Shown here piece by piece: positions 1 to 64,000 of a stretch of DNA of 64,000 nt. Location: NCBI GenBank assembly GCA_919901855.1, contig CAKKQC010000001.1, positions 124,001 to 188,000 on the forward strand, read 5' to 3'. The first letter of the stretch is position 1; each line of letters begins with the position of its first letter. Position numbers and translations under genes: made by a program. The stretch is from a bacterium (lineage in GTDB: Bacteria; Oederibacteriota; CAKKQC01). The notes under the pieces were generated by a model that searched no databases, was not told where the DNA came from, and saw only the letters and a program-made list of their open reading frames with translations.

Positions 1-122
1 GGCGGCGGAAGCGGCGTTGGAAGCGGAGCTTCCACGCGGCGCCGCTCCTGCGGCGACGGGGGCGCCTTGGGCGGTCCGGCCGGCTTCTTTCCCGAAGGGC
101 GTTTCGGGGTTTTCTTCGTCAT
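1..122 (-). CDS. Truncated gene, basic Lys/Pro-rich N-terminus
   Basis: About 40 N-terminal residues are visible, beginning MTKKTPKRPSGKKPAGP and then rich in Pro, Arg and Glu. The rest lies outside the window. The ATG at 122 is preceded by TAGACT (131-136, minus strand) with 8 bases between, the same spacing seen at many other starts here, so I treat it as a real divergent gene. Basic, disordered tails like this occur on RNA- or DNA-binding proteins and on pseudouridine synthases. No function can be assigned. The segment holds two short hairpins (18-34 and 40-55) like the paired palindromes described elsewhere. Confidence 0.5.
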   Translation of the reverse strand, partial: MTKKTPKRPSGKKPAGPPKAPPSPQERRRVEAPLPTPLPP

Positions 123-130
123 CGTCTGGG

Positions 131-151
131 AGTCTACCAAGCTGATAGCAT
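131..151. promoter_or_regulatory. Divergent -10-like hexamers
   Basis: TAGACT on the minus strand (131-136) lies 8 bases before the ATG at 122. TAGCAT on the plus strand (146-151) lies 7 bases before the ATG at 159. No -35 is evident. This spacing predicts transcripts that begin at or next to the start codon. Confidence 0.45.
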
Positions 152-158
152 GGACGCC

Positions 159-2729
159 ATGCCTCGCATGCCAATACCCCCGAGGGCCCTCTGCGCCCTG
201 CTCGCCCTCCTGGCATGCAATGCGTGTGCCGAGTCCGGCTACGTCTGGGAAGGCTTCGAGCGCGAGATCAACTGGGACCCCGACGCCTCGTCGGCGGCCA
301 CCGGCCGGGTACTGGACCCGGCCCAAGCCACCGAGGGAAAACACGGGCTCAAGCTCGATTTCACGGCCGTTACCCCCTCCGCCCGGGCCGTCTGGTACCG
401 GAGCGAGAACCTGGACTGGTCGCCCTACGGCGCTCTCCTCCTGGACGTCTACAATCCCACCGACCTCCCGGCCCTCAAGCTCGGCGTCTCGATCGCGACG
501 ACCGACCGGTACCTGGGACACGAGACCTTGACGGCGCCGCTCCAGCCCGGGTGGAACCGGGACGTCCGGATCGACCTCAAGGCCCGGACCTTCTCGTCGG
601 CGGCCTCCGACTACCGGCCCGTCGGCTACCTGATCGGCCGCGGGGCGGTGAAGCTCGTGTCGCTCCACGTCTACCCCGGCTCCGCGACCTCGGGCTGGGT
701 CACGGTGGACAATATGCGTTTGGAGCGCGCGGGGCTCCTCAACGCGGGCGACGTCACCGTCAACACTACCCTGGACCTGACGGCATCGGCGGGCCGGATC
801 GACTACCTGCCGCCCGGCATGCGCGTGCGGTCCCGCGACGTCTCCACCGTCGAGAGCTTCGAAACGGGGAACACGTGGACCACGGCCCAGTCCGGCGTCA
901 AGATCGCGCCGACGACGGGGCGCCACAGCCGCGGCGGAGGCGCGCTCGCCGTTACGTTCCCCGCGTCCCTGGACGGGTTCATGCTGGACCTGCCCGGCCT
1001 GGAGACCCGGCTCGGAGGATCCCGCCAGTTCCGGATGGACGTCTGGTGCGACGCCCCGGGCGGCCAGCTCGATCTCGTCCTCTACGACACGGACTGGAAC
1101 CGGTACCGGAGCGGCTGGCGCTGGCTCGGCCACGGATGGAACACGCTGATCTTCGATTTCACGAACCAGGATGCGTGGGACGAGGGAGTGATGTCGCGCG
1201 ACGTTACGTCGCGGCTGGCCCTCGTCTCGGTCAACGTGAAGTCCCGGTGGCCCGGCCGGCTCGTCTTCGACGGCCTCGCGACCGCGACGGTGTCGCTGCG
1301 GGGCGCCGCGAAGCCCGGCGCCCTCCTCAGCACGTCCTTTCACCCGACCCCGACGATCGAGGCCGTCGTGGACACGCGTCTCCAGGACACGTGGTACGGT
1401 AACAACCTGCGCGGCACGCGGAGCGCCGGGCCGGAGGGCTGGGTGGACGCCGGGCACGTGCGCTGGGACGCCGGCGGGTTCCGGACGACCGCGCTCTGGC
1501 GGCGCCGCATCACGGCCATGGACCAGCCGCAGTTCCTGCTCGTTTCCCCGTACAGCCTCGGCAACGAGATAACGGGGGCCGAGACCGCGGGACGCCTGGC
1601 CGGAACCGAAGTGCAGGCCATGGCCGTGAGCCGGCTCGAGTACGGGACCTTCGACAGCCGCGTGCCCACGGGGCTGGGACCCGAACGCGTCGGGGCGCTC
1701 CGGCTCCGGCGCAACGTGGCCGAGGGCACCCGGATCGGCGTCACCCGGGTCGTCCACCTTTCGCGCTATCCGGGCACGGTCGGCGAGGTGGCGCGCCGGC
1801 GCGACACGACCGGGCTTGACGCGGAGTCCCATCTCCAGACGGGCAAGCTCGCGCTCAACGTCTCGGCCGAGGGGGCCTACACCTCCGGGCCGGCCTTCCG
1901 GGCCCCGGACGCGAACGCCCCGGCCCGCGACCGCTGGTACGGCGCCGGCCGCGTCGCGCCCGAGTTCGGACGGCTCTCGCTGTGGGGAAGCCGGGAAGTC
2001 TGGGGCTACGACTTCGACGGAACCTTCACCGCCTGGAGCGGCAACTGGCAGGAGTGGGACGCCGGAGGGGCGTTCCTGCTCGAGGGCCTGCCGGGATTGC
2101 AGTGGCTCTCGCGCCTCCCCCTCTACAACCGGACGTTCGCGAAGGACCTCAAGGTCTCGGTCACGTGGTGGGACGGGACCTCGCGCGACCGGTTCACTGC
2201 CGCGGACGCGACGCTCAAGCCCCGGAGCATCCAGAGCTCGGTCTCGGCCAGCCTCGCCAACGATTACGAGGCGCGGCCGAACTTCTCGCTGACCGCGGAC
2301 CGCTTCCGGTCGAATGATTCGGACTACCTGACGCAGGAGACCGAGGAGAAGATTTTCGTTCGCGTCCCCCTCCCGTGGGAGCTGATCCTGAACCTGACGG
2401 GAGAGCTTTCGCAGACCGCGGAGCGGGATTTCTGGTCCGAAGAGTCCGGGACGGGCTGGAAGCGGATCGTCGAGGGCGGTCTCGCGCGCTACTTCCTCGG
2501 CAACCTCTACGTGACCGTTGGACTGGCTTGGCGGCGCACCCGGAATGCGTGGGAAGGGGTGTGGGGCGATCGCGCGGAGCACGCGCGGCTGACCGCCGGG
2601 ATTCGCCAGGCGCTGGGCCCCAATTCCCTCGTCCAGATCGACTTCGGCCAGCCGGCGCTCTACGGAACCGACTTCGGCTCCCGTGATACCCTCAATGTCG
2701 TGACGGTCCTGGTCAAGACCTACATCTGA
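159..2729 (+). CDS. Large secreted outer-membrane beta-barrel protein with carbohydrate-binding-like N-terminal half
   Basis: The protein has about 856 residues and a Sec-type signal with a possible lipobox-like Cys near residue 20. The first half has two jelly-roll-like segments: one starts at YVWEGFEREINW, and a second is near residues 230-380 with alternating aromatic strands. The second half alternates polar and hydrophobic residues as in an outer-membrane barrel and ends in a hydrophobic strand. The protein aligns along its whole length with the product of 59932-62598: YxWEGFExEINW, LDWSPYGA, W-N-R-D-V-R and a C-terminal PALYG.D.G..DTL.VVTV.VK. I prefer the ATG at 159 to the one at 150, because TAGCAT overlaps the ATG at 150 and sits 7 bases before 159. 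Sugar binding at the cell surface is inferred. Confidence 0.8.
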   Translation: MPRMPIPPRALCALLALLACNACAESGYVWEGFEREINWDPDASSAATGRVLDPAQATEGKHGLKLDFTAVTPSARAVWYRSENLDWSPYGALLLDVYNPTDLPALKLGVSIATTDRYLGHETLTAPLQPGWNRDVRIDLKARTFSSAASDYRPVGYLIGRGAVKLVSLHVYPGSATSGWVTVDNMRLERAGLLNAGDVTVNTTLDLTASAGRIDYLPPGMRVRSRDVSTVESFETGNTWTTAQSGVKIAPTTGRHSRGGGALAVTFPASLDGFMLDLPGLETRLGGSRQFRMDVWCDAPGGQLDLVLYDTDWNRYRSGWRWLGHGWNTLIFDFTNQDAWDEGVMSRDVTSRLALVSVNVKSRWPGRLVFDGLATATVSLRGAAKPGALLSTSFHPTPTIEAVVDTRLQDTWYGNNLRGTRSAGPEGWVDAGHVRWDAGGFRTTALWRRRITAMDQPQFLLVSPYSLGNEITGAETAGRLAGTEVQAMAVSRLEYGTFDSRVPTGLGPERVGALRLRRNVAEGTRIGVTRVVHLSRYPGTVGEVARRRDTTGLDAESHLQTGKLALNVSAEGAYTSGPAFRAPDANAPARDRWYGAGRVAPEFGRLSLWGSREVWGYDFDGTFTAWSGNWQEWDAGGAFLLEGLPGLQWLSRLPLYNRTFAKDLKVSVTWWDGTSRDRFTAADATLKPRSIQSSVSASLANDYEARPNFSLTADRFRSNDSDYLTQETEEKIFVRVPLPWELILNLTGELSQTAERDFWSEESGTGWKRIVEGGLARYFLGNLYVTVGLAWRRTRNAWEGVWGDRAEHARLTAGIRQALGPNSLVQIDFGQPALYGTDFGSRDTLNVVTVLVKTYI

Positions 2730-4240
2730 TGCGGTGGTTCCTTCCCGGAATCCTGATCGCGGCGGGTGCGATCCGGCTCTGGGGCCTGTCCGACCGGGGA
2801 CTGTATTACTACGACGAGGGACGCAACCACCTCGAAGCCACGGCGACCCTCGCCCTCCTGACGGGGCGGCCGGGCGTCGCGGAGTACATCCAGATCCGGG
2901 ACGGCCGGCCCGCGGCCAACCTGTCCACCGCCGCCTTGCTGGCGGTGCACGACTCGCCCGACGCGATCCTGTACCTCGCCGCCGCCTGGGGCACGGTCAC
3001 CGTCTGGCTCGTCGCGTCCATCGCGGCGCGTCTCTGGGGTCCCCGGGAAGGGCTGATCGCCGCGGCCGCGCTCGCGGTGTCGCCGTACCATGCCGTCTAC
3101 TCCCGATGCGGGCTGGTCGATGCCGCGCTCGCCGCGCTTGCCGCCGCCGCGTTGCTGGCCCTGCTGCGGGGGCGGGAGGCCAACGGAGGGGGACGCGCGA
3201 CCGCCTGGGTCTTCGCCGCCGGGCTCGCGGTCGGGCTCGGCCTCGGGCATTCGGTGCGGGCCATTCCGATCGCCTGCTGCACCGTCGCGGCCGCCGTCTT
3301 CCTGGGGCTTCGGACGCCCCGGCTGCTCGGGGCGTTGGGCGCGGGGATGATCCTGCCACCGGCCGCGTTCGAGATGCTCCAGCGTCACTGGGCCTCCGGC
3401 CTCGGCTCCCTGGCGCCCGCAGTCTTCCCCTTCGGGACCTTCGCCTCCCAGGTGGCGGGAACGACGCGGCTCGCCGCGGGGTTCGGGTTCACGCCCTCGT
3501 CCCTGGCTGCCCTCCCCGGCTACTTCCTGCCTCTCGAGGGGCCGGTGGGAGTCGCCTGGGCTCTCGCCGCGCTCGCCGTGTCGCTGGGCCGGGCCCCCTC
3601 GCGCCGGGAGGCCGCGGTTCACGTCTTCTGGTGGGCGCCGTTCGCGTTCTACGGGGTCTACGCGGGGATCGCGCACCGGTTCCTCCTCGCCGCCTTCCCA
3701 TTCCTCGCGCTCGCGAAAGCGCGCGCGCTGGGACTCGGACTGGACCGTCTCCGGGGGCGACGGCGGGATGCGGCCGTGGCGACGGCGATCCTCCTTGCGG
3801 CCTCGCTTCCGTGGCTGGCCCGGCTCCGCGAGGACCGCTCCCCGTACCTCGAGGTCCTGCGCCGCTCAGGCCGGCCGGACCTGCCGCACCTCTCGACGAA
3901 TCCGCCCGTGGGGGCGGCGCTCGTGGGACCGTCCCGGTGCGCCCCCGTCCCCGGGGACGAACGGGAGGCCCGGGAGCTGCGCCGTGCCGGATTCCGTTAC
4001 CTCGTCGCGGACCTCCAGTCCGGGTTCGGCGGGGAAGCCGCGACCGGCGAGCGCAAGCGCGCGCTCGCCCGGTACGAGAGCCGGCTGGTTCCGCGCCTGA
4101 GCGTGCCCTACCCGCGCATCGTGCTCGAGCTGTACGTACTGAACCAGAACTTCCCCTGGGTGCGCCAGCGCGAGGCGCTTGCCGGTCTCGCGAACGCGCA
4201 TCCCGCCGTCCACCTGTACGACCTCAAGCGCCGGCTCTAG
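2729..4240 (+). CDS. PMT/ArnT-like integral membrane glycosyltransferase
   Basis: The protein has 503 residues with about ten hydrophobic segments. An N-terminal loop carries YYYDEGRNH, the acidic motif typical of GT-C enzymes (GT39/GT83 type) that use a lipid-linked sugar donor. The catalytic acid would be the Asp/Glu of this loop near residue 30. The C-terminal third (from about residue 380) is soluble. The start ATG shares one base with the stop of the upstream barrel gene (TGATG), so the two are probably translated together. A role in glycosylating surface material is inferred and the acceptor is unknown. The gene ends with a 17-base tail-to-tail overlap with the YfhO-like gene on the other strand. 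Confidence 0.75.
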   Translation: MRWFLPGILIAAGAIRLWGLSDRGLYYYDEGRNHLEATATLALLTGRPGVAEYIQIRDGRPAANLSTAALLAVHDSPDAILYLAAAWGTVTVWLVASIAARLWGPREGLIAAAALAVSPYHAVYSRCGLVDAALAALAAAALLALLRGREANGGGRATAWVFAAGLAVGLGLGHSVRAIPIACCTVAAAVFLGLRTPRLLGALGAGMILPPAAFEMLQRHWASGLGSLAPAVFPFGTFASQVAGTTRLAAGFGFTPSSLAALPGYFLPLEGPVGVAWALAALAVSLGRAPSRREAAVHVFWWAPFAFYGVYAGIAHRFLLAAFPFLALAKARALGLGLDRLRGRRRDAAVATAILLAASLPWLARLREDRSPYLEVLRRSGRPDLPHLSTNPPVGAALVGPSRCAPVPGDEREARELRRAGFRYLVADLQSGFGGEAATGERKRALARYESRLVPRLSVPYPRIVLELYVLNQNFPWVRQREALAGLANAHPAVHLYDLKRRL

Positions 4241-6515
4241 AACCCGCCCAGGCGGCGCACGCGGCGGTGCTCAGCGCCGTCAGCCACAGTCCGAGGGAGA
4301 AGAGCATCGGACGGAACAGCATGCGCAGGCGGTGACGCCCGGGCGGAATCTCGACCGCCATGAGGAGGGCATCGGCGCGCCACACGGGCACCCGCCGCTC
4401 GTCGAGGAAGGCGCGCCACCCGGGATACGCCATCTCCGACACCACGGCCAGCGCCGCGCCCTCCGCCTCGATCTCGGCGGACAGCGTTCCGGCCGCGCCG
4501 GCTAGGTTCCGAAGCCGCGCCCGGGCATACATGGCCGGCGGAGCCGCCGGGCCGGCGAGCACGGCTTCGCGCCACGACCAGCCGGGCCGACTGAGCGCCG
4601 CCAGCGCGGCCTCGAAGCCGGCGGCGGAGCGGCCCCAGTCGGGGAAGAAGACCCTGGGCAGGCCATGCGGGTCCTCGAAGATGAAGACCGGCTGCCCCCA
4701 GGGGTCCCGGCTCGGTTTCACCAGCCGCAAGCCCTTCCCCGCGACCCGGCTGTAGGACACGTGATACCGGACGTTGAGCAGGGACTGGTGCCGCCGGGCA
4801 TCCCCCGACCGCGCGGCCGCTTCCGCGAACCGGAAGACGTTCGACGGTGGCACGGCGTGATGCCCCGACACGAATGCCAGATCCAGCGGCATTCGCCCGT
4901 TGACGGCCGCGGCGTCCTCGTCCGTGATCGTGCGGAAGATCCCGGGCCGCGCCGCGAGATCCTCCCCCACCCGGTCCCTGACCCGGAATCGCGCCATTGG
5001 TCCCAGGTCCAGGTACGGGCGCACGGCCGACACGAGGTCGCCGATCGTCCAGCAGGACACGAGCGCCAGGGCCACCGGCGCCGGACACATGGCGGCTCCC
5101 GCCACGACGGCCAGCGACACCGGACCCGCCACCGCGGCCCGCTTCAGCGACGTCGTGACGGTGCGTTCCATCGCCGTCCCCGTGAACCCGGCATCGGCCG
5201 CGTGGCGCGCGGCATACGCGGATGACGCCACGGCGCCCACGATCCGCCCCCGCAGCGCCCACGCGCCCAGCGTCATCAGCGTCAACATGGCGAGCGTCCC
5301 GAGCACCACGCGACGACCGCGGTTCCCCTCCCGGAAGGCCCGCCACCCCTCCGCGGCGAAGAGGGCCGCCGGCACTATCGCGAAGTGCACCCACCGGCTC
5401 CATCCCCTGAACCCGCCGAATCCCGGCAACGCGTGCACCGGCCGCCCGAGGAACGTGTCCGGACCGAAACTCCACGCGAGCGCAGCCAGTCCCGCCACCA
5501 GCCAGGGCCAACGGCGGCGCCACGCCGCGGCGACCCCGGCCACCGCGAAGGCGAGCGGGACCAGCCCGCAGTACACGGTCGTCATGTCGCTGCCGTGCGG
5601 ACCGAAGTAGACGGTGTCAGACGCGTAGGCCACGCGGCCCCAGAAGCCGGGCCAGACGCCCTCCACGAACTGGGCGGCGGAGAACCTCCATTGCAGGGAG
5701 AAGGACGCGCCCGGCGCCGCCCGCACGCAGGCCCCATAGTATTGGACGGCCGGCAGCAACCAGACGGCGCCGAGGACGGCTCCGAGCCCCGCCGCGCCCG
5801 CCAGCACGAGGACCGTCCGGCGGAGACCCGGAGCCTGGCGCGTCCGCCCAGATGTCGCGGCCCGGGCAAGGTCCAGGGCCAGCAGGAGCGACACCCAAAC
5901 GAAGGCAAAGGCCAGCATCTGCGCCGCGAATGTCAACGACATCAGCCCGACGACGACTCCCGCCAGCACCGTGCCCTTCCAAGATCCCGCCACCCCCGCC
6001 CGGAGACCGAGGAGGAGCCACGGCAACAGCGTCACCGCGCGATAGAATCCGACGGTCGCCACGCCCTGCTGGCTCACGGTCACGCCGGCAAAGGCGTAGA
6101 CGAACCCGCCGAACACGGCCCCCCCGGCCCCGAGGCCCTCGAACGACAGCAGGGCCGCCGCCCCCGCGCCCGCCACGACCTGGTGGATCAGGGAGTCCCA
6201 GGCGTAGAACACGGGCGGGGATAGCCCCGCCATCCAGGCCGGAATCTCGGTCGGGTACAGGACCGAGGCGTTCATCGAAGCTATGAACGGCACTCCCCCG
6301 AAGAGGTGGGGAAGCCACAGGGGGAGCTCGCCCCTTTCGCGGAACGTCCGCGAGGCGTATTCCAGGAAGGGGTAGAACAGCGCCCGGTAATCGAGCCCCG
6401 CCATCAGCGCGCGCCCGGCCAGGGCCTCCCGAAACAGGACCAGCGAGGCGATCACGCAACCCAATGCGGCGACCGCAGCCGCGCGCACCCCGGGGTCCCT
6501 GCCGTTCAGCCGCAC
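4224..6515 (-). CDS. YfhO-like multi-spanning membrane protein
   Basis: This 763-residue protein has 12 or more hydrophobic segments and a soluble C-terminal domain of about 200 residues ending in one more membrane segment. The loop GLDYRALFYPFLEYASR followed by LPLWLPHLFGGVPF is typical of the YfhO family, GT-C-like proteins linked to glycosylation of lipoteichoic acid or other surface polymers. I chose GTG at 6515 rather than the earlier GTG at 6560, because TACAAT (6522-6527, minus strand) lies 6 bases upstream of it, giving a leaderless start. It converges on a second GT-C enzyme, so this corner probably handles surface glycans. The substrate is unknown. Confidence 0.75.
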   Translation of the reverse strand: MRLNGRDPGVRAAAVAALGCVIASLVLFREALAGRALMAGLDYRALFYPFLEYASRTFRERGELPLWLPHLFGGVPFIASMNASVLYPTEIPAWMAGLSPPVFYAWDSLIHQVVAGAGAAALLSFEGLGAGGAVFGGFVYAFAGVTVSQQGVATVGFYRAVTLLPWLLLGLRAGVAGSWKGTVLAGVVVGLMSLTFAAQMLAFAFVWVSLLLALDLARAATSGRTRQAPGLRRTVLVLAGAAGLGAVLGAVWLLPAVQYYGACVRAAPGASFSLQWRFSAAQFVEGVWPGFWGRVAYASDTVYFGPHGSDMTTVYCGLVPLAFAVAGVAAAWRRRWPWLVAGLAALAWSFGPDTFLGRPVHALPGFGGFRGWSRWVHFAIVPAALFAAEGWRAFREGNRGRRVVLGTLAMLTLMTLGAWALRGRIVGAVASSAYAARHAADAGFTGTAMERTVTTSLKRAAVAGPVSLAVVAGAAMCPAPVALALVSCWTIGDLVSAVRPYLDLGPMARFRVRDRVGEDLAARPGIFRTITDEDAAAVNGRMPLDLAFVSGHHAVPPSNVFRFAEAAARSGDARRHQSLLNVRYHVSYSRVAGKGLRLVKPSRDPWGQPVFIFEDPHGLPRVFFPDWGRSAAGFEAALAALSRPGWSWREAVLAGPAAPPAMYARARLRNLAGAAGTLSAEIEAEGAALAVVSEMAYPGWRAFLDERRVPVWRADALLMAVEIPPGRHRLRMLFRPMLFSLGLWLTALSTAACAAWAGSRAGA

Positions 6516-6521
6516 GGCCCC

Positions 6522-6573
6522 ATTGTACTTGGCCCCGGTTGGGGTATAGTACCCGCACACCCAGGACAGGAGG
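6522..6573. promoter_or_regulatory. Divergent promoter region; plus side has a leader and a Shine-Dalgarno
   Basis: Minus strand: TACAAT at 6522-6527 serves the YfhO-like gene at a leaderless distance. Plus strand: TATAGT at 6545-6550 lies about 30 bases before the ATG at 6581, and AGGAGG is at 6568-6573. The plus-strand gene is therefore one of the few here with an ordinary leader and ribosome binding site. Confidence 0.5.
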
Positions 6574-6580
6574 CAACCCG

Positions 6581-7612
6581 ATGGCCGATCTGAGACTCGT
6601 CGTGGCAGGCATGGTGCACGATCACCTCTGGGGCATGCTCCCCAACTTCCGCAAGCTCCCGGTGAAGATCGTGGGCGGCGCGGACCCGAACCGGCCCCTG
6701 CGCGAGAAGCTCCGGAAGGAGTACGGGGTCACGGCCCTGTACCCCGACTACCACGACCTCTTTCGCAGCGTGAAGGCGGACGCGGTCATGGTCTGCGGCA
6801 CGAACGCGGACGGCGCTGGGATTGTCGAAGCCGCCGCCGCCCGGGGTCTCGACTGCATGGTCGAGAAGCCCATGGCCGCCACCGCCGACCAGGCGAAACG
6901 GATGCTGAAAGCGGCAAAGCGCCACGGCACCCGGCTCATGATCAACTGGCCGACGGCGTGGAACCCCGCTCTCGTGAAGGCCATGGAGCTCGTGAAACGC
7001 GGCGACATCGGCCAGTGCTTCCACGCCCGCATCCACATGGCGCACCAGGGACCCAAGGAGGCCGGGTGCACGCCGTACTTCTGGGGCTGGCTCTACGACG
7101 CGAAGGCCAACGGCGGCGGGGCGATCATCGATTACTGCTGCTACGGCGCGGCGATCATGTCCGCGCTCTGGGGCCGGCCGAACGAGGTCATGGGCGTGGC
7201 GAAGACGCTGGTCAAGAAGCGATTCCCCGTGGACGACAACGCCATGATCACGGCCATCTACGACCGGCGGATCATCCTCTCGCAGGCGTCCTGGACCCAG
7301 AACCCGGACTACCACGACACGCTCTTCCTCGGCGATCGCGGCACCCTCCAGACCGAGCACGGTCAGCTCGTGCGGACGCACACGGACCCCAAGGAGTTCT
7401 CGCACTGGGGCGCCGAGCGCCAGAACCGGAAGGTGATCCATATCCCGCCCATGCCGAAGGGGCTCCGCAACGGCCCCGAGCACTTCGTCCACTGCCTGAA
7501 GACCGGCAAGGCCTTCACGAAGCTCTGCTCGGCCGAGGTCGGCTGCCTCGCGCAGGAAATCCTGACGGCCGGGGTCGAGTCGAACAAGTCGAGGCGGCGC
7601 GTCAGGCTGTAG
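6581..7612 (+). CDS. Gfo/Idh/MocA-family oxidoreductase (cytoplasmic)
   Basis: The protein has 343 residues and no signal peptide. The N-terminal Rossmann fold (about 1-120) binds NAD(P). MVEKPMA near residue 90 is the family's EKP signature, whose Lys contacts substrate and cofactor. The C-terminal alpha/beta domain (about 125-330) forms the sugar pocket, with GGGAIIDYCCYGAA as the conserved glycine-rich segment. Family members oxidise or reduce sugars, inositols or their acids. The substrate is not evident. The start is supported by AGGAGG seven bases upstream. The gene stands alone and is followed by two palindromes and a convergent operon. Confidence 0.85.
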   Translation: MADLRLVVAGMVHDHLWGMLPNFRKLPVKIVGGADPNRPLREKLRKEYGVTALYPDYHDLFRSVKADAVMVCGTNADGAGIVEAAAARGLDCMVEKPMAATADQAKRMLKAAKRHGTRLMINWPTAWNPALVKAMELVKRGDIGQCFHARIHMAHQGPKEAGCTPYFWGWLYDAKANGGGAIIDYCCYGAAIMSALWGRPNEVMGVAKTLVKKRFPVDDNAMITAIYDRRIILSQASWTQNPDYHDTLFLGDRGTLQTEHGQLVRTHTDPKEFSHWGAERQNRKVIHIPPMPKGLRNGPEHFVHCLKTGKAFTKLCSAEVGCLAQEILTAGVESNKSRRRVRL

Positions 7613-7619
7613 CGTGCGA

Positions 7620-7668
7620 CGGATTCCGGCATCCGCCGGAATCCGCAAGACGTCCGTCTGCGGACGTC
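7620..7668. repeat. Pair of perfect hairpins between convergent genes
   Basis: Hairpin one (7620-7645) has 11-bp arms CGGATTCCGGC and its complement around the loop ATCC. Hairpin two (7649-7668) has 8-bp arms GACGTCCG around the loop TCTG and covers the stop codon of the minus-strand gene. Neither is followed by a T-run, so they are not classical terminators, though they may stop transcription from either side. Hairpin one belongs to the same sequence family as those at 14626, 18562 and 19914. Confidence 0.75.
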
Positions 7669-8197
7669 ACTCCACCAGCCGGCGGATCGCGAGGCGGCCG
7701 TCGCGGCCGACCGTGCACTCGACGAGGAAGGCGCCCGACCGGCGGGACGCGAACTCCTTCACCCGGGCCTCGTTGAAGTAGTAGCGCTCGATCCCGTACT
7801 CGACCCAGCCCAGCCCGCCGCCGAAGCGGCGGGCCGTGAACCGGCCGGTCACCCAGACGCCCTGGGCCGGATCCTGGCGGACCGGGATCGCGGGCCCGGG
7901 ACAGGCAATCTCGGCCGCGCGCCAGACCGTGCGGCCGTCCGGACGATCCGGCGCGGGCACGAGCCGCACCGCGACGGCGGCGCCGGCGTTCCGCGGCAGG
8001 TCGCCGGTAACGCGGACGCCGTCCAGCCTCGAGATACGGTAGCTGAGCTGGAGGTACTGCCCCGACAGAAGGTCGCGCGGGTCCACGGGCGCCGTTTCCA
8101 GGACGATCACGGGGCCCTGCCGGTTCCATTCCTCGCGGGCGGCCCACCCCCCAAAGAAGAGCAACTGGGCGAGGAGCGTCCACCGCACCCATTTCAT
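7667..8197 (-). CDS. GDYXXLXY-family membrane-anchored protein
   Basis: The protein has 176 residues. An N-terminal hydrophobic segment (about 5-22) anchors a small periplasmic domain. The family motif is present as SGQYLQLSY near residues 45-53, with Gln in place of the usual Asp. Family members are typically encoded next to a DUF2157 membrane protein, as here: the start codon overlaps the DUF2157 stop as ATGA. The biochemical role is unknown. This is the last gene of the nine-gene minus-strand operon. Confidence 0.8.
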   Translation of the reverse strand: MKWVRWTLLAQLLFFGGWAAREEWNRQGPVIVLETAPVDPRDLLSGQYLQLSYRISRLDGVRVTGDLPRNAGAAVAVRLVPAPDRPDGRTVWRAAEIACPGPAIPVRQDPAQGVWVTGRFTARRFGGGLGWVEYGIERYYFNEARVKEFASRRSGAFLVECTVGRDGRLAIRRLVE

Positions 8198-9603
8198 GGG
8201 GCGACCCCTGCGTCTCGAGGCGAGCCGTCGGGGTTTCTCCCGACGTCGAAACCCCGTGCCCGGACGACCAGGGACTGCCGGCCGCGGTTGAGGACCCAGG
8301 CGAGACCGATGAAGGCGACGCCGGCGACGATGAACGCAAATCCGCTGCGGAGCATGGTCCCGAACAGGTCCAGGAACCGCGTCGCGATGACGAGGCCGAG
8401 GAGGGCGGTGCCGTCATTGATGCGCCCGGGCAGGTTCCGGCGCACGCCCTCGACCATCAGCAGGATGCCGAGCGCCAGCAGGGCCAGGTTGGCGATCACG
8501 GCCACCGTCCCCGTGAGCCCCCAGAAGAGGATCAGGCCCCCGAGACAGACGGGCAGGAGAACGAGGCCGCGCAGGAGCCAGCCCGCGACCCGGGCCTCCC
8601 GGCCGGACCGCGCGCCCGCCGCCGCGACGAGCAACACGCCCGAGGCCGTCATGGCCAGCAGGAACCCGAGTGGCACGTACAGCTCCTCCCGGAAATCGAA
8701 CGCCGGCGCGTGCGACCGCCAGAAGAAGGTCATTGTGTAGAGCAGGAGCGCGATCAGGAAGGTGCCGAAGCCGTCCGACCGGCCGCCCGCGAGCCGGGCG
8801 GGTCCGAGCGCGCCCCAGTAGAGCGCGATCAGGCCGGCCGCCAGGGTCGCCTGGTATCCCATGGCCTGGCACTGGAACGGCGTGTGCCACAGCGACAGGG
8901 ACCAGAGCCAGAAGAGGAATGCGACGAGGAAGAGCCACCGGCTCGCCCCGCCGAGCCGCCGGGTCAGGACGACGGCGCCGTAAGTCCAGAGCGCCATGAT
9001 GCCGGCCAGCGCGGGAGCGAAGGTCGTGCGGAACTCGCCCGGCGGCTCCCCCCACCACCCCCGCGCCTCCAGGGATAGGGGCGACCCGGGGACGTGGGAC
9101 CCCGTGAAGACCGCGACGACGACCCCGGCGGCGTGCACGAACGCGGCCGTCGCATTCCCGGACAGCCAGGCGACGGGCGCGGTCAACGCCAGCCAGACCA
9201 GTAGCGGCATGAGCGGATCGCCCGAGAGCTGGTAGACCTGGCCCCACAACCCGATGCCGGCCAGGGGCGCGGCCATCCACACGAGGATCGTCGCCGCACC
9301 CAGGGTCGGGCGCGTCCGAGGCAGGCGCGCAGACGCCTCCGCGAGCCCGGCCAGGAGCAGGCCGAACCCGGCGAGCTTCCAGCCCCGGTGGATATTCTCC
9401 CAGTTGTACGCGACCAGGAGGATGATCCCGACGCCGATCGAGACCCCGCCGAGCGAAGCCAGGATCGTGAACGGGGCCACGCGCGCCGCGGCGGACTCGC
9501 GTGCCCGCTGCTCGCGGATGGCGCCCGCCTGGGCCGCCGAGATCAGGCCGAGCTCCGACCACCCGTCCAGCTGCCGGTCGAGCCACCGGTCCCGCCAGTT
9601 CAT
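8194..9603 (-). CDS. DUF2157 membrane protein
   Basis: The protein has 469 residues: a cytoplasmic N-terminal helix bundle (RDRWLDRQLDGWSELGLI, about residues 4-21, then a charged stretch) and about eleven hydrophobic helices. The N-terminal layout, with a YNWENIHRGWK segment after the first membrane helix, is characteristic of DUF2157. It overlaps both the upstream HEAT gene and the downstream GDYXXLXY gene by ATGA. The function is unknown. The recurring DUF2157-GDYXXLXY pair suggests the two proteins form a complex. Confidence 0.85.
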   Translation of the reverse strand: MNWRDRWLDRQLDGWSELGLISAAQAGAIREQRARESAAARVAPFTILASLGGVSIGVGIILLVAYNWENIHRGWKLAGFGLLLAGLAEASARLPRTRPTLGAATILVWMAAPLAGIGLWGQVYQLSGDPLMPLLVWLALTAPVAWLSGNATAAFVHAAGVVVAVFTGSHVPGSPLSLEARGWWGEPPGEFRTTFAPALAGIMALWTYGAVVLTRRLGGASRWLFLVAFLFWLWSLSLWHTPFQCQAMGYQATLAAGLIALYWGALGPARLAGGRSDGFGTFLIALLLYTMTFFWRSHAPAFDFREELYVPLGFLLAMTASGVLLVAAAGARSGREARVAGWLLRGLVLLPVCLGGLILFWGLTGTVAVIANLALLALGILLMVEGVRRNLPGRINDGTALLGLVIATRFLDLFGTMLRSGFAFIVAGVAFIGLAWVLNRGRQSLVVRARGFDVGRNPDGSPRDAGVAP

Positions 9604-12014
9604 TCGGCCGCTCCCGCCTCCGCGCGAAGCCCCTCGATCGGCCCGCCGTCAACGTTGCGGAACCGGATGCACGCGCTCCAGTCCCCCTCGCCCTGGGCGA
9701 CTTTCACGAGCACCGTGCACCAGCCCTTCGGGAGTTTGACAGGCACCTTGTCGTCCGCGCACTTGGTGCCCCGCCACGCGTTGTTGTCGTGGACTACCTT
9801 GCCGTCGATCCAGACCTTGATGCCGTCGTCGCTCCCGGCCTCGAGGATCGCCTTCGTCTTCTTCGGCACGAACACGCGGGTGCGCAGGTAGCCGGTCCGG
9901 TGCTCACCCTCCAGCGCATACTTGAGATCGAGCAGATACGGCGGGTCCGAGTCCTCGTTCCGGGGCAGGAGCCGCCAGGTGACCCGGGCGGGATCCCGTT
10001 CCGGCTCGAACGGCGTCTCCAGGAGCTTCTTGTCGTCGAGCCCCTCGCGTACGTACGGGCCCGCGATCTCCCAGGCGGTCACGTAGTCCGAGCACTCCAC
10101 GATCGAGTCGATCGAGGCCCGGGCGGCCTTCTTCACGTCGTCGGATGTCGTCACGGCGAGGACGCGGTCGAGCGCGGCCCGCGCGACCTCGCGCCGGCTC
10201 AGGATCAGCTCCCCCGCGATCCGGCCGGCGGCCGCGGCCGCCTCCTCCTTCACCGCCGGGTCATCCATCGCCTTCAGGGCCATCTCGAGCGCGGCGGGGT
10301 GGGTGACCTTGCCCAGCGCACCGAGCACGAGCACTCGGTCCTCGGGCCGTCCCGCGATCGCCCAGGCGTCACGGAGCCGACCGACGAGCACGGCGTCGCC
10401 CTCGCCAGCCTCCCCGGCCAGCCGCACGTACCCGCGGAGCGCGAGCACGCGGAAGACGGGCTCGGGAGCCGTTTTCGCCAGCATCGCGAGGTCGGCCAGC
10501 GGCGACGCATCCGGCCAGTCGCCGAGCGCGCGCACCGCGGCCTCGCGGGCCGTGGCGTCCGTATCGCCAAGCGCCTCGCGCTCGGCGGCGAGCGCGGCCT
10601 CGCCGCCGGTCCTCGCCAGCAGGCCGAGCAGCGCCGCCTTCGCCCCGCCCGTGGAGCCCGCCCCGTCCGCGGGGCGAACGGCCCGAAAGGCCGCAAGGAC
10701 GGCCGAAGCGGCCGGGGCGGGGTCCTTCATCCTCTTCACGATCAGCCCGAAGGCGTCGGCCGCGGCTTCGCGGGCGTCGGCATCCTGCGCCAGCCGGCCG
10801 ACGAGCAGGGCCAGGTGGTCCGGGCCGCCGAGGACGCCGACCACGCCCAGCGCGGCCCGGCGGACCCCCGCGTCGGCATCCGCGACGTACGCGAGCGCGA
10901 CGGGGAGCGACGAGGCCGACCCGCGCGCGCCCAGGACCCCGAGGAGGCCCGCCCGGACCTTCGGGGGCGCCGCCGGCACCGTGCCCTCGAGCGCGGCGGT
11001 CGCCGCGTCCGGCAAGTCCAGGAGGCAGCTACGAGCTGCCTCGGCGTCCGGCCCACCGAGCGCGGCCGCGAGGTCCGGCACGGCCTTGGCTCCCGCGAGC
11101 GCGGCGTCCGAGCGGAGCGCGGCCGTCCGAACCCCGGGGTCACTGTCCTTGAGCGTCCTCCGGACGGCGGGCAGGGCCGCCGCGTCGCCGCGCGCCGCGA
11201 GCACTCCGAGCACCGCGGTCCGGACCTCCGCGCTGCCCCGGGCGTTCGCGATCCGGGCCGCCCACCACGCCGTCACGGCAGCGCCGGGCGCCGCGGCCGC
11301 GACCCGGCCGGCGCAGTCCGCGACATCCGCCGCGTCGCCCGTGAGCGCGGCGAGCAGGTCGGGGCACGCCTTCGTCCCGTCCACGGCCGCGAGCCCCTCG
11401 AGCGCCGCGCACCGGACCTGCGGCTCGTCCGCGCGCGCCTTCAGCAGCCGCCGGTAGATCGCGCCCGCGGCGGCCGCGCGCTTCCCCGCCGCGAGCACGC
11501 GCGCCGCCGCCAGCAGCTCGTCCGTGCGCTCCCACCGGTCGAACCCGGTGGCGGAGGCTGCGGCCCTCTCGAGCACCTTGATGTCCTTCTCGGTCGGGAC
11601 GGGAGCGAGGGCAGGCGCCGCGGCGACTTCTCCCGTCATCCGGAGCTGCTCCTCCAAGAACTGGCGGTTGAAATCGCTCCAGGTCGTCTTCGCCAGTTCG
11701 GCCTTGACCGCCTCCAGATACCAAGCCCGCTCCGCCTCGGCCCCGGGCCGGGAGACGAAGAAGGCGAGCCCGTGGAGCGCCCACCGCGCGCCGTTGTCGT
11801 CCCCCTTGCCGGGCTCGACGAGCCGGGCCGCGAGCGCAAACACCACCTCGGGGCCCATCGCCGCGATCCGGGGCATCACGGAGTCGCGCGAGACCGTGGC
11901 CGAGGAGGGCAACTGCCCGAGCAGGGCATCCAGGTCGGTCCCGAACGGCGCCGCAGCCCACGCGGTGCCCGCGACCAGGACGAGTCCGAGCCAGGCGTGT
12001 CTCACAAATGCCAT
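9600..12014 (-). CDS. Secreted HEAT-repeat protein with C-terminal sugar-binding-like module
   Basis: The protein has about 804 residues with a signal peptide at 1-21. Residues about 150-640 are Ala-rich helical HEAT repeats, with repeated V-R-x-A-A-L and L-x-x-L-G-D patterns. Residues about 645-800 form a beta domain starting DYVTAWEIAGPY and containing GSDDGIKVWIDGKVVH, which recurs in the ThuA-DUF1080 protein of the same operon (DYITAWEVAGPF, GTDDGVKVWLNGAVVH). ATG at 12014 overlaps the upstream stop by 13 bases. GTG at 12005 would give the operon's usual 4-base overlap (GTGA) and may be the true start. It is probably a periplasmic scaffold, but that is inference. Confidence 0.75.
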   Translation of the reverse strand: MAFVRHAWLGLVLVAGTAWAAAPFGTDLDALLGQLPSSATVSRDSVMPRIAAMGPEVVFALAARLVEPGKGDDNGARWALHGLAFFVSRPGAEAERAWYLEAVKAELAKTTWSDFNRQFLEEQLRMTGEVAAAPALAPVPTEKDIKVLERAAASATGFDRWERTDELLAAARVLAAGKRAAAAGAIYRRLLKARADEPQVRCAALEGLAAVDGTKACPDLLAALTGDAADVADCAGRVAAAAPGAAVTAWWAARIANARGSAEVRTAVLGVLAARGDAAALPAVRRTLKDSDPGVRTAALRSDAALAGAKAVPDLAAALGGPDAEAARSCLLDLPDAATAALEGTVPAAPPKVRAGLLGVLGARGSASSLPVALAYVADADAGVRRAALGVVGVLGGPDHLALLVGRLAQDADAREAAADAFGLIVKRMKDPAPAASAVLAAFRAVRPADGAGSTGGAKAALLGLLARTGGEAALAAEREALGDTDATAREAAVRALGDWPDASPLADLAMLAKTAPEPVFRVLALRGYVRLAGEAGEGDAVLVGRLRDAWAIAGRPEDRVLVLGALGKVTHPAALEMALKAMDDPAVKEEAAAAAGRIAGELILSRREVARAALDRVLAVTTSDDVKKAARASIDSIVECSDYVTAWEIAGPYVREGLDDKKLLETPFEPERDPARVTWRLLPRNEDSDPPYLLDLKYALEGEHRTGYLRTRVFVPKKTKAILEAGSDDGIKVWIDGKVVHDNNAWRGTKCADDKVPVKLPKGWCTVLVKVAQGEGDWSACIRFRNVDGGPIEGLRAEAGAAE
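10659..10693. repeat. Paired hairpins inside the HEAT-protein gene
   Basis: CGCCCCG arms around the loop TCCG (10659-10676) are followed by CGGCC arms around a 5-base loop (10679-10693). The encoded residues are a Gly/Ala/Ser-rich loop (PADGAGSTGG) between helical repeats. The arms are short and GC-only, so membership of the palindrome family is uncertain. Confidence 0.35.
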
Positions 12015-13300
12015 GGCTTTCTCATCGGCTCGTCGAGCATGGCGTCCTGGGCCGCGTCCCCGATCACGCGCTCCCGCACGGGGTCCCAGCGCACGGGCCG
12101 GCCGGTCCGGATCGCGATGTTGGCGAGATGGATGTGCGTCACCGTCCGGTGCGCCTCTTCCCCGGTCGGCTTCGACGTGTGCGTGTTGTCCCGCGTCTTC
12201 ACCGCATCCTCGAAGCTCCGGTCGCGGACCGGAACCGGGACGCCCGCCGTGGCCGCGAACAGCCCCGGCGGGTCGCTCTCCGTGCCCTCACGCTCCAGCG
12301 CTTTCCCCTTCGGCCCCTCCATGAACGGCGCCTTCTTGTCCACCTTGGGCCCCCACTCGTCACTCTCGAGGAGGAGCCGGGTCCCGTCGGGCCACGTGAA
12401 CGTGACCGTGCCCCACATCCCCGCCGCGTCCGGGTGCGGCGGCCACGGCCCCGTGGACTCCACGAGCGATGGGCCAGTGAGGTCCTTGCCGAGCGCGTAA
12501 AGGATGGGGTCCATCCAGTGCATGCCCATGTCCGCAAGTCCCCCGCCGTCGTAGTCCCAGTAACCGCGGAAGCTCTGGTGCACGCGGTGGGGATGATACG
12601 GCTTGACCGGCGCGGGGCCGAGCCAGAAGTCGTAGTCGAGGGCCTTGGGAACCGTTTCGGGCACGAGGTCCGTCCGGCCGCTCCACTCCGCCACCTTCCA
12701 CATCGCGCCGGTGTTCGGGTTGAGCCGGACGGTCAGGGGCGTGCCCAGAAGCCCGCTGGTCACGACGCGGCGGAGCTTCTCGTACCCCGTCCGGCCGTAG
12801 CTGTTGACCTGGAGGATCCGGCCGTACCGTTTCGCGGTCTCGATCATGACGAGCCCCTCGCGGTGGAACCTCGTGATGGGCTTCTCGCAGAGGACGTCCT
12901 TGCCCGCCTGCATCGCCGCGATCGACATCAGGGCGTGCCAGTGCGGGGGCGTGACGACGTGGATCACGTCGATGTCCTTGCGCTCGAGGACGCGGCGGAA
13001 GTCGTGGTACCCCTCGCAGCCCTTCCCCGCCTTCTTGAGCCCCTGCGCGAGATGGTCCGCGTCCACGTCGCACACGGCGAGCGTCGCGGGGACTTCGCCG
13101 TCGCGGTTCGGCTCGATGTGGCCCATCCCCATCCCGCCGGTCCCGATCACGGCCCGGGTCACGGTCTCGCTCGGGGGCGTGCGGCCCGACTTCAGCCCCG
13201 CGACGACCCGCGCGGGCACGATCGAGAAGAGCGTTACGGCGGCCGCGGCCTCGGCGGCCCGCCCAAGGAATGCCCGCCGCGAAAGGCGAGCTCGTTTCAA
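12002..13300 (-). CDS. Gfo/Idh/MocA-family oxidoreductase with twin-arginine signal
   Basis: The protein has 432 residues. SRRAFLG followed by a hydrophobic stretch predicts Tat export with the cofactor already bound. The Rossmann fold contains GTGGMGMGH, and CEKPITR is the EKP motif. A long C-terminal domain carries GGGLADMGMHWMDP. The start is TTG at 13300, which overlaps the upstream stop as TTGA. Exported members of this family often act as glycoside hydrolases with a tightly bound NAD. No direct evidence separates that from simple sugar oxidation. It lies between ThuA-DUF1080 and the HEAT protein in the nine-gene operon. Confidence 0.85.
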   Translation of the reverse strand: MKRARLSRRAFLGRAAEAAAAVTLFSIVPARVVAGLKSGRTPPSETVTRAVIGTGGMGMGHIEPNRDGEVPATLAVCDVDADHLAQGLKKAGKGCEGYHDFRRVLERKDIDVIHVVTPPHWHALMSIAAMQAGKDVLCEKPITRFHREGLVMIETAKRYGRILQVNSYGRTGYEKLRRVVTSGLLGTPLTVRLNPNTGAMWKVAEWSGRTDLVPETVPKALDYDFWLGPAPVKPYHPHRVHQSFRGYWDYDGGGLADMGMHWMDPILYALGKDLTGPSLVESTGPWPPHPDAAGMWGTVTFTWPDGTRLLLESDEWGPKVDKKAPFMEGPKGKALEREGTESDPPGLFAATAGVPVPVRDRSFEDAVKTRDNTHTSKPTGEEAHRTVTHIHLANIAIRTGRPVRWDPVRERVIGDAAQDAMLDEPMRKPWHL

Positions 13301-15615
13301 GGCTTCGCCGCCCCTTCCACGACCCAGATGTTCCGGTACCTCACCGCGTGACCGTGGTCCTGGAGCCGCAAGGGGCCCCGTCCGACGGTGTCCGCCGACC
13401 CGCCACCCGTGGTCCTGAGCACCTTCACGTTCTCGTGGACGAGGACGCCGTTCCAGACAACCTTCACGAACTCCGCCGGGGCAAGTACCGCGCCAGCGGC
13501 GTCCAGCACCGGCCCGCGAAAGACGATGTCGTACGTCTGCCAGGTCCCGGGCGGCAGCGCCGCGTTCACGCGCGCGGGTTGCGTGTCATATATCGCCCCG
13601 CACTCGTGCGCTTCGACCGGCAGCCCGAAGGAGTCAAGCACCTGGATTTCGTAGCGGTCCTGGAAGTACACGCCGCTGTTCCCGCGGTCCTGGCCGGAGC
13701 CCTCGGGCACTACGGGCACCCGGAACTCGACGTGGAGGGTCAGGTCGCCGAACCGCGACTTCGTCCGGGCGTCGCCGCCGTGCACGAGCACGCTCTGGTC
13801 CGGCAGGATCCGCCAGTTCGCGTTGTCCCACGCCCCCATCGTCGGCGGCGACGCCGCCCCGTACGGCAGGAGGACGACCGCGCCCGGGGGGGGCGGGGCG
13901 CCTTCGGTCGGGGACCGGCGCGCGATCCGCTTCAGGGCCCAGACCCCGGGGCCGCCCGAGAGCTCGAGCCCGCCCTGCGCGACGCGCCCGGTCCAGCGGA
14001 CCTCGCCCGCCGCCCGGCCGCGCACGCCGCCGAGGGGGGCGGTCTTCGGCACGACGGCCGCGCACGCCTCCCAGCCGCCGCCGCCCTGCGTGATCTTCAT
14101 CAGTATGGTGTTCGCCCCCTTGACCAACTTCACGGCGACGGAGTCCGACCCGGGCTCGAGTCCGCGCATGACGTCGTTCGCGTGGACGACCGCCCCGTTC
14201 AGCCAGACCTTGACGCCGTCGTCGGTCCCGAGCTCGAGCGCGGCGTCCTGATCCACGGGCGACTCCACCGTCGCGCGCAGGTAAGCGACCCGCTCCTCGC
14301 CCCCGACGGCCTTGAGGAGGTCCACGACCGGCGGCCCGCCCTCGGCCGTAACCGCCCGCCACGCCACGCCGGTAGCGCCCGGCGTTTCCGGCGGGAAGAC
14401 CTCGCCGAAGAGCGCCCGGCCGCCGGTGCCGGCCTTCGTGAACGGCCCCGCCACCTCCCACGCCGTGATGTAGTCCTCGAAGCTCGCCCGGGTGAGCTCG
14501 ACCTCGCGCCCGTCGAACGCCCCCGCCGCCTCGACCGTGTCCGGCCCCGCCGCGCACGTCGCCCTGAACTTCAACGCCCCCACCGGCCAGACCCTGGCGA
14601 TCGCCGCGGCTGCAGGAGCAGCCGTCGGAGTTCCGGCAGCCGCCGGAACTCCGCTTACCCCGGACCGCGTATAGGTCCCCTCGTACTCGCCCGTGAACGG
14701 GTCCGGGGGATCGTCGACCAGGGTCGAGCTCGGGGAAGTGTCCGCGGGGAGGTCGCCGAGCGCGAACTGCGTCCCGTCGAGCAGGCACTTGAGCATGGCG
14801 GGGATCTCGAAGATCGCGTCGTCGTGGCCGAACCCGAAGTAGAACACCCGGCCCTTCCCCTCGGCCCTCACCCACGCGAGCGCGTAGTCGTCGTCGAGCC
14901 GGTTCCCCTTCCGCGGCGTCTTTGCCCGGTCCAGGGTGCAGAGCACCCTCACGTTCCGGCGCGACCACGGCGCGCGGAAGGTGTAGATCTCGTCGTAGAC
15001 GTCGAAGCCCTGCCCCCCGAACGCGGCGACGAGCGGATGCGCGGGGTCCTCGATCGCCACCCCGACTTTCTCGTGCCACGGGTGGCCGTTGAACCAGCCG
15101 CCCATCATCACGCCGAACTCCGGCCACTCGTACCAGCAGTCGGTCGCGGCGTGGACCCCGACGAGGCCGTTGCCCCGGCGGACGAACGCGAGCAGGCTCG
15201 CCTTGAGCGCCGCGTCGCGCGCCCGGGCCTTCTCCTGCGCCTTCGGGGCCAGTTTCGACAGATTCGGCGGGAGGAAGAGCTCGCCGGTCGTGTTCATGAG
15301 CACGACGGCATCGAACGCCTTCAACCGCGCGGGCTCGAACACGGCGATGTCGTCGGAGACGGTGACGCGGAACGCCTTCGTCGACTGGGCCAGGAGCTCG
15401 AACGCCTTCGCGCCCGCCGCGATGGAGCCGTGCCGGAACCCGCGGGTGAGGGTGAATACGAGGACCCGGTGCGGCCGGGCCGGCTTGGCGGTGGCCGCGG
15501 CGGGCAGGGCCGCCCGGATCCTGGCGACGGTCTCGGCGGACACCGGCTCCAGGGCGGCACCGGCGGGGCCGCAGAGCAGGAGTCCGACCAACCCAACCGC
15601 CGCCCGCTTTATCAT
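13297..15615 (-). CDS. ThuA-like domain fused to a sugar-binding-like module and DUF1080
   Basis: The protein has 772 residues. A signal peptide (1-20) precedes a ThuA/class I glutamine-amidotransferase-like domain (about 45-300, with MNTTGELF, VGVHAATDCWYEW, GGWFNGHPWH). Next comes an Ala/Pro linker (about 320-345) encoded by a pair of palindromes, then a beta module starting DYITAWEVAGPF (about 380-530) that recurs in the HEAT protein. The C-terminus is a DUF1080/laminin-G-like domain (about 560-770, with GNSGVYFQDRYEIQVLDS), a family that includes 3-keto-disaccharide hydrolases. ThuA proteins act in trehalose/3-keto-sugar metabolism. Together with Gfo/Idh partners this points to a periplasmic 3-keto-glycoside route (inference). 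The ATG overlaps the ApbE stop as ATGA. Confidence 0.8.
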   Translation of the reverse strand: MIKRAAVGLVGLLLCGPAGAALEPVSAETVARIRAALPAAATAKPARPHRVLVFTLTRGFRHGSIAAGAKAFELLAQSTKAFRVTVSDDIAVFEPARLKAFDAVVLMNTTGELFLPPNLSKLAPKAQEKARARDAALKASLLAFVRRGNGLVGVHAATDCWYEWPEFGVMMGGWFNGHPWHEKVGVAIEDPAHPLVAAFGGQGFDVYDEIYTFRAPWSRRNVRVLCTLDRAKTPRKGNRLDDDYALAWVRAEGKGRVFYFGFGHDDAIFEIPAMLKCLLDGTQFALGDLPADTSPSSTLVDDPPDPFTGEYEGTYTRSGVSGVPAAAGTPTAAPAAAAIARVWPVGALKFRATCAAGPDTVEAAGAFDGREVELTRASFEDYITAWEVAGPFTKAGTGGRALFGEVFPPETPGATGVAWRAVTAEGGPPVVDLLKAVGGEERVAYLRATVESPVDQDAALELGTDDGVKVWLNGAVVHANDVMRGLEPGSDSVAVKLVKGANTILMKITQGGGGWEACAAVVPKTAPLGGVRGRAAGEVRWTGRVAQGGLELSGGPGVWALKRIARRSPTEGAPPPPGAVVLLPYGAASPPTMGAWDNANWRILPDQSVLVHGGDARTKSRFGDLTLHVEFRVPVVPEGSGQDRGNSGVYFQDRYEIQVLDSFGLPVEAHECGAIYDTQPARVNAALPPGTWQTYDIVFRGPVLDAAGAVLAPAEFVKVVWNGVLVHENVKVLRTTGGGSADTVGRGPLRLQDHGHAVRYRNIWVVEGAAKP
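14607..14653. repeat. Paired hairpins in frame within the ThuA-DUF1080 gene
   Basis: The first hairpin (14607-14624) has 7-bp arms CGGCTGC around AGGA. The second (14626-14653) has 12-bp arms CGGAGTTCCGGC around AGCC. They are one base apart and encode an Ala/Pro/Thr/Gly linker between the ThuA domain and the next module. The second closely matches the arms at 18562 (one base different) and 19914. Confidence 0.75.
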
Positions 15616-16460
15616 CTCCGCCCTCCTGTGGCCGTCTCGAAGGTAACCCCGGGTCCGGCCCCGAACCGCGTCAGCCGGAGGCGCCGGGGACCACTCGCGG
15701 CGATGATACCAACTGCCCGACTGTTCCCGCAGACCCGGCGCACGGCCGGGGACGGAAGCACCATAAACGCCGTGGACAGCGCATCCGAGAGGGCCGCCGT
15801 CGGCGCCCACGCCCACGCCGCCGGGCGGGCCGCGGGCCGGCCCGTTCTGGGGTCCACGATATGCGGCCCCTGCGCGTGCATCCCCGACCCCGAGAGCGCC
15901 CCCGCCCGGAGCATCGCGGTGCCAAGGACGCGCGCGGGATGGAGCGGATGGCGGAGCCCGACCCGCCAGCCGCCCGCCGGAGCGGGCCCGAGCACGAGCC
16001 CCGTGCTCCCGCCGCTCTGGAGGAACGCGGAGGCGATTCCCCAATCCCGGAGCATGGCGCCCATCCGGTCGAGCGCGTACCCCTTGCCAAGCGCGCCGAA
16101 GTCGAGGGTGACCCCGGGAGCCCTCACCTTCACCCGGTGCCGGCGGGCGTCGAGTACTACCCGGCGCAGCCCGCCACGTGCGAATCCGGGGTCAAAGGCG
16201 CCGCCCGTGATCCGCCACGCCCGGCGCGCGAGGCGGAGGCAGGCCGTCGTCTCCAGCCCGACCGCGGTCCACCGTCCCGGCGCGAGCGCATTGATCCGCG
16301 CCACGTCGCTCAACGGGTCCCGGTGCGACAGCTCGCGCTCGACGGCGTCGAGCACCTCGAACGCGGCGCCCGCCGCCGCGCGGGCCTGCCGCGGTTCCTC
16401 CCCCGCGACCGTGATCCCGAACTCGCACCCCATCGCCCGGTGCGAGAGGCGGACGGCCAC
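15612..16460 (-). CDS. apbE: ApbE-family FAD:protein FMN transferase
   Basis: The protein has 282 residues. LSHRAMGCEFGI opens the domain; LSHRDPLSDVARIN, DFGALGKGYALDRM, LQSGGSTG and HIVDPRTGRP are all in the expected order. ApbE uses FAD to attach FMN covalently to a Thr or Ser of a partner protein, normally outside the cytoplasmic membrane. No obvious signal peptide precedes the domain from the chosen GTG at 16460, which lies two bases after the upstream stop. An upstream start is not possible without a long overlap. No flavinylation target is visible in the operon, so the substrate is open. Confidence 0.85.
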   Translation of the reverse strand: MAVRLSHRAMGCEFGITVAGEEPRQARAAAGAAFEVLDAVERELSHRDPLSDVARINALAPGRWTAVGLETTACLRLARRAWRITGGAFDPGFARGGLRRVVLDARRHRVKVRAPGVTLDFGALGKGYALDRMGAMLRDWGIASAFLQSGGSTGLVLGPAPAGGWRVGLRHPLHPARVLGTAMLRAGALSGSGMHAQGPHIVDPRTGRPAARPAAWAWAPTAALSDALSTAFMVLPSPAVRRVCGNSRAVGIIAASGPRRLRLTRFGAGPGVTFETATGGRR

Positions 16461-16462
16461 GT

Positions 16463-17944
16463 TCAGCGCAGGGCGCGTTCCCACAGGTCCCGGTTCACCG
16501 AGAGCTCGAGGACGACGCCGGGGCGAGTGCCGTAGTGCTGGATCACCCGGTCGCCGGCCGGCCGGACGAGATCGGGCGTGGCGATGACGACCGGGGCCAG
16601 CCGGATCGCCCGCCAGGCCGAGGCGTCCTCGGCGACGGCCCAAAATCCGACCCGGGTCAGCCGCCGCAGGTACCAGGGCAGGGGCCACGGGTCGGGGGCG
16701 ACGACGGCGACGAGCATCGCGCGGCCGTCCGCGTGCGCAGCCGCGAGTCGCTCGACGAGGGCGCCCAGCCGGACCACGTCGTCGACGGACTGGGCATAGA
16801 CGTACGGGTTCCGGCGGTCGGACGGCCAGACGAAGGACGCGCGCCACGCCTGCCACCCGAGATGCACGACCGCGACCGCGACGAGCGCCGCCCACGCGGC
16901 CCGGCGTCCGGGCCGGCGGCGCAGCGCCGACCACGTCTCCGCCACGCCGACGCCCGCGAGCACGGCGGCGCCCCACCAGAACCCGAGCAGGCACCACGGC
17001 GTCTTGTACGGAATCGCCTCGTAGAAGAACGCAAGCACGACTGAGTAGATCGAAAGGAACCGGACGATCGGCCGGGCCCGGCCCCGCCACGCGCCCAGGA
17101 TCGCGAGCGCCAGGATCGCGGCCTCCGACCAGACCGGACCGTTCGCCATCGGCCGGCTCCAGATCAGGAGGCCGAGGTACCACCCCGCGGGATGCGCGTG
17201 GTCACCGCCGGACAGTCCGAGCGCCGTCCACGCCCGGAAGGGCGCCGTCAGCGCTCCCGGCCCGCCGAGGAGGAGCGCCGAGGCTGCCAGCGTCGCGACC
17301 GCAGGTCCGATGCATCGGCCCGCATCCCGGGACACTTCTCGCCGAGCCTCCGGCACAAGCGCGACGCTGGCCACCGCGGCTCCGAGCATGAGCCACGCGG
17401 TCTCCTTCGTCGCGATCGCGACCCCCGCGGCCAGGCCCGCCCACCAGGTCCAGGCACACGCGCCCCGCCCCGCCGCGAGCCGGCCGAACGCGAGCACCGC
17501 CGCGACGAGGAGAACGAGGAGCATCTCGGGGATAGCGTCCCGGCTCCAGTACACGAACGCGGGCGAGACCGCGAGCCAGGCGCCGGCGACGCCCGCGGCC
17601 CCGGTCCCGATGCCGCCCGCGAACAGGAAGGGCGTGAGCGCCACGAGCGCCCCGGCAACGGCCGGGACGAGCCGGAACATCCACGCCTCGCCGTCCGCGA
17701 GCGACCGGACGCCCGCGAGCCCAAGGACGGGAACGGTGAGGAGCGAGAGCACGGGGCCGTGGAAGGCGGCGGGGTCATAGGCGGGGCGGTGGGTCTCGAG
17801 GACCCGGATCGCGCGCGCCGCCTCGATGGCCTCGTCCGTGTGCATGGGCCGCAGTTCGAGCCGGGGCAGGCGGAACGCGAGGGCCAGCGCGAGGACGGCC
17901 AGCACCGGGACCGGGGACCGCCGTTCGGATCCCCGCTTCCTCAT
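16463..17944 (-). CDS. Agl23-like (TIGR03663-type) multi-spanning membrane protein
   Basis: The protein has 493 residues with about eleven hydrophobic segments. The first loop RPMHTDEAIEAAR (about residues 34-46) resembles the acidic loop of GT-C glycosyltransferases and of the family annotated as flippase activity-associated Agl23. Later features are SPAFVYWSRDAIPEM and FFYEAIPYKTPWCLL, and the latter is a family signature. The start ATG shares one base with the upstream stop (TAATG). A role in moving or transferring lipid-linked sugar is inferred from the fold. Confidence 0.75.
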   Translation of the reverse strand: MRKRGSERRSPVPVLAVLALALAFRLPRLELRPMHTDEAIEAARAIRVLETHRPAYDPAAFHGPVLSLLTVPVLGLAGVRSLADGEAWMFRLVPAVAGALVALTPFLFAGGIGTGAAGVAGAWLAVSPAFVYWSRDAIPEMLLVLLVAAVLAFGRLAAGRGACAWTWWAGLAAGVAIATKETAWLMLGAAVASVALVPEARREVSRDAGRCIGPAVATLAASALLLGGPGALTAPFRAWTALGLSGGDHAHPAGWYLGLLIWSRPMANGPVWSEAAILALAILGAWRGRARPIVRFLSIYSVVLAFFYEAIPYKTPWCLLGFWWGAAVLAGVGVAETWSALRRRPGRRAAWAALVAVAVVHLGWQAWRASFVWPSDRRNPYVYAQSVDDVVRLGALVERLAAAHADGRAMLVAVVAPDPWPLPWYLRRLTRVGFWAVAEDASAWRAIRLAPVVIATPDLVRPAGDRVIQHYGTRPGVVLELSVNRDLWERALR

Positions 17945-18699
17945 TATTTCACCGGACGACCGTACACCTCCACCTCCGTGTACCGGTTCATCTCGTCGGC
18001 GGTCGACCCGTTGCTCCACAGCTTCACGTACCGCGCCTTCACGAGTTTCGCGTCGATGAGCCGGCCCTCGTAGGTCTCGAAGTACTCGCGGTCGCGCCCG
18101 ACCCCAAGCCCGGCGGTGTTGTCCGCGTCGTTGTTGTAGAGCGTCCGCACGTTCGTGATGAAGTCGGGATCGTCCGCGACCTGGACCACGACGTCGTGGT
18201 AGACGCGGGGGTCGCCGTGGTAGTGCCAGACGAGGATGGCCGCGAGCTCGCCATTGGCCCCGAGGTCGATCGTCACGGACTTCAACCCCCGGCCAAACTC
18301 GACGTACGAGCCGTCCGTGGCCTCCTTGTCGCCGTCCGTGATCAGCTTCGCCTCGCCGACGAGGGGCTCGGACCCCCCGGCGCCGGCGGGAAGGCCGGCC
18401 GCGAGGTTGACGGTGCCGGGCGGCACGCGGAATGGCGGCCGGAGCTTGCCCGACACCTTCTCGACCGTCGTGCCCGCCGGCACGTTCCTGGGCGTCCCGA
18501 TGAACGCGGGCTTCGGGAGCTTGAGGTCCAGGGGGACCCGGTCATCCGCCGCGGATGACCTCGGAGTTTCGGCAGACGCCGAAACTCCGCGATCCCCGGT
18601 TGTCGTCGCCGACACCGTCGGCTTGGCCGGCTTCGCCTTGGCCGGCGCCGCGAACCCGGGCCCGGCAAGGAGCAGGAGGAGGGCGAGCAGGGCTTTCAT
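17944..18699 (-). CDS. Secreted discoidin-like protein
   Basis: The protein has 251 residues: a signal peptide (1-18), a Lys/Ala/Pro linker and a low-complexity segment (about 37-55) encoded by two palindromes. From about residue 90 there is a beta domain with VGEAKLITDGDKEATDGSYVEF, GLKSVTIDLG and RYVKLWSNG, the pattern of F5/8 type C (discoidin-like) domains that bind sugars. A calcium-type loop would fall near ITDGDKEATD. The start overlaps the upstream Gfo/Idh stop as ATGA. It probably binds glycan in the periplasm or at the surface (inference). Confidence 0.75.
   Translation of the reverse strand: MKALLALLLLLAGPGFAAPAKAKPAKPTVSATTTGDRGVSASAETPRSSAADDRVPLDLKLPKPAFIGTPRNVPAGTTVEKVSGKLRPPFRVPPGTVNLAAGLPAGAGGSEPLVGEAKLITDGDKEATDGSYVEFGRGLKSVTIDLGANGELAAILVWHYHGDPRVYHDVVVQVADDPDFITNVRTLYNNDADNTAGLGVGRDREYFETYEGRLIDAKLVKARYVKLWSNGSTADEMNRYTEVEVYGRPVK
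18541..18589. repeat. Paired hairpins in frame within the discoidin-like gene
   Basis: The first palindrome (18541-18559) has GTCATCCGC arms around one base. The second (18562-18589) has 12-bp arms CGGAGTTTCGGC around AGAC. They encode the Ser/Ala/Glu/Pro segment between the exported N-terminus and the folded domain. Confidence 0.75.
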
Positions 18700-20045
18700 G
18701 GCACAAACTCGGCGGGAGCCAGGGCCAGGGGTGTTGACGCCGCGACCGCGTCGTTCGTCCGCAGGGCCGTCACCGCCGTCGCGAACGCCTCGGACGCGGG
18801 GCAGGTCAGCGCCACCTTCCCCCGGATCGCGTCGAAAAAGTTCTCGAGGTGCGGCTGGTGCAGCGGTTTGCGGGCGTCCGCCTCCGCCTCGATCGCGCGG
18901 CGGCTCCGCTTGGCCTCCTTGCGCGTCTCCCCGATCTTGAGCTCTATGGCGTCGCGGCCCATCTTGGACACCCGCGAGGCCTCGTCCTCCCACTGGCGGC
19001 GCTGGGCCTGCGGCTCCCGGTAGAAGAACCCGACCTTGGGGTCCTCCGAGATCTCGAGAGAGCCGCCCTCGCCCATGAGGACCTCGTAGTACCCGCCGTG
19101 GCTGGTCGAACTCAGGACCTGGTAGTAGCCGCGAACGGGCCCCGTCGGGGGGCGCCACTCGTAGATCCCCATCGTGTAGTCGCCCCACTCGTGCTCCGGC
19201 TGGACGTCGGCGCCGCCCGCCGCCAGCACGGATACGGGGGGCACCCGCAGGAACCAGTTGAACACGTCGAGCTGGTGCGACCCCAGGTCGCCGATCGGGC
19301 CGCTCGCGTACTTCCGGTACCACCGCCAGTTCCGGAGCTGTTCCATCGACCCGTACCCCCAGCGCGCGAGCGCGGCGGCATCGAGGTCGGAGCCCTTGGG
19401 CCAGCCCTGCTCGAGCGGCTTCGGCCGGTTCCACTGGCCGTAGACGTGCGTGATCCGCCCGAGCACGCCTTCGCCGTTTACAAGGGATTCGGCGTGGCGG
19501 TACCTGGGATTGCTGCGGCGCTGGTGCCCGATCTGCAGGAGCTTGCCCGTTTCGGCCGCGGCCTTAACCATGGCCCGCGCGTCCCCGACCGTGTTCGCCA
19601 TCTCCTTCTCGCAGTAGACGTGGACCCCGGCCCGGAGGGCGGCGATGGTCTGTTCGGCGTGCACCCAGTCGGGCGTCGCGATCAGGACTGCGTCCAGCGA
19701 CGCCTTCGCGAGCATCTCGCGGTAGTCCTCGTAGACGGCGGCCGGGTGGCCGTACTCCTTGAGGATGTTCGCCGCGTACCGCGAGTGGTACGGCCAGATG
19801 TCCGCAACGGCCGCGAACTTGACGCCCGGAATCTTGACCGCGGCCACGAGGAGGGTTCGGCCCTGACTGCCCCCGCCGATCAGGCCGACTTTGATATCCC
19901 CGGCCGAACCCTTCGCAGCTCCGGCAGACGCCGGAGCTGCGCGGGTGCGACCCGGCAGGATCAAGGAGGCACCCGCCAGCGCGGCCGAGGCGAGGAAGTC
20001 CCGCCGGGAGACCGCCGGTTGTGCCTTCTTCCGTGCCCGTGGCAT
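18696..20045 (-). CDS. Gfo/Idh/MocA-family oxidoreductase with twin-arginine signal; first gene of the operon
   Basis: The protein has 449 residues. SRRDFLASAALAGAS is a twin-arginine signal, followed by a short Ala/Ser/Gly stretch encoded by a palindrome pair (19914-19954). The Rossmann fold has GLIGGGSQGR; the EKP-like motif is YCEKEMA, with Glu replacing Pro; and the C-terminal domain has GPIGDLGSHQLDVFNW. Of two nearby ATGs, the one at 20054 overlaps TACAAT (20053-20058). The one at 20045 lies 7 bases after it and is chosen. Eight further genes follow with overlapping or nearly touching codons. Confidence 0.85.
   Translation of the reverse strand: MPRARKKAQPAVSRRDFLASAALAGASLILPGRTRAAPASAGAAKGSAGDIKVGLIGGGSQGRTLLVAAVKIPGVKFAAVADIWPYHSRYAANILKEYGHPAAVYEDYREMLAKASLDAVLIATPDWVHAEQTIAALRAGVHVYCEKEMANTVGDARAMVKAAAETGKLLQIGHQRRSNPRYRHAESLVNGEGVLGRITHVYGQWNRPKPLEQGWPKGSDLDAAALARWGYGSMEQLRNWRWYRKYASGPIGDLGSHQLDVFNWFLRVPPVSVLAAGGADVQPEHEWGDYTMGIYEWRPPTGPVRGYYQVLSSTSHGGYYEVLMGEGGSLEISEDPKVGFFYREPQAQRRQWEDEASRVSKMGRDAIELKIGETRKEAKRSRRAIEAEADARKPLHQPHLENFFDAIRGKVALTCPASEAFATAVTALRTNDAVAASTPLALAPAEFVP
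19914..19954. repeat. Paired hairpins after the Tat signal of a Gfo/Idh gene
   Basis: A 12-bp stem (arms CGCAGCTCCGGC, loop AGAC, 19914-19941) is followed immediately by CGGGT arms around GCG (19942-19954). They encode residues between the twin-arginine signal and the Rossmann fold. The long stem matches the family at 7620, 14626 and 18562. Confidence 0.7.
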
Positions 20046-20052
20046 GGCCGAC

Positions 20053-20058
20053 ATTGTA
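20053..20058 (-). promoter_or_regulatory. TACAAT -10-like hexamer for the nine-gene operon
   Basis: TACAAT reads on the minus strand 7 bases before the ATG at 20045 and begins one base past the stop codon of the pilin-like gene upstream. No -35 match is seen. The nine-gene operon may therefore have its own leaderless promoter as well as read-through from the secretion cluster. Confidence 0.45.
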
Positions 20059-20059
20059 C

Positions 20060-20536
20060 CTAGGGGATCCGCTGTACGGAGTCGGTCACGAACCGGCCCG
20101 CGACCACCCGTCCCGTCACCGTCAACCGGGTCTTGTAGCCCCCCCCCCGGAAGAGCCGCGCAATCAGGGCCGCCTTGGGGCCGCCGCGGCCCGGCGACCA
20201 GTAGCCGCGGGACACCACAGTCTTCCGGCCGCCCGCGGTGGAGAGCCGGGTCTGGTACAACCCGTCCCCGATCCTCCCGGACCAGACGCTGGAGGCCGAC
20301 CCCGTCTCGGCCGCGCCCACCGCCAGGGCCAGTCCCCCCTCGGCCGCGTACTCGGCGACGAGCGCCCGCTCGAAATGCAGGCTCGCGCGGACCTGCTGGT
20401 ACGACCGCCACCACGTGAGCGTGACGAGGGCCGCCATCATGAGCCCGATCAGCGTCAGGACGGTTGCGGATCCGGATTCCGCGCCGCGGCGCCCGCGCGA
20501 GGCGAACTTACCGGGGAAGCGCCGCTGCCGCCGCAT
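20060..20536 (-). CDS. PilX/GspK-like minor pilin-type protein
   Basis: The protein has 158 residues. A basic N-terminus (MRRQRRFPGK) is followed by a hydrophobic helix (about 24-42, ATVLTLIGLMMAALVTLTWW) and a soluble domain, the layout of PilX or GspK proteins that sit at the pilus tip. The sequence before the helix is GAESGS, without the standard cleavage motif. The ATG has GGGAGG just upstream and overlaps the previous pilin gene by 29 bases. It is the last gene of the secretion/pilus cluster. The assignment rests on context and layout. Confidence 0.6.
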   Translation of the reverse strand: MRRQRRFPGKFASRGRRGAESGSATVLTLIGLMMAALVTLTWWRSYQQVRASLHFERALVAEYAAEGGLALAVGAAETGSASSVWSGRIGDGLYQTRLSTAGGRKTVVSRGYWSPGRGGPKAALIARLFRGGGYKTRLTVTGRVVAGRFVTDSVQRIP

Positions 20537-21014
20537 GCACCCTCCCGGGCTCCCGGACGAACGTGAGGTTCCATCCCACCCACGTCACCCGGCCGCCCTT
20601 CCCCGTTATCCGCGCCATCCGGATCTCGCGGACCTCCCGGGCCAGCGCGCGGAATTCCTGGCGCTTCCCCGGCCCCGTCGCCCGCCGCGTGAGGACGCCG
20701 CGGACGAGTCCGTATTCGACCTTCCGGCCGTCGAGCTCCGTGATCCGGAGCAGACCCTTCCCGCCCAGCCACGCCGGGACCGCGTCCACGGTCCTCGCCG
20801 CCTTGACGTCCCGGACAAGAGCCGACGACGCCCGCCGCACCTGCTCCACCCGCCCGAGCGTCATCTCGGCCTCGAGCACGCCCCGCAGCTCGAGGCGCAG
20901 GACGCGCGCCATGGTGTCGCCCAGGATCCCGAGGATGGCCACCACGATCATGAGCTCGATCAGCGTGAACCCCGCCTCGCGAGCCGCGTTGCGGCGGCGC
21001 CGACGCTCCGTCAC
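20508..21014 (-). CDS. Type IV pilin-like/pseudopilin protein (GspJ/GspH type)
   Basis: The protein has 168 residues. A short Arg-rich leader ends in AREAG, then FTLIELMIVVAILGILGDT, the classic prepilin site: cleavage after Gly, Phe at +1 and Glu at +5. The soluble domain (about 40-168) is beta-rich. It would be processed by a prepilin peptidase encoded elsewhere and assembled by the GspE/GspF proteins of this operon. The start GTG overlaps the previous stop as GTGA. Confidence 0.85.
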   Translation of the reverse strand: MTERRRRRNAAREAGFTLIELMIVVAILGILGDTMARVLRLELRGVLEAEMTLGRVEQVRRASSALVRDVKAARTVDAVPAWLGGKGLLRITELDGRKVEYGLVRGVLTRRATGPGKRQEFRALAREVREIRMARITGKGGRVTWVGWNLTFVREPGRVHAAAAALPR

Positions 21015-21439
21015 GGCACCCGCACGAAGGTCGCGAGCACGACCCGCTCGCCCCGGGCGAGACCCCACCAGACCGTGACCGTAACGGCCGCCGTCCGGCC
21101 CGTCTTCACGACGTCGTAGACGCCGCGCGTCTTCCGGTCGTGCATCCCCGCGGGCACGAACGCCTTCCGGCCCGTCCGCAGGGACTCCGGCCGGGCCTTC
21201 AGGACCTCGAGGCGGGACTGCGCCGCGAGCGCGGCCACGGTCCGGCGCTCGGCGGCGTTCACCGCCGCAGTCATCGCCGGCCGGAGCCTCGCGAGGCCCG
21301 CGATCACGATGCTGAAGATGGCCATCGCGAGGACGACGACGATCAGGGACTCGCCACCTTCGCGGCAGTTCATGTGCTGCCGCGGGCCCGAGGCCGGTCG
21401 GAACCTGCCGTCGCACCCGCACCCCCCCGTCAGTCTCAT
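21011..21439 (-). CDS. Minor pilin-like protein with atypical prepilin site
   Basis: The protein has 142 residues from ATG 21439, which overlaps the GspF stop as ATGA. An internal ATG at 21373 would give a conventional short leader. The motif is NCREGG then ESLIVVVLAMAIFSIVIAG: the hydrophobic helix is right, but +1 is Glu and +5 is Val, where GspI-like proteins have Phe and Glu. The remainder has a charged helix (AAERRTVAALAAQSRLEVLKAR) followed by strands, as in GspI. It may start the pseudopilus, where subunits lacking Glu5 (GspK) are known. Confidence 0.7.
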   Translation of the reverse strand: MRLTGGCGCDGRFRPASGPRQHMNCREGGESLIVVVLAMAIFSIVIAGLARLRPAMTAAVNAAERRTVAALAAQSRLEVLKARPESLRTGRKAFVPAGMHDRKTRGVYDVVKTGRTAAVTVTVWWGLARGERVVLATFVRVP

Positions 21440-23148
21440 CCTGATGCCAATGACCCCATGACGAACATGGGCATGAACATGCCGATCACGATGAGCCCCA
21501 CGAGGACGCTGATCGCCACGAGGAATAGCGGCTCGAGGACGGTCGGGATCGCGCGGCCCAGGCTTCGCGCGCGGTCCCCGTAGGTCTGCGCGGCGTCCCC
21601 GAGCCCGGCCTCGAGGCGTCCCGCGCCTTCGGAACTCTCGACCAGCCATCCGAACAGGAGCGGGAAGCGGCCCGACGCCCGCAGGGACTTCGCGAGCCCG
21701 GCGCCCCGCTCCACCTCTCCCGCGATGCCGAGGGCCGCGGGACCGAAGACGGGGCCCGCTACGCCGGCGGCCAGCCTCAGCGCCTCGACTGCCGGAACCC
21801 CCGACTCCAGCAGCAGCCGGGCGGTCCCCGCGAACCGGGACAGGGCGGCGGCCTCCAGCAGGGGGCCGAACAGGGGAAGGCGCGCCGCCCATTCGCCCAC
21901 CTTCGCCGGCATGGTCCGGCGGGCCACCCAAGCGAGGGCTGCTACGGCTCCAAGCGCCGGAATCCAGACCACCGCCCCGCTCAGGAGAAGCCACGACAGG
22001 CCGAACACAATGCGCGTCGGCAGGGGGAGCCGGACGCCGAATCCCGCGTACACGTCCGCGAACGTAGGCACGACCGTCAGGCAGAGGAAGAGGAGCACGA
22101 GGCCGCTCACCGCGGCCACCGTGAGCGGATAGAAGAGCGCGTTGCGCACCCGCTCCATCACGTCCTCGGTGTCCTCGATCCACTCGCAGAGCAGGCCGAA
22201 CGCCCGGCCGAGGTCCCCGCTGCGCTCGCCCGCCCGGACGGTGCCGACGAAGAACGCGTCGAACACCTCCGGGTGCACCTCGAACGCCGCCGAGAGGGAG
22301 GACCCCGCCTCCATGCGGACCGCGACGTCGAGGACCACCTTCCGGGCCAGCGGCGAGACCAGCTCGGGCACGATGCTGCGCAGGGCGGCGGGCAGGGGCT
22401 GTTTCGCCCGGACCGCGAGCGCCGCGTACCGGCACAATGCCGCCAGGTCCCGCCGGACGTCGGCCCGGCGCGAGGCCCGCTTCCGCCGAACCGCGGGGGC
22501 TTCGAACGCCTGCGCCGCCGCCGAGCTCGGGGCAGCAGGCGACGGAGCCGTTGCTTCCGCCGGCGGGCTCGCCATCGGCTGCGCCATCGGAGCAACGACC
22601 GCAGTTGCGACGGCAGGTTCTGTCGCAGTCGAGACGGCAGGTTCTGTCCGTCCTTGGACCTGCGGCTGCACTCGATCTGCCGCAGGGACTGCCGCAGGCT
22701 CTGACGCGGCCGCAACCGAGGCCGCAAAAGCGGCGAACTCCGCGGCGAACGCGAGGGCCTCCGCCGATGGAGCGGTGGAGACGGCGGGCTCCGACCGGCC
22801 TTGGACCGCCGGCTGCACCGGCTCCGCCGACGGAGCAGGCGATTCGGCAGGTTCCGCAGCGGCTGAGGAGGCAGGCTCCGTGGCGGCTGCAACAGGCATT
22901 CCATCGCCGGCGGCTTCGGGCAGGAGCATGTCCGCCGGGATGAGCGCATCGGCCGATGCGTCTGCGCCGGCAGGCTCCGTTGGGGTCGAGACGGCAGGTT
23001 CTGTCCAGCCCTCGGCCTGCGGCAGCGCAGGAACTGCCGCGGGCGCAGGAGCCGAATCGAGCGACGGGATCGACAAGTCGAACCCGAGCGGCGACGCGAT
23101 GGGCGGCGGCGCCTCCCAATCGCCCGGCGGGTCAGCCGAGGGCGGCAT
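21436..23148 (-). CDS. GspF-family inner-membrane platform protein with long Ala/Pro-rich N-terminus
   Basis: The protein has 570 residues. From about residue 240 onward there are two GspF/PilC repeats, each a helical bundle followed by membrane helices (about 350-375, 400-425 and the C-terminal VAISVLVGLIVIGMF). GERSGDLGRAF and ESSEGAGRLEAGL are the paired family motifs. The first 220 or so residues are low-complexity Ala/Pro/Glu/Ser with three copies of a motif ending G-[RW]-[TS]-EPAVST. Canonical GspF proteins are about 400 residues and lack this. The start ATG overlaps the gspE gene by 17 bases. It works with GspE to pull pilins from the membrane. Confidence 0.85.
   Translation of the reverse strand: MPPSADPPGDWEAPPPIASPLGFDLSIPSLDSAPAPAAVPALPQAEGWTEPAVSTPTEPAGADASADALIPADMLLPEAAGDGMPVAAATEPASSAAAEPAESPAPSAEPVQPAVQGRSEPAVSTAPSAEALAFAAEFAAFAASVAAASEPAAVPAADRVQPQVQGRTEPAVSTATEPAVATAVVAPMAQPMASPPAEATAPSPAAPSSAAAQAFEAPAVRRKRASRRADVRRDLAALCRYAALAVRAKQPLPAALRSIVPELVSPLARKVVLDVAVRMEAGSSLSAAFEVHPEVFDAFFVGTVRAGERSGDLGRAFGLLCEWIEDTEDVMERVRNALFYPLTVAAVSGLVLLFLCLTVVPTFADVYAGFGVRLPLPTRIVFGLSWLLLSGAVVWIPALGAVAALAWVARRTMPAKVGEWAARLPLFGPLLEAAALSRFAGTARLLLESGVPAVEALRLAAGVAGPVFGPAALGIAGEVERGAGLAKSLRASGRFPLLFGWLVESSEGAGRLEAGLGDAAQTYGDRARSLGRAIPTVLEPLFLVAISVLVGLIVIGMFMPMFVMGSLASG
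22609..23005. repeat. Imperfect repeats encoding EPAVST units
   Basis: The 16-base unit GACGGCAGGTTCTGTC occurs exactly at 22609, 22633 and 22990, with a variant (GACGGCGGGCTCCGAC) at 22780. At 22633, 22780 and 22990 similarity extends to about 45 bases. Read on the minus strand they encode GRTEPAVST-like peptides in the disordered N-terminus of GspF. Related copies lie at 57841 and, inverted, at 21397. Confidence 0.7.
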
Positions 23149-24247
23149 CGAGCTCCCCCGCGGTCGTAATCCCGCCCTTCACCAGTTCCGCTCCCGCTTC
23201 CCGCATCTCGCGCATGCCCGCCTCCTTCGCCGCGGCGCCGATACGCGCCGGGTCGGATGTCTCCGCCATCACCAATCGTACCGCCCCGCCGCACGACAGG
23301 TACTCCCCGAACGCCGTCCGACCCCGGAACCCCGTCCGCGCGCACGCCTCGCACCCCTTCCCCGCGCAGGCCCGGCAGGTCCCGCGGACCAGCCGCTGGG
23401 CCAGCACGCCCCGCAGGGACGACGAGATCAGCGACAGGCTCAGCCCGAGATCCGCCAGCCGCCGGACCGCCTCGGCCGCCCGGCCGCAGTGCAGGCTCGA
23501 GATCACGAGATGCCCCGTGAAGCTCGCCGTGAGCACTGCCTCCGCGGTCTCGCGGTCCCGGATCTCGGACACCGCGATCACCTCGGGGTCCTGCCGCATG
23601 AGCGCGCGCACGCCCGCCGCGTAGTCCAGCCCGCGGTCGGGCCGCACCTGCGTCTGGTTGACGCCCGCGAGCACCCGCTCGACGGGGTCCTCGAGGCTCG
23701 CGATGTTGAGCCGCGTCCCCCGCCGCTCCGCGAGCGCGGTGAGGACGGCGTAGATCGTGGTCGTCTTTCCGCTCCCGCTCGGCCCGCACACGAGGTACAG
23801 CCCGTCCCGGGCCTCCAGCATTGCCTGCAGACCGGAAAGAGCAGGCGCGTCGAACCCGAGATCCTCCGCCCGCCGCAGACCCCCGGCGGCCTCGTAGAAC
23901 CGGACGACCACCTTCTCGCCGTGGACGACCGGCATCACCGAGAGGCGGAGCTCGCGCGGCGCGCCGCCCGCCTCGCCCTCGAGGAGAAGGCGGCCCTCCT
24001 GCGGAACGTCGTTGCGGTGCACGGCGAGGCCGGCCATGACCTTGAGCCGGTTCACGACGCCCTCGGCCAGCTCCCCGTCCAGTCGCGCCCCCTCCCGGAA
24101 TACCCCGTCCACGCGCGTACGAACGCGCGCGCCCCCCGGCACCGGCTCGAGGTGCAGGTCGGACGCGCCGGCCCCGGCCGCCTCGCGCAGGAGGCCCAGG
24201 ACCGCCGCCGGGACGTCCGGACCGGGAGCAGGCTTCTCCCGGCTCAT
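23132..24247 (-). CDS. GspE/PilB-type secretion ATPase
   Basis: The protein has 371 residues, shorter than typical GspE (about 500) because the N1 domain is missing. ASDLHLEP (28-35) opens the N2 domain. Walker A is GPSGSGKT (155-162), the Asp box is around LEDPVE (185-190) and the Walker B region ends SEIRD (227-231), with Ser where GEIRD is usual. The His box is TGHLVISSLH (244-253). A zinc-binding set follows at Cys 291, 294, 299 and 302. It powers pseudopilus assembly at the inner face of the membrane. The start overlaps the upstream GspF-like gene as ATGA. Confidence 0.9.
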   Translation of the reverse strand: MSREKPAPGPDVPAAVLGLLREAAGAGASDLHLEPVPGGARVRTRVDGVFREGARLDGELAEGVVNRLKVMAGLAVHRNDVPQEGRLLLEGEAGGAPRELRLSVMPVVHGEKVVVRFYEAAGGLRRAEDLGFDAPALSGLQAMLEARDGLYLVCGPSGSGKTTTIYAVLTALAERRGTRLNIASLEDPVERVLAGVNQTQVRPDRGLDYAAGVRALMRQDPEVIAVSEIRDRETAEAVLTASFTGHLVISSLHCGRAAEAVRRLADLGLSLSLISSSLRGVLAQRLVRGTCRACAGKGCEACARTGFRGRTAFGEYLSCGGAVRLVMAETSDPARIGAAAKEAGMREMREAGAELVKGGITTAGELDAALG

Positions 24248-25287
24248 CGCAGCGGCGCCCCCACGGCGAACAGGTAGAGCCCCCAGAAGAGCAGGTAGGT
24301 GCCCGCGACCGCCGCGCCCACCGCGAACAGGGCGAGGGTCTCGAACCGGCGCCGGAAGCTCTCGGCGTGTCGGCCCAGGTCCCTTTCGCACCCGGCCGCG
24401 GCCGCCTCCAGGCAGTCGAAGAGCTGGCGGTCCGTCGCGGGCGAGTCGAACAGGATCCGGACCGGGCCGGGCAGGAACCGGATCCGGCCGACGGCCCGGC
24501 GCGGGACCTCGCCGCGGTCCACGGCGTCGGCGGCCGCCGTGAGCTGGATCCTGACCGTGCCGTGGTCGAACGACGCCGCGCAGAGGCGCAGCGCGGGCAC
24601 GAACGAGACGCCGGACTTGAGGAGGGCGGTGAATTCGTGCAGGAATGCGGCGGCCGTCCAGGAGCGCGCGTACACGCCGAGCATCGGAATCCACTCGAGC
24701 TGGCTCACGGGCAGGGGCCCGCCCGCCCGCCCCGACAGGAAGCGGACGGAAGCGACGAGACCGAGTGCGGACAGCACGGCGGCCCCGGCCCCGATCACGA
24801 AGAGGTACAGATGGATGGCCCCCGATGACCACCAGGGCATGGCGGGGCCGGGCGTGCCGCCGAGCGACGGGACGGCGCCCATGAACGCCGGCACGACGTG
24901 GAAAAGGACGAGGAAGGCGTAGGCGGAAAGCACGCCCAGAACGCAGGCGGGATAGACGAGGAGGGAGCCGACCTCGCGCCGGATTGCGTTGATCCGCCGG
25001 GCGCTGCGAACCACGAGATCCAGCACGCTCCCGAGATTGCCCGACTCGAGGCCGGCCCGCACGATCGCGAGATAGCCCGCGGGGAACGCGGCCTGCTCGC
25101 GCTCGACAGCCCGGTCGAACCCCGTGCCCTTCTCGATCTCGTCCCCCAGCCGCTTGAGCGCCTCCCCGGTGTCCGGCGCCTCGACCCCGCGCGCGGCCTC
25201 GCGTACCGCATCGCTGAGCGGCGTGCCCGAACGCACGAGCATGGCCAGCGTGCCATTGAACCGCTCGAAGTCCCCGGGCGCGATCAT
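24244..25287 (-). CDS. Second GspF-family platform protein
   Basis: The protein has 347 residues. FERFNGTLAMLVRSGTPLSDAVREAA and VRAGLESGNLGSVLDLVV are the first GspF repeat. Two long hydrophobic helices and a degenerate second repeat with FLHEFTALLKSGVSFVPALRLCA follow. It sits before gspE while a longer GspF lies after it, so the operon encodes two platform proteins, as in Tad-type or some reduced systems where they may pair. The ATG at 25287 has GGAGG upstream and lies 13 bases after the glycosidase stop. Confidence 0.8.
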   Translation of the reverse strand: MIAPGDFERFNGTLAMLVRSGTPLSDAVREAARGVEAPDTGEALKRLGDEIEKGTGFDRAVEREQAAFPAGYLAIVRAGLESGNLGSVLDLVVRSARRINAIRREVGSLLVYPACVLGVLSAYAFLVLFHVVPAFMGAVPSLGGTPGPAMPWWSSGAIHLYLFVIGAGAAVLSALGLVASVRFLSGRAGGPLPVSQLEWIPMLGVYARSWTAAAFLHEFTALLKSGVSFVPALRLCAASFDHGTVRIQLTAAADAVDRGEVPRRAVGRIRFLPGPVRILFDSPATDRQLFDCLEAAAAGCERDLGRHAESFRRRFETLALFAVGAAVAGTYLLFWGLYLFAVGAPLR

Positions 25288-25300
25288 GCCGCCCTCCGGT

Positions 25301-27304
25301 TCACAGGAACAACTTCGGCAGGTACCGCGGCACGTCGGCGAACGGCTCGATCTCGCCCGCGGCGACGCGGTAAAGCCGCTCGTGGGTCGCCCGCGCGGCT
25401 TCGGCAAGCGGTTCGTAGGGCTTCTGGCAGGTGTCGTAGAAACCGATGTTCCAGTTCTCGCCGTCGGACCGGCCCAGCGCGGACTCGTCGTAGAGGGTGA
25501 ACCAGTGGACGCCGACGCACCAGGGCTTGGCGGCGGCGTCCTCGACGTACGCCCGGTACGCGCGCCCCCGGTCGGCCTGGGTGGCCACGTGCCCGATCCC
25601 GGATGCAGGAAGCCCGGCGTCCAGAGAGCCGAAGTGCCACTCGCCCACCAGCACGGGCTGGCGGAACATCTCCGCGATCCTGGCCAGCTCGGGGCGGACG
25701 CGCTCGTCGTAGCCGTTCACGCTGAAGACGTCGAAGCACTTCATCCCCTCGACCGCCCACGCGGGAGGCACGGTGTAGTACCGGATCCCGAGGTTGAGGT
25801 GGTGGGGGTCGGCCTGGCGGCACGCGGCGCTCAGCGCTCCGAAGAACCTGCCCACCATGACCGCGCTGAACCCTTCGAGGTCCGTTCTCGCCCGCGCCGT
25901 GAATGGTCCGGTCCAGCAGCCCTTTTCGATCCTCGCCAGGGTTGCCGGCATCTGCCAGGCCGCCGCGAGCGCCTCGTCGGTCGCGTGCTTCTTCCTGAGC
26001 CACGCCGCGAGCTCGCACCGCGTCCGGCACTCGGCCGTGGTGGCGAGCATGCCCTCCGCCGGCGTCTCGTCCGCGAACCCCCACGTCGGCTCGTTCATCA
26101 TGAAGTAACCGATGAACGACTTGTCCGCCGCGGTCTCCCCGAGCTGGGCGCCGAACTCGGCGGCGTCCTTCTCGAACCCGGGGTGGAAGACATCGGGGAA
26201 GTCGCGGTAGATCATGGGCGTCCGCTCGAACCGCAGCGCCAGCGGGCGCACGTAGGGGAAACCCGCGGCCCGCGCGATCCGCCAGTCGGACCAGTTGGCG
26301 ACCGTGTTGAACCCCGTTCGTCTGAGCTCGGCCAGCGCGATCGCGCCCCATTCGCCGCGCCAGCGCTCCGCCCCGAAGACGTGGATGAAGTTGGCGGCGA
26401 GGTAGTTCACGGCCGTCGCGCCACCGCCACTCCGGTGCATGGCGTCCCCGAACCGCTCCGTCACGTCGGGCATCCACGCGAGCGCGGACCCGAGCCCGTC
26501 GCAGGCGGCATCGATGTTCGGCGCGACGCAGTCCATTCCCGCGGACCAGAACGGATGCCCGTCCGGGTCGACCAGCCACCACCGCTCTCCGTCGTGGTGC
26601 GTGCGGAAGAACCCGCTGGCCTCCCAGCGCCGGGACGCCCAGCCTCCCCAGCGGCCGAAATCCCCGGGCCAGGAGCGTTCGGGCGCGGCCTCGTGCTGGG
26701 CCCAGATCCGGTCCGTGACCTCCTTGCGGCTCCGCGTCTTCCCCGGCCAGTCGTGGATCGCGCTCTGCCCGAACTCGTCGAGTAACGGGCCCTTCGGCAG
26801 GAGTGGAGCGATGAGCCGTTGCGGCTCTTCGCCGGTCGCGGCCATCGGGCCGAGCGCGAACCTGACCGGCAACCCGTCCGTGCGCAGGGTCCGGATCGTC
26901 ATCCGGTCCACGAGCCCGAGATCGACCCGGTCGCCCCCGCACATGGGCTTGAGCCACGCGCCCTCGCGCTCAAAGCGCCAGCGGTTCTGGTTCACGGCCT
27001 CGAGCGGCATCCTGATCCTGGCCTGGCACTGGTTGAGCCCCGAGTACTGGAGCCGGAAGGTCCTCCCCTTGCCGGCTTCCTCGAGCGTCAGGAGGAAGAC
27101 CACGAGCCGGGTCCCGTCCACGAGGAAGTCCCCGGTCACCCATCCCGCGTCCCGCAAGGATCCCTGGGGGAAGGTGTAAAGGAGGCCGGCGCCCTCGGCG
27201 GAGCCCGTGTACCAGGCGGAGCCCGGGAACGGGCCCGGGAGCGCCTCGCGAACGAGGCCGCCGAAGAGCGACGCGGGCTCGAGAGTCATCGGCAAGTCGG
27301 CCAT
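25301..27304 (-). CDS. GH50-like clan A glycosidase
   Basis: The protein has 667 residues with no signal peptide. The N-terminal beta domain (about 1-190) precedes a TIM barrel. EASGFFRTHHDGERWWLVDP is very like the segment before the barrel in GH50 beta-agarases. The likely acid/base is the Glu of YFMMNEPTWGF and the likely nucleophile the Glu of VLVGEWHFGS. The ATG at 27304 is preceded by TATGAT (27314-27319) with 9 bases between. Co-transcription with the secretion genes hints at a functional link, but without a signal the enzyme may act in the cytoplasm. The substrate is inferred only at family level. Confidence 0.7.
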   Translation of the reverse strand: MADLPMTLEPASLFGGLVREALPGPFPGSAWYTGSAEGAGLLYTFPQGSLRDAGWVTGDFLVDGTRLVVFLLTLEEAGKGRTFRLQYSGLNQCQARIRMPLEAVNQNRWRFEREGAWLKPMCGGDRVDLGLVDRMTIRTLRTDGLPVRFALGPMAATGEEPQRLIAPLLPKGPLLDEFGQSAIHDWPGKTRSRKEVTDRIWAQHEAAPERSWPGDFGRWGGWASRRWEASGFFRTHHDGERWWLVDPDGHPFWSAGMDCVAPNIDAACDGLGSALAWMPDVTERFGDAMHRSGGGATAVNYLAANFIHVFGAERWRGEWGAIALAELRRTGFNTVANWSDWRIARAAGFPYVRPLALRFERTPMIYRDFPDVFHPGFEKDAAEFGAQLGETAADKSFIGYFMMNEPTWGFADETPAEGMLATTAECRTRCELAAWLRKKHATDEALAAAWQMPATLARIEKGCWTGPFTARARTDLEGFSAVMVGRFFGALSAACRQADPHHLNLGIRYYTVPPAWAVEGMKCFDVFSVNGYDERVRPELARIAEMFRQPVLVGEWHFGSLDAGLPASGIGHVATQADRGRAYRAYVEDAAAKPWCVGVHWFTLYDESALGRSDGENWNIGFYDTCQKPYEPLAEAARATHERLYRVAAGEIEPFADVPRYLPKLFL

Positions 27305-27313
27305 GGAGATTCC

Positions 27314-27354
27314 ATCATACAATCGTCGCCGCGGTCGTGACGGCCTAGTAGAAT
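27314..27354. promoter_or_regulatory. Divergent -10-like hexamers
   Basis: TATGAT on the minus strand (27314-27319) is 9 bases before the ATG at 27304. TAGAAT on the plus strand (27349-27354) is 9 bases before the ATG at 27364, with AAGG in between that could serve as a weak ribosome site. Confidence 0.45.
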
Positions 27355-27363
27355 AAGGGCACG

Positions 27364-28146
27364 ATGACGAACCGGCTGATCCATCTGCTGCGCACGCTGT
27401 GGTTCATGGTCGCGGTGGCCGCCTCGTGCATCGTGCTCTCGATCCCCGTCTTCATCGGCATCTTCGCCGGCCAGGGCGACCGCGCCCTCCCCCCGGGACT
27501 CGTCGCGTGGTTCTGGTGCTGGTTCCGGGCCCCCGGCGTCCGGCCCGTGATCCTGGGCCGCGAGCACATCGAGCCGTACCGCGGTCGCCCCCTGATCCTG
27601 GTGGGTAACCACCAGAGCGCGATGGACATCCCGATCCTGATCCTCGCGTCGCACGGCCGGATCCGGTTCCTGGCCAAGAAGTCGCTCTTCTGGGTCCCGA
27701 TCGTGGGCTGGATCATGAAGCTGACGGGATTCACGGCGATCGACCGCAAGAGCGCGCGGAAGACCCGGCCCGCGCTTGAAGCCGCGCTCCTCAAGATCAC
27801 CCGGGGGCGGAACCACTGGGTCATATTCCCCGAGGGAACGCGCTCCACGACCCCGGAGCTCCTGCCCTACCACCGCGGGACGTTCAACTTCGCGCGGCAG
27901 GCGGGTGTGCCCATCGTCCCCTTCGCCCTCGACGGCGGGGGCGCGCTCATGCCCAAAGGGGCATGGTCTCCGTCTGCGGGGACCATGACCCTAGTGATCG
28001 GCGAGCCGATCCTGGTCGAAGATGTGGCCCGGCTGAGCCCCGACGAGCTGCTCGTCCGGGCCCGGACGTTCACCGAGTCCGCTCTGGCCCGCTTGCGGCG
28101 CCAGGCCGATCCCACCACGCCCCCGGGAGGCCCGGCCCGGTCGTGA
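27364..28146 (+). CDS. plsC: 1-acyl-sn-glycerol-3-phosphate acyltransferase family (PlsC)
   Basis: The protein has 260 residues. An N-terminal membrane helix (about 10-35) is followed by NHQSAMD (82-88), the catalytic H-x4-D motif, then FPEGTRS (about 155) and VPIVPFAL, in the usual PlsC order. It makes phosphatidic acid from lysophosphatidate. The C-terminal tail is Pro/Gly-rich. The region after VPFALDGGG contains a hairpin pair (27948-27987) within the coding sequence. The next gene overlaps it as GTGA. Confidence 0.85.
   Translation: MTNRLIHLLRTLWFMVAVAASCIVLSIPVFIGIFAGQGDRALPPGLVAWFWCWFRAPGVRPVILGREHIEPYRGRPLILVGNHQSAMDIPILILASHGRIRFLAKKSLFWVPIVGWIMKLTGFTAIDRKSARKTRPALEAALLKITRGRNHWVIFPEGTRSTTPELLPYHRGTFNFARQAGVPIVPFALDGGGALMPKGAWSPSAGTMTLVIGEPILVEDVARLSPDELLVRARTFTESALARLRRQADPTTPPGGPARS
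27948..27987. repeat. Overlapping hairpin pair in plsC
   Basis: CATGCCC arms around AAAG (27948-27965) share their last bases with an 11-bp stem whose left arm is CATGGTCTCCG and loop TCTG (27962-27987, one G-T pair). The encoded residues MPKGAWSPSAGTM form a surface loop of the acyltransferase. Confidence 0.5.
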
Positions 28147-29372
28147 GACTCCGCCGCAGGCTTGGGGCCGCGCGCCGGCTCAGCTTCCACGGCAAGCGCC
28201 GCAACGTCCGCGACCTCGTCCGGTTCGCGACCTTCATCTTCGCGGTCTGGGGCGGCTCCTGTTTCTATATGGCGTGGCGGCTCACGGGTCCGCTCGACCC
28301 CGGCTCGCCCCTGCGCCCCGCCGCCTGGGTGTTCGCGGCCGCGACCGCGATCCTCGTGCCGTGGGCCATGGTCCGCCAGCGCCGGCCGCACCCCCCCCGG
28401 CTCATGATGCCCGCCGCGTACACGGCCATGAGCTTCGCCGCCATGCTCCTGCCCCCCGTCGTGCTCCGCGACCTCGTCTGGGGCGCAGGCGTCGCGCTCG
28501 GCGCGTGGCCCGACCCCGCGGTCCGGCTCGCGTGGGCGCGCGACCTCAACGCCGCCGCGCTGTTCACCGGCGTGGCGCTGACCGTGCTCGGATACCTGCA
28601 GGCCCGCCGCCCGCCCAGGTCCCTGTGCGTGGCTGTCCCGTTCCCGGGCCTGCATCCGAACCTCGAGGGGTTCCGGATCGTGCTCATAGCGGACCTGCAC
28701 GCGGGCGCGACGATCCGGAAGGGCCGGATCGAGTCCATCGCCCGGCTCGCGCAGGGGCTGAAGCCCGACCTCGTGGCCGTGGCCGGCGACCTCGCGGACG
28801 GCCACGTCCGCGACGTTCTGCCGAACCTCGCGCCCCTGCGCCATCTGCGGGCACCGCTGGGCGTGTTCTTTGTGACGGGCAACCACGACTACTACTGGGA
28901 CCCCGCGGGGTGGCTCCGCGCCGCGCGCACGCTCGGGATGATCCCGCTGACGAACGAATCGCGCGTCCTGAGGCGCGGCTCGGCGCGCCTAGTCGTCGGG
29001 GGCGTTCCCGACCCGACGGGGGCCGAGTTCGGCGTCGCGCCCCGGCCGTCCGCGTCCCACGCGTTCCAGGGCACGCCGCGGCGCGCGTTTCGCCTCCTGC
29101 TCGCGCACCAGCCCGAGCTGGCCGACGCCGGCGCGCGCGCAGGCGCGGACTTGATCGTGTCGGGTCACACGCACGGCGGCCAGCTCCTGCCTTGGGCCCT
29201 GATCGCGCGCCGGGTCCACCGGTGCGTCGCGGGCCTGTGCCGCGTGGATCGGTCCTGGCTGTTCGTCACCACGGGCGCCAACTACTGGGGCGCGCCCAAC
29301 CGCCTCGGCGTGCCCACGGAGATCGCTTGCCTGATCCTGACCCGGGAGGCTACCGGCCGGGGCGGAAGGTGA
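28143..29372 (+). CDS. YkuE/YaeI-like membrane metallophosphoesterase
   Basis: The protein has 409 residues. Four hydrophobic segments (about 30-150) precede a calcineurin-like phosphoesterase domain with the metal-binding series IADLHAG, VAGDLADG, TGNHDYYW and SGHTHGG. Relatives dephosphorylate UDP-diacylglucosamine-like lipids or act on membrane phosphoesters. The GTG at 28143 overlaps the PlsC stop as GTGA, fitting a phospholipid-related pair. The last 23 bases overlap the converging GNAT gene. Confidence 0.8.
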   Translation: MRLRRRLGAARRLSFHGKRRNVRDLVRFATFIFAVWGGSCFYMAWRLTGPLDPGSPLRPAAWVFAAATAILVPWAMVRQRRPHPPRLMMPAAYTAMSFAAMLLPPVVLRDLVWGAGVALGAWPDPAVRLAWARDLNAAALFTGVALTVLGYLQARRPPRSLCVAVPFPGLHPNLEGFRIVLIADLHAGATIRKGRIESIARLAQGLKPDLVAVAGDLADGHVRDVLPNLAPLRHLRAPLGVFFVTGNHDYYWDPAGWLRAARTLGMIPLTNESRVLRRGSARLVVGGVPDPTGAEFGVAPRPSASHAFQGTPRRAFRLLLAHQPELADAGARAGADLIVSGHTHGGQLLPWALIARRVHRCVAGLCRVDRSWLFVTTGANYWGAPNRLGVPTEIACLILTREATGRGGR

Positions 29373-30204
29373 AGCTCGCGAGGTCGCAGACGGGCCGGTA
29401 GCCGATCTTCATATAGATGTCGTTCGAGGTCGGATTGGACTGGTCAGTGAACAGGCACGTGAACCGGCGGCCCGCGTCGAGCAGGTGCCGGGACAGCGCC
29501 GCCACGCACGAGGTCGCATACCCCTGGCGCCGGAACTCCGGGGGCGTGTAGACGCCCGAGATGCAGGTCCCGTGCGCGGTCGGCCGGGACCAGACCGCCA
29601 TGCACCGCGGCACGCCGTCCTCCCAGACGAACTGGCGCTTCTCCTCGATGAGCCGCTTCGCGGCCTCGCGGGCCCGGTCCTCGGTCTCGGCGTCGAGGTG
29701 CGCGTCCGCGATGAACCCCCGCCGCCACCGCGCCACCAGGCCTTCGTCCGCGGGCGTCGCCTCCCGGAGACGGCCGGGCACGGCCGGCGGCGGGATCACG
29801 GCCTTGAGTTCGTAGATCCGCATCTCCATCCCCGGCACCGGGGTCTCGCCGATCCGGCTCCCCCACAGCCCGGCCAGCATGCGCGCGGTCCCGGCGTGGC
29901 CGTTCACACCCGGGGGCCGGATCCCGGCGGCGTCGAGGTGGTCCACGAGCTCCGCGATCCCGCACGCGCCCGTGCGCGAGATCACGAGGGGGTGGGGCGG
30001 GGTCATGACCGCGGCGCCCGCTAACCCGCCGTCCTCCTCGATCATCGCGAGGAACGGCGACGCCTTGATGAGGTCGGGGCGCGCCACGAGCTGGGTCGCG
30101 ATCCCGAGGACGAGGTTGTTTTCGGCCTCGGATTCCTCGAGCGGCGCCGCCACCGCCTTGAGGAACTGCGCGGGATCGAGTCGATGGATGGCTGTCGTAG
30201 ACAT
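29350..30204 (-). CDS. GNAT-family N-acetyltransferase
   Basis: The protein has 284 residues. The C-terminal GNAT fold (about 150-280) has VYTPPEFRRQGYATSCVAAL, the acetyl-CoA pyrophosphate loop (R/Q-x-x-G-x-A), and ends with NDIYMKIGYRPV, the usual beta6-beta7 region. The N-terminal 140 residues form a second, degenerate GNAT-like half, as in the FeeM/GCN5-pair group. The substrate is unknown. TAGTAC-like sequence just upstream could be its -10 but the match is weak. Confidence 0.8.
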   Translation of the reverse strand: MSTTAIHRLDPAQFLKAVAAPLEESEAENNLVLGIATQLVARPDLIKASPFLAMIEEDGGLAGAAVMTPPHPLVISRTGACGIAELVDHLDAAGIRPPGVNGHAGTARMLAGLWGSRIGETPVPGMEMRIYELKAVIPPPAVPGRLREATPADEGLVARWRRGFIADAHLDAETEDRAREAAKRLIEEKRQFVWEDGVPRCMAVWSRPTAHGTCISGVYTPPEFRRQGYATSCVAALSRHLLDAGRRFTCLFTDQSNPTSNDIYMKIGYRPVCDLASFTFRPGR

Positions 30205-30284
30205 TGAAGAGTACTAGGGTACCGATCCGTGGAGGCGAGTGCCAGAGTCCGATGGTCTCTTGGAGGCGAACGAGTGTGAGCCGA

Positions 30285-30319
30285 CCGCGTCGGCGAAGGC
30301 TGTGCCTGAGCCGACGCGG
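30285..30319. other. 10-bp inverted repeat downstream of tRNA-Ala
   Basis: CCGCGTCGGC (30285-30294) and its exact complement (30310-30319) flank a 15-base loop. It lies about 33 bases beyond the 3' end of the tRNA on the tRNA strand and has no T-run. It may act as a terminator or processing signal. Nothing else is recognisable between 30205 and 30351. Confidence 0.5.
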
Positions 30320-30351
30320 AAGTGCGAGGAGGTTACGTACGTGACCAAATA

Positions 30352-30424
30352 TGGAGCGGAGGGGGATTGAACCCCTGACCTCCTGCATGCCATGCAGGCG
30401 TTCTCCCAGCTGAACTACCGCCCC
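30352..30424 (-). tRNA. tRNA-Ala (anticodon GGC)
   Basis: The transcript starts GGGGCGG and ends CCGCTCC plus the discriminator A, giving a seven-pair acceptor stem with one G-T pair. The D-loop reads AGTTCAGCTGGG. The anticodon arm is CCTGC-ATGGCAT-GCAGG, placing GGC at 34-36. The T arm is AGGGGTTCAATCCCCCT-like. The mature length is 73 bases and CCA is not encoded. Confidence 0.95.
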
Positions 30425-30438
30425 GTGACCTGTACATT

Positions 30439-31095
30439 CTACCGGGCTCTCCGACCTGCCGACAAGGCGCTCCGGCGCCGCAGAACCTTGTGGTCGTAGT
30501 CCGGATAGTACTCGATCCGGTTGACCAGCTTCAGGATTTTGAGCTGGTTCAGACGCCGAACCGCCGGATGCGCCAGGGCCGCATGCAGGGCCACGATCAC
30601 AAGCGCGTGCCGGATCTTACCCTTCGCGATCAGCCCGGGGATGCGGGCGAGGGGGGTCGGTGCGATCGCGATGTCCTCGCCGAACTCGAGCTCCGGCGCG
30701 GAGACGCGCCGCGCCCCCAACGCGAGAACCATGTGGCAGTGGTTGCGGTGGAACGCCGGGTTCGGATGCGTCCAACCCAGCGAAACCCACCGCCGCGCCG
30801 CGTACCCGGTCTCCTCCAGGAGTTCACGCTTCCCCGCGGCGAGCGGGCTCGCGTCCCGGCGGCTGACCGCCCCTCCCGGAATCTCGAGCTCGACGCGGCG
30901 AGAGCCGTACCGGGGTTGGCGGATCAGCAGGACACGCCCCCGGTCGTCGACGGGAACCACGTTTACCCACTCCGGACAGTCGAGGAAGACGAAGTCCCCG
31001 GCCCGGCCGCCGGGAGATCGCCAACGCTCGCCCAGCACGCTGAAGATCGGGGTCCGGAGCAGGACCCGGCCATCCAGCCTGCGCCAGAGCTTCAC
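30439..31095 (-). CDS. Nudix hydrolase (ADP-ribose pyrophosphatase-like)
   Basis: The protein has 218 residues. IPGGAVSRR, then [10 protein letters not shown], form the Nudix box (G...REx2EExG), which holds the catalytic magnesium. The flanking strands ([21 protein letters not shown]) match the ADP-ribose/NDP-sugar hydrolase group. The GTG at 31095 overlaps the sulfatase stop as GTGA. The last 60 residues are basic and not part of the Nudix fold. Confidence 0.85.
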
Positions 31096-32546
31096 CGCTC
31101 CCCCGGGTGCATGGCCGCGAGCTGGTCCGCCCACTTCCCCCGCCCCGTCGCCCGCAGCCGCTCGAGGTACCGCTTGAGCTCGCCTTTGCAGTGGTAGGGT
31201 CCGCCCTCGGCGAGCACGGTCTGGAGGGGATCCGGGTTCCCCCCGGCGGTCTTCATCGCCTCCGCGTGCCATGACTCCAGGATCGCGCGTCCATGGGACG
31301 CGATCTCGGGCCGCGCGGCCGCCAGGTCATGTTGCTCGTGCGGGTCGTCCTTGAGATTGAACAGCATGTACTCGGGGAAGGCATGGTAGCCGTCGTGGAA
31401 GCTCCGGATCAGGATCCAGTCCTGCCACCGGGCCGCGCGCTGGCATGACCACGCCATCTGCGAGACCACGAGCGAGTCGCGGCCCGTTGGTGATCCAGCC
31501 TTCAACGGCGCCGCGCATCCGCGGCCGTCCCACCGTGCGGGCACCTTGCCGCCAAGGAGCTCGACGAGCGTCGCCGCGAGGTCGGACTGGTAATGGAGCC
31601 CGGCGTCTACGCCGGCCTTGAGCCCCGGGAACGCGAGCAGGAAGGGCACGTGGCTCGTGATCCCATCCGCGCACTGGTGGTCGCCGTAGATGTTGAGCTC
31701 GCCCAGCGTCTCGCCGTGGTCGGAGCTCACGACGATCGCCGTGTCCTCGAGGACGCCGAGGTCCGCGAGGGCATGCACGAGCCGGCCCGCGTGCTCGTCC
31801 GCCCACCTGACCCCGGTGTCGTAACCGTCGAAGAGCTTCCGCGCGTCCGCCATCGACGCGATCTCGCCGGGCTGGCGCGGAAACTTCGGCTCCGGGTACG
31901 GGCCGTACCCGCGCACCTCGCGCGCGGAGTGGGGGCCGACGCCGTCCCAATGCGCGCGGCGGATCTCCTCCGTGTACCACGCCGGGAGGGGGTCCCCGGA
32001 GAACGGCTCCCCGACCGACGCGGGCGCGCGGTAGGGCGTGTGCGGGTCCCAAATGTTCACGTGCAGGAACCAGTTGTCCGCGGTGCCGCGCCGCGCGAGC
32101 CAGTCCAGGGCCGTCGGCGTGACCTCCTCCGCGCTCTCCATCCCGTTCTTCCCGGTGTTGTATGCCTCGTTCGCATTCGCGTACCACCACCACGCCGAGT
32201 GCCGCTCGGCGAACGGCGAGACCGTGACGACGTGGAGCCCGGCCCGGCGCAGGCACCGGAAGAGGCTCTCCTGGTCCAGGGCCGACTGGAACTCGCGCCC
32301 GGGCCCGTCGGGGAAGGGGTCCGCGGCAACGCCCCCGTGGTTCACAACGCCGTTGTGGATCCCGAACCGGCCCGTCATGAGGGCCGCCCGGCTCGGCAGG
32401 CAGGGGGCGTCCGAGACCCAGCACTGGTCGAACCGCACGCCCCGGGCCGCGATCGCGTCGAGATCGGGGCTCGTGGCGCGGTGGTAGCCGTAACAGCCGA
32501 GGTGGTCGGGACGCAGGGTGTCGATATCGATCCAAAGGACTCGCAT
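31092..32546 (-). CDS. Formylglycine-dependent sulfatase
   Basis: The protein has 484 residues and no signal peptide. CLPSR (Cys49) is the C-x-P-x-R site that is converted to formylglycine. The metal ligands appear in [10 protein letters not shown] at the N-terminus and [11 protein letters not shown] downstream; WVSDAPC leads into the site. It removes sulfate from glycans or related esters. The ATG at 32546 lies 9 bases from TACAAT (32556-32561), so the long in-frame upstream extension is rejected. Without an export signal it may act on imported substrate. Confidence 0.85.
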
Positions 32547-32555
32547 CGTGCGTAC

Positions 32556-32574
32556 ATTGTAGCGGGGGTACAAT
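32556..32574. promoter_or_regulatory. Divergent TACAAT hexamers
   Basis: TACAAT on the minus strand (32556-32561) and TACAAT on the plus strand (32569-32574) are separated by seven bases. They lie 9 and 6 bases from the start codons at 32546 and 32581. This is the clearest example of back-to-back leaderless promoters in the window. Confidence 0.6.
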
Positions 32575-32580
32575 ACCCGC

Positions 32581-34311
32581 GTGACGAACGGGGAAATCTC
32601 CGCCGTGCTGGAGCGAATCGCGCGCCTGCTCGAAGTCCAGGGCGCCATCTCGTTCAAGGTCCGGACCTACGACCGCCTCGCCATGATCGTGGCCGACCAT
32701 GAGCGGCCCCTCGCCGACCTCTTCGCCGAGGGCGGCCGCAAAGCCTTGCTGGCACTACCCGGCATCGGCGAGAGCACGGCGACCAAGATCGAGGAACTCC
32801 TCACGACCGGCCGGTGCGGCAGATATGAAGAGCTCAAGGCTTCCCTGCCCAAGGGCATCGAGGAGCTGCTCGCCGTGCCCGGGATGGGGCCGAAGACCGC
32901 GCTCCTCGTGGCAACGAAGCTGAACGTGCACTCGCTCGACGACTTCGAGCGGGCGCTGGACGAGCATCGGCTCGCGGCGCTCCCGCGCATGGGCGACAAG
33001 CTCCAGGCAAAGCTCCTGCACGGGATCGCGATCGCGCGACAGGGACAGGACCGGCGGCCCCTGGGGGAGGCCCTCGGGATCGCCGAAGTCCTGCTTGCCT
33101 CGCTCCGGGCGCTCCCCCAGGTCGCGCGGGCCGAGGCCGCCGGGTCGCTCCGGCGGATGCGGGACACGGTCGGCGACCTGGACCTCCTCGTCACCCCCCG
33201 CAGGCTCAAGGACGCGGCCGTAATCATGCAGGCCTTCGTCGGCTTCCCCGACGTCAGGGAGATCGTGGCTCGCGGCGAGACCAAGGCGTCCGTCCGGCTC
33301 CGGCAGGGACTCGACGCCGACCTGCGCGTGATCGCGCCAAAAGCCTTTGGCGCTGCGTGGCACTACTTCACGGGCTCGAAGGCCCACAACATCGCCATCC
33401 GCGAGCTCGGGGTCAGGCGCGGGCTCAAGATCAACGAGTACGGCGTCTTCAGGGGCACCAAGCGGATCGGGGGGAAGGAAGAGTCCGAGGTCTTCAAGGC
33501 CGTGGGCCTCCCGGTCATTCCGCCCGAGATCCGGGAGAACGAGGGCGAGATCGAGGCGGCGACGAAAGGGAAGCTCCCCCGGCTAGTCCAGGCCACGGAC
33601 ATCAAGGGCGACCTCCACGTCCACTCGACCTGGAGCGACGGCCGCGCGACGATCGAGGCCATGGTCGTGGCCGCCCGCGCGCTCGGGTACGAGTATCTGG
33701 CGTTCTGCGACCACTCGCAGTCGCTCAAGATCGCGGGCGGACTGTCCGTCGAGGAACTCAGGCAGAAGCACCGCGAAATCAATACGATCAACCGCTCCAT
33801 CCGGGGGTTCCGGATTCTCAAGGGGGCGGAGGTCGACATCCTCGCCGACGGCTCGCTCGACTATCCCGACGGCGTTCTCGCCGGTTTCGACATCGTCGTC
33901 GCCTCGGTCCATTCCCGGTTCAACCTCGACCAGGCGGCGCAGACGAAGCGCGTGACCACGGCCCTGCGCAATCCCCATGTGACGATCCTGGGCCATCCGA
34001 CGGGACGGCTCCTGGGCCAGCGCGACGCGCACCCGATCGACCTCACCGAGATCATCAAGGTCGCGCGCGAGGAGGGGAAGGCGCTCGAACTCAACGCCCA
34101 GCCGGACCGGCTGGACCTCTCCGAGCATCCCCTGCGCGAGGCCCGCGCCGCCGGCGTCATGATCGCGATCGACTCCGACGCCCACGATGCGGCCAGCCTC
34201 TCGTTCGTGCCCCGGTTCGGCGCCGGCGCGGCCCGCCGGGGCTGGGTGGGCCCCAACCAGGTGCTCAACGCCCTGCCGCTGGCAGAGCTTATGAAGCGGC
34301 TTCATCCATGA
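32581..34311 (+). CDS. polX: DNA polymerase X family protein with PHP domain (PolX)
   Basis: The protein has 576 residues. A helix-hairpin-helix 8-kDa-type domain (about 1-100, two copies of LPGIGESTA and VPGMGPKTA) precedes the nucleotidyltransferase palm with [21 protein letters not shown] exonuclease domain follows (from about 340: [33 protein letters not shown]), and all its metal ligands are intact. It acts in base excision repair. The start is GTG, exactly six bases after TACAAT. The rhomboid gene overlaps it as ATGA. Confidence 0.95.
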
Positions 34312-35006
34312 TTCCGCTTCGTGACATCAACCCGAACGAGCGCCCGCCGTTGATGACGGGCGTCCTCATTCTCGCGAACCTCGTTGCGTTCGGGTACCAG
34401 ATCTTGATCCCGGAATCGGGCCAGAACGCGTTCTTCCAGGCGTTCGGGCTCATCCCCGCGCGGTATACGGTCGCCGACTGGGCCGCGCGCACGGGGCTGG
34501 GCATCTCCCCCCTGCCGTTCCTGACCTCCATGTTCCTCCACGGCGGCTGGATGCACCTGATCGGGAACATGTGGTCGCTCTGGCTCTTCGGCGACAACGT
34601 CGAGGACCGTCTCGGCTCCTGGCGCTTCCTCGGGTTCTACCTCCTGAGCGGACTCATCGCGGGCGTCACCCAGTGCGCGGTCAGCCTGCATTCCACAATC
34701 CCGACCATCGGGGCGTCTGGCGCGATCGCGGGCGTCATGGGCGCCTACATGGTCCTCTTCCCCAAGGCCCGGATCCTGACTTTCGTGACCCTCGGGTTCT
34801 TCTGGCGACTCATGGAGATCCCGGCCTGGATCTTCATCGGGTTCTGGATCGTCTTCCAGCTCTTCGCCGGCGGGTTGGCCCTCGCCGCCACGTCCGGCGA
34901 GGCGGGCGGCATCGCCTTCTGGGCCCACATCGGCGGCTTCGCCGGGGGCATCCTCCTGCTCAGCGTCCTCCTACCCACGGGCTCCCGGAAGTCCCTGCTC
35001 GACTGA
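34308..35006 (+). CDS. Rhomboid-family intramembrane serine protease
   Basis: The protein has 232 residues with six or seven membrane helices. GASGAIAG holds the catalytic Ser137, and AHIGGFAGG holds His207. The N-terminal part of the fold has MFLHGGWMHLIGNMWSLW, with His and Asn of the oxyanion site. It cleaves membrane proteins. The start overlaps PolX as ATGA. The substrate is unknown. Confidence 0.9.
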   Translation: MIPLRDINPNERPPLMTGVLILANLVAFGYQILIPESGQNAFFQAFGLIPARYTVADWAARTGLGISPLPFLTSMFLHGGWMHLIGNMWSLWLFGDNVEDRLGSWRFLGFYLLSGLIAGVTQCAVSLHSTIPTIGASGAIAGVMGAYMVLFPKARILTFVTLGFFWRLMEIPAWIFIGFWIVFQLFAGGLALAATSGEAGGIAFWAHIGGFAGGILLLSVLLPTGSRKSLLD

Positions 35007-35053
35007 AAGCCGTGTATTGACAGGCCTTTCGGGGCTCCTCGCGTCCCCCCGAG

Positions 35054-35088
35054 AGTCTCTTGACATATCAGAGAGACTATGATACGTT
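35054..35088 (+). promoter_or_regulatory. Canonical promoter overlapped by an inverted repeat (operator candidate)
   Basis: TTGACA (35060-35065) and TACGTT (35083-35088) are separated by 17 bases. The inverted repeat AGTCTCT (35054-35060) / AGAGACT (35072-35078) brackets the -35 and spacer, so a dimeric regulator bound there would block the promoter. A TATGAT at 35078-35083 is an alternative -10. It is the only good TTGACA -35 noticed in the window. No other element is visible in the 130-base gap. Confidence 0.55.
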
Positions 35089-35139
35089 ATGATCGTGAAG
35101 GGAAACAGGACGGTTCCAGGCAGTCAAAGGAGGACGACG

Positions 35140-36603
35140 ATGAAGACGAAGCAGACCCCCCAGACCGGCGCGGAGCTCCTGAGCATGGACGAGGCCATCG
35201 CCCGGCTCAAGACCACGCGCCCCACGTTCTATCGCTGGCTCAAGACCGGCAAGCTCAAGGGCCTCAAGGCCGGCCGCCAGTGGCGGTTCTACGCCACCGA
35301 CGTGGACCGGTTCCTCAAGGGCGAGGCCCTCCGCTGGGACCTCCCCGCCGACATCTCCCCCCTGATCAACGCCCTGGCGAAGAAGGCGGGCCAGCCGGTG
35401 CCCGCCACGGCGTCGCTCTCGGACACGGAGCGCGTGGCCGCCGCGGCCGACCTCGCTCTGGGGGCCGCCATCGCGCTCGGGGCGAGCGACATCCACCTCG
35501 ACGCCGCGGGCGACCAGGGCCGCATCCGGTACCGGATCGCCGGCACGCTAACCGTCGCCGCGGGCTTCGACGCCCACCTGGTTCCGCCGCTCATCGACCA
35601 GTTCAAGCGGATCACGGGCGTGTGCCGCCTCGACATCCGCGACCTGCCCCAGGACGCCCGGATCCCGTACGAGCGCGGCGGCAAGGCCTTCGACATCCGC
35701 ATGGCCTTCCTCCCCTCGTGGACGGGCGAGACCATGAACGCCCGCCTCATGCCCCGGGAACTCGCCGTCGGTGGACTGGAGTGGCTCGGCCTCCGCGAGC
35801 CCGGGAGCCTGCGCCTCGAGCGCGCGCTGGCGGCGCGGTCGGGAATGGTCGTCATGACCGGGCCCACCGGGTCCGGCAAGACCACGGCGCTGTACGTCGC
35901 GATCAACCACGTCAACACCCCCGCCAAGAAGATCGTGGCCATCGAGTCCGAGATCCCGTACGCGCTCCCCGGCGTCGTGCAGGTGCCGGTGCGCGGCGAG
36001 GTCACATTCGCGGCGGCCCTCCGGGCCGCCCTCCGGGCGGACCCCAACGTGATCGTGATCGGCGAGCTGGTCGACGGCGAGACGGTCTCCCTCGCGCCCA
36101 AGGCGGCGATGACCGGACACCTTGTCTTGTCCGCCATGCACGCAACCAGTGCCGCGGGCGCGATCCGCCGCATGGTCGAGTTCGGCGCGTCGCCCTACGA
36201 TGTCGGCGAGAGCGTGCGGCTGGTGACGAGCCAGCGGATCGTGCGCAAGCTCTGCCCCGACTGCCGGGTCAAGGACACTCCTTCGGCCGACCAGCTCGCG
36301 TGGGCGCAGCAGGCCGCGACCGGGGGCGGACTAGACTGGAAGGCCCTTCCCCGGAAGTTCATGAAGTCCACGGGGTGTGCCAAGTGCGGCGGGACCGGGT
36401 TCAAGGGCCGCCGGGTCGCGTTCGAGGCGCTCGAGGTGACCCCGGCCGTCGCGAAGCTGATCCGCGAGGGCGCGGCCGACGACGCGATCCAGTCGCTGGC
36501 GGTCAAGCAGGGCATGGTAACGATGGCCGCCGACGGCGTCCGCGCCGCCTGCGCCGGCGAGACCTCGCTCGCGGAAGTCATGGTCGAGACCAGCGTGAGC
36601 TGA
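35140..36603 (+). CDS. PilB/GspE-type ATPase with N-terminal helix-turn-helix domain
   Basis: The protein has 487 residues. Residues 15-60 (SMDEAIARLKTTRPTFYRWL...GRQWRFYATDVDRFL) are an excisionase/MerR-like winged helix domain. An intact PilB core follows: ASDIHLDAAG (115-124), Walker A GPTGSGKT (241-248), GELVDGET (308-315, where GEIRD is usual), His box TGHLVLSAMH (325-334), and zinc cysteines 372, 375, 413 and 416. AAAGGAGGA at 35126-35134 fixes the start. No pilin or platform gene adjoins it; the other assembly genes lie 10 kb away. It may couple DNA sensing to pilus assembly or use the domain for protein contacts; both are inference. Confidence 0.85.
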   Translation: MKTKQTPQTGAELLSMDEAIARLKTTRPTFYRWLKTGKLKGLKAGRQWRFYATDVDRFLKGEALRWDLPADISPLINALAKKAGQPVPATASLSDTERVAAAADLALGAAIALGASDIHLDAAGDQGRIRYRIAGTLTVAAGFDAHLVPPLIDQFKRITGVCRLDIRDLPQDARIPYERGGKAFDIRMAFLPSWTGETMNARLMPRELAVGGLEWLGLREPGSLRLERALAARSGMVVMTGPTGSGKTTALYVAINHVNTPAKKIVAIESEIPYALPGVVQVPVRGEVTFAAALRAALRADPNVIVIGELVDGETVSLAPKAAMTGHLVLSAMHATSAAGAIRRMVEFGASPYDVGESVRLVTSQRIVRKLCPDCRVKDTPSADQLAWAQQAATGGGLDWKALPRKFMKSTGCAKCGGTGFKGRRVAFEALEVTPAVAKLIREGAADDAIQSLAVKQGMVTMAADGVRAACAGETSLAEVMVETSVS

Positions 36604-36627
36604 TCACCGGAAAGCTTCGGCAGGATA

Positions 36628-36659
36628 GAACGCGTCGGGCTTCCAGGCCCGGCGCGTTC
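36628..36659. terminator. Hairpin between convergent genes
   Basis: Thirteen-pair stem (left arm GAACGCGTCGGGC, one G-T pair) with a six-base loop TTCCAG, followed on the plus strand by GGCTTTCT. It sits between the PilB-like and MttB-like genes and could terminate both. Confidence 0.6.
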
Positions 36660-36665
36660 GGCTTT

Positions 36666-38072
36666 CTAGACGGACGCCTTGGCGCGGGCCCAGATGGCGT
36701 CGATCGCCTTCTGCTCCGCGTCGGGCAGGTGGAAGTCGTGGCGGGGACGGAGCTCGGCCAGGAGCGCCCGGGCCTGCGCCCGGATCGTCGGCTCCCCCCG
36801 CGCGCGCCAGCCGCTGAGGAAGTCCCGGTCGAACAGCATGGGATGCCAGTAGAGGTCGCGATGGCGCTCGCGGGTCGACTCCAGCGCCGCGAACCCGCCG
36901 TCGCGAAGCGCCTCCTGGACCTCCCCGATGCACCGGGCGGCGTCGACCTCGAACGACGGCGCCGCGGTCAGCCGCCGGACATGGTCCAGGATCTCGAGGT
37001 CGTACAGGAGCTGTTCGGGGCTGTGGACCTCGTCGAGGCTAAGGGTTCCGCCGCCCTCGAAGTACCGGGCCCCGAGGAGCGCGCCCGCGGTCATGAGGCT
37101 CGCGCGCTCCGCGCACGCCTGGGCCCCCGGGAGCTTGGCATTCGAGTGGAGGTTGTAGGCCGCCTGGCCCCACCGGGTCCCGTGCTGGTGCGCGTAGACC
37201 TCGGCGAAGTAGAGGTGGAACAGGAAGTTCTCGGGCGACCCGAAGCTCATGGCCATGGCCTTGAGGTCGGCCGGGAACAGGTTCACGTACCAGTGGACGG
37301 GCAGTTTCGTCAGCTCGCGGACGAGGATCGCGCCCCCCACGGCCTCCGCGGTGGCCATCGCGAAGGCGTCGCCGAGCCGGATCGGCGCGCTCTGGCCGGG
37401 GGCGGGCATCCCTCCGACGCTTACCGAGGCGAGGCGGTCCTTGTACTTCAGGACGATGCGGAACGATTCGCCCTCGAGCGACAACGGCGAGAACATGTAG
37501 ACGGGCAGGTGGCGGACGGGCTCCCCGAGGACCTCGGCCATCTCCATCACGAACGGGATCGCGGCCTCGGTCTTCGAGTCCACGGGGCTGCGGCCCTGCC
37601 GCGAATACGTGGCCGCGGTCCAGTAGGCGCCCACGGCCTGGACCGCCGGGGGCACGTCCGAGGGCTGGCCGCACGGGCTGGTGCAGACGCCCCGGTCGGC
37701 GAGGACGTCCAGGAGCTTGACCGCCTCCGCCAGCGTCGCCATCGTGAACGGCGCGATCACGTCCGTCGCGGAATCGTGCAGGAACGGCGGGTACTGGGCC
37801 ACCTGGAGCGTGAACGGGCCGGGGGTCCCGGCCACCTCCGGTCCCGACGCTGTTCCCCTCGTCTCGGCCACGAACGCCTTCGCCGTCGCGGGCTCCACGT
37901 GGACCCGGTCCCCCGCCACCCGGAATCCCGCCTTCGCGAGCCGGGCCCGCGGCTCGTCGTCGCCGACCCGGATCCCGACCTCGGAGAGGATCCGGAACGC
38001 CGCCGCCTCGATCGCCGCGAGGTCGTCCGGCGGCACCAGCGCGGGTCGGGTGACGGCGAATCGGCGTCCCAT
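36666..38072 (-). CDS. MttB-superfamily (trimethylamine/glycine betaine methyltransferase-like)
   Basis: The protein has 468 residues, the family's usual size. ILSEVGIRVGDD, SPCGQPSDVPP, YMFSPLSLEGES and TAGALLGARYFEGGGTLSLDEVHSPEQL are typical of MttB-like TIM barrels that pass a methyl group from a quaternary or tertiary amine to a corrinoid protein. It has no in-frame amber codon, so it is of the non-pyrrolysine type. No corrinoid protein or activator is encoded within the window. The start is the ATG at 38072, 11 bases after TATGAT and just after AGGA. Confidence 0.8.
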   Translation of the reverse strand: MGRRFAVTRPALVPPDDLAAIEAAAFRILSEVGIRVGDDEPRARLAKAGFRVAGDRVHVEPATAKAFVAETRGTASGPEVAGTPGPFTLQVAQYPPFLHDSATDVIAPFTMATLAEAVKLLDVLADRGVCTSPCGQPSDVPPAVQAVGAYWTAATYSRQGRSPVDSKTEAAIPFVMEMAEVLGEPVRHLPVYMFSPLSLEGESFRIVLKYKDRLASVSVGGMPAPGQSAPIRLGDAFAMATAEAVGGAILVRELTKLPVHWYVNLFPADLKAMAMSFGSPENFLFHLYFAEVYAHQHGTRWGQAAYNLHSNAKLPGAQACAERASLMTAGALLGARYFEGGGTLSLDEVHSPEQLLYDLEILDHVRRLTAAPSFEVDAARCIGEVQEALRDGGFAALESTRERHRDLYWHPMLFDRDFLSGWRARGEPTIRAQARALLAELRPRHDFHLPDAEQKAIDAIWARAKASV

Positions 38073-38082
38073 GTTCCTGCGC

Positions 38083-38089
38083 TATCATA
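38083..38089. promoter_or_regulatory. Overlapping divergent hexamers TATCAT/TATGAT
   Basis: The 7-base stretch TATCATA reads TATCAT on the plus strand (38083-38088), 6 bases before GTG at 38095, and TATGAT on the minus strand (38084-38089), 11 bases before ATG at 38072. Polymerase could bind in only one direction at a time. Confidence 0.5.
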
Positions 38090-38094
38090 CCCCC

Positions 38095-39687
38095 GTGGCC
38101 CGCGGCCCGAACATCCTCGTCATCATGACCGACCAGCACCGGGGCGACGCGCTCTCGTGCGCGTGGCCGGCCTGGCGCGGAGGCCCCTCCCCCGTGCGCA
38201 CGCCCTCCCTCGACCGGCTCGCGGCCGGGGGCGTGCGGTTCGACCGCGCGTACGTGGCCAACCCGCTCTGCATGCCCGCCCGCGCCACGATCCTTACGGG
38301 CCTCCCCCCGCGCGGGCACGGGGTCCGGACGAACGGGATCGACCTCGACCCGCGTCTGCCTACGCTACCCGCCGCGCTCGCCCGGGCCGGCTACGCGACC
38401 CACAGCGCGGGCAAGATCCACGTTCGCGCCTACGAGACGCCCAAGGGCCTCGACCCCGCGACACTCGACCCCGCCGGGTACCCGGAGGCGCAGTGGATGT
38501 GGGAACACGGCAAGGTGACGTCGCTCCCCTCGCCGTATTTTGGTTTCCAGTCCGCGGACTTCACCGGCGGCCACACGTCGTGGATGTGGGGCGACTATGC
38601 CAACTGGTTGAATCGCGAGCACCCGGGCACCCTAGCGCTCCTCGACGCGCAGCATGGGACGCGGCCGGCGTCGGGCGCCGAGCAAAGCTGGCGGATGGCG
38701 ATCCCGCCCGCGCTCCACTACAACACCTGGATCGCGGATCGCGCGATCGCGTTCCTGGAGCGGACGGCCGGAACGGGCCAGCCCTTCCTGCTCTCGGCAT
38801 CGTTCCCGGACCCGCACCACGGATTCGCGGTTCCCGACCCGTGGTACTCGCTGTACGACCGGGCGACCATGCCGCTCCCGGTGCGGCGCGAGGGCGAGCT
38901 CGACGACCTCGCCCCGTTCTTCCGGACGATCGTCGATGGGAATCTCGGCCACCCGGTCTCGGGCCGCCACGGCCCCACCCGGATGCCGGACGACCACCTG
39001 CGCGAGATACTCGCGATCACGTGCGGTATGGTCTCGTTCGTGGACGAGCAGGTGGGGCGGCTCCTCGCGGCCCTGGACCGGTTAGGGCTCGCGGAGAACA
39101 CGCTCGTCCTCTTCCTCGCCGATCACGGGGACCTCATGGGCGATCACTGGCTCATGAACAAGGGGCCATTCCACTTCGACGGACTGCTCCGGGTTCCCTT
39201 CATCGCCCGGTGGCCCGGCCGGATTCCCGCGGGGCGCACGACATCAGCACTCGCGTCCCAACTCGACGTCGTGCCCACCCTCTGCGAGGCCGTGGGGATC
39301 CCCCTGCCCGAATACGGACCCCCGCCGGGCACGGCGGTGGAAGCCCGGAACCAGCTCGCGTCCCTCCCGGGCCGCTCCCTCGTGCCCGTGCTGACCGGCG
39401 CTGCGGAGTCGGTCCAGGACGCGGTCGTGGTCGAGAACGACGAGGACTACCTGGGCCTGCGGTTGCGCACGCTCGTGACGCCGACGCACTCGCTCACGGT
39501 CTACGTCGGTGAGGACGGACTCAAGCCCTTCGGCGAGCTGTTCGACCTCGCCGCGGACCCCGGGCAGCTCCGCAATCTCTGGGCTGATTCTGGAAGCGGC
39601 CCGCTTCGGGCCGCCCTTACCGAACGCCTGATGGCGGAACTCGTTCGGACCGATTCCCGTCTTCCGCGGCGGCAAGGCCACGCCTGA
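38095..39687 (+). CDS. Formylglycine-dependent sulfatase
   Basis: The protein has 530 residues and no signal peptide. NILVIMTDQHRGDAL gives the first metal ligands (D12); CMPAR (Cys59) is the formylglycine site; VLFLADHGDLMGDH supplies the second ligand pair. The domain ends with GELFDLAADPGQLRNL, standard for S1 sulfatases. GTG at 38095 is six bases after TATCAT and is preferred to an ATG at 38071. It is oriented away from the MttB gene. Confidence 0.85.
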   Translation: MARGPNILVIMTDQHRGDALSCAWPAWRGGPSPVRTPSLDRLAAGGVRFDRAYVANPLCMPARATILTGLPPRGHGVRTNGIDLDPRLPTLPAALARAGYATHSAGKIHVRAYETPKGLDPATLDPAGYPEAQWMWEHGKVTSLPSPYFGFQSADFTGGHTSWMWGDYANWLNREHPGTLALLDAQHGTRPASGAEQSWRMAIPPALHYNTWIADRAIAFLERTAGTGQPFLLSASFPDPHHGFAVPDPWYSLYDRATMPLPVRREGELDDLAPFFRTIVDGNLGHPVSGRHGPTRMPDDHLREILAITCGMVSFVDEQVGRLLAALDRLGLAENTLVLFLADHGDLMGDHWLMNKGPFHFDGLLRVPFIARWPGRIPAGRTTSALASQLDVVPTLCEAVGIPLPEYGPPPGTAVEARNQLASLPGRSLVPVLTGAAESVQDAVVVENDEDYLGLRLRTLVTPTHSLTVYVGEDGLKPFGELFDLAADPGQLRNLWADSGSGPLRAALTERLMAELVRTDSRLPRRQGHA

Positions 39688-39693
39688 TCCGGG

Positions 39694-40065
39694 CTACTCG
39701 GCCCCCACCTTGGCCTGAAGCTCCCGGACGGCGCTCAGCAGGGATGGCGGAGAGAAGGGCTTGCCGAGAAACACGGCCCAAGACTCGATAGGCCCGTCGC
39801 GTTCCACCGCGGCCCGCGAGAGACCGGACATGTAGAGCACTCGGACCTCCGGCCTAGCCCCGACGATCTGTTTCGCCAGCTCGCGGCCGTTCATCCCCGG
39901 CATCTCGATGTCCGTCACCAGCACCTGGACGGGGCCGGCATCGGGACGGCAGGCCGCCAGGGCTTCTATTCCGCCGGACGCCTCGACCACGATGAAACCT
40001 TCGTCCCGCAGGAGTCCCGAGACGAATCCCCGCACCATGTCGTTATCGTCCACTACGATGATCAC
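39694..40065 (-). CDS. Single-domain response regulator (receiver only)
   Basis: The protein has 123 residues. VVDDNDM supplies the acidic pocket, VLVTDIEMPG carries the phosphorylated Asp (about 53) and FLGKPFS the conserved Lys. There is no output domain. Histidine kinases are not encoded nearby, so the partner is distant. Start GTG at 40065. The divergent Xre-type gene begins about 85 bases away, and the space between shows no strong promoter beyond AT-rich TAGGAT-like stretches. Confidence 0.85.
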   Translation of the reverse strand: MIIVVDDNDMVRGFVSGLLRDEGFIVVEASGGIEALAACRPDAGPVQVLVTDIEMPGMNGRELAKQIVGARPEVRVLYMSGLSRAAVERDGPIESWAVFLGKPFSPPSLLSAVRELQAKVGAE

Positions 40066-40149
40066 GGACCTATCCCATAAGTCATCCTAACATATGACCG
40101 TGAGGATATTCCCCCTCCAGGCGCTGTGCTCTACCGTGAAACGCATTCC

Positions 40150-40491
40150 ATGGCCGGGACGGATGTTATCTACGAACAGGTCGGGCGAGCGCTCCGGGAG
40201 ATCCGGACGGGAGCCGGCTTGACCCAGCAACAGCTCGCCGAACGGGCCGGGCTGTCGGTTTCATTCGTCTCGTTCCTGGAGGCAGGACGGAAGAAGGGCA
40301 GTCTCGAGACCTACCATCGCCTCGCGCACGCCTTGGGCATTCCCCTCGCCCGACTGTTCTCAGGCTCCGCCCCGGCCGGCTGGGCGGCGCGCAGCAAGGC
40401 GACGGGGTCCGAGGGGTTGACGGCCGCGGAGCACCGTGTGCTCTGGCGACTGCTCAAACGATCCCGGAGGGGCGCTCCGCGTCGTCCATGA
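40150..40491 (+). CDS. Xre-family helix-turn-helix regulator
   Basis: The protein has 113 residues. ALREIRTGAGLTQQQLAERAGLSVSFVSFLEAGRKKGSLETY is a Cro/C1-type HTH (about 14-55), followed by a basic tail (LLKRSRRGAPRRP). No ligand domain is present. It sits between the solo response regulator and the BNR-repeat gene. A GTG at 40126 would add eight residues. The target is unknown. Confidence 0.8.
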   Translation: MAGTDVIYEQVGRALREIRTGAGLTQQQLAERAGLSVSFVSFLEAGRKKGSLETYHRLAHALGIPLARLFSGSAPAGWAARSKATGSEGLTAAEHRVLWRLLKRSRRGAPRRP

Positions 40492-40526
40492 GCCCGCGAC
40501 CGGACGTGCCCGCACGGCGAACGTGG

Positions 40527-40532
40527 TAGCAT
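40527..40532 (+). promoter_or_regulatory. TAGCAT hexamer for the BNR-repeat gene
   Basis: TAGCAT lies nine bases before ATG 40542. It matches the spacing and sequence seen before the barrel gene at 159. Confidence 0.4.
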
Positions 40533-40541
40533 GACCGCAAC

Positions 40542-42677
40542 ATGATCTCCACCGCCGTTCTTCTGATCCTGTCAGCCGCGTTCAACCCGCCGGACACGCA
40601 GGCCGCGTCCCTCGCGTGGGAGCCGCTTGGCGAGCCCGGCTCCGGCGGCGCGCTCACGGGAATCGCGATCAGCCCGGCCGACCCGAAGCGGATACTGCTG
40701 GGCGGCGACCTGCTCGGAGTCGGGGTGAGCGAGGACGGGGGCGAGACGTGGAAGCCCGCTACGGGGTTCATCGGCCACGAGATCGCGGACTTCACCTTCA
40801 ACCCCAAGGCCCCTGATGAAGTGTGGGCTGGCACGATGACGGGCCCGCACGTCTCCCTCGACGGCGGCCGGAAGTGGGAGTCCCGCCGCGGGGGCTTCCC
40901 CCCGCTGAGCGATGCCGGCTACTCGGCCCCGGTCCAGAAGGTCCTGTTCGATCCCGCGACCCCGAAGCGCCTGCTTGCGTTAGGCGGGTCGCACCGGCGC
41001 TGGGCTTCCCCCGGCCAGCCCGAGTGGGGCGCCGTGTGGGAGAGCCGCGACGGCGGGAAGGCGTGGACGCGGCTCGGCCTCGTCGCGGGCGGGACAAACG
41101 TCCTGTGCGCGACATTCGCTCCCGGGGAAGCGAAGGCCGTCCTCTGGGCGGCCGCCGACGGCAAGGGCGTCCACCGGAGCACGGACGGCGGGAAGACCTG
41201 GGGCCCGAGGAACGGCGGCTTGCCCCACCTCAACGTCGAGTGGATCACGGCCGCCCGCACGCCGGGCGTCCTCTGGGCCGCCTTGGGCGCGGCTCCCAAT
41301 CCGTCAGGCACGCTCTGGCTCGCGGGCGGAATCTGGAAGACCTCGGACGCCGGCGCGACCTGGAAGCCGGCGTGCAAGGGCCTCTCGCAGTTCCGTGACA
41401 CGGACGGCAACCAGACCTCGTCGTACCGGTGCGTGGTCGTCTCGCCCGCCGATTCGAAGGTGCTCTTCACCTCGGACACAAGCTGGCAGGGCGCCGGCAT
41501 CTTCCGTAGCGGCGACGGCGGCGCGACGTGGAAGAAGATCATGGGGTACGAATACCGTAGGTTCGCGCGCACGGCGTACAGCGCCGGCCCCGCGGCCTCG
41601 ATCTTGGCCGCCTCGCCGCACTCGGCCAAGGTCGTCCTCGCGGGCGGCAGCGAGACCCTGCTACGGTGCGACGGCGGCACGTGGACCGACCTCACCGCCA
41701 GCCCGGTCGCGGGCAACGCCGAGACCTGGGAGGGCCGCGGGTTCTCCGGGCTCTGCGCCGTCAACTTCCGGTTCAACCCCTCCCGCGACGCGCACGCCGT
41801 GCTCGTCGCCATGGACGACGGCAAGTTCTGGCAGAGCATGGATTTCCTCAAGTCGTGGCGCTGGGGCGGCGAAGGGATGCCGCACTGGGGCGGTGGACGG
41901 GACGTGACCTTCACGGGCCCCGGCGGGTTCATCATGTTCCTCACCATGGGCCAGGACGGCGTCTTCGAGGGGGTGGCCCGAACCTCGGACGGGGGCAAGT
42001 CGTGGACCCTTCTCGAGGGCGAAGAGCGCGGCCTGCCGGCGAAGGGCATTAAGGCGAATACCGGCGGCGTCTACGCCATCCCCGAGGACCCCGAGATGGT
42101 CTGGGCCGCGATCGGGGGAAAGCTCTACGGCTCCGACACGGGCGGCCGGCGCTGGACCGTGGCGCACGAGGCACCGGGCCTGAGCTGGATAGCCGGAAAC
42201 CCGGCCAGTCCCGCGGCGTTCTGGGTCCTCGGCGACGAGGGCCTCTGGAAGACCGATGACGGCCGGTCGTTCAAGCTCATGAAGGGATGCCCGAAAGGCA
42301 TCACGCGATTCACACCCGACCCCTCGCGGCCGGACGTGCTCTACGCGGTCTGCTGGCGCTCCGGCGAGACCGGCGGGCTGTGGCGGTGTGAGAAGCGGAG
42401 CTGGAAGCGCATCCGGGACGACAGGTACATCGCCGACGTCGCCGTCTCGCCCGCGGACCCCCGCCGGATCGCGGTCATCACCGACGATCACCCGTACCGC
42501 GACGCCTCCGGCGCCACCGGGATCTGGGTGACCGAGGACGGCGGCGCCACCTGGCGGCAGGAGAACGCGGGGCTCCCGGTCCCCCGCGGCGACGTCATCC
42601 GCATCAATCCCGCGAAGCCCAACCAACTCGTGATCGGCACGATGGGCCGCGGCTACTTCATCGCCAACTGGCCGTGA
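40542..42677 (+). CDS. Secreted BNR/Vps10-like beta-propeller protein
   Basis: The protein has 711 residues: a signal peptide (1-21) and about a dozen repeats of the form S.DGG.[ST]W (SEDGGETWKPA, SLDGGRKWE, STDGGKTWGP, TSDAGATWKP, SGDGGATWKK and others), the Asp-box pattern of sialidase-like and xyloglucanase-like propellers. No glycosidase catalytic series could be identified, so binding is as likely as hydrolysis. It is followed with a GTGA overlap by a lipoprotein gene, forming a small exported pair. Confidence 0.8.
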   Translation: MISTAVLLILSAAFNPPDTQAASLAWEPLGEPGSGGALTGIAISPADPKRILLGGDLLGVGVSEDGGETWKPATGFIGHEIADFTFNPKAPDEVWAGTMTGPHVSLDGGRKWESRRGGFPPLSDAGYSAPVQKVLFDPATPKRLLALGGSHRRWASPGQPEWGAVWESRDGGKAWTRLGLVAGGTNVLCATFAPGEAKAVLWAAADGKGVHRSTDGGKTWGPRNGGLPHLNVEWITAARTPGVLWAALGAAPNPSGTLWLAGGIWKTSDAGATWKPACKGLSQFRDTDGNQTSSYRCVVVSPADSKVLFTSDTSWQGAGIFRSGDGGATWKKIMGYEYRRFARTAYSAGPAASILAASPHSAKVVLAGGSETLLRCDGGTWTDLTASPVAGNAETWEGRGFSGLCAVNFRFNPSRDAHAVLVAMDDGKFWQSMDFLKSWRWGGEGMPHWGGGRDVTFTGPGGFIMFLTMGQDGVFEGVARTSDGGKSWTLLEGEERGLPAKGIKANTGGVYAIPEDPEMVWAAIGGKLYGSDTGGRRWTVAHEAPGLSWIAGNPASPAAFWVLGDEGLWKTDDGRSFKLMKGCPKGITRFTPDPSRPDVLYAVCWRSGETGGLWRCEKRSWKRIRDDRYIADVAVSPADPRRIAVITDDHPYRDASGATGIWVTEDGGATWRQENAGLPVPRGDVIRINPAKPNQLVIGTMGRGYFIANWP

Positions 42678-43483
42678 CGGACCGAGGCAGCCTCCGCCTC
42701 CCCGCCGTTGCCCTGTGTATCGCCCTCGCCGGGTGTGCCGGCTACCCGGTCTGCCGCGACGCGCGGGCGCTCGGCGACGGCGAGTCCCGGGTCTCGATGG
42801 CGGCCAGTCTGGGGATGGCAGGATACACGCACCAGGCAAGGAACGGCGACGGCCGGATCGTGACGGATGACCGGCGAGCCTATGGCATCGGCCTCGGGGG
42901 CGGGATCACTGCCTCGCTCGCCCACGGGCTCGACGTCGGCGTGAACGCGACGCTGATCCACAGCGTGGGGCTGACCGCCCAGCTCGAACTGCTCGAGACG
43001 GACCACGGGCTGGCCGCGGCCGTGGCGCTCGAGGGCAACTACGGCTCCCTCTTCACCACGTCCAGTCTGATCGACCACGACCTACCCGGGGGCACGGGAC
43101 GGCAGGCCGGGGTCGCGCTCCTCGTCACCCAGCGGTTCATGCAGGGCCTCCTGACGCTGTGCGGCAAGGCAAGCGACGGCTGGGTGAACCGCCGTCGCGA
43201 GGACGGGGACGTGGCCACCTGGATCAACGGGCTCGGGTTCCGGATCTACGACTTCTCCGTGACCTTCGGAATCGAGCCCGAGGGCCAGCGCGGGACGAGC
43301 TACACGACCGTCTTCCTGACCGCCGGCGTCCGCCTGCTCGACCCCGGCTCCTTCACCGGCGTCTACGAGACCGCCGGCTACGGATCGTGGATGGGCACCA
43401 ACTACGCGCGGGACCACACCGCCAAGGCCCCGATCTTCGTCGGCCTCGGCGCCTGCCAGACCTTCAAGGGGCTCGGCCTCTAG
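42674..43483 (+). CDS. Lipoprotein with outer-membrane barrel-like pattern
   Basis: The protein has 269 residues. The signal ends ALAG-C (Cys near 21), a lipobox, so it should be acylated. The rest alternates hydrophobic and polar residues with many Gly and aromatic positions, like a small beta-barrel. GTG 42674 overlaps the stop of the propeller gene. The function is unknown. Confidence 0.65.
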   Translation: MTDRGSLRLPAVALCIALAGCAGYPVCRDARALGDGESRVSMAASLGMAGYTHQARNGDGRIVTDDRRAYGIGLGGGITASLAHGLDVGVNATLIHSVGLTAQLELLETDHGLAAAVALEGNYGSLFTTSSLIDHDLPGGTGRQAGVALLVTQRFMQGLLTLCGKASDGWVNRRREDGDVATWINGLGFRIYDFSVTFGIEPEGQRGTSYTTVFLTAGVRLLDPGSFTGVYETAGYGSWMGTNYARDHTAKAPIFVGLGACQTFKGLGL

Positions 43484-43486
43484 GCC

Positions 43487-44587
43487 CTACAGCCGCTTGC
43501 GGGCGCGGAGCTTCTTCAGCACCGTCGAGTACGCGGCGCGGTTGACCGGCAGGGTCACGGGGCGCCCTGTCACCGAGGACAGCACGATCGCGTTCGCGAG
43601 CTCCAGGGACTTGCGCCCCTCGGCCGCGTTGCACCGCGGCTGGCCGTGGCGCCGGATCGCGCGGATGAGGTTCCGGTAGACGTCGATGTGCAGCCCCGTG
43701 CCGCCCTTGGGCACCTGGACCGGCTCCATCTCCGACTTCGGCTGGTCCCACATCCCCTTCGCGGTCCGCATGTGGCGGAGGATCGAAGGGGTGAAGGAGA
43801 TCCGGAAGAGGCCGTTGCGGTCGAGCTGGAACCCGCTTCTTTCACCGATGATCTGGATGCAGCCCTGCGACCCCGGTTCGACCGTGCTCACGGTGATGTA
43901 CCCGGGCGCGCCGTTCGGGTACTCGAGCATGGCCTGCGCCGAGTCCTCGCACTCCATGGGATGGAACCGGGTCCGCACCCAGCCCCAAACCTTGGCGGGC
44001 GAGCCCGCGAGCCAGCAGAGGAGGTCCTGCGTGTGCGGCGCCTGGTTCATGAGCACGCCGCCGCCCTCGCTCCCCCACTTCCCGCGCCACGTGGCGGAGC
44101 GGTAGTAGGCATCGGACCGGTACCAGGGCTCGACGACGAGGACGCGGATGAGCTGGCCCAGCTCGCCGGCGTCGATGCGGCGCTTCATCTCCTCCGCGAC
44201 GGCGCGGAACCGCATTTGGTAGTTCACGGCCAGGATCCTGCGCGTCGCCTTCGATACCGCGACCATGCGGTCGGCGTCCCGGACCTCGACCGCCATCGGC
44301 TTCTCGGTCAGGACGTGCGCGCCCGCGCGCATAGCGTCCACGGCGACCAGCGGGTGGAACGGGTGCGGGGTCGCAATGGAGACGAGGTCCGGCTCGACCG
44401 CCTTGAGCATCACCTTCCAGTCGGTGAAGGTGCGGCACCCGACGCCGACCGCCCGGTCCCGCATGGGAGAGCCGACGACGTCGCACATGCCGACAATCTT
44501 GATCTCGGGGCACTTGGCGATCGCTCCGAGGTGGGTTTCCGCAATGCCGCCTGACGCCCCGACGAGTGCGAGTCTGATCTGTTTCAT
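43487..44587 (-). CDS. Gfo/Idh/MocA-family oxidoreductase (cytoplasmic)
   Basis: The protein has 366 residues. IRLALVGASGGIAETH opens the Rossmann fold, TEKPMAVEV has the EKP motif and EGGGVLMNQAPHTQDLLCWLAG is the conserved C-terminal-domain segment with the catalytic-type His. There is no signal peptide. The ATG at 44587 is six bases from TATACT (44594-44599). The substrate is unknown, and the divergent neighbour is a metallo-beta-lactamase-fold hydrolase. Confidence 0.85.
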   Translation of the reverse strand: MKQIRLALVGASGGIAETHLGAIAKCPEIKIVGMCDVVGSPMRDRAVGVGCRTFTDWKVMLKAVEPDLVSIATPHPFHPLVAVDAMRAGAHVLTEKPMAVEVRDADRMVAVSKATRRILAVNYQMRFRAVAEEMKRRIDAGELGQLIRVLVVEPWYRSDAYYRSATWRGKWGSEGGGVLMNQAPHTQDLLCWLAGSPAKVWGWVRTRFHPMECEDSAQAMLEYPNGAPGYITVSTVEPGSQGCIQIIGERSGFQLDRNGLFRISFTPSILRHMRTAKGMWDQPKSEMEPVQVPKGGTGLHIDVYRNLIRAIRRHGQPRCNAAEGRKSLELANAIVLSSVTGRPVTLPVNRAAYSTVLKKLRARKRL

Positions 44588-44593
44588 GGCGTC

Positions 44594-44603
44594 AGTATAC
44601 AAT
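44594..44603. promoter_or_regulatory. Overlapping divergent hexamers
   Basis: AGTATACAAT contains TATACT on the minus strand (44594-44599), six bases before ATG 44587, and TACAAT on the plus strand (44598-44603), nine bases before ATG 44613. They overlap by two bases. Confidence 0.5.
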
Positions 44604-44612
44604 GGTCCCGCG

Positions 44613-45293
44613 ATGGCCGAACTATCCTGGCTCAACCTCACGCTCGGGAACCTCTCCATGAACAAGCTCTGGGGGGAGACCGAACGCAGCCACCAGACCC
44701 TGTGCACCTCCACGCTGGTGAGGACCCCCGCGGGGCTGGTCCTCGTGGACCCGCCCGTCCCCCCGGCCGAGATGCCGGCCCTGCTGGACCGGCGGGCCGG
44801 AGTCGGCGTGGACGACATCCGGCATATCTTTCTCACGCATTTCCACGCCGACCACCGGTACGGGCTCGAGGCTTTCCCGAAGGCGACGTGGTGGATTTCG
44901 AAGGAGGAGCAGGCCTTCTGGGTGGGAAAGGCCGAGGGCCCCGACCGCGCGCTCCTGGACCGCACCAGCCCCGCGACGCCCGAGCCCTTCCCCGGGGTTA
45001 CGCTCCGGCTCACGCCCGGCCACACGCCGGGCACGGCCTCGCTCCTGTTCCGGTGGCGCGAACGCCGGGTCGCGATCGTGGGCGACACGGTCATGAGCGA
45101 GGAGTTCTTCCGCGCCCGCGAGGTCTTCCACAACGCCGTGGACAAGACGGCCGCGCTCGCCTCGATCGAGTTCCTCGCCCGCGCGCAGATCGTGATCCCG
45201 GGCCACGGCGCCCCCTTCGAGCCCGCGCTCGAGCCCGAGCCGGGCGGCATGTGGGGCGGCGGCCGCAAGAGCCTTCCGACCCCGCCCCGCTAG
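44613..45293 (+). CDS. Metallo-beta-lactamase-fold hydrolase
   Basis: The protein has 226 residues. THFHADHR (His76, His78, Asp80, His81) is the zinc motif; TPGHTPGT and the late GHG supply the remaining ligands, and VGDTVMSEEFF the bridging Asp. This is a compact cytoplasmic member without extra domains, so the substrate cannot be told from sequence. The reading frame opens upstream, but MAELSWLNL at 44613 fits the promoter spacing. The last four bases overlap the converging phosphotransferase gene. Confidence 0.85.
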   Translation: MAELSWLNLTLGNLSMNKLWGETERSHQTLCTSTLVRTPAGLVLVDPPVPPAEMPALLDRRAGVGVDDIRHIFLTHFHADHRYGLEAFPKATWWISKEEQAFWVGKAEGPDRALLDRTSPATPEPFPGVTLRLTPGHTPGTASLLFRWRERRVAIVGDTVMSEEFFRAREVFHNAVDKTAALASIEFLARAQIVIPGHGAPFEPALEPEPGGMWGGGRKSLPTPPR

Positions 45294-46255
45294 TCGAGCC
45301 TACCTGCGATCGACAGAGCCTGGGCGCGGTAGCGGGCGGCGGATGCCACGTTGCCGCCGCGCACGCGCCGGATGAAGACGTACTTCTGGAGCTCGTAGAG
45401 AAGATAGAAGACGCCGCGGACCCGGGCGTCCGGCGACTCGTCGCGCGGGCGCCCGTACCCCTCCCAGAACGCGGACTCCGAGATGCCGCAGTAGTCGAGC
45501 ACGGCGAACTCGATCTCGGGATCGCCGCGCAACGACCGGTCCCAGTCGAGGAGCCCCGTGAGCTTCCCCTTGCCGTCGCAGAGCAGGTTCTCTGCCCAGA
45601 TGTCCATGTGCAGGAGGCACGCGGGCACCGGTCGCCGGAAGACCTTCAGGTGCCGGTCCAGGAGCTTCCGCATCCCGGCACCATCTTCGGCCGAGTACCC
45701 GCCGCACCGCTCGAGGTCCGCGAGCAGCCGGTCCCACATGATCGCGAACGCCGATGGCCAGTCGCGCTGGGGCGCCATCGGCGCGTGCGGGCCCACGTAG
45801 CCGTACTCGGCGCCCGTGATCGCGTGGACCTCGCCCAGTGCCCGGCCGCACTCGAAGAGGAGTCGCTCGGTCTGCCCGGCCCCGAGCGCCGCCTCAGCCA
45901 TCGATACCCCGGGCAACCGCTCCATTACGAGGAGGTCGCGGCCGATGGCGGGGTGGCGGACGGCGTGGCCGACGACGCGGGGCACCGGCGCGTGCGTGCG
46001 TTCGCGGATGAGCTCGTGCAGCCCGGGCTCCTGGCGCATCATCCGGAACTCGTAGAAGAGATGCAGGGTGGGGTCGTCGGGCGGCGCCACCCGGACCACC
46101 CAGGAGGCTTCGCCACCTGCCACGAACCAGCTCGCGTTGTACTTCCCCGTCGGGGTCTTCGACAGCTTCAGCGTCCGGACATCGGCGTGGACGAGGTCCG
46201 CGACCGCGCGAGCGAGTTCCTCCTCGCGGAACCCGGCGGCGGGGTCGAACCCTAT
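45290..46255 (-). CDS. Aminoglycoside phosphotransferase-family kinase; start codon non-canonical
   Basis: The protein has about 321 residues. LLHMDIWAENLL is the catalytic Brenner-type motif and LLDWDRS the metal-binding DxD. The family glycine-loop region is at LSKTPTGKYNASWFV, which lies before the first ATG/GTG/TTG in the frame (GTG at 46123). Starting there would delete it. The frame is open to about 46315 without a standard start. AUA at 46255 overlaps the upstream TAG as ATAG, mirroring the ATGA overlaps elsewhere, and is my preferred start. The substrate may be a sugar, choline or drug; resistance is not implied. Confidence 0.65.
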   Translation of the reverse strand: MGFDPAAGFREEELARAVADLVHADVRTLKLSKTPTGKYNASWFVAGGEASWVVRVAPPDDPTLHLFYEFRMMRQEPGLHELIRERTHAPVPRVVGHAVRHPAIGRDLLVMERLPGVSMAEAALGAGQTERLLFECGRALGEVHAITGAEYGYVGPHAPMAPQRDWPSAFAIMWDRLLADLERCGGYSAEDGAGMRKLLDRHLKVFRRPVPACLLHMDIWAENLLCDGKGKLTGLLDWDRSLRGDPEIEFAVLDYCGISESAFWEGYGRPRDESPDARVRGVFYLLYELQKYVFIRRVRGGNVASAARYRAQALSIAGRLD

Positions 46256-47067
46256 CTGGGGCGTTCGCTGATCCAGATCTGCTCGGCGCCGTACCGCGGC
46301 GGCCCAGCGCGGAAGTCACCGTAGCAGGCAACGGGCTTCAGCCCCGCGAGCTCGAGCAGGTACCGCATCTCCCAGCGGTAGGTCCAGCGCAGGGTCACGT
46401 TCTGGCACTCGCGCCGCATTGTTCGCCCCTTCGCGTCTCGTAGCTCGAACTCCCAAACCTCGCGCAGGACCTGGGTAAGCGGATCGTTCTTCCGCGAGAG
46501 GTACCGCACGATCCCGGTTATCCCCGTGTCGGGGTCCGGGTACGTGTCCTCGCGGGAATCCTCGGGCCGGCCGCCGCCGACCTTGTATTTCGGCGAGCAC
46601 AGCTCGAGCAGGGGGTCGAAGATGTCGACGATGAACCGGCCGCCTGGCTTCAGGTGCTTCCGGACGCAGGCCAGGCACGCGCGCTGGTCCTCCGGCGTGA
46701 AGAGGTGCATGAAGGCGCGGAACGGGACCAGGATCAGGTCGAATTGTTTCTTGAGATCGAACCGCGTCATGTTCGCACGGACGAGGGTCAGGCGCCGGTC
46801 GAGCCCGAGCGCCTCGGCCTTCCGGCGGCAGACGCGGAGCATGGAAGACGAGAGATCGAGCCCGGTCACCGGGTGCCCCGCGCGCAAGAGCGGGAGCGCA
46901 ACCCTGCCAGTGCCGACGGCAAGTTCCAGGATAGGACCCTTCGCCCGCCTTGCCTGTGCCAGATAGAACGCGACATCGCCCTGTACCGCGGACCCGGTCA
47001 GGGGTGTGGGGTACATGCGGTCGTAAAGCTCCACCGACAGCCCGCGCTCGAGGAAGATCTCTCCCAT
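46252..47067 (-). CDS. Class I SAM-dependent methyltransferase
   Basis: The protein has 271 residues. ILELAVGTGR (motif I), GLDLSSSML (post I), LTLVRANMTRF and LKPGGRFIVDIFDP follow the Rossmann order. It ends VACYGDFRAGPPRYGAEQIWISERPR and overlaps the kinase gene by ATAG. The ATG at 47067 is seven bases from TAGGAT (47075-47080). Earlier in-frame starts are rejected for this reason. The substrate is unknown, and the partner kinase suggests small-molecule modification. Confidence 0.85.
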   Translation of the reverse strand: MGEIFLERGLSVELYDRMYPTPLTGSAVQGDVAFYLAQARRAKGPILELAVGTGRVALPLLRAGHPVTGLDLSSSMLRVCRRKAEALGLDRRLTLVRANMTRFDLKKQFDLILVPFRAFMHLFTPEDQRACLACVRKHLKPGGRFIVDIFDPLLELCSPKYKVGGGRPEDSREDTYPDPDTGITGIVRYLSRKNDPLTQVLREVWEFELRDAKGRTMRRECQNVTLRWTYRWEMRYLLELAGLKPVACYGDFRAGPPRYGAEQIWISERPR

Positions 47068-47073
47068 GAAGAG

Positions 47074-47080
47074 TATCCTA
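47074..47080. promoter_or_regulatory. Overlapping divergent hexamers TATCCT/TAGGAT
   Basis: TATCCTA reads TATCCT on the plus strand (47074-47079), seven bases before ATG 47087, and TAGGAT on the minus strand (47075-47080), seven bases before ATG 47067. The symmetry is exact. Confidence 0.5.
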
Positions 47081-47086
47081 GAGGAA

Positions 47087-48172
47087 ATGCGCATCAAGAG
47101 CCTCGAGACCTTCCACTGGCAGCACATCACCCTCGTCCGGGTGACCGCGGACGACGGCGCCCAGGGCTTTGGGATGATGGCCCCCTACAACGCCGACATA
47201 TCCGCGACGGTCTTCCACCGCCAGGTCGCCCCCCACGCGCTGGGCAAGGACGCCGGCGACCCCGACGCGCTGGCGGAGCATATAGTCGAGGCCGAGTACA
47301 AGTTCCCGGGGTCCTACGTGTGCCGCGCGCTCGCGGGGCTCGAGACTGCGCTCTGGGACCTCCTCGCCAAGGCCAAGGGCCGGAGCGTGTGCGAATACCT
47401 GGGCGGGACCCCGAAGGACCTCGACGCCTACGGATCGAGCATGAGCCGCGACATCAAGCCGGAGGACGAGGCCGCGCGGCTCGTCGCCCTGCGCGCGACG
47501 CTCGGGTACCGCGCGTTCAAGATCCGGATCGGCAGTGTGACCGGCCACGACGCCGACCAGTGGCCGGGCCGCACGGAGGCGCTCGTGAGCACGGTCCGCA
47601 GAGCCCTCGGACCCGAAACGAAGATCCTGGTCGACGGCAACTCGTGCTACACGGCGCCGAAGGCCATCGAGGTCGGCCGGTTCCTCGAGTCGCAGGGCGT
47701 CGTCCACTTCGAGGAGCCGTGCCCGTACTGGGAGCTCGAGTGGACGGCCCAGGTCGCTGCCGCGCTCAAGATGGATGTCGCGGGCGGCGAGCAGGACACG
47801 GACCTCGCCCAGTTTCACCGCATGATCGCGATGCGGGCCGTGGACGTCATCCAGCCCGACGTCTGCTACCTCGGCGGGCTCGCCCGCACGATCCGGGCCG
47901 CGAAGGACGCGCACGCCGCCGGGCTCCCGTGCGTCCCCCACTCGGCGAACCGCTCATTCGTCACGGTCTTTACCTTGCACGCCATGTGCGTCATCCCAAA
48001 CCCGGGTCCGTACGTCGAGTTCTCGATCGAGGCGGACCGGTGGGCGGACGAGATCTTCTCTCCCGCGCTGACGGTCGTGGACGGAAGGATCCCGTTCCCG
48101 AAGGGGCCCGGGTGGGGCGTCACCGTGCACCCCGCCTGGGTCGCCCGCGCAACCCGGCTCGCCAGCGGCTGA
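47087..48172 (+). CDS. Mandelate racemase/muconate-lactonising-type enolase superfamily enzyme
   Basis: The protein has 361 residues. The capping domain covers about 1-120. The barrel has the Lys of YRAFKIRIG, metal ligands from VDGNSCYT, FEEPCP and VAGGEQDT, then DVIQPDVCYLGGL and the late VPHSAN. These fit acid-sugar dehydratases/racemases. Start: ATG 47087 (MRIKSLETFHW) is chosen over 47066, which would place the start before the hexamer. A sugar-acid substrate is likely but inferred. Confidence 0.85.
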   Translation: MRIKSLETFHWQHITLVRVTADDGAQGFGMMAPYNADISATVFHRQVAPHALGKDAGDPDALAEHIVEAEYKFPGSYVCRALAGLETALWDLLAKAKGRSVCEYLGGTPKDLDAYGSSMSRDIKPEDEAARLVALRATLGYRAFKIRIGSVTGHDADQWPGRTEALVSTVRRALGPETKILVDGNSCYTAPKAIEVGRFLESQGVVHFEEPCPYWELEWTAQVAAALKMDVAGGEQDTDLAQFHRMIAMRAVDVIQPDVCYLGGLARTIRAAKDAHAAGLPCVPHSANRSFVTVFTLHAMCVIPNPGPYVEFSIEADRWADEIFSPALTVVDGRIPFPKGPGWGVTVHPAWVARATRLASG

Positions 48173-48173
48173 C

Positions 48174-49670
48174 GTGACCCTCGCGGCCGCGCTCGCGGCG
48201 GCCTTACTCGCCAGGACCGCGGGCGCGTTCACCGCGGTCGCGCCGGACCCCGCCTGGCCGGCCGCGGGCGTGACCGTGGCGGTGCAGACGTACGGCCGCG
48301 GATCCCTCCACACGATCCCCGACGGCGATGGCGGACTCATCCTCGCGTGGCAGGACGCGCGCGGGCTCGACCCCGCCTCGTGCAACTGCCGCAGCATGGA
48401 CGACCTCTACGCCCAGCGGCTCGACGCCAAGGGGACGAAGCGCTGGGGAGCGGACGATCTTGCCGTCTGCAAGTGGCGCGGGATATGGGGGGGATCCGAC
48501 TTCCTCGTGGGGCTGTACCCCGACGGAGCGGGCGGCGCCGTCGTGGCCTGGGACCATGCCGACGGGCCGGCGGGAACCTTCGCCCGTAGAGTGACGCGGG
48601 ACGGGACGATGACCTGGGGGGCCGAGGGCTCGACCGTGTTCGAACACGAGCTCGGGCTGAAATTCACGGCGCGCAGCGCCCGGCTGGGCCGCGAGGTCTG
48701 GCTCGGGCTCGACGCCGCCGAGGAGACCCGCGTCCGCATCTCGCCCTGCGTGCTGAGCACCCGCGCGATGAACTGCGATCCGCCCCAGGAGTTCGCGCTC
48801 CCGGCCCAGTTCCAGACCGTTTCGATCCTCGCCGGCCCGAGTCCGGGCGCCTGCCTGCTTGTGTTCACGACCCGCACCGGGGCGGGCGGCATCTGCTGGG
48901 CGTGGCCCGTGGGAGCAGGCGCGCCGGGCGAGGCCCGGCGGCTCCTCGAGGCGGACGAGGCCGGTTTCCCCGTTCAGCTCCAGCCCGACGGCGAGGGCGG
49001 CGTCTGGGCCGCGGCCGTGGTGCGGGCTCCGCCGCCGGCCGCCGGGCCGCCCGCAAGCGTGCCGGCCGGCACCCCCCTGCCGCCGCCGTTCGCCGGACCC
49101 GGGCTGACGTTCTCCGGCCAGTCCGCGCGGTCCGCGGCGGACGCAGCCCTGCCCTGCGACCTCCGGGTCCAGCACGGCGATGCGGCCGGCCGGCCGCTCT
49201 GGGGGCCCGGGGTGACGGTCGCCGCCGTCGCCTCTCCGGCCACGCCTTTCGCGATCGCGGCGTCCCCGCGCGGCGACCTCGCCGTGGGCTGGATGGACGC
49301 CGGCGACCCCGCGCACATCCGCGTGCGCTTCTTCGACCGCGCTGGCCTCCCGCGGACGCCGCAGCCGATCGTGCTTGCCGACCGCGCGGAGCGAACCAGA
49401 CCCATCGGGCTGCTCGCGACGCCCCAGGGATGGATCGTGACGTGGACGGAGTGGGAGGCGGGCGCGACGGAGTCCCTCCGGGCCGCGTGGCTCACCGGCG
49501 CGGGCGCCGCGCCACCCGGTGGCGCCGAGCCGCCTCGCGGCTCCGTGGTCCTGCGCCGCAACGACGCGGTCATGCTCGAGCGGCTGGTATCCACGCCCGG
49601 CGGCGCCTTCGTCTTCGCCTTCGACCGCTCGGTCAAGGCCCTGCTAGCCTTCCGCCTCCGGGCCGACTGA
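48174..49670 (+). CDS. Secreted protein of unknown family, propeller-like
   Basis: The protein has 498 residues: a signal peptide (1-18), then repeated segments such as PDGDGGLILAWQDARG, PDGAGGAVVAWDHADG, PDGEGGVWAAAVV and ASPRGDLAVGWMDAG, a recurring DG-G-[LA]-[IV]-[LV]-A-W pattern suggesting a beta-propeller. Two Cys pairs lie near 63-65. A Pro/Ala loop (TGAGAAPPGGAEPPRG) is encoded by a hairpin pair. GTG 48174 follows the enolase-superfamily stop by one base. The function is unknown. Confidence 0.65.
   Translation: MTLAAALAAALLARTAGAFTAVAPDPAWPAAGVTVAVQTYGRGSLHTIPDGDGGLILAWQDARGLDPASCNCRSMDDLYAQRLDAKGTKRWGADDLAVCKWRGIWGGSDFLVGLYPDGAGGAVVAWDHADGPAGTFARRVTRDGTMTWGAEGSTVFEHELGLKFTARSARLGREVWLGLDAAEETRVRISPCVLSTRAMNCDPPQEFALPAQFQTVSILAGPSPGACLLVFTTRTGAGGICWAWPVGAGAPGEARRLLEADEAGFPVQLQPDGEGGVWAAAVVRAPPPAAGPPASVPAGTPLPPPFAGPGLTFSGQSARSAADAALPCDLRVQHGDAAGRPLWGPGVTVAAVASPATPFAIAASPRGDLAVGWMDAGDPAHIRVRFFDRAGLPRTPQPIVLADRAERTRPIGLLATPQGWIVTWTEWEAGATESLRAAWLTGAGAAPPGGAEPPRGSVVLRRNDAVMLERLVSTPGGAFVFAFDRSVKALLAFRLRAD
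49509..49543. repeat. Paired hairpins within the secreted-protein gene
   Basis: GCGCCACC arms around one base (49509-49525) are followed by GAGCCGC arms around CTC (49527-49543). They encode Pro/Gly-rich residues in a loop between strands. The arm sequence differs from the 28-base family, but the paired arrangement is the same. Confidence 0.4.
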
Positions 49671-49679
49671 GCGGGAGGT

Positions 49680-50381
49680 CTAGTCCGTCAGCTCCCAGAC
49701 GGCTTGGACGTTGATGTGGACGGCGATCTCGCCCGGGGCCAGGCTCGCGGCGCCGAGCATGCCACCGGAGTTGCGGGTCAACTGGGGCATCGGGACGGGG
49801 CGCATCCCCGCGTGCTCCTCGAGGGTCAGGATGCGACCGAGCTTCGCCCCCGCCGCCTTCGCCAGCGCCTCGGCGCGCGCGCGCGCGTCCTCGACGGCCT
49901 TGAGGCGCGCCTCGTCCGCCAGCGCGCGGTAGCGGGACGACTCGAAGGTGGCGCCGCGGAGCTCGTTGGCGCCCGCCTCGATCGCCTCGGTGATGAGGGC
50001 GTCGTAGATCTCGAGCTTGCGGAGGCGCACGGTCATGACCGTGGACGCCCGGTAGCCGACGGGCATTTGCTTCCCCTGGTCGTACGTGACCTGCGCCTCG
50101 ACGGCGGCCCGCGCGGTCTGCACGTCCGCGTCGGCCACGCCCCGGCGCTTGAGGACCGCGAGGACGCGCGCGACCGCGCTCGCGCCCTGGCTCCGCGCGG
50201 TGCCGGGGTCCTTGTCGTCGCGCCATACGGCGAGCGCGCAGACGAGCTGGTCGGGCAGGGCCCGCGCGTCGCCCTCTCCCTCGACGGAGACAGTGCGAAC
50301 GGCAGGGCCCGCGGGAGCCGGAGCCGCGACGGCACCGGAAGCGGATGCAAGGATCAGGAGGAGGGCCATGGGGGTCTTCAT
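49680..50381 (-). CDS. SIMPL-domain (DUF541) exported protein
   Basis: The protein has 233 residues. After the signal peptide (1-19) comes VRTVSVEGEGDARALPDQLVCALAVW, then VQTARAAVEAQVTYDQGKQMPVGYRASTVMTVRL, the SIMPL/YggE pattern. Family members are periplasmic or outer-membrane proteins linked to oxidative stress. The ATG overlaps the RNase D stop as ATGA; TATCAT (50389-50394) lies seven bases upstream and could be an internal leaderless promoter. Confidence 0.85.
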   Translation of the reverse strand: MKTPMALLLILASASGAVAAPAPAGPAVRTVSVEGEGDARALPDQLVCALAVWRDDKDPGTARSQGASAVARVLAVLKRRGVADADVQTARAAVEAQVTYDQGKQMPVGYRASTVMTVRLRKLEIYDALITEAIEAGANELRGATFESSRYRALADEARLKAVEDARARAEALAKAAGAKLGRILTLEEHAGMRPVPMPQLTRNSGGMLGAASLAPGEIAVHINVQAVWELTD

Positions 50382-51526
50382 GTTCCTGATGATAGCGCCG
50401 TCCCCCAAGCCGCGCGCAAGGGGCCGGCGAGCAGCTCCCGCTGCCAGCGCCGCACCGAAAACTCGCTCTGGCCCGACAGTTCGGGCTCCAGCCGCTCGGG
50501 GTCGATGCACAGCGCCTCGAGGCTCCGCGTGGGCCACAGCGTCGAGGGCGCGATCCCGAGCTCGGCGGCCTTGGCGACGCGGACGGCGTGCAGGACCTGC
50601 CACCGGGTTCTTCCCTCGGGGGTCCAGGGGCTGGGCCGGCGCTTGAGCCGGCTGGGGTGGATGATGGGCTCGGCCGCCCGGCCCCGCTGCACGGCGGCGA
50701 TGATCTCGCCCCGCATGGCGTCGAGCCAGCGCCAGTTCGCGTTCGGGATCTTGTCCCCGTCGACGTCCGGGTCCCTGGCGATCGCGAGCAGGGCCTCCGC
50801 CGAGATGACCTTGAACGGCGGCCGGTCCACCTGCTCGGCGCTCCGCTCGCGCACCATCCAGAGCTCGCGGAAGATCGCGAGGGCCCGGGGTTCGAGGTCG
50901 AAGGCGCCCTTCGACCCGAAGCAGGCCTCCTCCGGCGGAGGCGGCGGCTCGTACCGGATGCTCTCCATGAGCGCGCACTCCTCGGCCAGCCAGCCGTCCC
51001 GGCCGAGCTCTTTCAGCTTGGCCATCAGGAGATCGTCGAGGGCGAGCGAGTGGGCGACGTCGAGGACCGCGTACTCGAGCGCGTCCGCGGGGATGGGGCG
51101 CCGCGACCAGTCCGAGCGCTGGAGCCGGACCAGCTTCGGGAGCTTGATCCCGAGGTAGGTCTCGATCGCGCGGCCGAGCCCCATGAGCTCGGGGTGCAGG
51201 AGCTGGGTGGCGGTGGCGGTGTCGCGGAGGCCCTTGATCCGGAACCCCCACGCGCGGTCGAGCGTGCGCACGTCGTAGTCGGAGCCGTGCAGGACCTTGA
51301 CGATGCCCGGGTTCGCGAGGATCGCCCCCAGCGCCGACACGTCCTTGACCGCCAGCGGGTCCAGGATCCAGGCCTGGCCCGGCGCCGCGATCTGTACGAG
51401 CGAGAGACGTTCCTTGTAGTGGTGGAAGCCGTCGGACTCGAAGTCGAGCGCCAGCCGCGGCTCCCGGGCCAACCGGGGGGCGAGCGCGTCCCAGTCGCGC
51501 TGGACCGGGATCATGGTGAACGGCAC
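50378..51526 (-). CDS. rnd: RNase D-like 3'-5' exonuclease
   Basis: The protein has 382 residues. LALDFESDGFH holds the DExD-type Asp-Glu pair, LHGSDYDVRTL the second Asp, and ADALEYAVLDVAHSLALDDLL the Tyr and Asp of DEDDy nucleases. A C-terminal HRDC-like helical region (about 200-380) follows. It trims tRNA precursors. GTG at 51526 is taken as the start; ATG at 51514 is possible. TATACT at 51547-51552 would give a leader of about 14 bases. Confidence 0.85.
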   Translation of the reverse strand: MPFTMIPVQRDWDALAPRLAREPRLALDFESDGFHHYKERLSLVQIAAPGQAWILDPLAVKDVSALGAILANPGIVKVLHGSDYDVRTLDRAWGFRIKGLRDTATATQLLHPELMGLGRAIETYLGIKLPKLVRLQRSDWSRRPIPADALEYAVLDVAHSLALDDLLMAKLKELGRDGWLAEECALMESIRYEPPPPPEEACFGSKGAFDLEPRALAIFRELWMVRERSAEQVDRPPFKVISAEALLAIARDPDVDGDKIPNANWRWLDAMRGEIIAAVQRGRAAEPIIHPSRLKRRPSPWTPEGRTRWQVLHAVRVAKAAELGIAPSTLWPTRSLEALCIDPERLEPELSGQSEFSVRRWQRELLAGPLRAAWGTALSSGT

Positions 51527-51584
51527 GGGGCTGGAAACGGTGATTCAGTATAGCGTGTCGGCGGACGGTCGCGGAGGAAGGAAG

Positions 51585-51809
51585 CTAGCCGCGAACGGTA
51601 AAGCCCCGGGCCTTGAGAAGCGGGCGCACGCGGTCCCGTTCGTCGCCCTGGAGCTCGAGGACGCCCTGCCGCCACGTCCCCCCGACGGCCAGCGCGCGCT
51701 TGAGTTCCGAGGCCAGCGCGTCCATCAGCTTGCGGTCCCGGGTGAACCCGGTCACCAGCGTGACCTTCTTGCCGGCGCGGCTGTAGAGGCTGAGGCGCAG
51801 GTTCTCCAC
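51585..51809 (-). CDS. SUI1/eIF1-like translation factor (YciH family)
   Basis: The protein has 74 residues, a minimal SUI1 fold: KKVTLVTGF, ALASELKRALAVGGTWRQG and VLELQGDERDRVRPLLKARGF match the conserved core (V-T-x-[IV], L-K-x3-[GA]xGGT, L-Q-G-[DE]). In E. coli YciH binds the small ribosomal subunit and influences start-site choice. The start is GTG at 51809, six bases from TATCAT (51816-51821). It is short but complete. Confidence 0.85.
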   Translation of the reverse strand: MENLRLSLYSRAGKKVTLVTGFTRDRKLMDALASELKRALAVGGTWRQGVLELQGDERDRVRPLLKARGFTVRG

Positions 51810-51815
51810 GCCACG

Positions 51816-51828
51816 ATGATAAGATAAT
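51816..51828. promoter_or_regulatory. Divergent hexamers
   Basis: Minus-strand TATCAT (51816-51821) lies six bases before GTG 51809, and plus-strand GATAAT (51823-51828) six bases before ATG 51835. No -35 element is visible on either side. Confidence 0.5.
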
Positions 51829-51834
51829 TCACCG

Positions 51835-52845
51835 ATGCCTGCCGGCGCCGCCCCCACCGTGGTCTGGACTCCCAACGTCGAGATCATCATGCTCCTCGCC
51901 AACCTGACCGAGGCCGGGCCGACCTTCCAGCCGAAGGCGGTCAGCACCATGCGCCGGGCCGCGTGGCTGCGGTTCGACGGCGACCGGCGAGCCCCGGCCG
52001 TAACCGAGACCGCCCGGCTCCTCGAGAAGGGCTTCTGGCTCGACGCGCTCGCCGAGCTCGCGCTCGCGGCCGAGCCGTTCCCGAAGGCCGGATTCACGTA
52101 CCCGCTCGCGCACGATACGCTGCTCAAGGCCGGGGACGACCGGGACGACGGGTACACCCGGCTGGAACGGTACCTCGAGTACGCGGCCGCCTTCACCCTC
52201 GACGCCGACGTCCTGGAGTTCCTCAAGCTCCAGGGCAACGCCTACCGCGCCGCCGTCGAGGAGCTCGAGATCTCGTTGGGGCCGTCCAACTGGGTCGGAC
52301 CCGTGGAAGCCTGGTTCGGCACCGCGCACCGGAGCGTCCTGACCGTGGGCTCGCTCCTGCTCCCCGCCGGGTTCTCGTTCGGGTTCTCGCTCGGCACCCC
52401 CGACGGCGCGTACGCGTTCGCCCTCCTGGGCCCCTTCATTGGTCAGGACGGCTCGACGTCGTTCACCGACACCGACGCCGCCCGCACGAGCTCCGAGCGC
52501 GAGCTGATCCGCGCCTTCGTGAAGCCCGTGATGGCGGGCTCCCCCGACGCCATGCTCCAGTTCGACCGCGCGTTCCGGGGCAACCTCCCCCACTGGCGCC
52601 CCCTCGGCTACGACCGCGCGGCCGCCTGCCTCGAGGACCACCTCGTCCACGCGGTCCAGGCCCGGCTCCTCGTCCGCCGGGGCGAGGCCGACGCGGCGGC
52701 CGGGATGGTCCGGTACGACGAGGAGAACGGGTTCGTCTTCGCGCGCCCCCTCGCCGAGGGACTCGAGGACTACGAGCTCCACCGCGCCGAGTTCCCGACG
52801 CTGGACGCCTTCTTCCCGCATCTCATGGACTACCTCCTCCAGTAA
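51835..52845 (+). CDS. DUF4932-like protein with degenerate metal site
   Basis: The protein has 336 residues without a signal peptide. VVWTPNVEIIMLLANLTEA at the N-terminus and the overall helical layout resemble DUF4932 proteins, which usually carry an HExxH-like stretch followed by FVNP. Here the equivalent is SERELIRAFVKPVM, with no His, so a metallopeptidase activity is unlikely. It leads an operon with an ABC-2 exporter (the ATPase GTG is four bases after the stop). The family match is by eye and moderate. Confidence 0.55.
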   Translation: MPAGAAPTVVWTPNVEIIMLLANLTEAGPTFQPKAVSTMRRAAWLRFDGDRRAPAVTETARLLEKGFWLDALAELALAAEPFPKAGFTYPLAHDTLLKAGDDRDDGYTRLERYLEYAAAFTLDADVLEFLKLQGNAYRAAVEELEISLGPSNWVGPVEAWFGTAHRSVLTVGSLLLPAGFSFGFSLGTPDGAYAFALLGPFIGQDGSTSFTDTDAARTSSERELIRAFVKPVMAGSPDAMLQFDRAFRGNLPHWRPLGYDRAAACLEDHLVHAVQARLLVRRGEADAAAGMVRYDEENGFVFARPLAEGLEDYELHRAEFPTLDAFFPHLMDYLLQ

Positions 52846-52848
52846 CCC

Positions 52849-53892
52849 GTGGCCGCCGTCGAGGCCACCGCCCTCACCAAGGTCTTCACCACCGTCAAGC
52901 GCCGTGGCGGCTTGACCGGCGCCTTCCGCGGCCTCTTCCGGCCCGAGCGCACGGAGGTCCGTGCCGTCGAGGGCGCCTCCTTCGCGCTCGAGCCCGGCGA
53001 GCTCGTCGGGTTCCTCGGCCCCAACGGCGCGGGCAAGACCACGACGCTCAAGATGCTCGCCGGCCTCCTGCACCCGACGTCGGGCTCCGCCAGCGTGCTG
53101 GGGTTCACGCCCTGGGAGCGCCGCGACGACTTCCGCCGCCGGATCTCGCTCGTCATGGGCGCCAAGAACCAGCTCTGGTGGGACCTCCCCGCCCGCGACT
53201 CGCTCGCGCTCAACCGCGAGATCTACGGTGTGCCATACGACCGCTGGAAGAAGACCGTGGACGAGATGATCGAGATGCTCGAGGTGGGGAACCGGCTGGA
53301 GGTGCAGGTCCGGGAGCTCTCGCTGGGCGAGCGCATGAAGTTCGAGCTGATCGCGTGCCTCCTCCACGAGCCCCAGGTCCTCTTCCTCGACGAGCCCACG
53401 ATCGGGCTCGACGTCGTCTCGCAGCAGCGCATCCGCGAGTTCCTGCGCGACGTGAACGCCCGGCGCCGGACGACGATCCTGCTCACCAGCCACAACATGG
53501 CCGACATCAAGGGGCTCGCCTCCCGCGTCCTGCTCATCAACCACGGCCGGATCATGCACGACGGGCCCCTGGCGACCCTGATCGAACGCTGGTCGGGCAC
53601 CAAGCGGCTCGCGCTCACAGCCAGCCGCCCGCTGGTCCGGAGCGAGCTCGCGGCCTTCGGTGAGGTGCTCGCCCTCGACGGTCCGGCGGCCGTCCTCTGC
53701 GTGCCCCGCGACCGCGCGCCCGCCGTCACCGGCGAGGTGCTCGCGGCCCTGCCGGTGCTGGACTTGACCGTCGAGGACCCGCCGATCGAGGACATCATCG
53801 CGGAAATCTTCCAGGAAACTCGCCCCCCAACCTCGGCGGCCAAGGCGCCGAAAGCGGAATCCTCCGGCGGGGAGGATCACGAATGGGAGTAG
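52849..53892 (+). CDS. ABC-2 exporter ATPase
   Basis: The protein has 347 residues. Walker A is GPNGAGKTT, the signature is a modified ELSLGERMK (LSGGQ position), Walker B is VLFLDEPTIGLD, and the switch His is in LLTSHNM. A C-terminal domain (about 250-345) ends in an Ala/Pro/Ser tail. It powers the two downstream DUF990 permeases. GTG start. It overlaps the next gene by 10 bases. Confidence 0.9.
   Translation: MAAVEATALTKVFTTVKRRGGLTGAFRGLFRPERTEVRAVEGASFALEPGELVGFLGPNGAGKTTTLKMLAGLLHPTSGSASVLGFTPWERRDDFRRRISLVMGAKNQLWWDLPARDSLALNREIYGVPYDRWKKTVDEMIEMLEVGNRLEVQVRELSLGERMKFELIACLLHEPQVLFLDEPTIGLDVVSQQRIREFLRDVNARRRTTILLTSHNMADIKGLASRVLLINHGRIMHDGPLATLIERWSGTKRLALTASRPLVRSELAAFGEVLALDGPAAVLCVPRDRAPAVTGEVLAALPVLDLTVEDPPIEDIIAEIFQETRPPTSAAKAPKAESSGGEDHEWE
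53833..53877. repeat. Hairpin pair in the ATPase tail
   Basis: TCGGCG arms around a seven-base loop (53833-53851), then ATCCTCC arms around five bases (53859-53877). They encode the disordered C-terminal tail (SAAKAPKAESSGGED). The arms are short, so the assignment is tentative. Confidence 0.35.
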
Positions 53893-54728
53893 CCGCGCTC
53901 CCGGCCAGCCTCGTCCCCTGGTCCCGGCTCAACCGCCGATTCATGACCATCGGCCTCTCCGACGCCCTCGCCTACCGCGGCACCTTCATTCTCGGGATCG
54001 TCTTCGCCATGATCCCGCTGGCCACGTCACTCCTGCTCTGGCTCGCGATCTACCGGGCCGGCGCGGTGGGGCTGTCCATCGCCGGGTTCGATCTCCACGG
54101 CATGCTCTCCTACTACCTCGTCATGCACCTCCTCGGCCTCGTGTACGTGGTCGAGGACGTCCAGTGGGACGTGACCCAGCAGATCCGGGGCGGCACGCTC
54201 AACAGCTACCTAATGCGCCCCATCAGCTACTGCCTCGTCCAGTGGGACCTCAAGATGGCCGCCGTCCTCGTCGCCGCGGTCATCGCCCTCATCCCCGCCA
54301 GCCTCGTCGTGATCGCCGCCCGGTCGATCCTGGTCCTGCCCGCCGCCGCCTGGCAGTGGGGCGCCTTCGTCGTCGCCGTCCTCGTCGGTATCCAGATCGC
54401 GTTCCTGCTGAGCCTGTGCATAGGACTGAGCGCGTTCTGGTTCCTCGAGACCTCGGGGTTCCTGATGGCGGCGTTCCCCATGCAGATGATCCTCTCGGGG
54501 TCGCTCTTCCCCCTCGAGCTCCTCCCGAAGCCCGTCTACGCCGTCGTCGGGAACCTGCCGTGGACGTACATGACCTACTTCCCGCTCCAGATCTGGCTCG
54601 GCCGGCTCGACGCCGCCGCCGTGGCCCGCGGTCTCCTCTTCCAGGCGGGCTGGCTCGCGGCGCTCCTGGGCTTCAGCACCTGGCTCTGGTCGCGTGGCAT
54701 CCGCCGGTACGAGGCGGTGGGCGGATGA
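53883..54728 (+). CDS. ABC-2 family permease (DUF990 type)
   Basis: The protein has 281 residues with six membrane helices. DVQWDVTQQIRGGTLNSYLMRPISY is the characteristic cytoplasmic loop after helix two (I-R-x-G-x-L-x-x-x-L-x-[KR]-P). It forms a heterodimer with the next protein. The ATG overlaps the ATPase gene by 10 bases. The substrate is unknown. Confidence 0.85.
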   Translation: MGVAALPASLVPWSRLNRRFMTIGLSDALAYRGTFILGIVFAMIPLATSLLLWLAIYRAGAVGLSIAGFDLHGMLSYYLVMHLLGLVYVVEDVQWDVTQQIRGGTLNSYLMRPISYCLVQWDLKMAAVLVAAVIALIPASLVVIAARSILVLPAAAWQWGAFVVAVLVGIQIAFLLSLCIGLSAFWFLETSGFLMAAFPMQMILSGSLFPLELLPKPVYAVVGNLPWTYMTYFPLQIWLGRLDAAAVARGLLFQAGWLAALLGFSTWLWSRGIRRYEAVGG

Positions 54729-55510
54729 TCCGGTACCTGCGACTCTGGCGCGAGCTGTTCATAACCTGCCTCCTGCGCGAGATGCTCTTCCGCGCGAACT
54801 TCATCGCGATCCTGGCCACCTCGTCGTGGTGGTTCGTCATGAACGTGGTCATGTTCCAGGTCATCTTCGGCCACGTGACCGAGATAGCGGGCTGGACCAA
54901 GTACGAGATCTTCTTCCTGGTCGGGACCAGCCACGCGACCTTCGGGATCTTCGAGACGCTCTTCATGGTCAACATGACCCGGATCCCGGACCTGATCCGG
55001 ACCGGCGAGCTCGACTTCTACCTCCTCAAGCCCGTAAGCACCCAGTTCCTGATCTCGGCCCGGTACGCGGACTTCGAGGCGGTGCCCAACACGATCGTCG
55101 GCTTCCTCTTCGTGGCGTGGTGCGCGGCCAAACTCCACGCCGTCTTCTCGTGGACGGCGCTGGCCACCTTCGCCCTGTTCGTCGTGAACGGCGTCACCCT
55201 CTACTACACCCTCCTCTTCGTCTCGGTGACCATCTCGTTCTGGTTCATGCGGTTCCACGCCATGAACATCTGGTGGCAGCTCACGAGCCTCGCGCGCCAG
55301 CCCGCCGAGGTCTTCCCGCCCGCCCTGCGGTTCGTGCTCACGTACTGCCTGCCCATGCTCGTGATCGTGAACTTCCCCGTGAAGGCGTACCTGGGCCGGC
55401 TGCCGCTCGCCGCCGGGATCTGGGCCCTCGTGGCCACGGGCCTCCTGCTGGCCCTCAGCCAGGTCTTCTTCACTTTCGCCCTGCGCCGCTACCGGAGCGC
55501 GTCGTCGTGA
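54725..55510 (+). CDS. ABC-2 family permease (DUF990 type), second subunit
   Basis: The protein has 261 residues with six helices. MTRIPDLIRTGELDFYLLKPVSTQF is the same loop motif as in its partner. The ATG overlaps the upstream stop as ATGA. ATPase plus two different permease genes is the standard layout of this transporter type. Confidence 0.85.
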   Translation: MIRYLRLWRELFITCLLREMLFRANFIAILATSSWWFVMNVVMFQVIFGHVTEIAGWTKYEIFFLVGTSHATFGIFETLFMVNMTRIPDLIRTGELDFYLLKPVSTQFLISARYADFEAVPNTIVGFLFVAWCAAKLHAVFSWTALATFALFVVNGVTLYYTLLFVSVTISFWFMRFHAMNIWWQLTSLARQPAEVFPPALRFVLTYCLPMLVIVNFPVKAYLGRLPLAAGIWALVATGLLLALSQVFFTFALRRYRSASS

Positions 55511-55532
55511 CGCGCTCCCCAAGGAGGCCCTC

Positions 55533-56519
55533 ATGACCGCCCTGCCTGAACCGTCCGCCAAGGTGCTCCCGCGCTGGCGCGGGTTCAACCTGCTCGAGAA
55601 GTTCACGACGGCGCGGGGGAACCGTCCATTTGTCGAAGATGACTTCCGCTGGATCGCGGACTGGGGGTTCAACTTCGTCCGGCTCCCCATGGACTACCGC
55701 ACGTGGACCAGCCCCGACGACTGGCGGCGGTTCAACGAGGGATGCCTGCGCGAGATCGACGTCGCGATCGGCTACGGCCGCAAGCACGGCATCCACGTGA
55801 ACCTCAACTTCCACCGCGGCCCCGGATACTGCGTGAACCCGCCGAAGGAGACCAAGGACCTCTGGACCGACCCCGAGGCGCTCGAGGTCTTCTGCCTCCA
55901 CTGGGCCACCTTCGCGCACCGGTACCGGGACCGGCCGAACCGGGAGCTGTCGTTCGACCTCCTCAACGAGCCCGCGAACGTCGAGAACCCCGCCTACGCG
56001 CGAGTCGCCCGCGCCGCCGTGGAGGCGATCCGGCGCGAGGACCCCAACCGGCTCGTGATCTCGGACGGCACCCAGTGGGGCAACCGGCCCGTGCACGAGC
56101 TGGCCGATCTCGGGATCGCGCAGAGCACGCGCGGCTACGCGCCGATGTGGATCAGCCACCACCAGGCGAACTGGGCGGGCTGGAACGAGTCCTGGCCCAA
56201 GCCGGCCTGGCCGCAGGAGGGCTGGGACCGCGCGCGGCTGTGGAAGGAGCAGATCGAGCCGTGGCAGGCGCTCGAGGCCAAAGGCGTCGGAGTCCACGTC
56301 GGCGAGTGGGGCGCGTTCAACAAGACGCCACACAAAGCCGTTCTGGCGTGGGCCGAGGACTGCCTCGCGAACTGGAGGGCCGCGGACTGGGGCTGGTCGA
56401 TGTGGGAGTTCCGGGGTGCGTTCGGCATCCTCGATTCGGGGCGGACGGATGTCGCCTACGAGGACTTCCAGGGCCACCAGCTCGACCGCGCCCTCCTCGA
56501 CCTCCTGCGCAAGTACTGA
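55533..56519 (+). CDS. GH5-like glycoside hydrolase (cellulase family)
   Basis: The protein has 328 residues and no signal peptide. RGFNLLEKFT, NFVRLPMDYRTW and HVNLNFHRGPGYC lead to the acid/base Glu in FDLLNEPANV, and HVGEWGAFN supplies the nucleophile; SWGWSMWEFRG-like WSMWEFRGAFG closes the barrel. It hydrolyses beta-glucan or beta-mannan-type links. It has AAGGAGG (55521-55527) and stands apart from the exporter by 22 bases. As it lacks export signals it may act on imported oligosaccharides. Confidence 0.85.
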   Translation: MTALPEPSAKVLPRWRGFNLLEKFTTARGNRPFVEDDFRWIADWGFNFVRLPMDYRTWTSPDDWRRFNEGCLREIDVAIGYGRKHGIHVNLNFHRGPGYCVNPPKETKDLWTDPEALEVFCLHWATFAHRYRDRPNRELSFDLLNEPANVENPAYARVARAAVEAIRREDPNRLVISDGTQWGNRPVHELADLGIAQSTRGYAPMWISHHQANWAGWNESWPKPAWPQEGWDRARLWKEQIEPWQALEAKGVGVHVGEWGAFNKTPHKAVLAWAEDCLANWRAADWGWSMWEFRGAFGILDSGRTDVAYEDFQGHQLDRALLDLLRKY

Positions 56520-56547
56520 CCCGATCCTCTGACCGCCGAGTCGAGGG

Positions 56548-57912
56548 CTAGCGCTTCTTGACGGCTTCGGTGAGGCGGTTGGCGATGTCGCGGATACCGG
56601 ACCTGACGCCCGTGAGGTCGCCGGCCTCGGCCTCGTCGGTGTAGATGATCTTGGCGGTCTCGACCTCGACGACGCGCATGCTGAGGACGTAACGGCCGAG
56701 AGCCTTGCCGAAAGTGCCCACGACCAGGAACTTGACGTTGAGCACCTTGCCGAGCTTGACCGCGCACTCCTGCGACGTGCACCCGGTCTGCTGGAAGGTC
56801 TGCTCCGCCAGGATGCGGTCCATGTTCGTCTTGTCCACGACGTTGAACGCGCCCTGCTTGACCAGCTCGCTGCGCAGGAGGTCCGTGATCACGGCCGCGT
56901 CGCCGGCGGCCGTGTTCTGGGCCTCGAAGTTCATGACCGCGAGCGTGCGCTCCTTCTCCTCGAGGAAGAACTTCGGGCCCTCGGGCTCCGCGCGCTCGCG
57001 GCCGCCCATCCAGCCGGCGCCGACCGCGGCCGAGAGCCCGAGCCCGGCGTTCATCGAGGCCGCCATCGCGTAGTCGAGGATGAACCGGTCCAGGGGAGCC
57101 GAGAGCCCGAAGGTCAGGAGCGTGGCGCCGCCCCGGAGCTGGACGCCGGCGGCGACGCTCAGCGCCGGCACGGGCGCCCACGAGATTCCGCCGCCGCCGT
57201 AGCCCTTGACCCCCCCGTCGAGGGGGATGTTCCACTCCGCGCTCGCCGTGCCCTTGAATGCGCCCTTGAACCGCATCCCGGCGCCCAGCGCGAGCACGGA
57301 AGCGTCGCCCAGGCTGCGGTACGCGGCGCCGGCGATCAGGGGCCCGAGCGTCATTGCCGTGCCCGCGTCCACGAGGCCGGCCGAGCGGTCCTTGAGCCCC
57401 GGGATCCCGTAGGACTGGGTCGCGAGCCGGTAGCTGGCCCCGAGGCTCACGAACTTCCACTGGAACATCCCGGCGCCGCCCGCCTGCCAACTCTGCGGCG
57501 CCACCGTGACCCCCGTGGTGTCGCCGAAGAGGTCGAGCTCCTTGAACGACGCCAGAGACCAGGATGAGGCCATGACCGCGAACCCGAACGTGCCCGTCTC
57601 CGACGGCGGCCCCGCCCAGCCCGCCGCGAGGCCCTCGAGGTGGCTGTCGCCCGACTGCCTGAGGTGCGTCGTGGCCGCGACGGCGATCGTGCGCGGCTGG
57701 TACGACAGGAAAGCGGGGTTCCCGAAGACCTTCAGGACGTCATACGTGGCGTAGTTGCCGGGCGTGGCCTGCTGGTTAACCGAGAGCGCGCCGCGGACGA
57801 TCTCGAGGTCGCCTCCCACGGGCGCAACCGTGGCGGCGGCGACGGCGGGCTCCGTCCAGCAGAGAACCCCCGCCAGCACGGGAACCGCCGCCAGGAGGCG
57901 GACGCTATTCAC
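56548..57912 (-). CDS. PorV-like barrel joined to a CsgG-like domain
   Basis: The protein has 454 residues: a signal peptide (1-25) and about 300 residues of barrel-type strands opening YDVLKVFGNPAFLSYQPR, as in UPF0164/PorV proteins. From about 335 there is a CsgG/DUF2380-like alpha/beta domain (LAVMNFEAQNTAAGDAA, LLRSELVKQGAFNVVDKTNM, QQTGCTSQECAVKLGK, LVVGTFGK) with a Cys pair. This places a periplasmic CsgG-like domain on an outer-membrane barrel. The GTG at 57912 overlaps the upstream gene by eight bases. Confidence 0.8.
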   Translation of the reverse strand: MNSVRLLAAVPVLAGVLCWTEPAVAAATVAPVGGDLEIVRGALSVNQQATPGNYATYDVLKVFGNPAFLSYQPRTIAVAATTHLRQSGDSHLEGLAAGWAGPPSETGTFGFAVMASSWSLASFKELDLFGDTTGVTVAPQSWQAGGAGMFQWKFVSLGASYRLATQSYGIPGLKDRSAGLVDAGTAMTLGPLIAGAAYRSLGDASVLALGAGMRFKGAFKGTASAEWNIPLDGGVKGYGGGGISWAPVPALSVAAGVQLRGGATLLTFGLSAPLDRFILDYAMAASMNAGLGLSAAVGAGWMGGRERAEPEGPKFFLEEKERTLAVMNFEAQNTAAGDAAVITDLLRSELVKQGAFNVVDKTNMDRILAEQTFQQTGCTSQECAVKLGKVLNVKFLVVGTFGKALGRYVLSMRVVEVETAKIIYTDEAEAGDLTGVRSGIRDIANRLTEAVKKR

Positions 57913-59821
57913 GGATCACCATGACGGGCTTGCGGTCCGTAATCCCGCCCGTCGCGACGAGGTAATAGACACCAGTTCGCAGGGGCTTGCCGTCCACTGT
58001 CCCGTCGAAGGTCGCGTATCCGGACCCCGCCGCGTCGACCGTCACGGATGGGAGCGTCCCCACCCCGACGCCGGCGGACGTGTAGACCGTGAGCGCGACC
58101 GTGCTCCCGGCCGCCGCCTTGGTCACCAGGATCTGCGCGAGCTTGTTGCTCCCCACGCGCACGACGTTGTTCCGGATCTCGATCCCGGGCTTCGTAGGCG
58201 CGTGGTGCCCGCGCGCGCCGGCGAGCGTCGAGAAGGCGAAGTTCGCCTCGACCACGTCCGTCGAGACCTTGACCCCGTTACCGATGTCGTATTCGGCCCA
58301 GTTCGAGAACTGCCCCGTGCCGTCCCCGTGGAACCGGTACGTCCAGATGAAGTCGCGGGACGCGCCGGCGGAGAGGCTAGGCTGGGTCGCCGGATCCGGC
58401 GTCGTCAGCGTGTCGTACGTCGAAGTGGCGAAATCGCCCGTGAGGAGCGTGGTCGCCACGAACGGCAGGATCCCGGTCCGGGCCGCGCCCGTCGCCGTGA
58501 CCTTGAGGTCGAGCGCGAACTTCTCGGTCTCCGCCACCGGCGAGTGGTCCACGGAGAGCGCGGCCGTGGGCACGTTCGAGCACGTCGTGGGCTGGGCGAA
58601 CTTCATGACCAGCCAGTCCTCGGCCTTCGACGTGCTCCACTCGTACCCGCTGACTATGATGTTCCCCGAGGCGTCCACGGCGAGTCCCTGCGCCGCGTCA
58701 CCGTTGGCCCCGGCACTGCCGTAGGTCACGGTGCGCACCTGCACGAGCTCGGGGTCGAGCTTGAGGACCATCCAGTTCGACCCCTCGTTCACCCACCACC
58801 GGTCGATCGCGCCCGCGACGTAGACGTAGCCGCTCTGGTCCACGGCGACCGCGCAAGCCTGCTCCGTGTTGCCCTCGCTGTACTTGCGCGCCCGCAGCGC
58901 GTTGAGGTTCCGGTCGAACGACCGGATCATCCAGTTCTGGCCCTCGAGCCGGTCGGGCCGGGTCTCGTAGCCCGCGACGACGAGGTTCCCGTTGCGCGGG
59001 TCGATGGCGATCGAGTTCGCGATGTCCTCGCTGTTCACCTGGTCGTTCCAAGTGTTCCGCCAGAGCCACTTCCCCACGAGCGAGTACTTGATGATGAGCC
59101 AGTTCTTGTCCTGGCCGTTCACGTACGTGTAGCCCGCGATATAGGCGCTCCCGGAAGGCTCGACGACCACGCACTCGGCAGCGTCGTCCCCGCCCGCGGG
59201 GCCCACGTAGGTCGTGGACCAGAGCAGATTGCCGGCCGAATCGAGCCGGACGACCATGGCATCCGTCGTGCCGCCGATCCCGTCGTCGGTGATGTAGCCC
59301 GCGGCCAAGACGTCATCGACACCACCGGAAACCACGGCCACGGACGTCGCCTCGTCATCGGCATTGGCGAGCCCGTTGACGGTGAAGCTCCAGTAGACTG
59401 TCAGCAGATCGGCGCTGTACTGGCGTAAGAGCCAGTTGGCCCCCTGCCCGGCGACCTGCTCGGACCCGCTCACGAGCACGCGGCCCGTCGAGTCGATCGC
59501 GACGTACGTGCAAACGTCGTTCCCGTGGGCGACACCGTCGTAGGAGGTGGTTCCCAACAGGGTCCCCGCGCTGTTGTACCGCCGGATGCGCCAGTTGTTT
59601 CCCTGCCCGAGGTCGGTGGTGCGGTCCTCACTCCCGACGACGTATATGTCGCCGGTGGAGGGGTTGATCGCGGTGCCGTACGCGAGATCCGACCCCCCGC
59701 CCAACGCCGAATACCTGGCCGCCCAGGTCAGCGACGGCGGGCACTCGGCCGCCCCGGCGACGGTGCCGGCGAGGACCGCGAGAGCCGCGGCAAAGGCATG
59801 GACGCGGGCGTTCGGGCGCAT
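57905..59821 (-). CDS. Secreted beta-propeller protein (SBBP-like repeats) with C-terminal sorting-type domain
   Basis: The protein has 638 residues with a signal at 1-24. About six repeats carry [VI]-[YV]-V-x-G-x-E/Y and N-W-[RLM]-[IVL]-[RK] (GNNWRIRRYN, GANWLLRQYS, DKNWLIIKYS, GQNWMIRSFD, GSNWMVLKLD, AEDWLVMKF), a propeller of the SBBP/NHL type. The last 90 residues (GSTVALTVYTSAGVGVGTLPSV, LRTGVYYLVATGG) look like a FlgD/T9SS-type C-terminal beta domain. It is co-transcribed with the CsgG-like barrel. The role is likely surface display (inference). Confidence 0.75.
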   Translation of the reverse strand: MRPNARVHAFAAALAVLAGTVAGAAECPPSLTWAARYSALGGGSDLAYGTAINPSTGDIYVVGSEDRTTDLGQGNNWRIRRYNSAGTLLGTTSYDGVAHGNDVCTYVAIDSTGRVLVSGSEQVAGQGANWLLRQYSADLLTVYWSFTVNGLANADDEATSVAVVSGGVDDVLAAGYITDDGIGGTTDAMVVRLDSAGNLLWSTTYVGPAGGDDAAECVVVEPSGSAYIAGYTYVNGQDKNWLIIKYSLVGKWLWRNTWNDQVNSEDIANSIAIDPRNGNLVVAGYETRPDRLEGQNWMIRSFDRNLNALRARKYSEGNTEQACAVAVDQSGYVYVAGAIDRWWVNEGSNWMVLKLDPELVQVRTVTYGSAGANGDAAQGLAVDASGNIIVSGYEWSTSKAEDWLVMKFAQPTTCSNVPTAALSVDHSPVAETEKFALDLKVTATGAARTGILPFVATTLLTGDFATSTYDTLTTPDPATQPSLSAGASRDFIWTYRFHGDGTGQFSNWAEYDIGNGVKVSTDVVEANFAFSTLAGARGHHAPTKPGIEIRNNVVRVGSNKLAQILVTKAAAGSTVALTVYTSAGVGVGTLPSVTVDAAGSGYATFDGTVDGKPLRTGVYYLVATGGITDRKPVMVIRE

Positions 59822-59831
59822 GGTGATCCTG

Positions 59832-59837
59832 AGTCTA
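59832..59837 (-). promoter_or_regulatory. TAGACT hexamer
   Basis: TAGACT on the minus strand lies ten bases before ATG 59821, with CAGGATC in between as a possible weak ribosome site. Confidence 0.35.
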
Positions 59838-59931
59838 TCAGCCCGGAGGCGCGGCTGCATATCGTCATTCCCCCGGCCCGCCCCGAGATACGCAACTATG
59901 CAACTACGTCCCCTGGAGCCGTCCGCTGGAG

Positions 59932-62598
59932 TTAGAACGAGGATTTCACGTAGACGGTGACGACGTCGAGCGTGTCCTGCGCGCCGTAGTCGCCGCCGTA
60001 CAGCGCGGGCACCCCGTAGTCCACGCGGACCTCGGTGCTCGCGCCGATCGGCTGGCGCGCGCTCGCCTTCACCCGCCGGCGCATCTGGGTCTCCCCCCAG
60101 ACGCCCTCCCAGGCGTCGCGCGACCATTCCCACGTGACGGTCGCGCTCACGACGAGGCTCGTCTCGAACTCGCGCTCGAGCTGGACGCCCAGCTCGTGCA
60201 CGCGCGCCTCGCCCGATTCACCCGAAGCCAGGTCCTTCGTCCGCGACACCGCCCGCTCTCCCGTCAGGTACGCGACGATGTCGAGGACCAGAGGCTGGCG
60301 CAGGGTGAGCACCTCCTCGACTCCGGGGTTCTCCGTCCACGGGTCCTCCGAAGTCTTGGCGGTCACGGACGCCCCGAAGTTCGGCGTCGACTCGTAGTCG
60401 TTGGCCAGGCTCCACGACACCTCCTGCCCGGTCGCCATCGGGCTCGTCGCCCCGGTTAGGGGATCGAGGTACCGGTCCCGGGTCTCGTACCGCCAGGCGC
60501 TCACCGAGAGCGCGAGGTTCTTCGCCAGCGTGCCCCCCGTGAACGGCACGGCCTCCAGCGCGCGGATGCCCGGCAGCCCCTCGAGCTGGACCGAGCCCGA
60601 TCCCGAGACGAGCTCCTGGTTGCCGCCCTTCTTCGTGAAGCTGGCGTCGAAGTCGTAGCCCAGCAGGGAATACCCGAAGGACAGCCCGAGCCGCCCCCAC
60701 GACGGCGAGACGCTCGCGCCCGCGTAATAGCGGTCGTGCGCGGGCACGATCGCCCCGGTCTCGTACCGGTCGCCGCCGGTCACGGCCCCCTCGGCCGCGA
60801 GCGCGAGCGACGCGTCCCCGGATGCCAGGCTCCCTTCCGCGTCCACCCCCGCGGTATGGCGCCGCCGCGGGATCCCGGAGACGCCCTCGCCGTACCGGGC
60901 CGCGTGCTCGAGGTACGTGCCCCCGACGCGCACCCCGCCCCACGCGTCGCCCCGCATCCTCACCCCCACCAGCGCCTCCGGCCCGAACCCGGTGGGCAGG
61001 TGGCTGTTGTACCGCCGGTACTCGAGCCGGCTCGCGGCCAGCACCTGCACCTCCGCCGGCCCGACGCGGCCCTGCGATTCGACCGCCGCGACCTCGTTTC
61101 CGAAGTTGTCGGGACTCACGAGCGCGTTGATGGGGTTGTCGAACGCCGTCACTTTGGAGCGGTAGAGGACGCCGGTCCGGAACCCCCCCAGGTCCGCGCG
61201 CAGGGACCCTGCGTCGAGCCAGCCCTCGGCCCCGGCGTCCCGGATCCCGCGCAGGGTCGAGCCGTAGTACGTGTTCTCGACGCGCGGCGTGAGCGTGACC
61301 TCGAACTCCGGCGCGGGGTGGTACGAAACGCGGAACCGGGCGCTGGCCTTCGCCGCGCTCGCGAGCCGGACCGACCCCACCGCGGCGCCGTCGAAGACGA
61401 GCCGCCCGGGCGTGTTCGACGCTACATTCAGGGTCACGGCCGCGAGCCGGTCGAGTACCCCGGGCTCCATGACGCCCCCGTGCCAGAGCTCGCGGTCCGT
61501 GAAGTCCCAGACCAGGGCGTTCCACCCGTGCGCAAGCTTCCGCCGGGTGCTCACGTACTCGTTCCCGTCCGTGTCCTCGAGCCGCAAGGCCAGCGTCTCG
61601 CCCGTGCCCTCGGAGTAGACCTCGAGGCGGAAGAGCCGGCTCCCCGCGAGCCGACCCTCGAGCCCCGTCAGCGCCAGGTCGAACCCTGACGGCGACGCCG
61701 GAAACCGCACGGCCAGCGCCCGGGCCCCGTAGCTCGTGAGCCCGGTCTCGGGTTCGATCGAGACCCCGGCATCCCCCGCCGTCCACGGCAGGCTGTCGTC
61801 GAAGCTCTGGACCGGCGAGAAATCCTTGCGGCGGAGGCGCAGGTCCGGCGGCACGTACCCGAGGTGGACGCCGGACGCGGTTACCTCGACCACGGGATTG
61901 ACCGCGAGGTCGCCAATGACGAGTAGCCCCGTCCGCTCGAGCCGGACGCGGTCCACGACGGCCCCGCCGGTCGCGACCGCGCCCGGGTAGAACCGGATCG
62001 TGACCTTGCGGACCTCGTGCCGTCCGCGGAGCCAGCCGTGCGGCTCGTAGTTCGACGCCGCCGACAGCCAGGTCGCGGCCAGGAGATCCACGCGCACATC
62101 CCGGTTCCACCCCGCGTGCAGGGCCGGCAGGAACGCCTCATGCCGGATCTCGTCCTCCTCGCCCGTCTCGATCACGACGCTCGCCCGCGCCGCCGGAAGT
62201 CCCTCGGGAACCCAGAGGTCGAGGACGACGGCGCCGTACGGAGACCAGTCCATGGACTCCTTGCGCGTGGCCCCGGCCCACGCCGACGGCGTGGCGGCCT
62301 TGAACAGGATCCGGAGCGCCCGCGCGCCCTCGGTCGTCTCGTCCCCGGTCACTTGCCGGTCCACGGTCGCGGCGCCATCCCCGGCCCCCCAGTTGATCTC
62401 GTGCTCGAACCCCTCCCACAGGTAAGACGATTTCTCCTTCACGGGGGTCGATTCGACCCGGGGGATCGCCGTGGTTGGGGCCGGTTCGACCCGGGTGACC
62501 TCCGGCTCGATCGGCAGTTCTTCCTCCATGGTGGTCGCGCCCGCGTCAGCGCGAGCTGATGCCGCGAGCGTCAGGGAGAGAAGGAAGGCGGCCAGCAT
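59932..62598 (-). CDS. Large secreted outer-membrane beta-barrel protein, paralogue of the gene at 159
   Basis: The protein has 888 residues: a signal (1-17), a Pro/Glu/Thr linker (about 20-60), then YLWEGFEHEINW and the two jelly-roll-like segments (DWSPYGAVVLDLW; WNRDVRVDL; FYPGAVATGG). The barrel-like C-terminal half ends VVTVYVKSSF with a terminal Phe, favoured by the outer-membrane insertion machinery. The in-frame ORF extends 75 codons upstream, but MLAAFLLSLTL at 62598 is the only start that puts a signal first. Its last part encodes PALYGGDYGAQDTLDVVTV, matching the other copy. Confidence 0.8.
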   Translation of the reverse strand: MLAAFLLSLTLAASARADAGATTMEEELPIEPEVTRVEPAPTTAIPRVESTPVKEKSSYLWEGFEHEINWGAGDGAATVDRQVTGDETTEGARALRILFKAATPSAWAGATRKESMDWSPYGAVVLDLWVPEGLPAARASVVIETGEEDEIRHEAFLPALHAGWNRDVRVDLLAATWLSAASNYEPHGWLRGRHEVRKVTIRFYPGAVATGGAVVDRVRLERTGLLVIGDLAVNPVVEVTASGVHLGYVPPDLRLRRKDFSPVQSFDDSLPWTAGDAGVSIEPETGLTSYGARALAVRFPASPSGFDLALTGLEGRLAGSRLFRLEVYSEGTGETLALRLEDTDGNEYVSTRRKLAHGWNALVWDFTDRELWHGGVMEPGVLDRLAAVTLNVASNTPGRLVFDGAAVGSVRLASAAKASARFRVSYHPAPEFEVTLTPRVENTYYGSTLRGIRDAGAEGWLDAGSLRADLGGFRTGVLYRSKVTAFDNPINALVSPDNFGNEVAAVESQGRVGPAEVQVLAASRLEYRRYNSHLPTGFGPEALVGVRMRGDAWGGVRVGGTYLEHAARYGEGVSGIPRRRHTAGVDAEGSLASGDASLALAAEGAVTGGDRYETGAIVPAHDRYYAGASVSPSWGRLGLSFGYSLLGYDFDASFTKKGGNQELVSGSGSVQLEGLPGIRALEAVPFTGGTLAKNLALSVSAWRYETRDRYLDPLTGATSPMATGQEVSWSLANDYESTPNFGASVTAKTSEDPWTENPGVEEVLTLRQPLVLDIVAYLTGERAVSRTKDLASGESGEARVHELGVQLEREFETSLVVSATVTWEWSRDAWEGVWGETQMRRRVKASARQPIGASTEVRVDYGVPALYGGDYGAQDTLDVVTVYVKSSF

Positions 62599-62603
62599 GG
62601 CCC

Positions 62604-63305
62604 TCAGTATCGCATGAGGGCGAAGCTGGCGCGGCGAAGCGCCCGCCGTCGCGCTTGGGCGTCGGGGAGCGTGGCGACCACGAGCCGCCAGAACGCGGCG
62701 CCGTGGCCGCGCACCCGGAGGTGACAGAGCTCGTGGACGACCACGTACTCGGCGAGGTCCGGCGGCGCGAGCGCGAGCCGCCAGTTCAGCGTCACCACGC
62801 CGCGCCCCGTGGCGCTGCCCCACTGCGAGGAGAAGTCGCCGACCCGGACCCGGCGGGGCTCCACGCCCAGCGCAGACGCGTGCCGGCCCGCCGCCGGCGC
62901 CACCGACTCCAGGAGCTCGACCGCGCAGAACTTCCGGACCGCGCGCCGGATGATCTCCGTTCCTGCGGACGGACCAACCGCGACTTCGAGAACGCCGTCG
63001 CGCCGCCGCGTTCGCGGGCGGGACCGGCCCGGCTCCCGCCGCACCTCGAGCCGCAGGGTCTCCCCGAGGATGGGCAGGGCCTCGCCGCCAATCCAGCCCA
63101 CGGGCGGGTGCTCAACCGCATGGGCGGCGAAGCGCCGCCTCGTCTTCCCGATCCAATCCGCGTTTCCCTCGACGAACTCCCGCACGGCGGAAGCCGGAAC
63201 CGCCCGGCCCGCCGCCACGATCACGGCACCGTCGGGCCGAACACGCAACGTGAGCCGGTTCCGCGAGCGGTGCGGCACCAGGGAGTACGGAATCACTTTG
63301 GTCAC
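62604..63305 (-). CDS. YgjP/DUF45-type metallopeptidase-like protein
   Basis: The protein has 233 residues. RNRLTLRVRPDGAVIVAAG and the C-terminal VVHELCHLRVRGHGAAFW match the family (HExxH with a downstream His). GDFSSQWGSATGRGVVTLNW precedes the site, as in relatives. The GTG at 63305 overlaps the membrane-protein stop as GTGA, far shorter than the full open frame. The role is unknown; the group is SprT-like. Confidence 0.85.
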   Translation of the reverse strand: MTKVIPYSLVPHRSRNRLTLRVRPDGAVIVAAGRAVPASAVREFVEGNADWIGKTRRRFAAHAVEHPPVGWIGGEALPILGETLRLEVRREPGRSRPRTRRRDGVLEVAVGPSAGTEIIRRAVRKFCAVELLESVAPAAGRHASALGVEPRRVRVGDFSSQWGSATGRGVVTLNWRLALAPPDLAEYVVVHELCHLRVRGHGAAFWRLVVATLPDAQARRRALRRASFALMRY

Positions 63306-63739
63306 GTCCCGTCCCGGATTCCCCACCAGATGCCGGCGCGCCAGGCGAGTAGGGTCGCCGCAACCGCCACCGCTGCGTATAGGAGCGCCCACCAGCGGTG
63401 GAGCGCCGGCCACGGCGCCGGCGCGGCCCAGCCCGCCAGCCGCCGGTGGAGGATGGCACACAGCCCGAACGCCATGGCGAAGTGGATGAGGTGGTGGGAG
63501 GCATGGATCGTCGGGAGCCGGGCCACCGCGATGCCAAGTAAGAACGCGGACAGCCCCGCGAGCGCCGACCCCGGCCCGCGCACCCTGAAGAGGAACGACT
63601 GCGCCAGGAGCTGGGCCGCGATGCAAGGGAAGATCCAGTGGTGGCTCCAGGGAAAGACCCCGGCGATGATCGCCTGCATCCACGCAAGAGCGGCCGCGAG
63701 GTTCGCGGCCACGACCATCCCGGGCAGGAACCGCGTCAA
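63302..63739 (-). CDS. Small integral membrane protein
   Basis: The protein has about 145 residues with four to five hydrophobic segments. TTG at 63739 overlaps the esterase stop as TTGA; ATG at 63718 is the alternative. Several His-rich boundaries (FPWSHHWIFP, IHASHHLIHFAM) are visible. No family is recognised. Its position between an esterase and a YgjP-type protein, with coupled codons, gives no clear role. Confidence 0.6.
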   Translation of the reverse strand: MTRFLPGMVVAANLAAALAWMQAIIAGVFPWSHHWIFPCIAAQLLAQSFLFRVRGPGSALAGLSAFLLGIAVARLPTIHASHHLIHFAMAFGLCAILHRRLAGWAAPAPWPALHRWWALLYAAVAVAATLLAWRAGIWWGIRDGT

Positions 63740-64000
63740 GCCAGCCACCGCTCCAGCCAGGCCCAGGCCCGCCGGCCGTCCCACCGGTGCCCGCCGCCGT
63801 GCACGTGGGCTGCCAGCCGGTCCCCCGCCCCCGCGGCGCGCCAGATCCACTTCGCGCGGCCGAGCGCCCGAAGCATGTCCGGCGCGTGGAACGTGGTCTC
63901 GCGCCGCCCGATCTCGCACAGCACCGGCTTCGGCGCCGCGAGCCCGAGGATCTCGGCCACATCCCCGTGCCGCAGGAGCCCGGGCACGTACTGGGCGCCG
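63736..64000 (-). CDS. C-terminus of an alpha/beta-hydrolase (acetyl xylan esterase/abhydrolase_7-like)
   Basis: Eighty-odd residues are visible, running to the stop at 63736; the start lies beyond the window. QYVPGLLRHGDVAEILGLAAPKPVL is the conserved strand before the catalytic Asp. HVHGGGHRWDGRRAWAWLERWL holds the catalytic His in the family's C-terminal layout. A deacetylase acting on plant-type polysaccharide is the likely role. Confidence 0.75.
   Translation of the reverse strand, partial: GAQYVPGLLRHGDVAEILGLAAPKPVLCEIGRRETTFHAPDMLRALGRAKWIWRAAGAGDRLAAHVHGGGHRWDGRRAWAWLERWLA

Follow-up and report, generated by a model that had tools for sequence, protein, structure and literature searches.

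A probably mobile family of small two-hairpin palindromes, in frame within proteins of an uncultured high-GC bacterium

Background

Palindromes inserted in frame have counted chiefly as an oddity of Rickettsia and Wolbachia, with intragenic REPs as occasional further cases; the Rickettsia palindromic elements (RPEs) were reportedly described by Ogata et al. in 2000 and 2002. RPEs are short palindromes that lie in frame in many unrelated genes and also between genes (PMC2229807, PMC10969869). The element described here resembles RPEs and their Wolbachia counterparts in its in-frame insertion into unrelated, apparently intact genes, in having intergenic copies and in encoding a conserved peptide. 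However, RPEs measure 105-146 bp, form one long stem-loop and occur in AT-rich intracellular bacteria, whereas this element is about 48 bp long, consists of two hairpins and is found in an uncultured lineage of 71% GC. One of these hairpins, which we call A, is free in sequence. Size, architecture and lineage thus set the element apart from the Rickettsia RPE family, and it is not a member.

GTAG- or CGTC-tagged REPs, intragenic ones included, are small hairpins present in tens of copies and located near gene 3' ends (PMC3733652). They share with the present element copies that abut stop codons, intragenic copies and targets among replication and repair genes (here dnaG and holA), and the 57 sites found among the best 150 candidates fall in the range of tens to hundreds of dispersed stem-loops that characterizes a REP. 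Those REPs are tagged, whereas the element here, with a stem of about 12 bp, is untagged at both ends: by eye, the flanks of 29 delimited copies have no unpaired GTAG or CGTC tag in common. Nor is it a REP dimer: in a REPIN or BIME one REP is joined to an inverted copy of itself, but the sequence of hairpin A bears no relation to that of its partner, hairpin B. We therefore file the element as neither RPE nor REP, since its size and architecture differ from the former and the GTAG/CGTC tag of the latter is absent. Fungal and other mitochondrial double-hairpin elements and GC-cluster elements are also very short mobile two-hairpin units, an apparent likeness of shape only. According to a proposal in PMC8794818, perfect hairpins are generated and preserved by template switching; such hairpins share with our element perfect stems that are kept through paired changes, but the proposal concerns a mutational process, whereas the element is a dispersed family of insertions.

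Sequence data and searches

The window, by which we mean the whole stretch of DNA analysed, is 64,000 nt long and corresponds to bases 124001-188000 of contig C1, in an assembly of 4.68 Mb (91 contigs, 93% complete, about 71% GC). An Rfam search of the window returned a tRNA as its sole match. Covariance model R1 represents the 28-nt hairpin B and was trained on 25 B hairpins; the best 150 candidates of its genome search were scored, so copy numbers are approximate. A two-hairpin (A+B) model, R2, rests on seven copies that share one geometry and recovers the R1 family in this genome. Genic and frame counts use the calls of a home-made codon-score gene caller.

Results and discussion

Copies in the window

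The copies in the window and the genes that carry them are as follows.

7620..7645, minus strand: hairpin B, 11-bp stem, loop ATCC, 37 bits with R1; intergenic
7649..7668, minus strand: hairpin A of the same copy, GACGTCCG-CAGA-CGGACGTC, overlapping the stop codon of gene 7667-8197
8211..8256, plus strand: fifth copy of the A+B unit, now decayed, within the C-terminal tail of gene 8194-9603; 42 bits with R2, E 3e-6, weak fold
13297..15615, minus strand: host gene whose exported product has a ThuA domain and a 3-keto-disaccharide hydrolase (DUF1080) domain; element at about residue 320, in the linker
14607..14624, plus strand: hairpin A, CGGCTGC-AGGA-GCAGCCG
14626..14653, plus strand: hairpin B, CGGAGTTCCGGC-AGCC-GCCGGAACTCCG; minus-strand reading GVPAAAGTP
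17944..18699, minus strand: host gene for a small exported protein without a Pfam domain; element at about residue 36, past the signal peptide
18540..18560, plus strand: hairpin A, GGTCATCCG-CCG-CGGATGACC
18562..18589, plus strand: hairpin B, CGGAGTTTCGGC-AGAC-GCCGAAACTCCG; minus-strand reading GVSASAETP
18696..20054, minus strand: host gene for a Gfo/Idh/MocA oxidoreductase with a Tat-type signal; element at about residue 37, ahead of the Rossmann domain (54-177)
19914..19941, plus strand: hairpin B, CGCAGCTCCGGC-AGAC-GCCGGAGCTGCG, lacking a clear hairpin A; minus-strand reading AAPASAGAA, after the Tat-type signal

An earlier note, made from the letters of the window, had reported four hairpins with one shared arm, and all four lie where it placed them, with a stem of 11 bp at 7620-7645 and of 12 bp at the other three and, in that order, the loops ATCC, AGCC, AGAC and AGAC that it gave. 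Its assignment of three of them to genes for exported proteins is borne out as well: three of the four are genic, and by eye all three hosts have an N-terminal export signal. The description of a family in protein linkers does not cover 7620-7645, which sits between convergent genes ending at 7612 and 7667. The shorter neighbouring hairpin that the note described is present at 7649-7668, 14607-14624 and 18540-18560, but 19914-19941 has none of at least 6 bp on the conserved side. Because hairpin A is missing there and Gfo/Idh homologues have a pre-domain segment of similar length, 19914-19941 is the weakest and least certain of the four. Looser hairpins at 18-55, 10659-10693, 27948-27987, 49509-49543 and 53833-53877, also put forward as members, receive no meaningful score with R1 or R2 and do not belong to the family. 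The decayed copy at 8211-8256 was absent from that first list.

Five copies within about 12 kb (7620-19941) form a local cluster, against about 50 in 4.7 Mb. The genome is rich in exported sugar-catabolic proteins, with many Gfo/Idh/MocA oxidoreductases, ThuA and DUF1080 proteins (e.g. 6581-7612, 12002-13219 and 18696-20054).

A dispersed family, found in one of 145 genomes

Among the best 150 candidates, R1 identifies 57 distinct sites in the genome, about 50 of them convincing. The consensus of hairpin B is CGGAGTTTCGGC-GGAC-GCCGAAACTCCG; five sites carry identical consensus copies (50.3 bits with R1), and consensus copies, identical ones included, are found between genes too. The genome search with arm sequences that the earlier note had proposed returns a dispersed family with counts well above control: TTYCGGCNNNCGCCGRAA has 23 forward matches against none for the reversed pattern, and TYCGGCNNNNGCCGRA has 46 matches against 13. 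These counts uphold its judgement that perfect 12-bp stems of common sequence exceed chance. Single hairpins of at least 10 bp and adjacent hairpin pairs are likewise more frequent than in third-order Markov sequence. R1 has no match at E<=1e-5 in 144 other genomes, leaving this genome alone among 145, and the 22-nt consensus has no exact match in viral contigs. Outside the element, the flanks of different copies have nothing notable in common, the exceptions being one 40-bp match and overlapping loci. Three weak R1 sites, C2:8563, C1:80579 and C10:140555, show broken stems and probably reflect chance.

Two hairpins, one fixed and one free in sequence

When B is oriented by its loop, a perfect stem of at least 6 bp no more than 4 nt away lies 5' of it in 30 of 56 copies; the same kind of stem lies 3' in 2 of 56, and shuffled flanks yield one in 1.4% of cases. 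This hairpin A differs in sequence from copy to copy (GGCTGC/GCAGCC, CGTCCG/CGGACG, GGTCG/CGACC and others), and its loops, such as AGGA, AAGA, CAGA, CGGA and AGG, are mostly purine-rich. The full unit therefore reads as hairpin A (usually 7-9 bp, sequence free), a gap of 0-3 nt and hairpin B, which has a stem of about 12 bp with a fixed core sequence and in most cases the loop GGAC. It spans about 45-55 bp and typically about 48. Folded as single-stranded DNA, the three window copies that have hairpin A form two hairpins, with z-scores of -6.7 to -8.5.

Some intergenic copies (C1:131619, C42:105967, C57:35184 and C15:88) have a 7-8 bp A stem CGTCCG/CGGACG and a spacer of 2-3 nt. The intergenic type of B has 11 bp and arms CGAG/CTCG, the genic type a spacer of 0-1 nt and arms CGGAG/CTCCG, a difference that is a tendency only. 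The genic and intergenic geometries possibly represent two subfamilies.

Host proteins with and without the element

The one same-family genome compared, G001, has no R1 match. Its DnaG (59% identity, full length) is a net 16 residues shorter at the element, a difference of 48 nt, which is as long as A+B in this gene. Its HolA has about 20 residues fewer at the element. In its TrpE, the part that the element encodes is missing together with some residues next to it, and four more distantly related TrpE proteins are likewise shorter at the element. G001 is the nearest genome but belongs to another genus (about 52-62% protein identity), so that these are comparisons of proteins and not of nucleotide-level empty sites. 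Since the segment is lacking from DnaG, HolA and TrpE of G001, and the DnaG difference is exactly 16 codons, we interpret the copies as in-frame insertions. Together with genome-wide copies and a bias to a single reading frame, described below, this supports the earlier note's suggestion of palindromic elements inserted in frame in the manner of RPEs, and we are highly confident that a family with in-frame insertion exists. Taken as a whole, that note was right at its core and wrong about the looser hairpins; one of its four copies is intergenic, and its link to a RAYT, taken up below, holds in part. Other hosts are less informative: ThuA/DUF1080 homologues fail to align across the linker, and in Gfo/Idh homologues the pre-domain segment is about as long as in the 19914 host. 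A copy in a sugar-kinase gene on contig C40 differs from homologues by a loose 6-10 residues and may be a chance hairpin.

Paired substitutions and the question of present mobility

Both stems vary almost exclusively by paired changes. In B, 7 of 12 pairs vary on both sides, with 32 two-sided cells against 1 one-sided, and none of 500 shuffles reaches the observed covariation score; across A+B, 11 of 19 pairs vary on both sides (18 two-sided cells, 0 one-sided). Pairing was partly preselected, through the inner six B pairs and the perfect pairing required of A, but this preselection does not extend to how varied the compensated pairs are. One-sided G-T steps (G-U in RNA) are nearly absent in both stems, from which we infer that pairing is upheld at the level of DNA and not of RNA.

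Change on both sides of a pair, with next to no one-sided intermediate, is also what arm-to-arm copying is expected to leave, and template switching is a proposed means of making and keeping perfect hairpins (PMC8794818). The copies could on this account be immobile now, remnants of an old invasion whose stems are perfect only through template-switch (quasi-palindrome) correction in replication; the decay of the 8211-8256 copy and the lack of a linked transposase point the same way. By contrast, absence from G001 and the several identical consensus B copies suggest spread after the genera split, and we regard present immobility as unlikely. The explanation that we prefer, and consider probable, is a lineage-specific, small, non-autonomous two-hairpin palindromic mobile element, whose distribution reflects spread followed by filtering at the protein level.

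Coding context and reading frame

Genic sites number 35 of 57 and intergenic sites 22 of 57, an intergenic excess (P about 2e-10) given that 92% of the sampled sequence is coding. Several intergenic copies begin only a few bases away from a stop codon, and some have convergent genes on their two sides. Relative to the host gene, 17 genic copies have the same orientation and 18 the opposite. One frame is used by 26 of the 35 genic copies and, once two weak sites with broken stems are left out, by 25 of the 27 interior copies, for which the distance to either end of the gene exceeds about 20 residues (P about 2e-10). The exceptions are mostly at gene ends, TrpE being a true interior exception. 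In the favoured frame the element reads GGA GTT TCG GCG nnC GCC GAA ACT CCG, or GVSA(S/D)AETP, and thus adds a short linker of hydrophilic character to the protein. Codons of this peptide are rare in the genome (GTT is 3.7% of Val and ACT 2.6% of Thr, with GC3 at 92%), which indicates an origin at the DNA level. The consensus, read directly, is free of stops in all six frames. As to the length of the whole element modulo 3, its outer edges are uncertain by 1-3 nt.

Where the host has Pfam domains, copies fall outside them or in the gaps between them:

ThuA/DUF1080 protein: between the domains
Gfo/Idh oxidoreductase: between the Tat signal and the domain
DnaG: past the DnaB-binding domain
HolA: ahead of the C-terminal domain
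GH5/CBM6 protein: between the domains
ParA-like/T2SSE protein: between the domains
MotB-like protein: after OmpA
Adenylate kinase: C-terminal to the enzyme
TrpE: between the N-domain and the chorismate-binding domain

The excess of intergenic sites would also be expected if the hairpins were functional RNA or DNA motifs under selection (terminators, stabilisers of mRNA 3' ends or protein-binding sites) and not mobile. Copies that start close to stop codons agree with such a function, as do those flanked by convergent genes, the place for a two-way terminator, and the intergenic tendency to another geometry (an A stem of 8, a spacer of 2-3 and an 11-bp B with CGAG). However, 35 copies are genic and their orientations are even (17/18), where a strand-specific RNA signal would differ; no U-tract or T run follows B or A in the listed copies; RNA stems should show one-sided G-U intermediates, which are scarce here (1 vs 32 in B, 0 vs 18 in A+B); and G001, of the same family, lacks any copy. 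A functional motif is thus an improbable account of the whole, though some intergenic copies may have been recruited as terminators. That Ala/Ser/Pro low-complexity linkers at 71% GC yield palindromes by chance through protein-level convergence could explain the single 19914-19941 copy, with its AAPASAGAA signal-peptide-end segment, its lack of hairpin A and a homologue spacer of about equal length, but is refuted for the family by the intergenic copies of the same 28-mer, identical consensus copies among them, and opposed by the rare codons, the reversed-pattern control of 0 and the company of hairpin A, so that we give it almost no weight.

A candidate mobilising enzyme and mechanism

The genome holds three genes for Y1_Tnp (HUH) proteins, matching PF01797 above its curated cut-off, with readable HVH/HYH motifs and downstream Tyr motifs. 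These RAYT-like Y1/HUH transposases are 338-346 aa long and have an extra C-terminal region:

C21:172: L176, RAYT-like Y1/HUH transposase gene
C23:40452: L177, RAYT-like Y1/HUH transposase gene
C60:72837: L178, RAYT-like Y1/HUH transposase gene

By eye, the gene on C60 lies between mutL-like and miaA-like genes. No B hairpin was found around the three Y1 genes, one of which is 172 bases from a contig end and has a single visible side, and R1 has no good match on their contigs. Because no copy flanks these genes and their contigs hold no good R1 match, the HUH enzyme is not linked to the element; the RAYT-like transposase that the earlier note proposed to look for is present in the genome, but none is flanked by the element. 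Direct repeats at element edges, known to 1-3 nt only, are no more frequent than in shuffled pairs, where a DDE-type MITE would combine terminal inverted repeats with a target-site duplication. That no target-site duplications were seen at this resolution fits HUH elements, yet leaves no signature of transposition.

Under the mobile-element reading, the unit would spread in single-stranded form, folded into its hairpins, and a nuclease would recognise hairpin B through the sequence of its core and hairpin A through its shape. The nuclease would most likely be an HUH (Y1/RAYT-like) transposase acting in trans, although we put spread by such an enzyme at somewhat below an even chance. Selection would then remove insertions that break domains or are read in other frames. 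Perfect pairing despite drift might come from repeated passage through the hairpin form, from template-switch copying of one arm to the other, or from both.

Significance and related observations

We offer tentatively, as a joint claim that is rather doubtful in its entirety, that the element represents an undescribed class: a protein-coding mobile two-hairpin palindrome in a bacterium far from Rickettsia, with B known by sequence and A only by shape, with pairing renewed as DNA, encoding interdomain linkers of 15-17 residues and divided into genic and intergenic geometric subfamilies shaped by frame selection. As a compact, lineage-restricted family at 71% GC that enters housekeeping proteins such as DNA primase and polymerase III delta, the element shows this mode of insertion to have arisen again with another architecture. 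From the strict bias to one frame, the selection that proteins impose on random insertions can be measured cleanly. Hairpin A, in combining perfect pairing with free sequence, makes transposition and template switching testable against each other as the means of stem upkeep.

In the same phylum, a CGTC-tagged REP, CGTCATTCCGGCGAAAGCCGGAATCCAG, occurs in genomes of family f8 (G008, G013, G021 and G025; e.g. loci L208, L215 and L216) at up to about 20 places per genome. It has the stem core TTCCGGC...GCCGGAA in common with hairpin B, but differs in its CGTC tag, its loop GAAA/TTTC, its sometimes inverted pairs 58 bp apart and its lack of hairpin A. Finally, two 12-bp hairpins at L016:3092-3119 and L016:4561-4590, 1.5 kb apart, share the arm GACCGGGGGGCC, which is unrelated to B, and are perhaps another small palindrome family.
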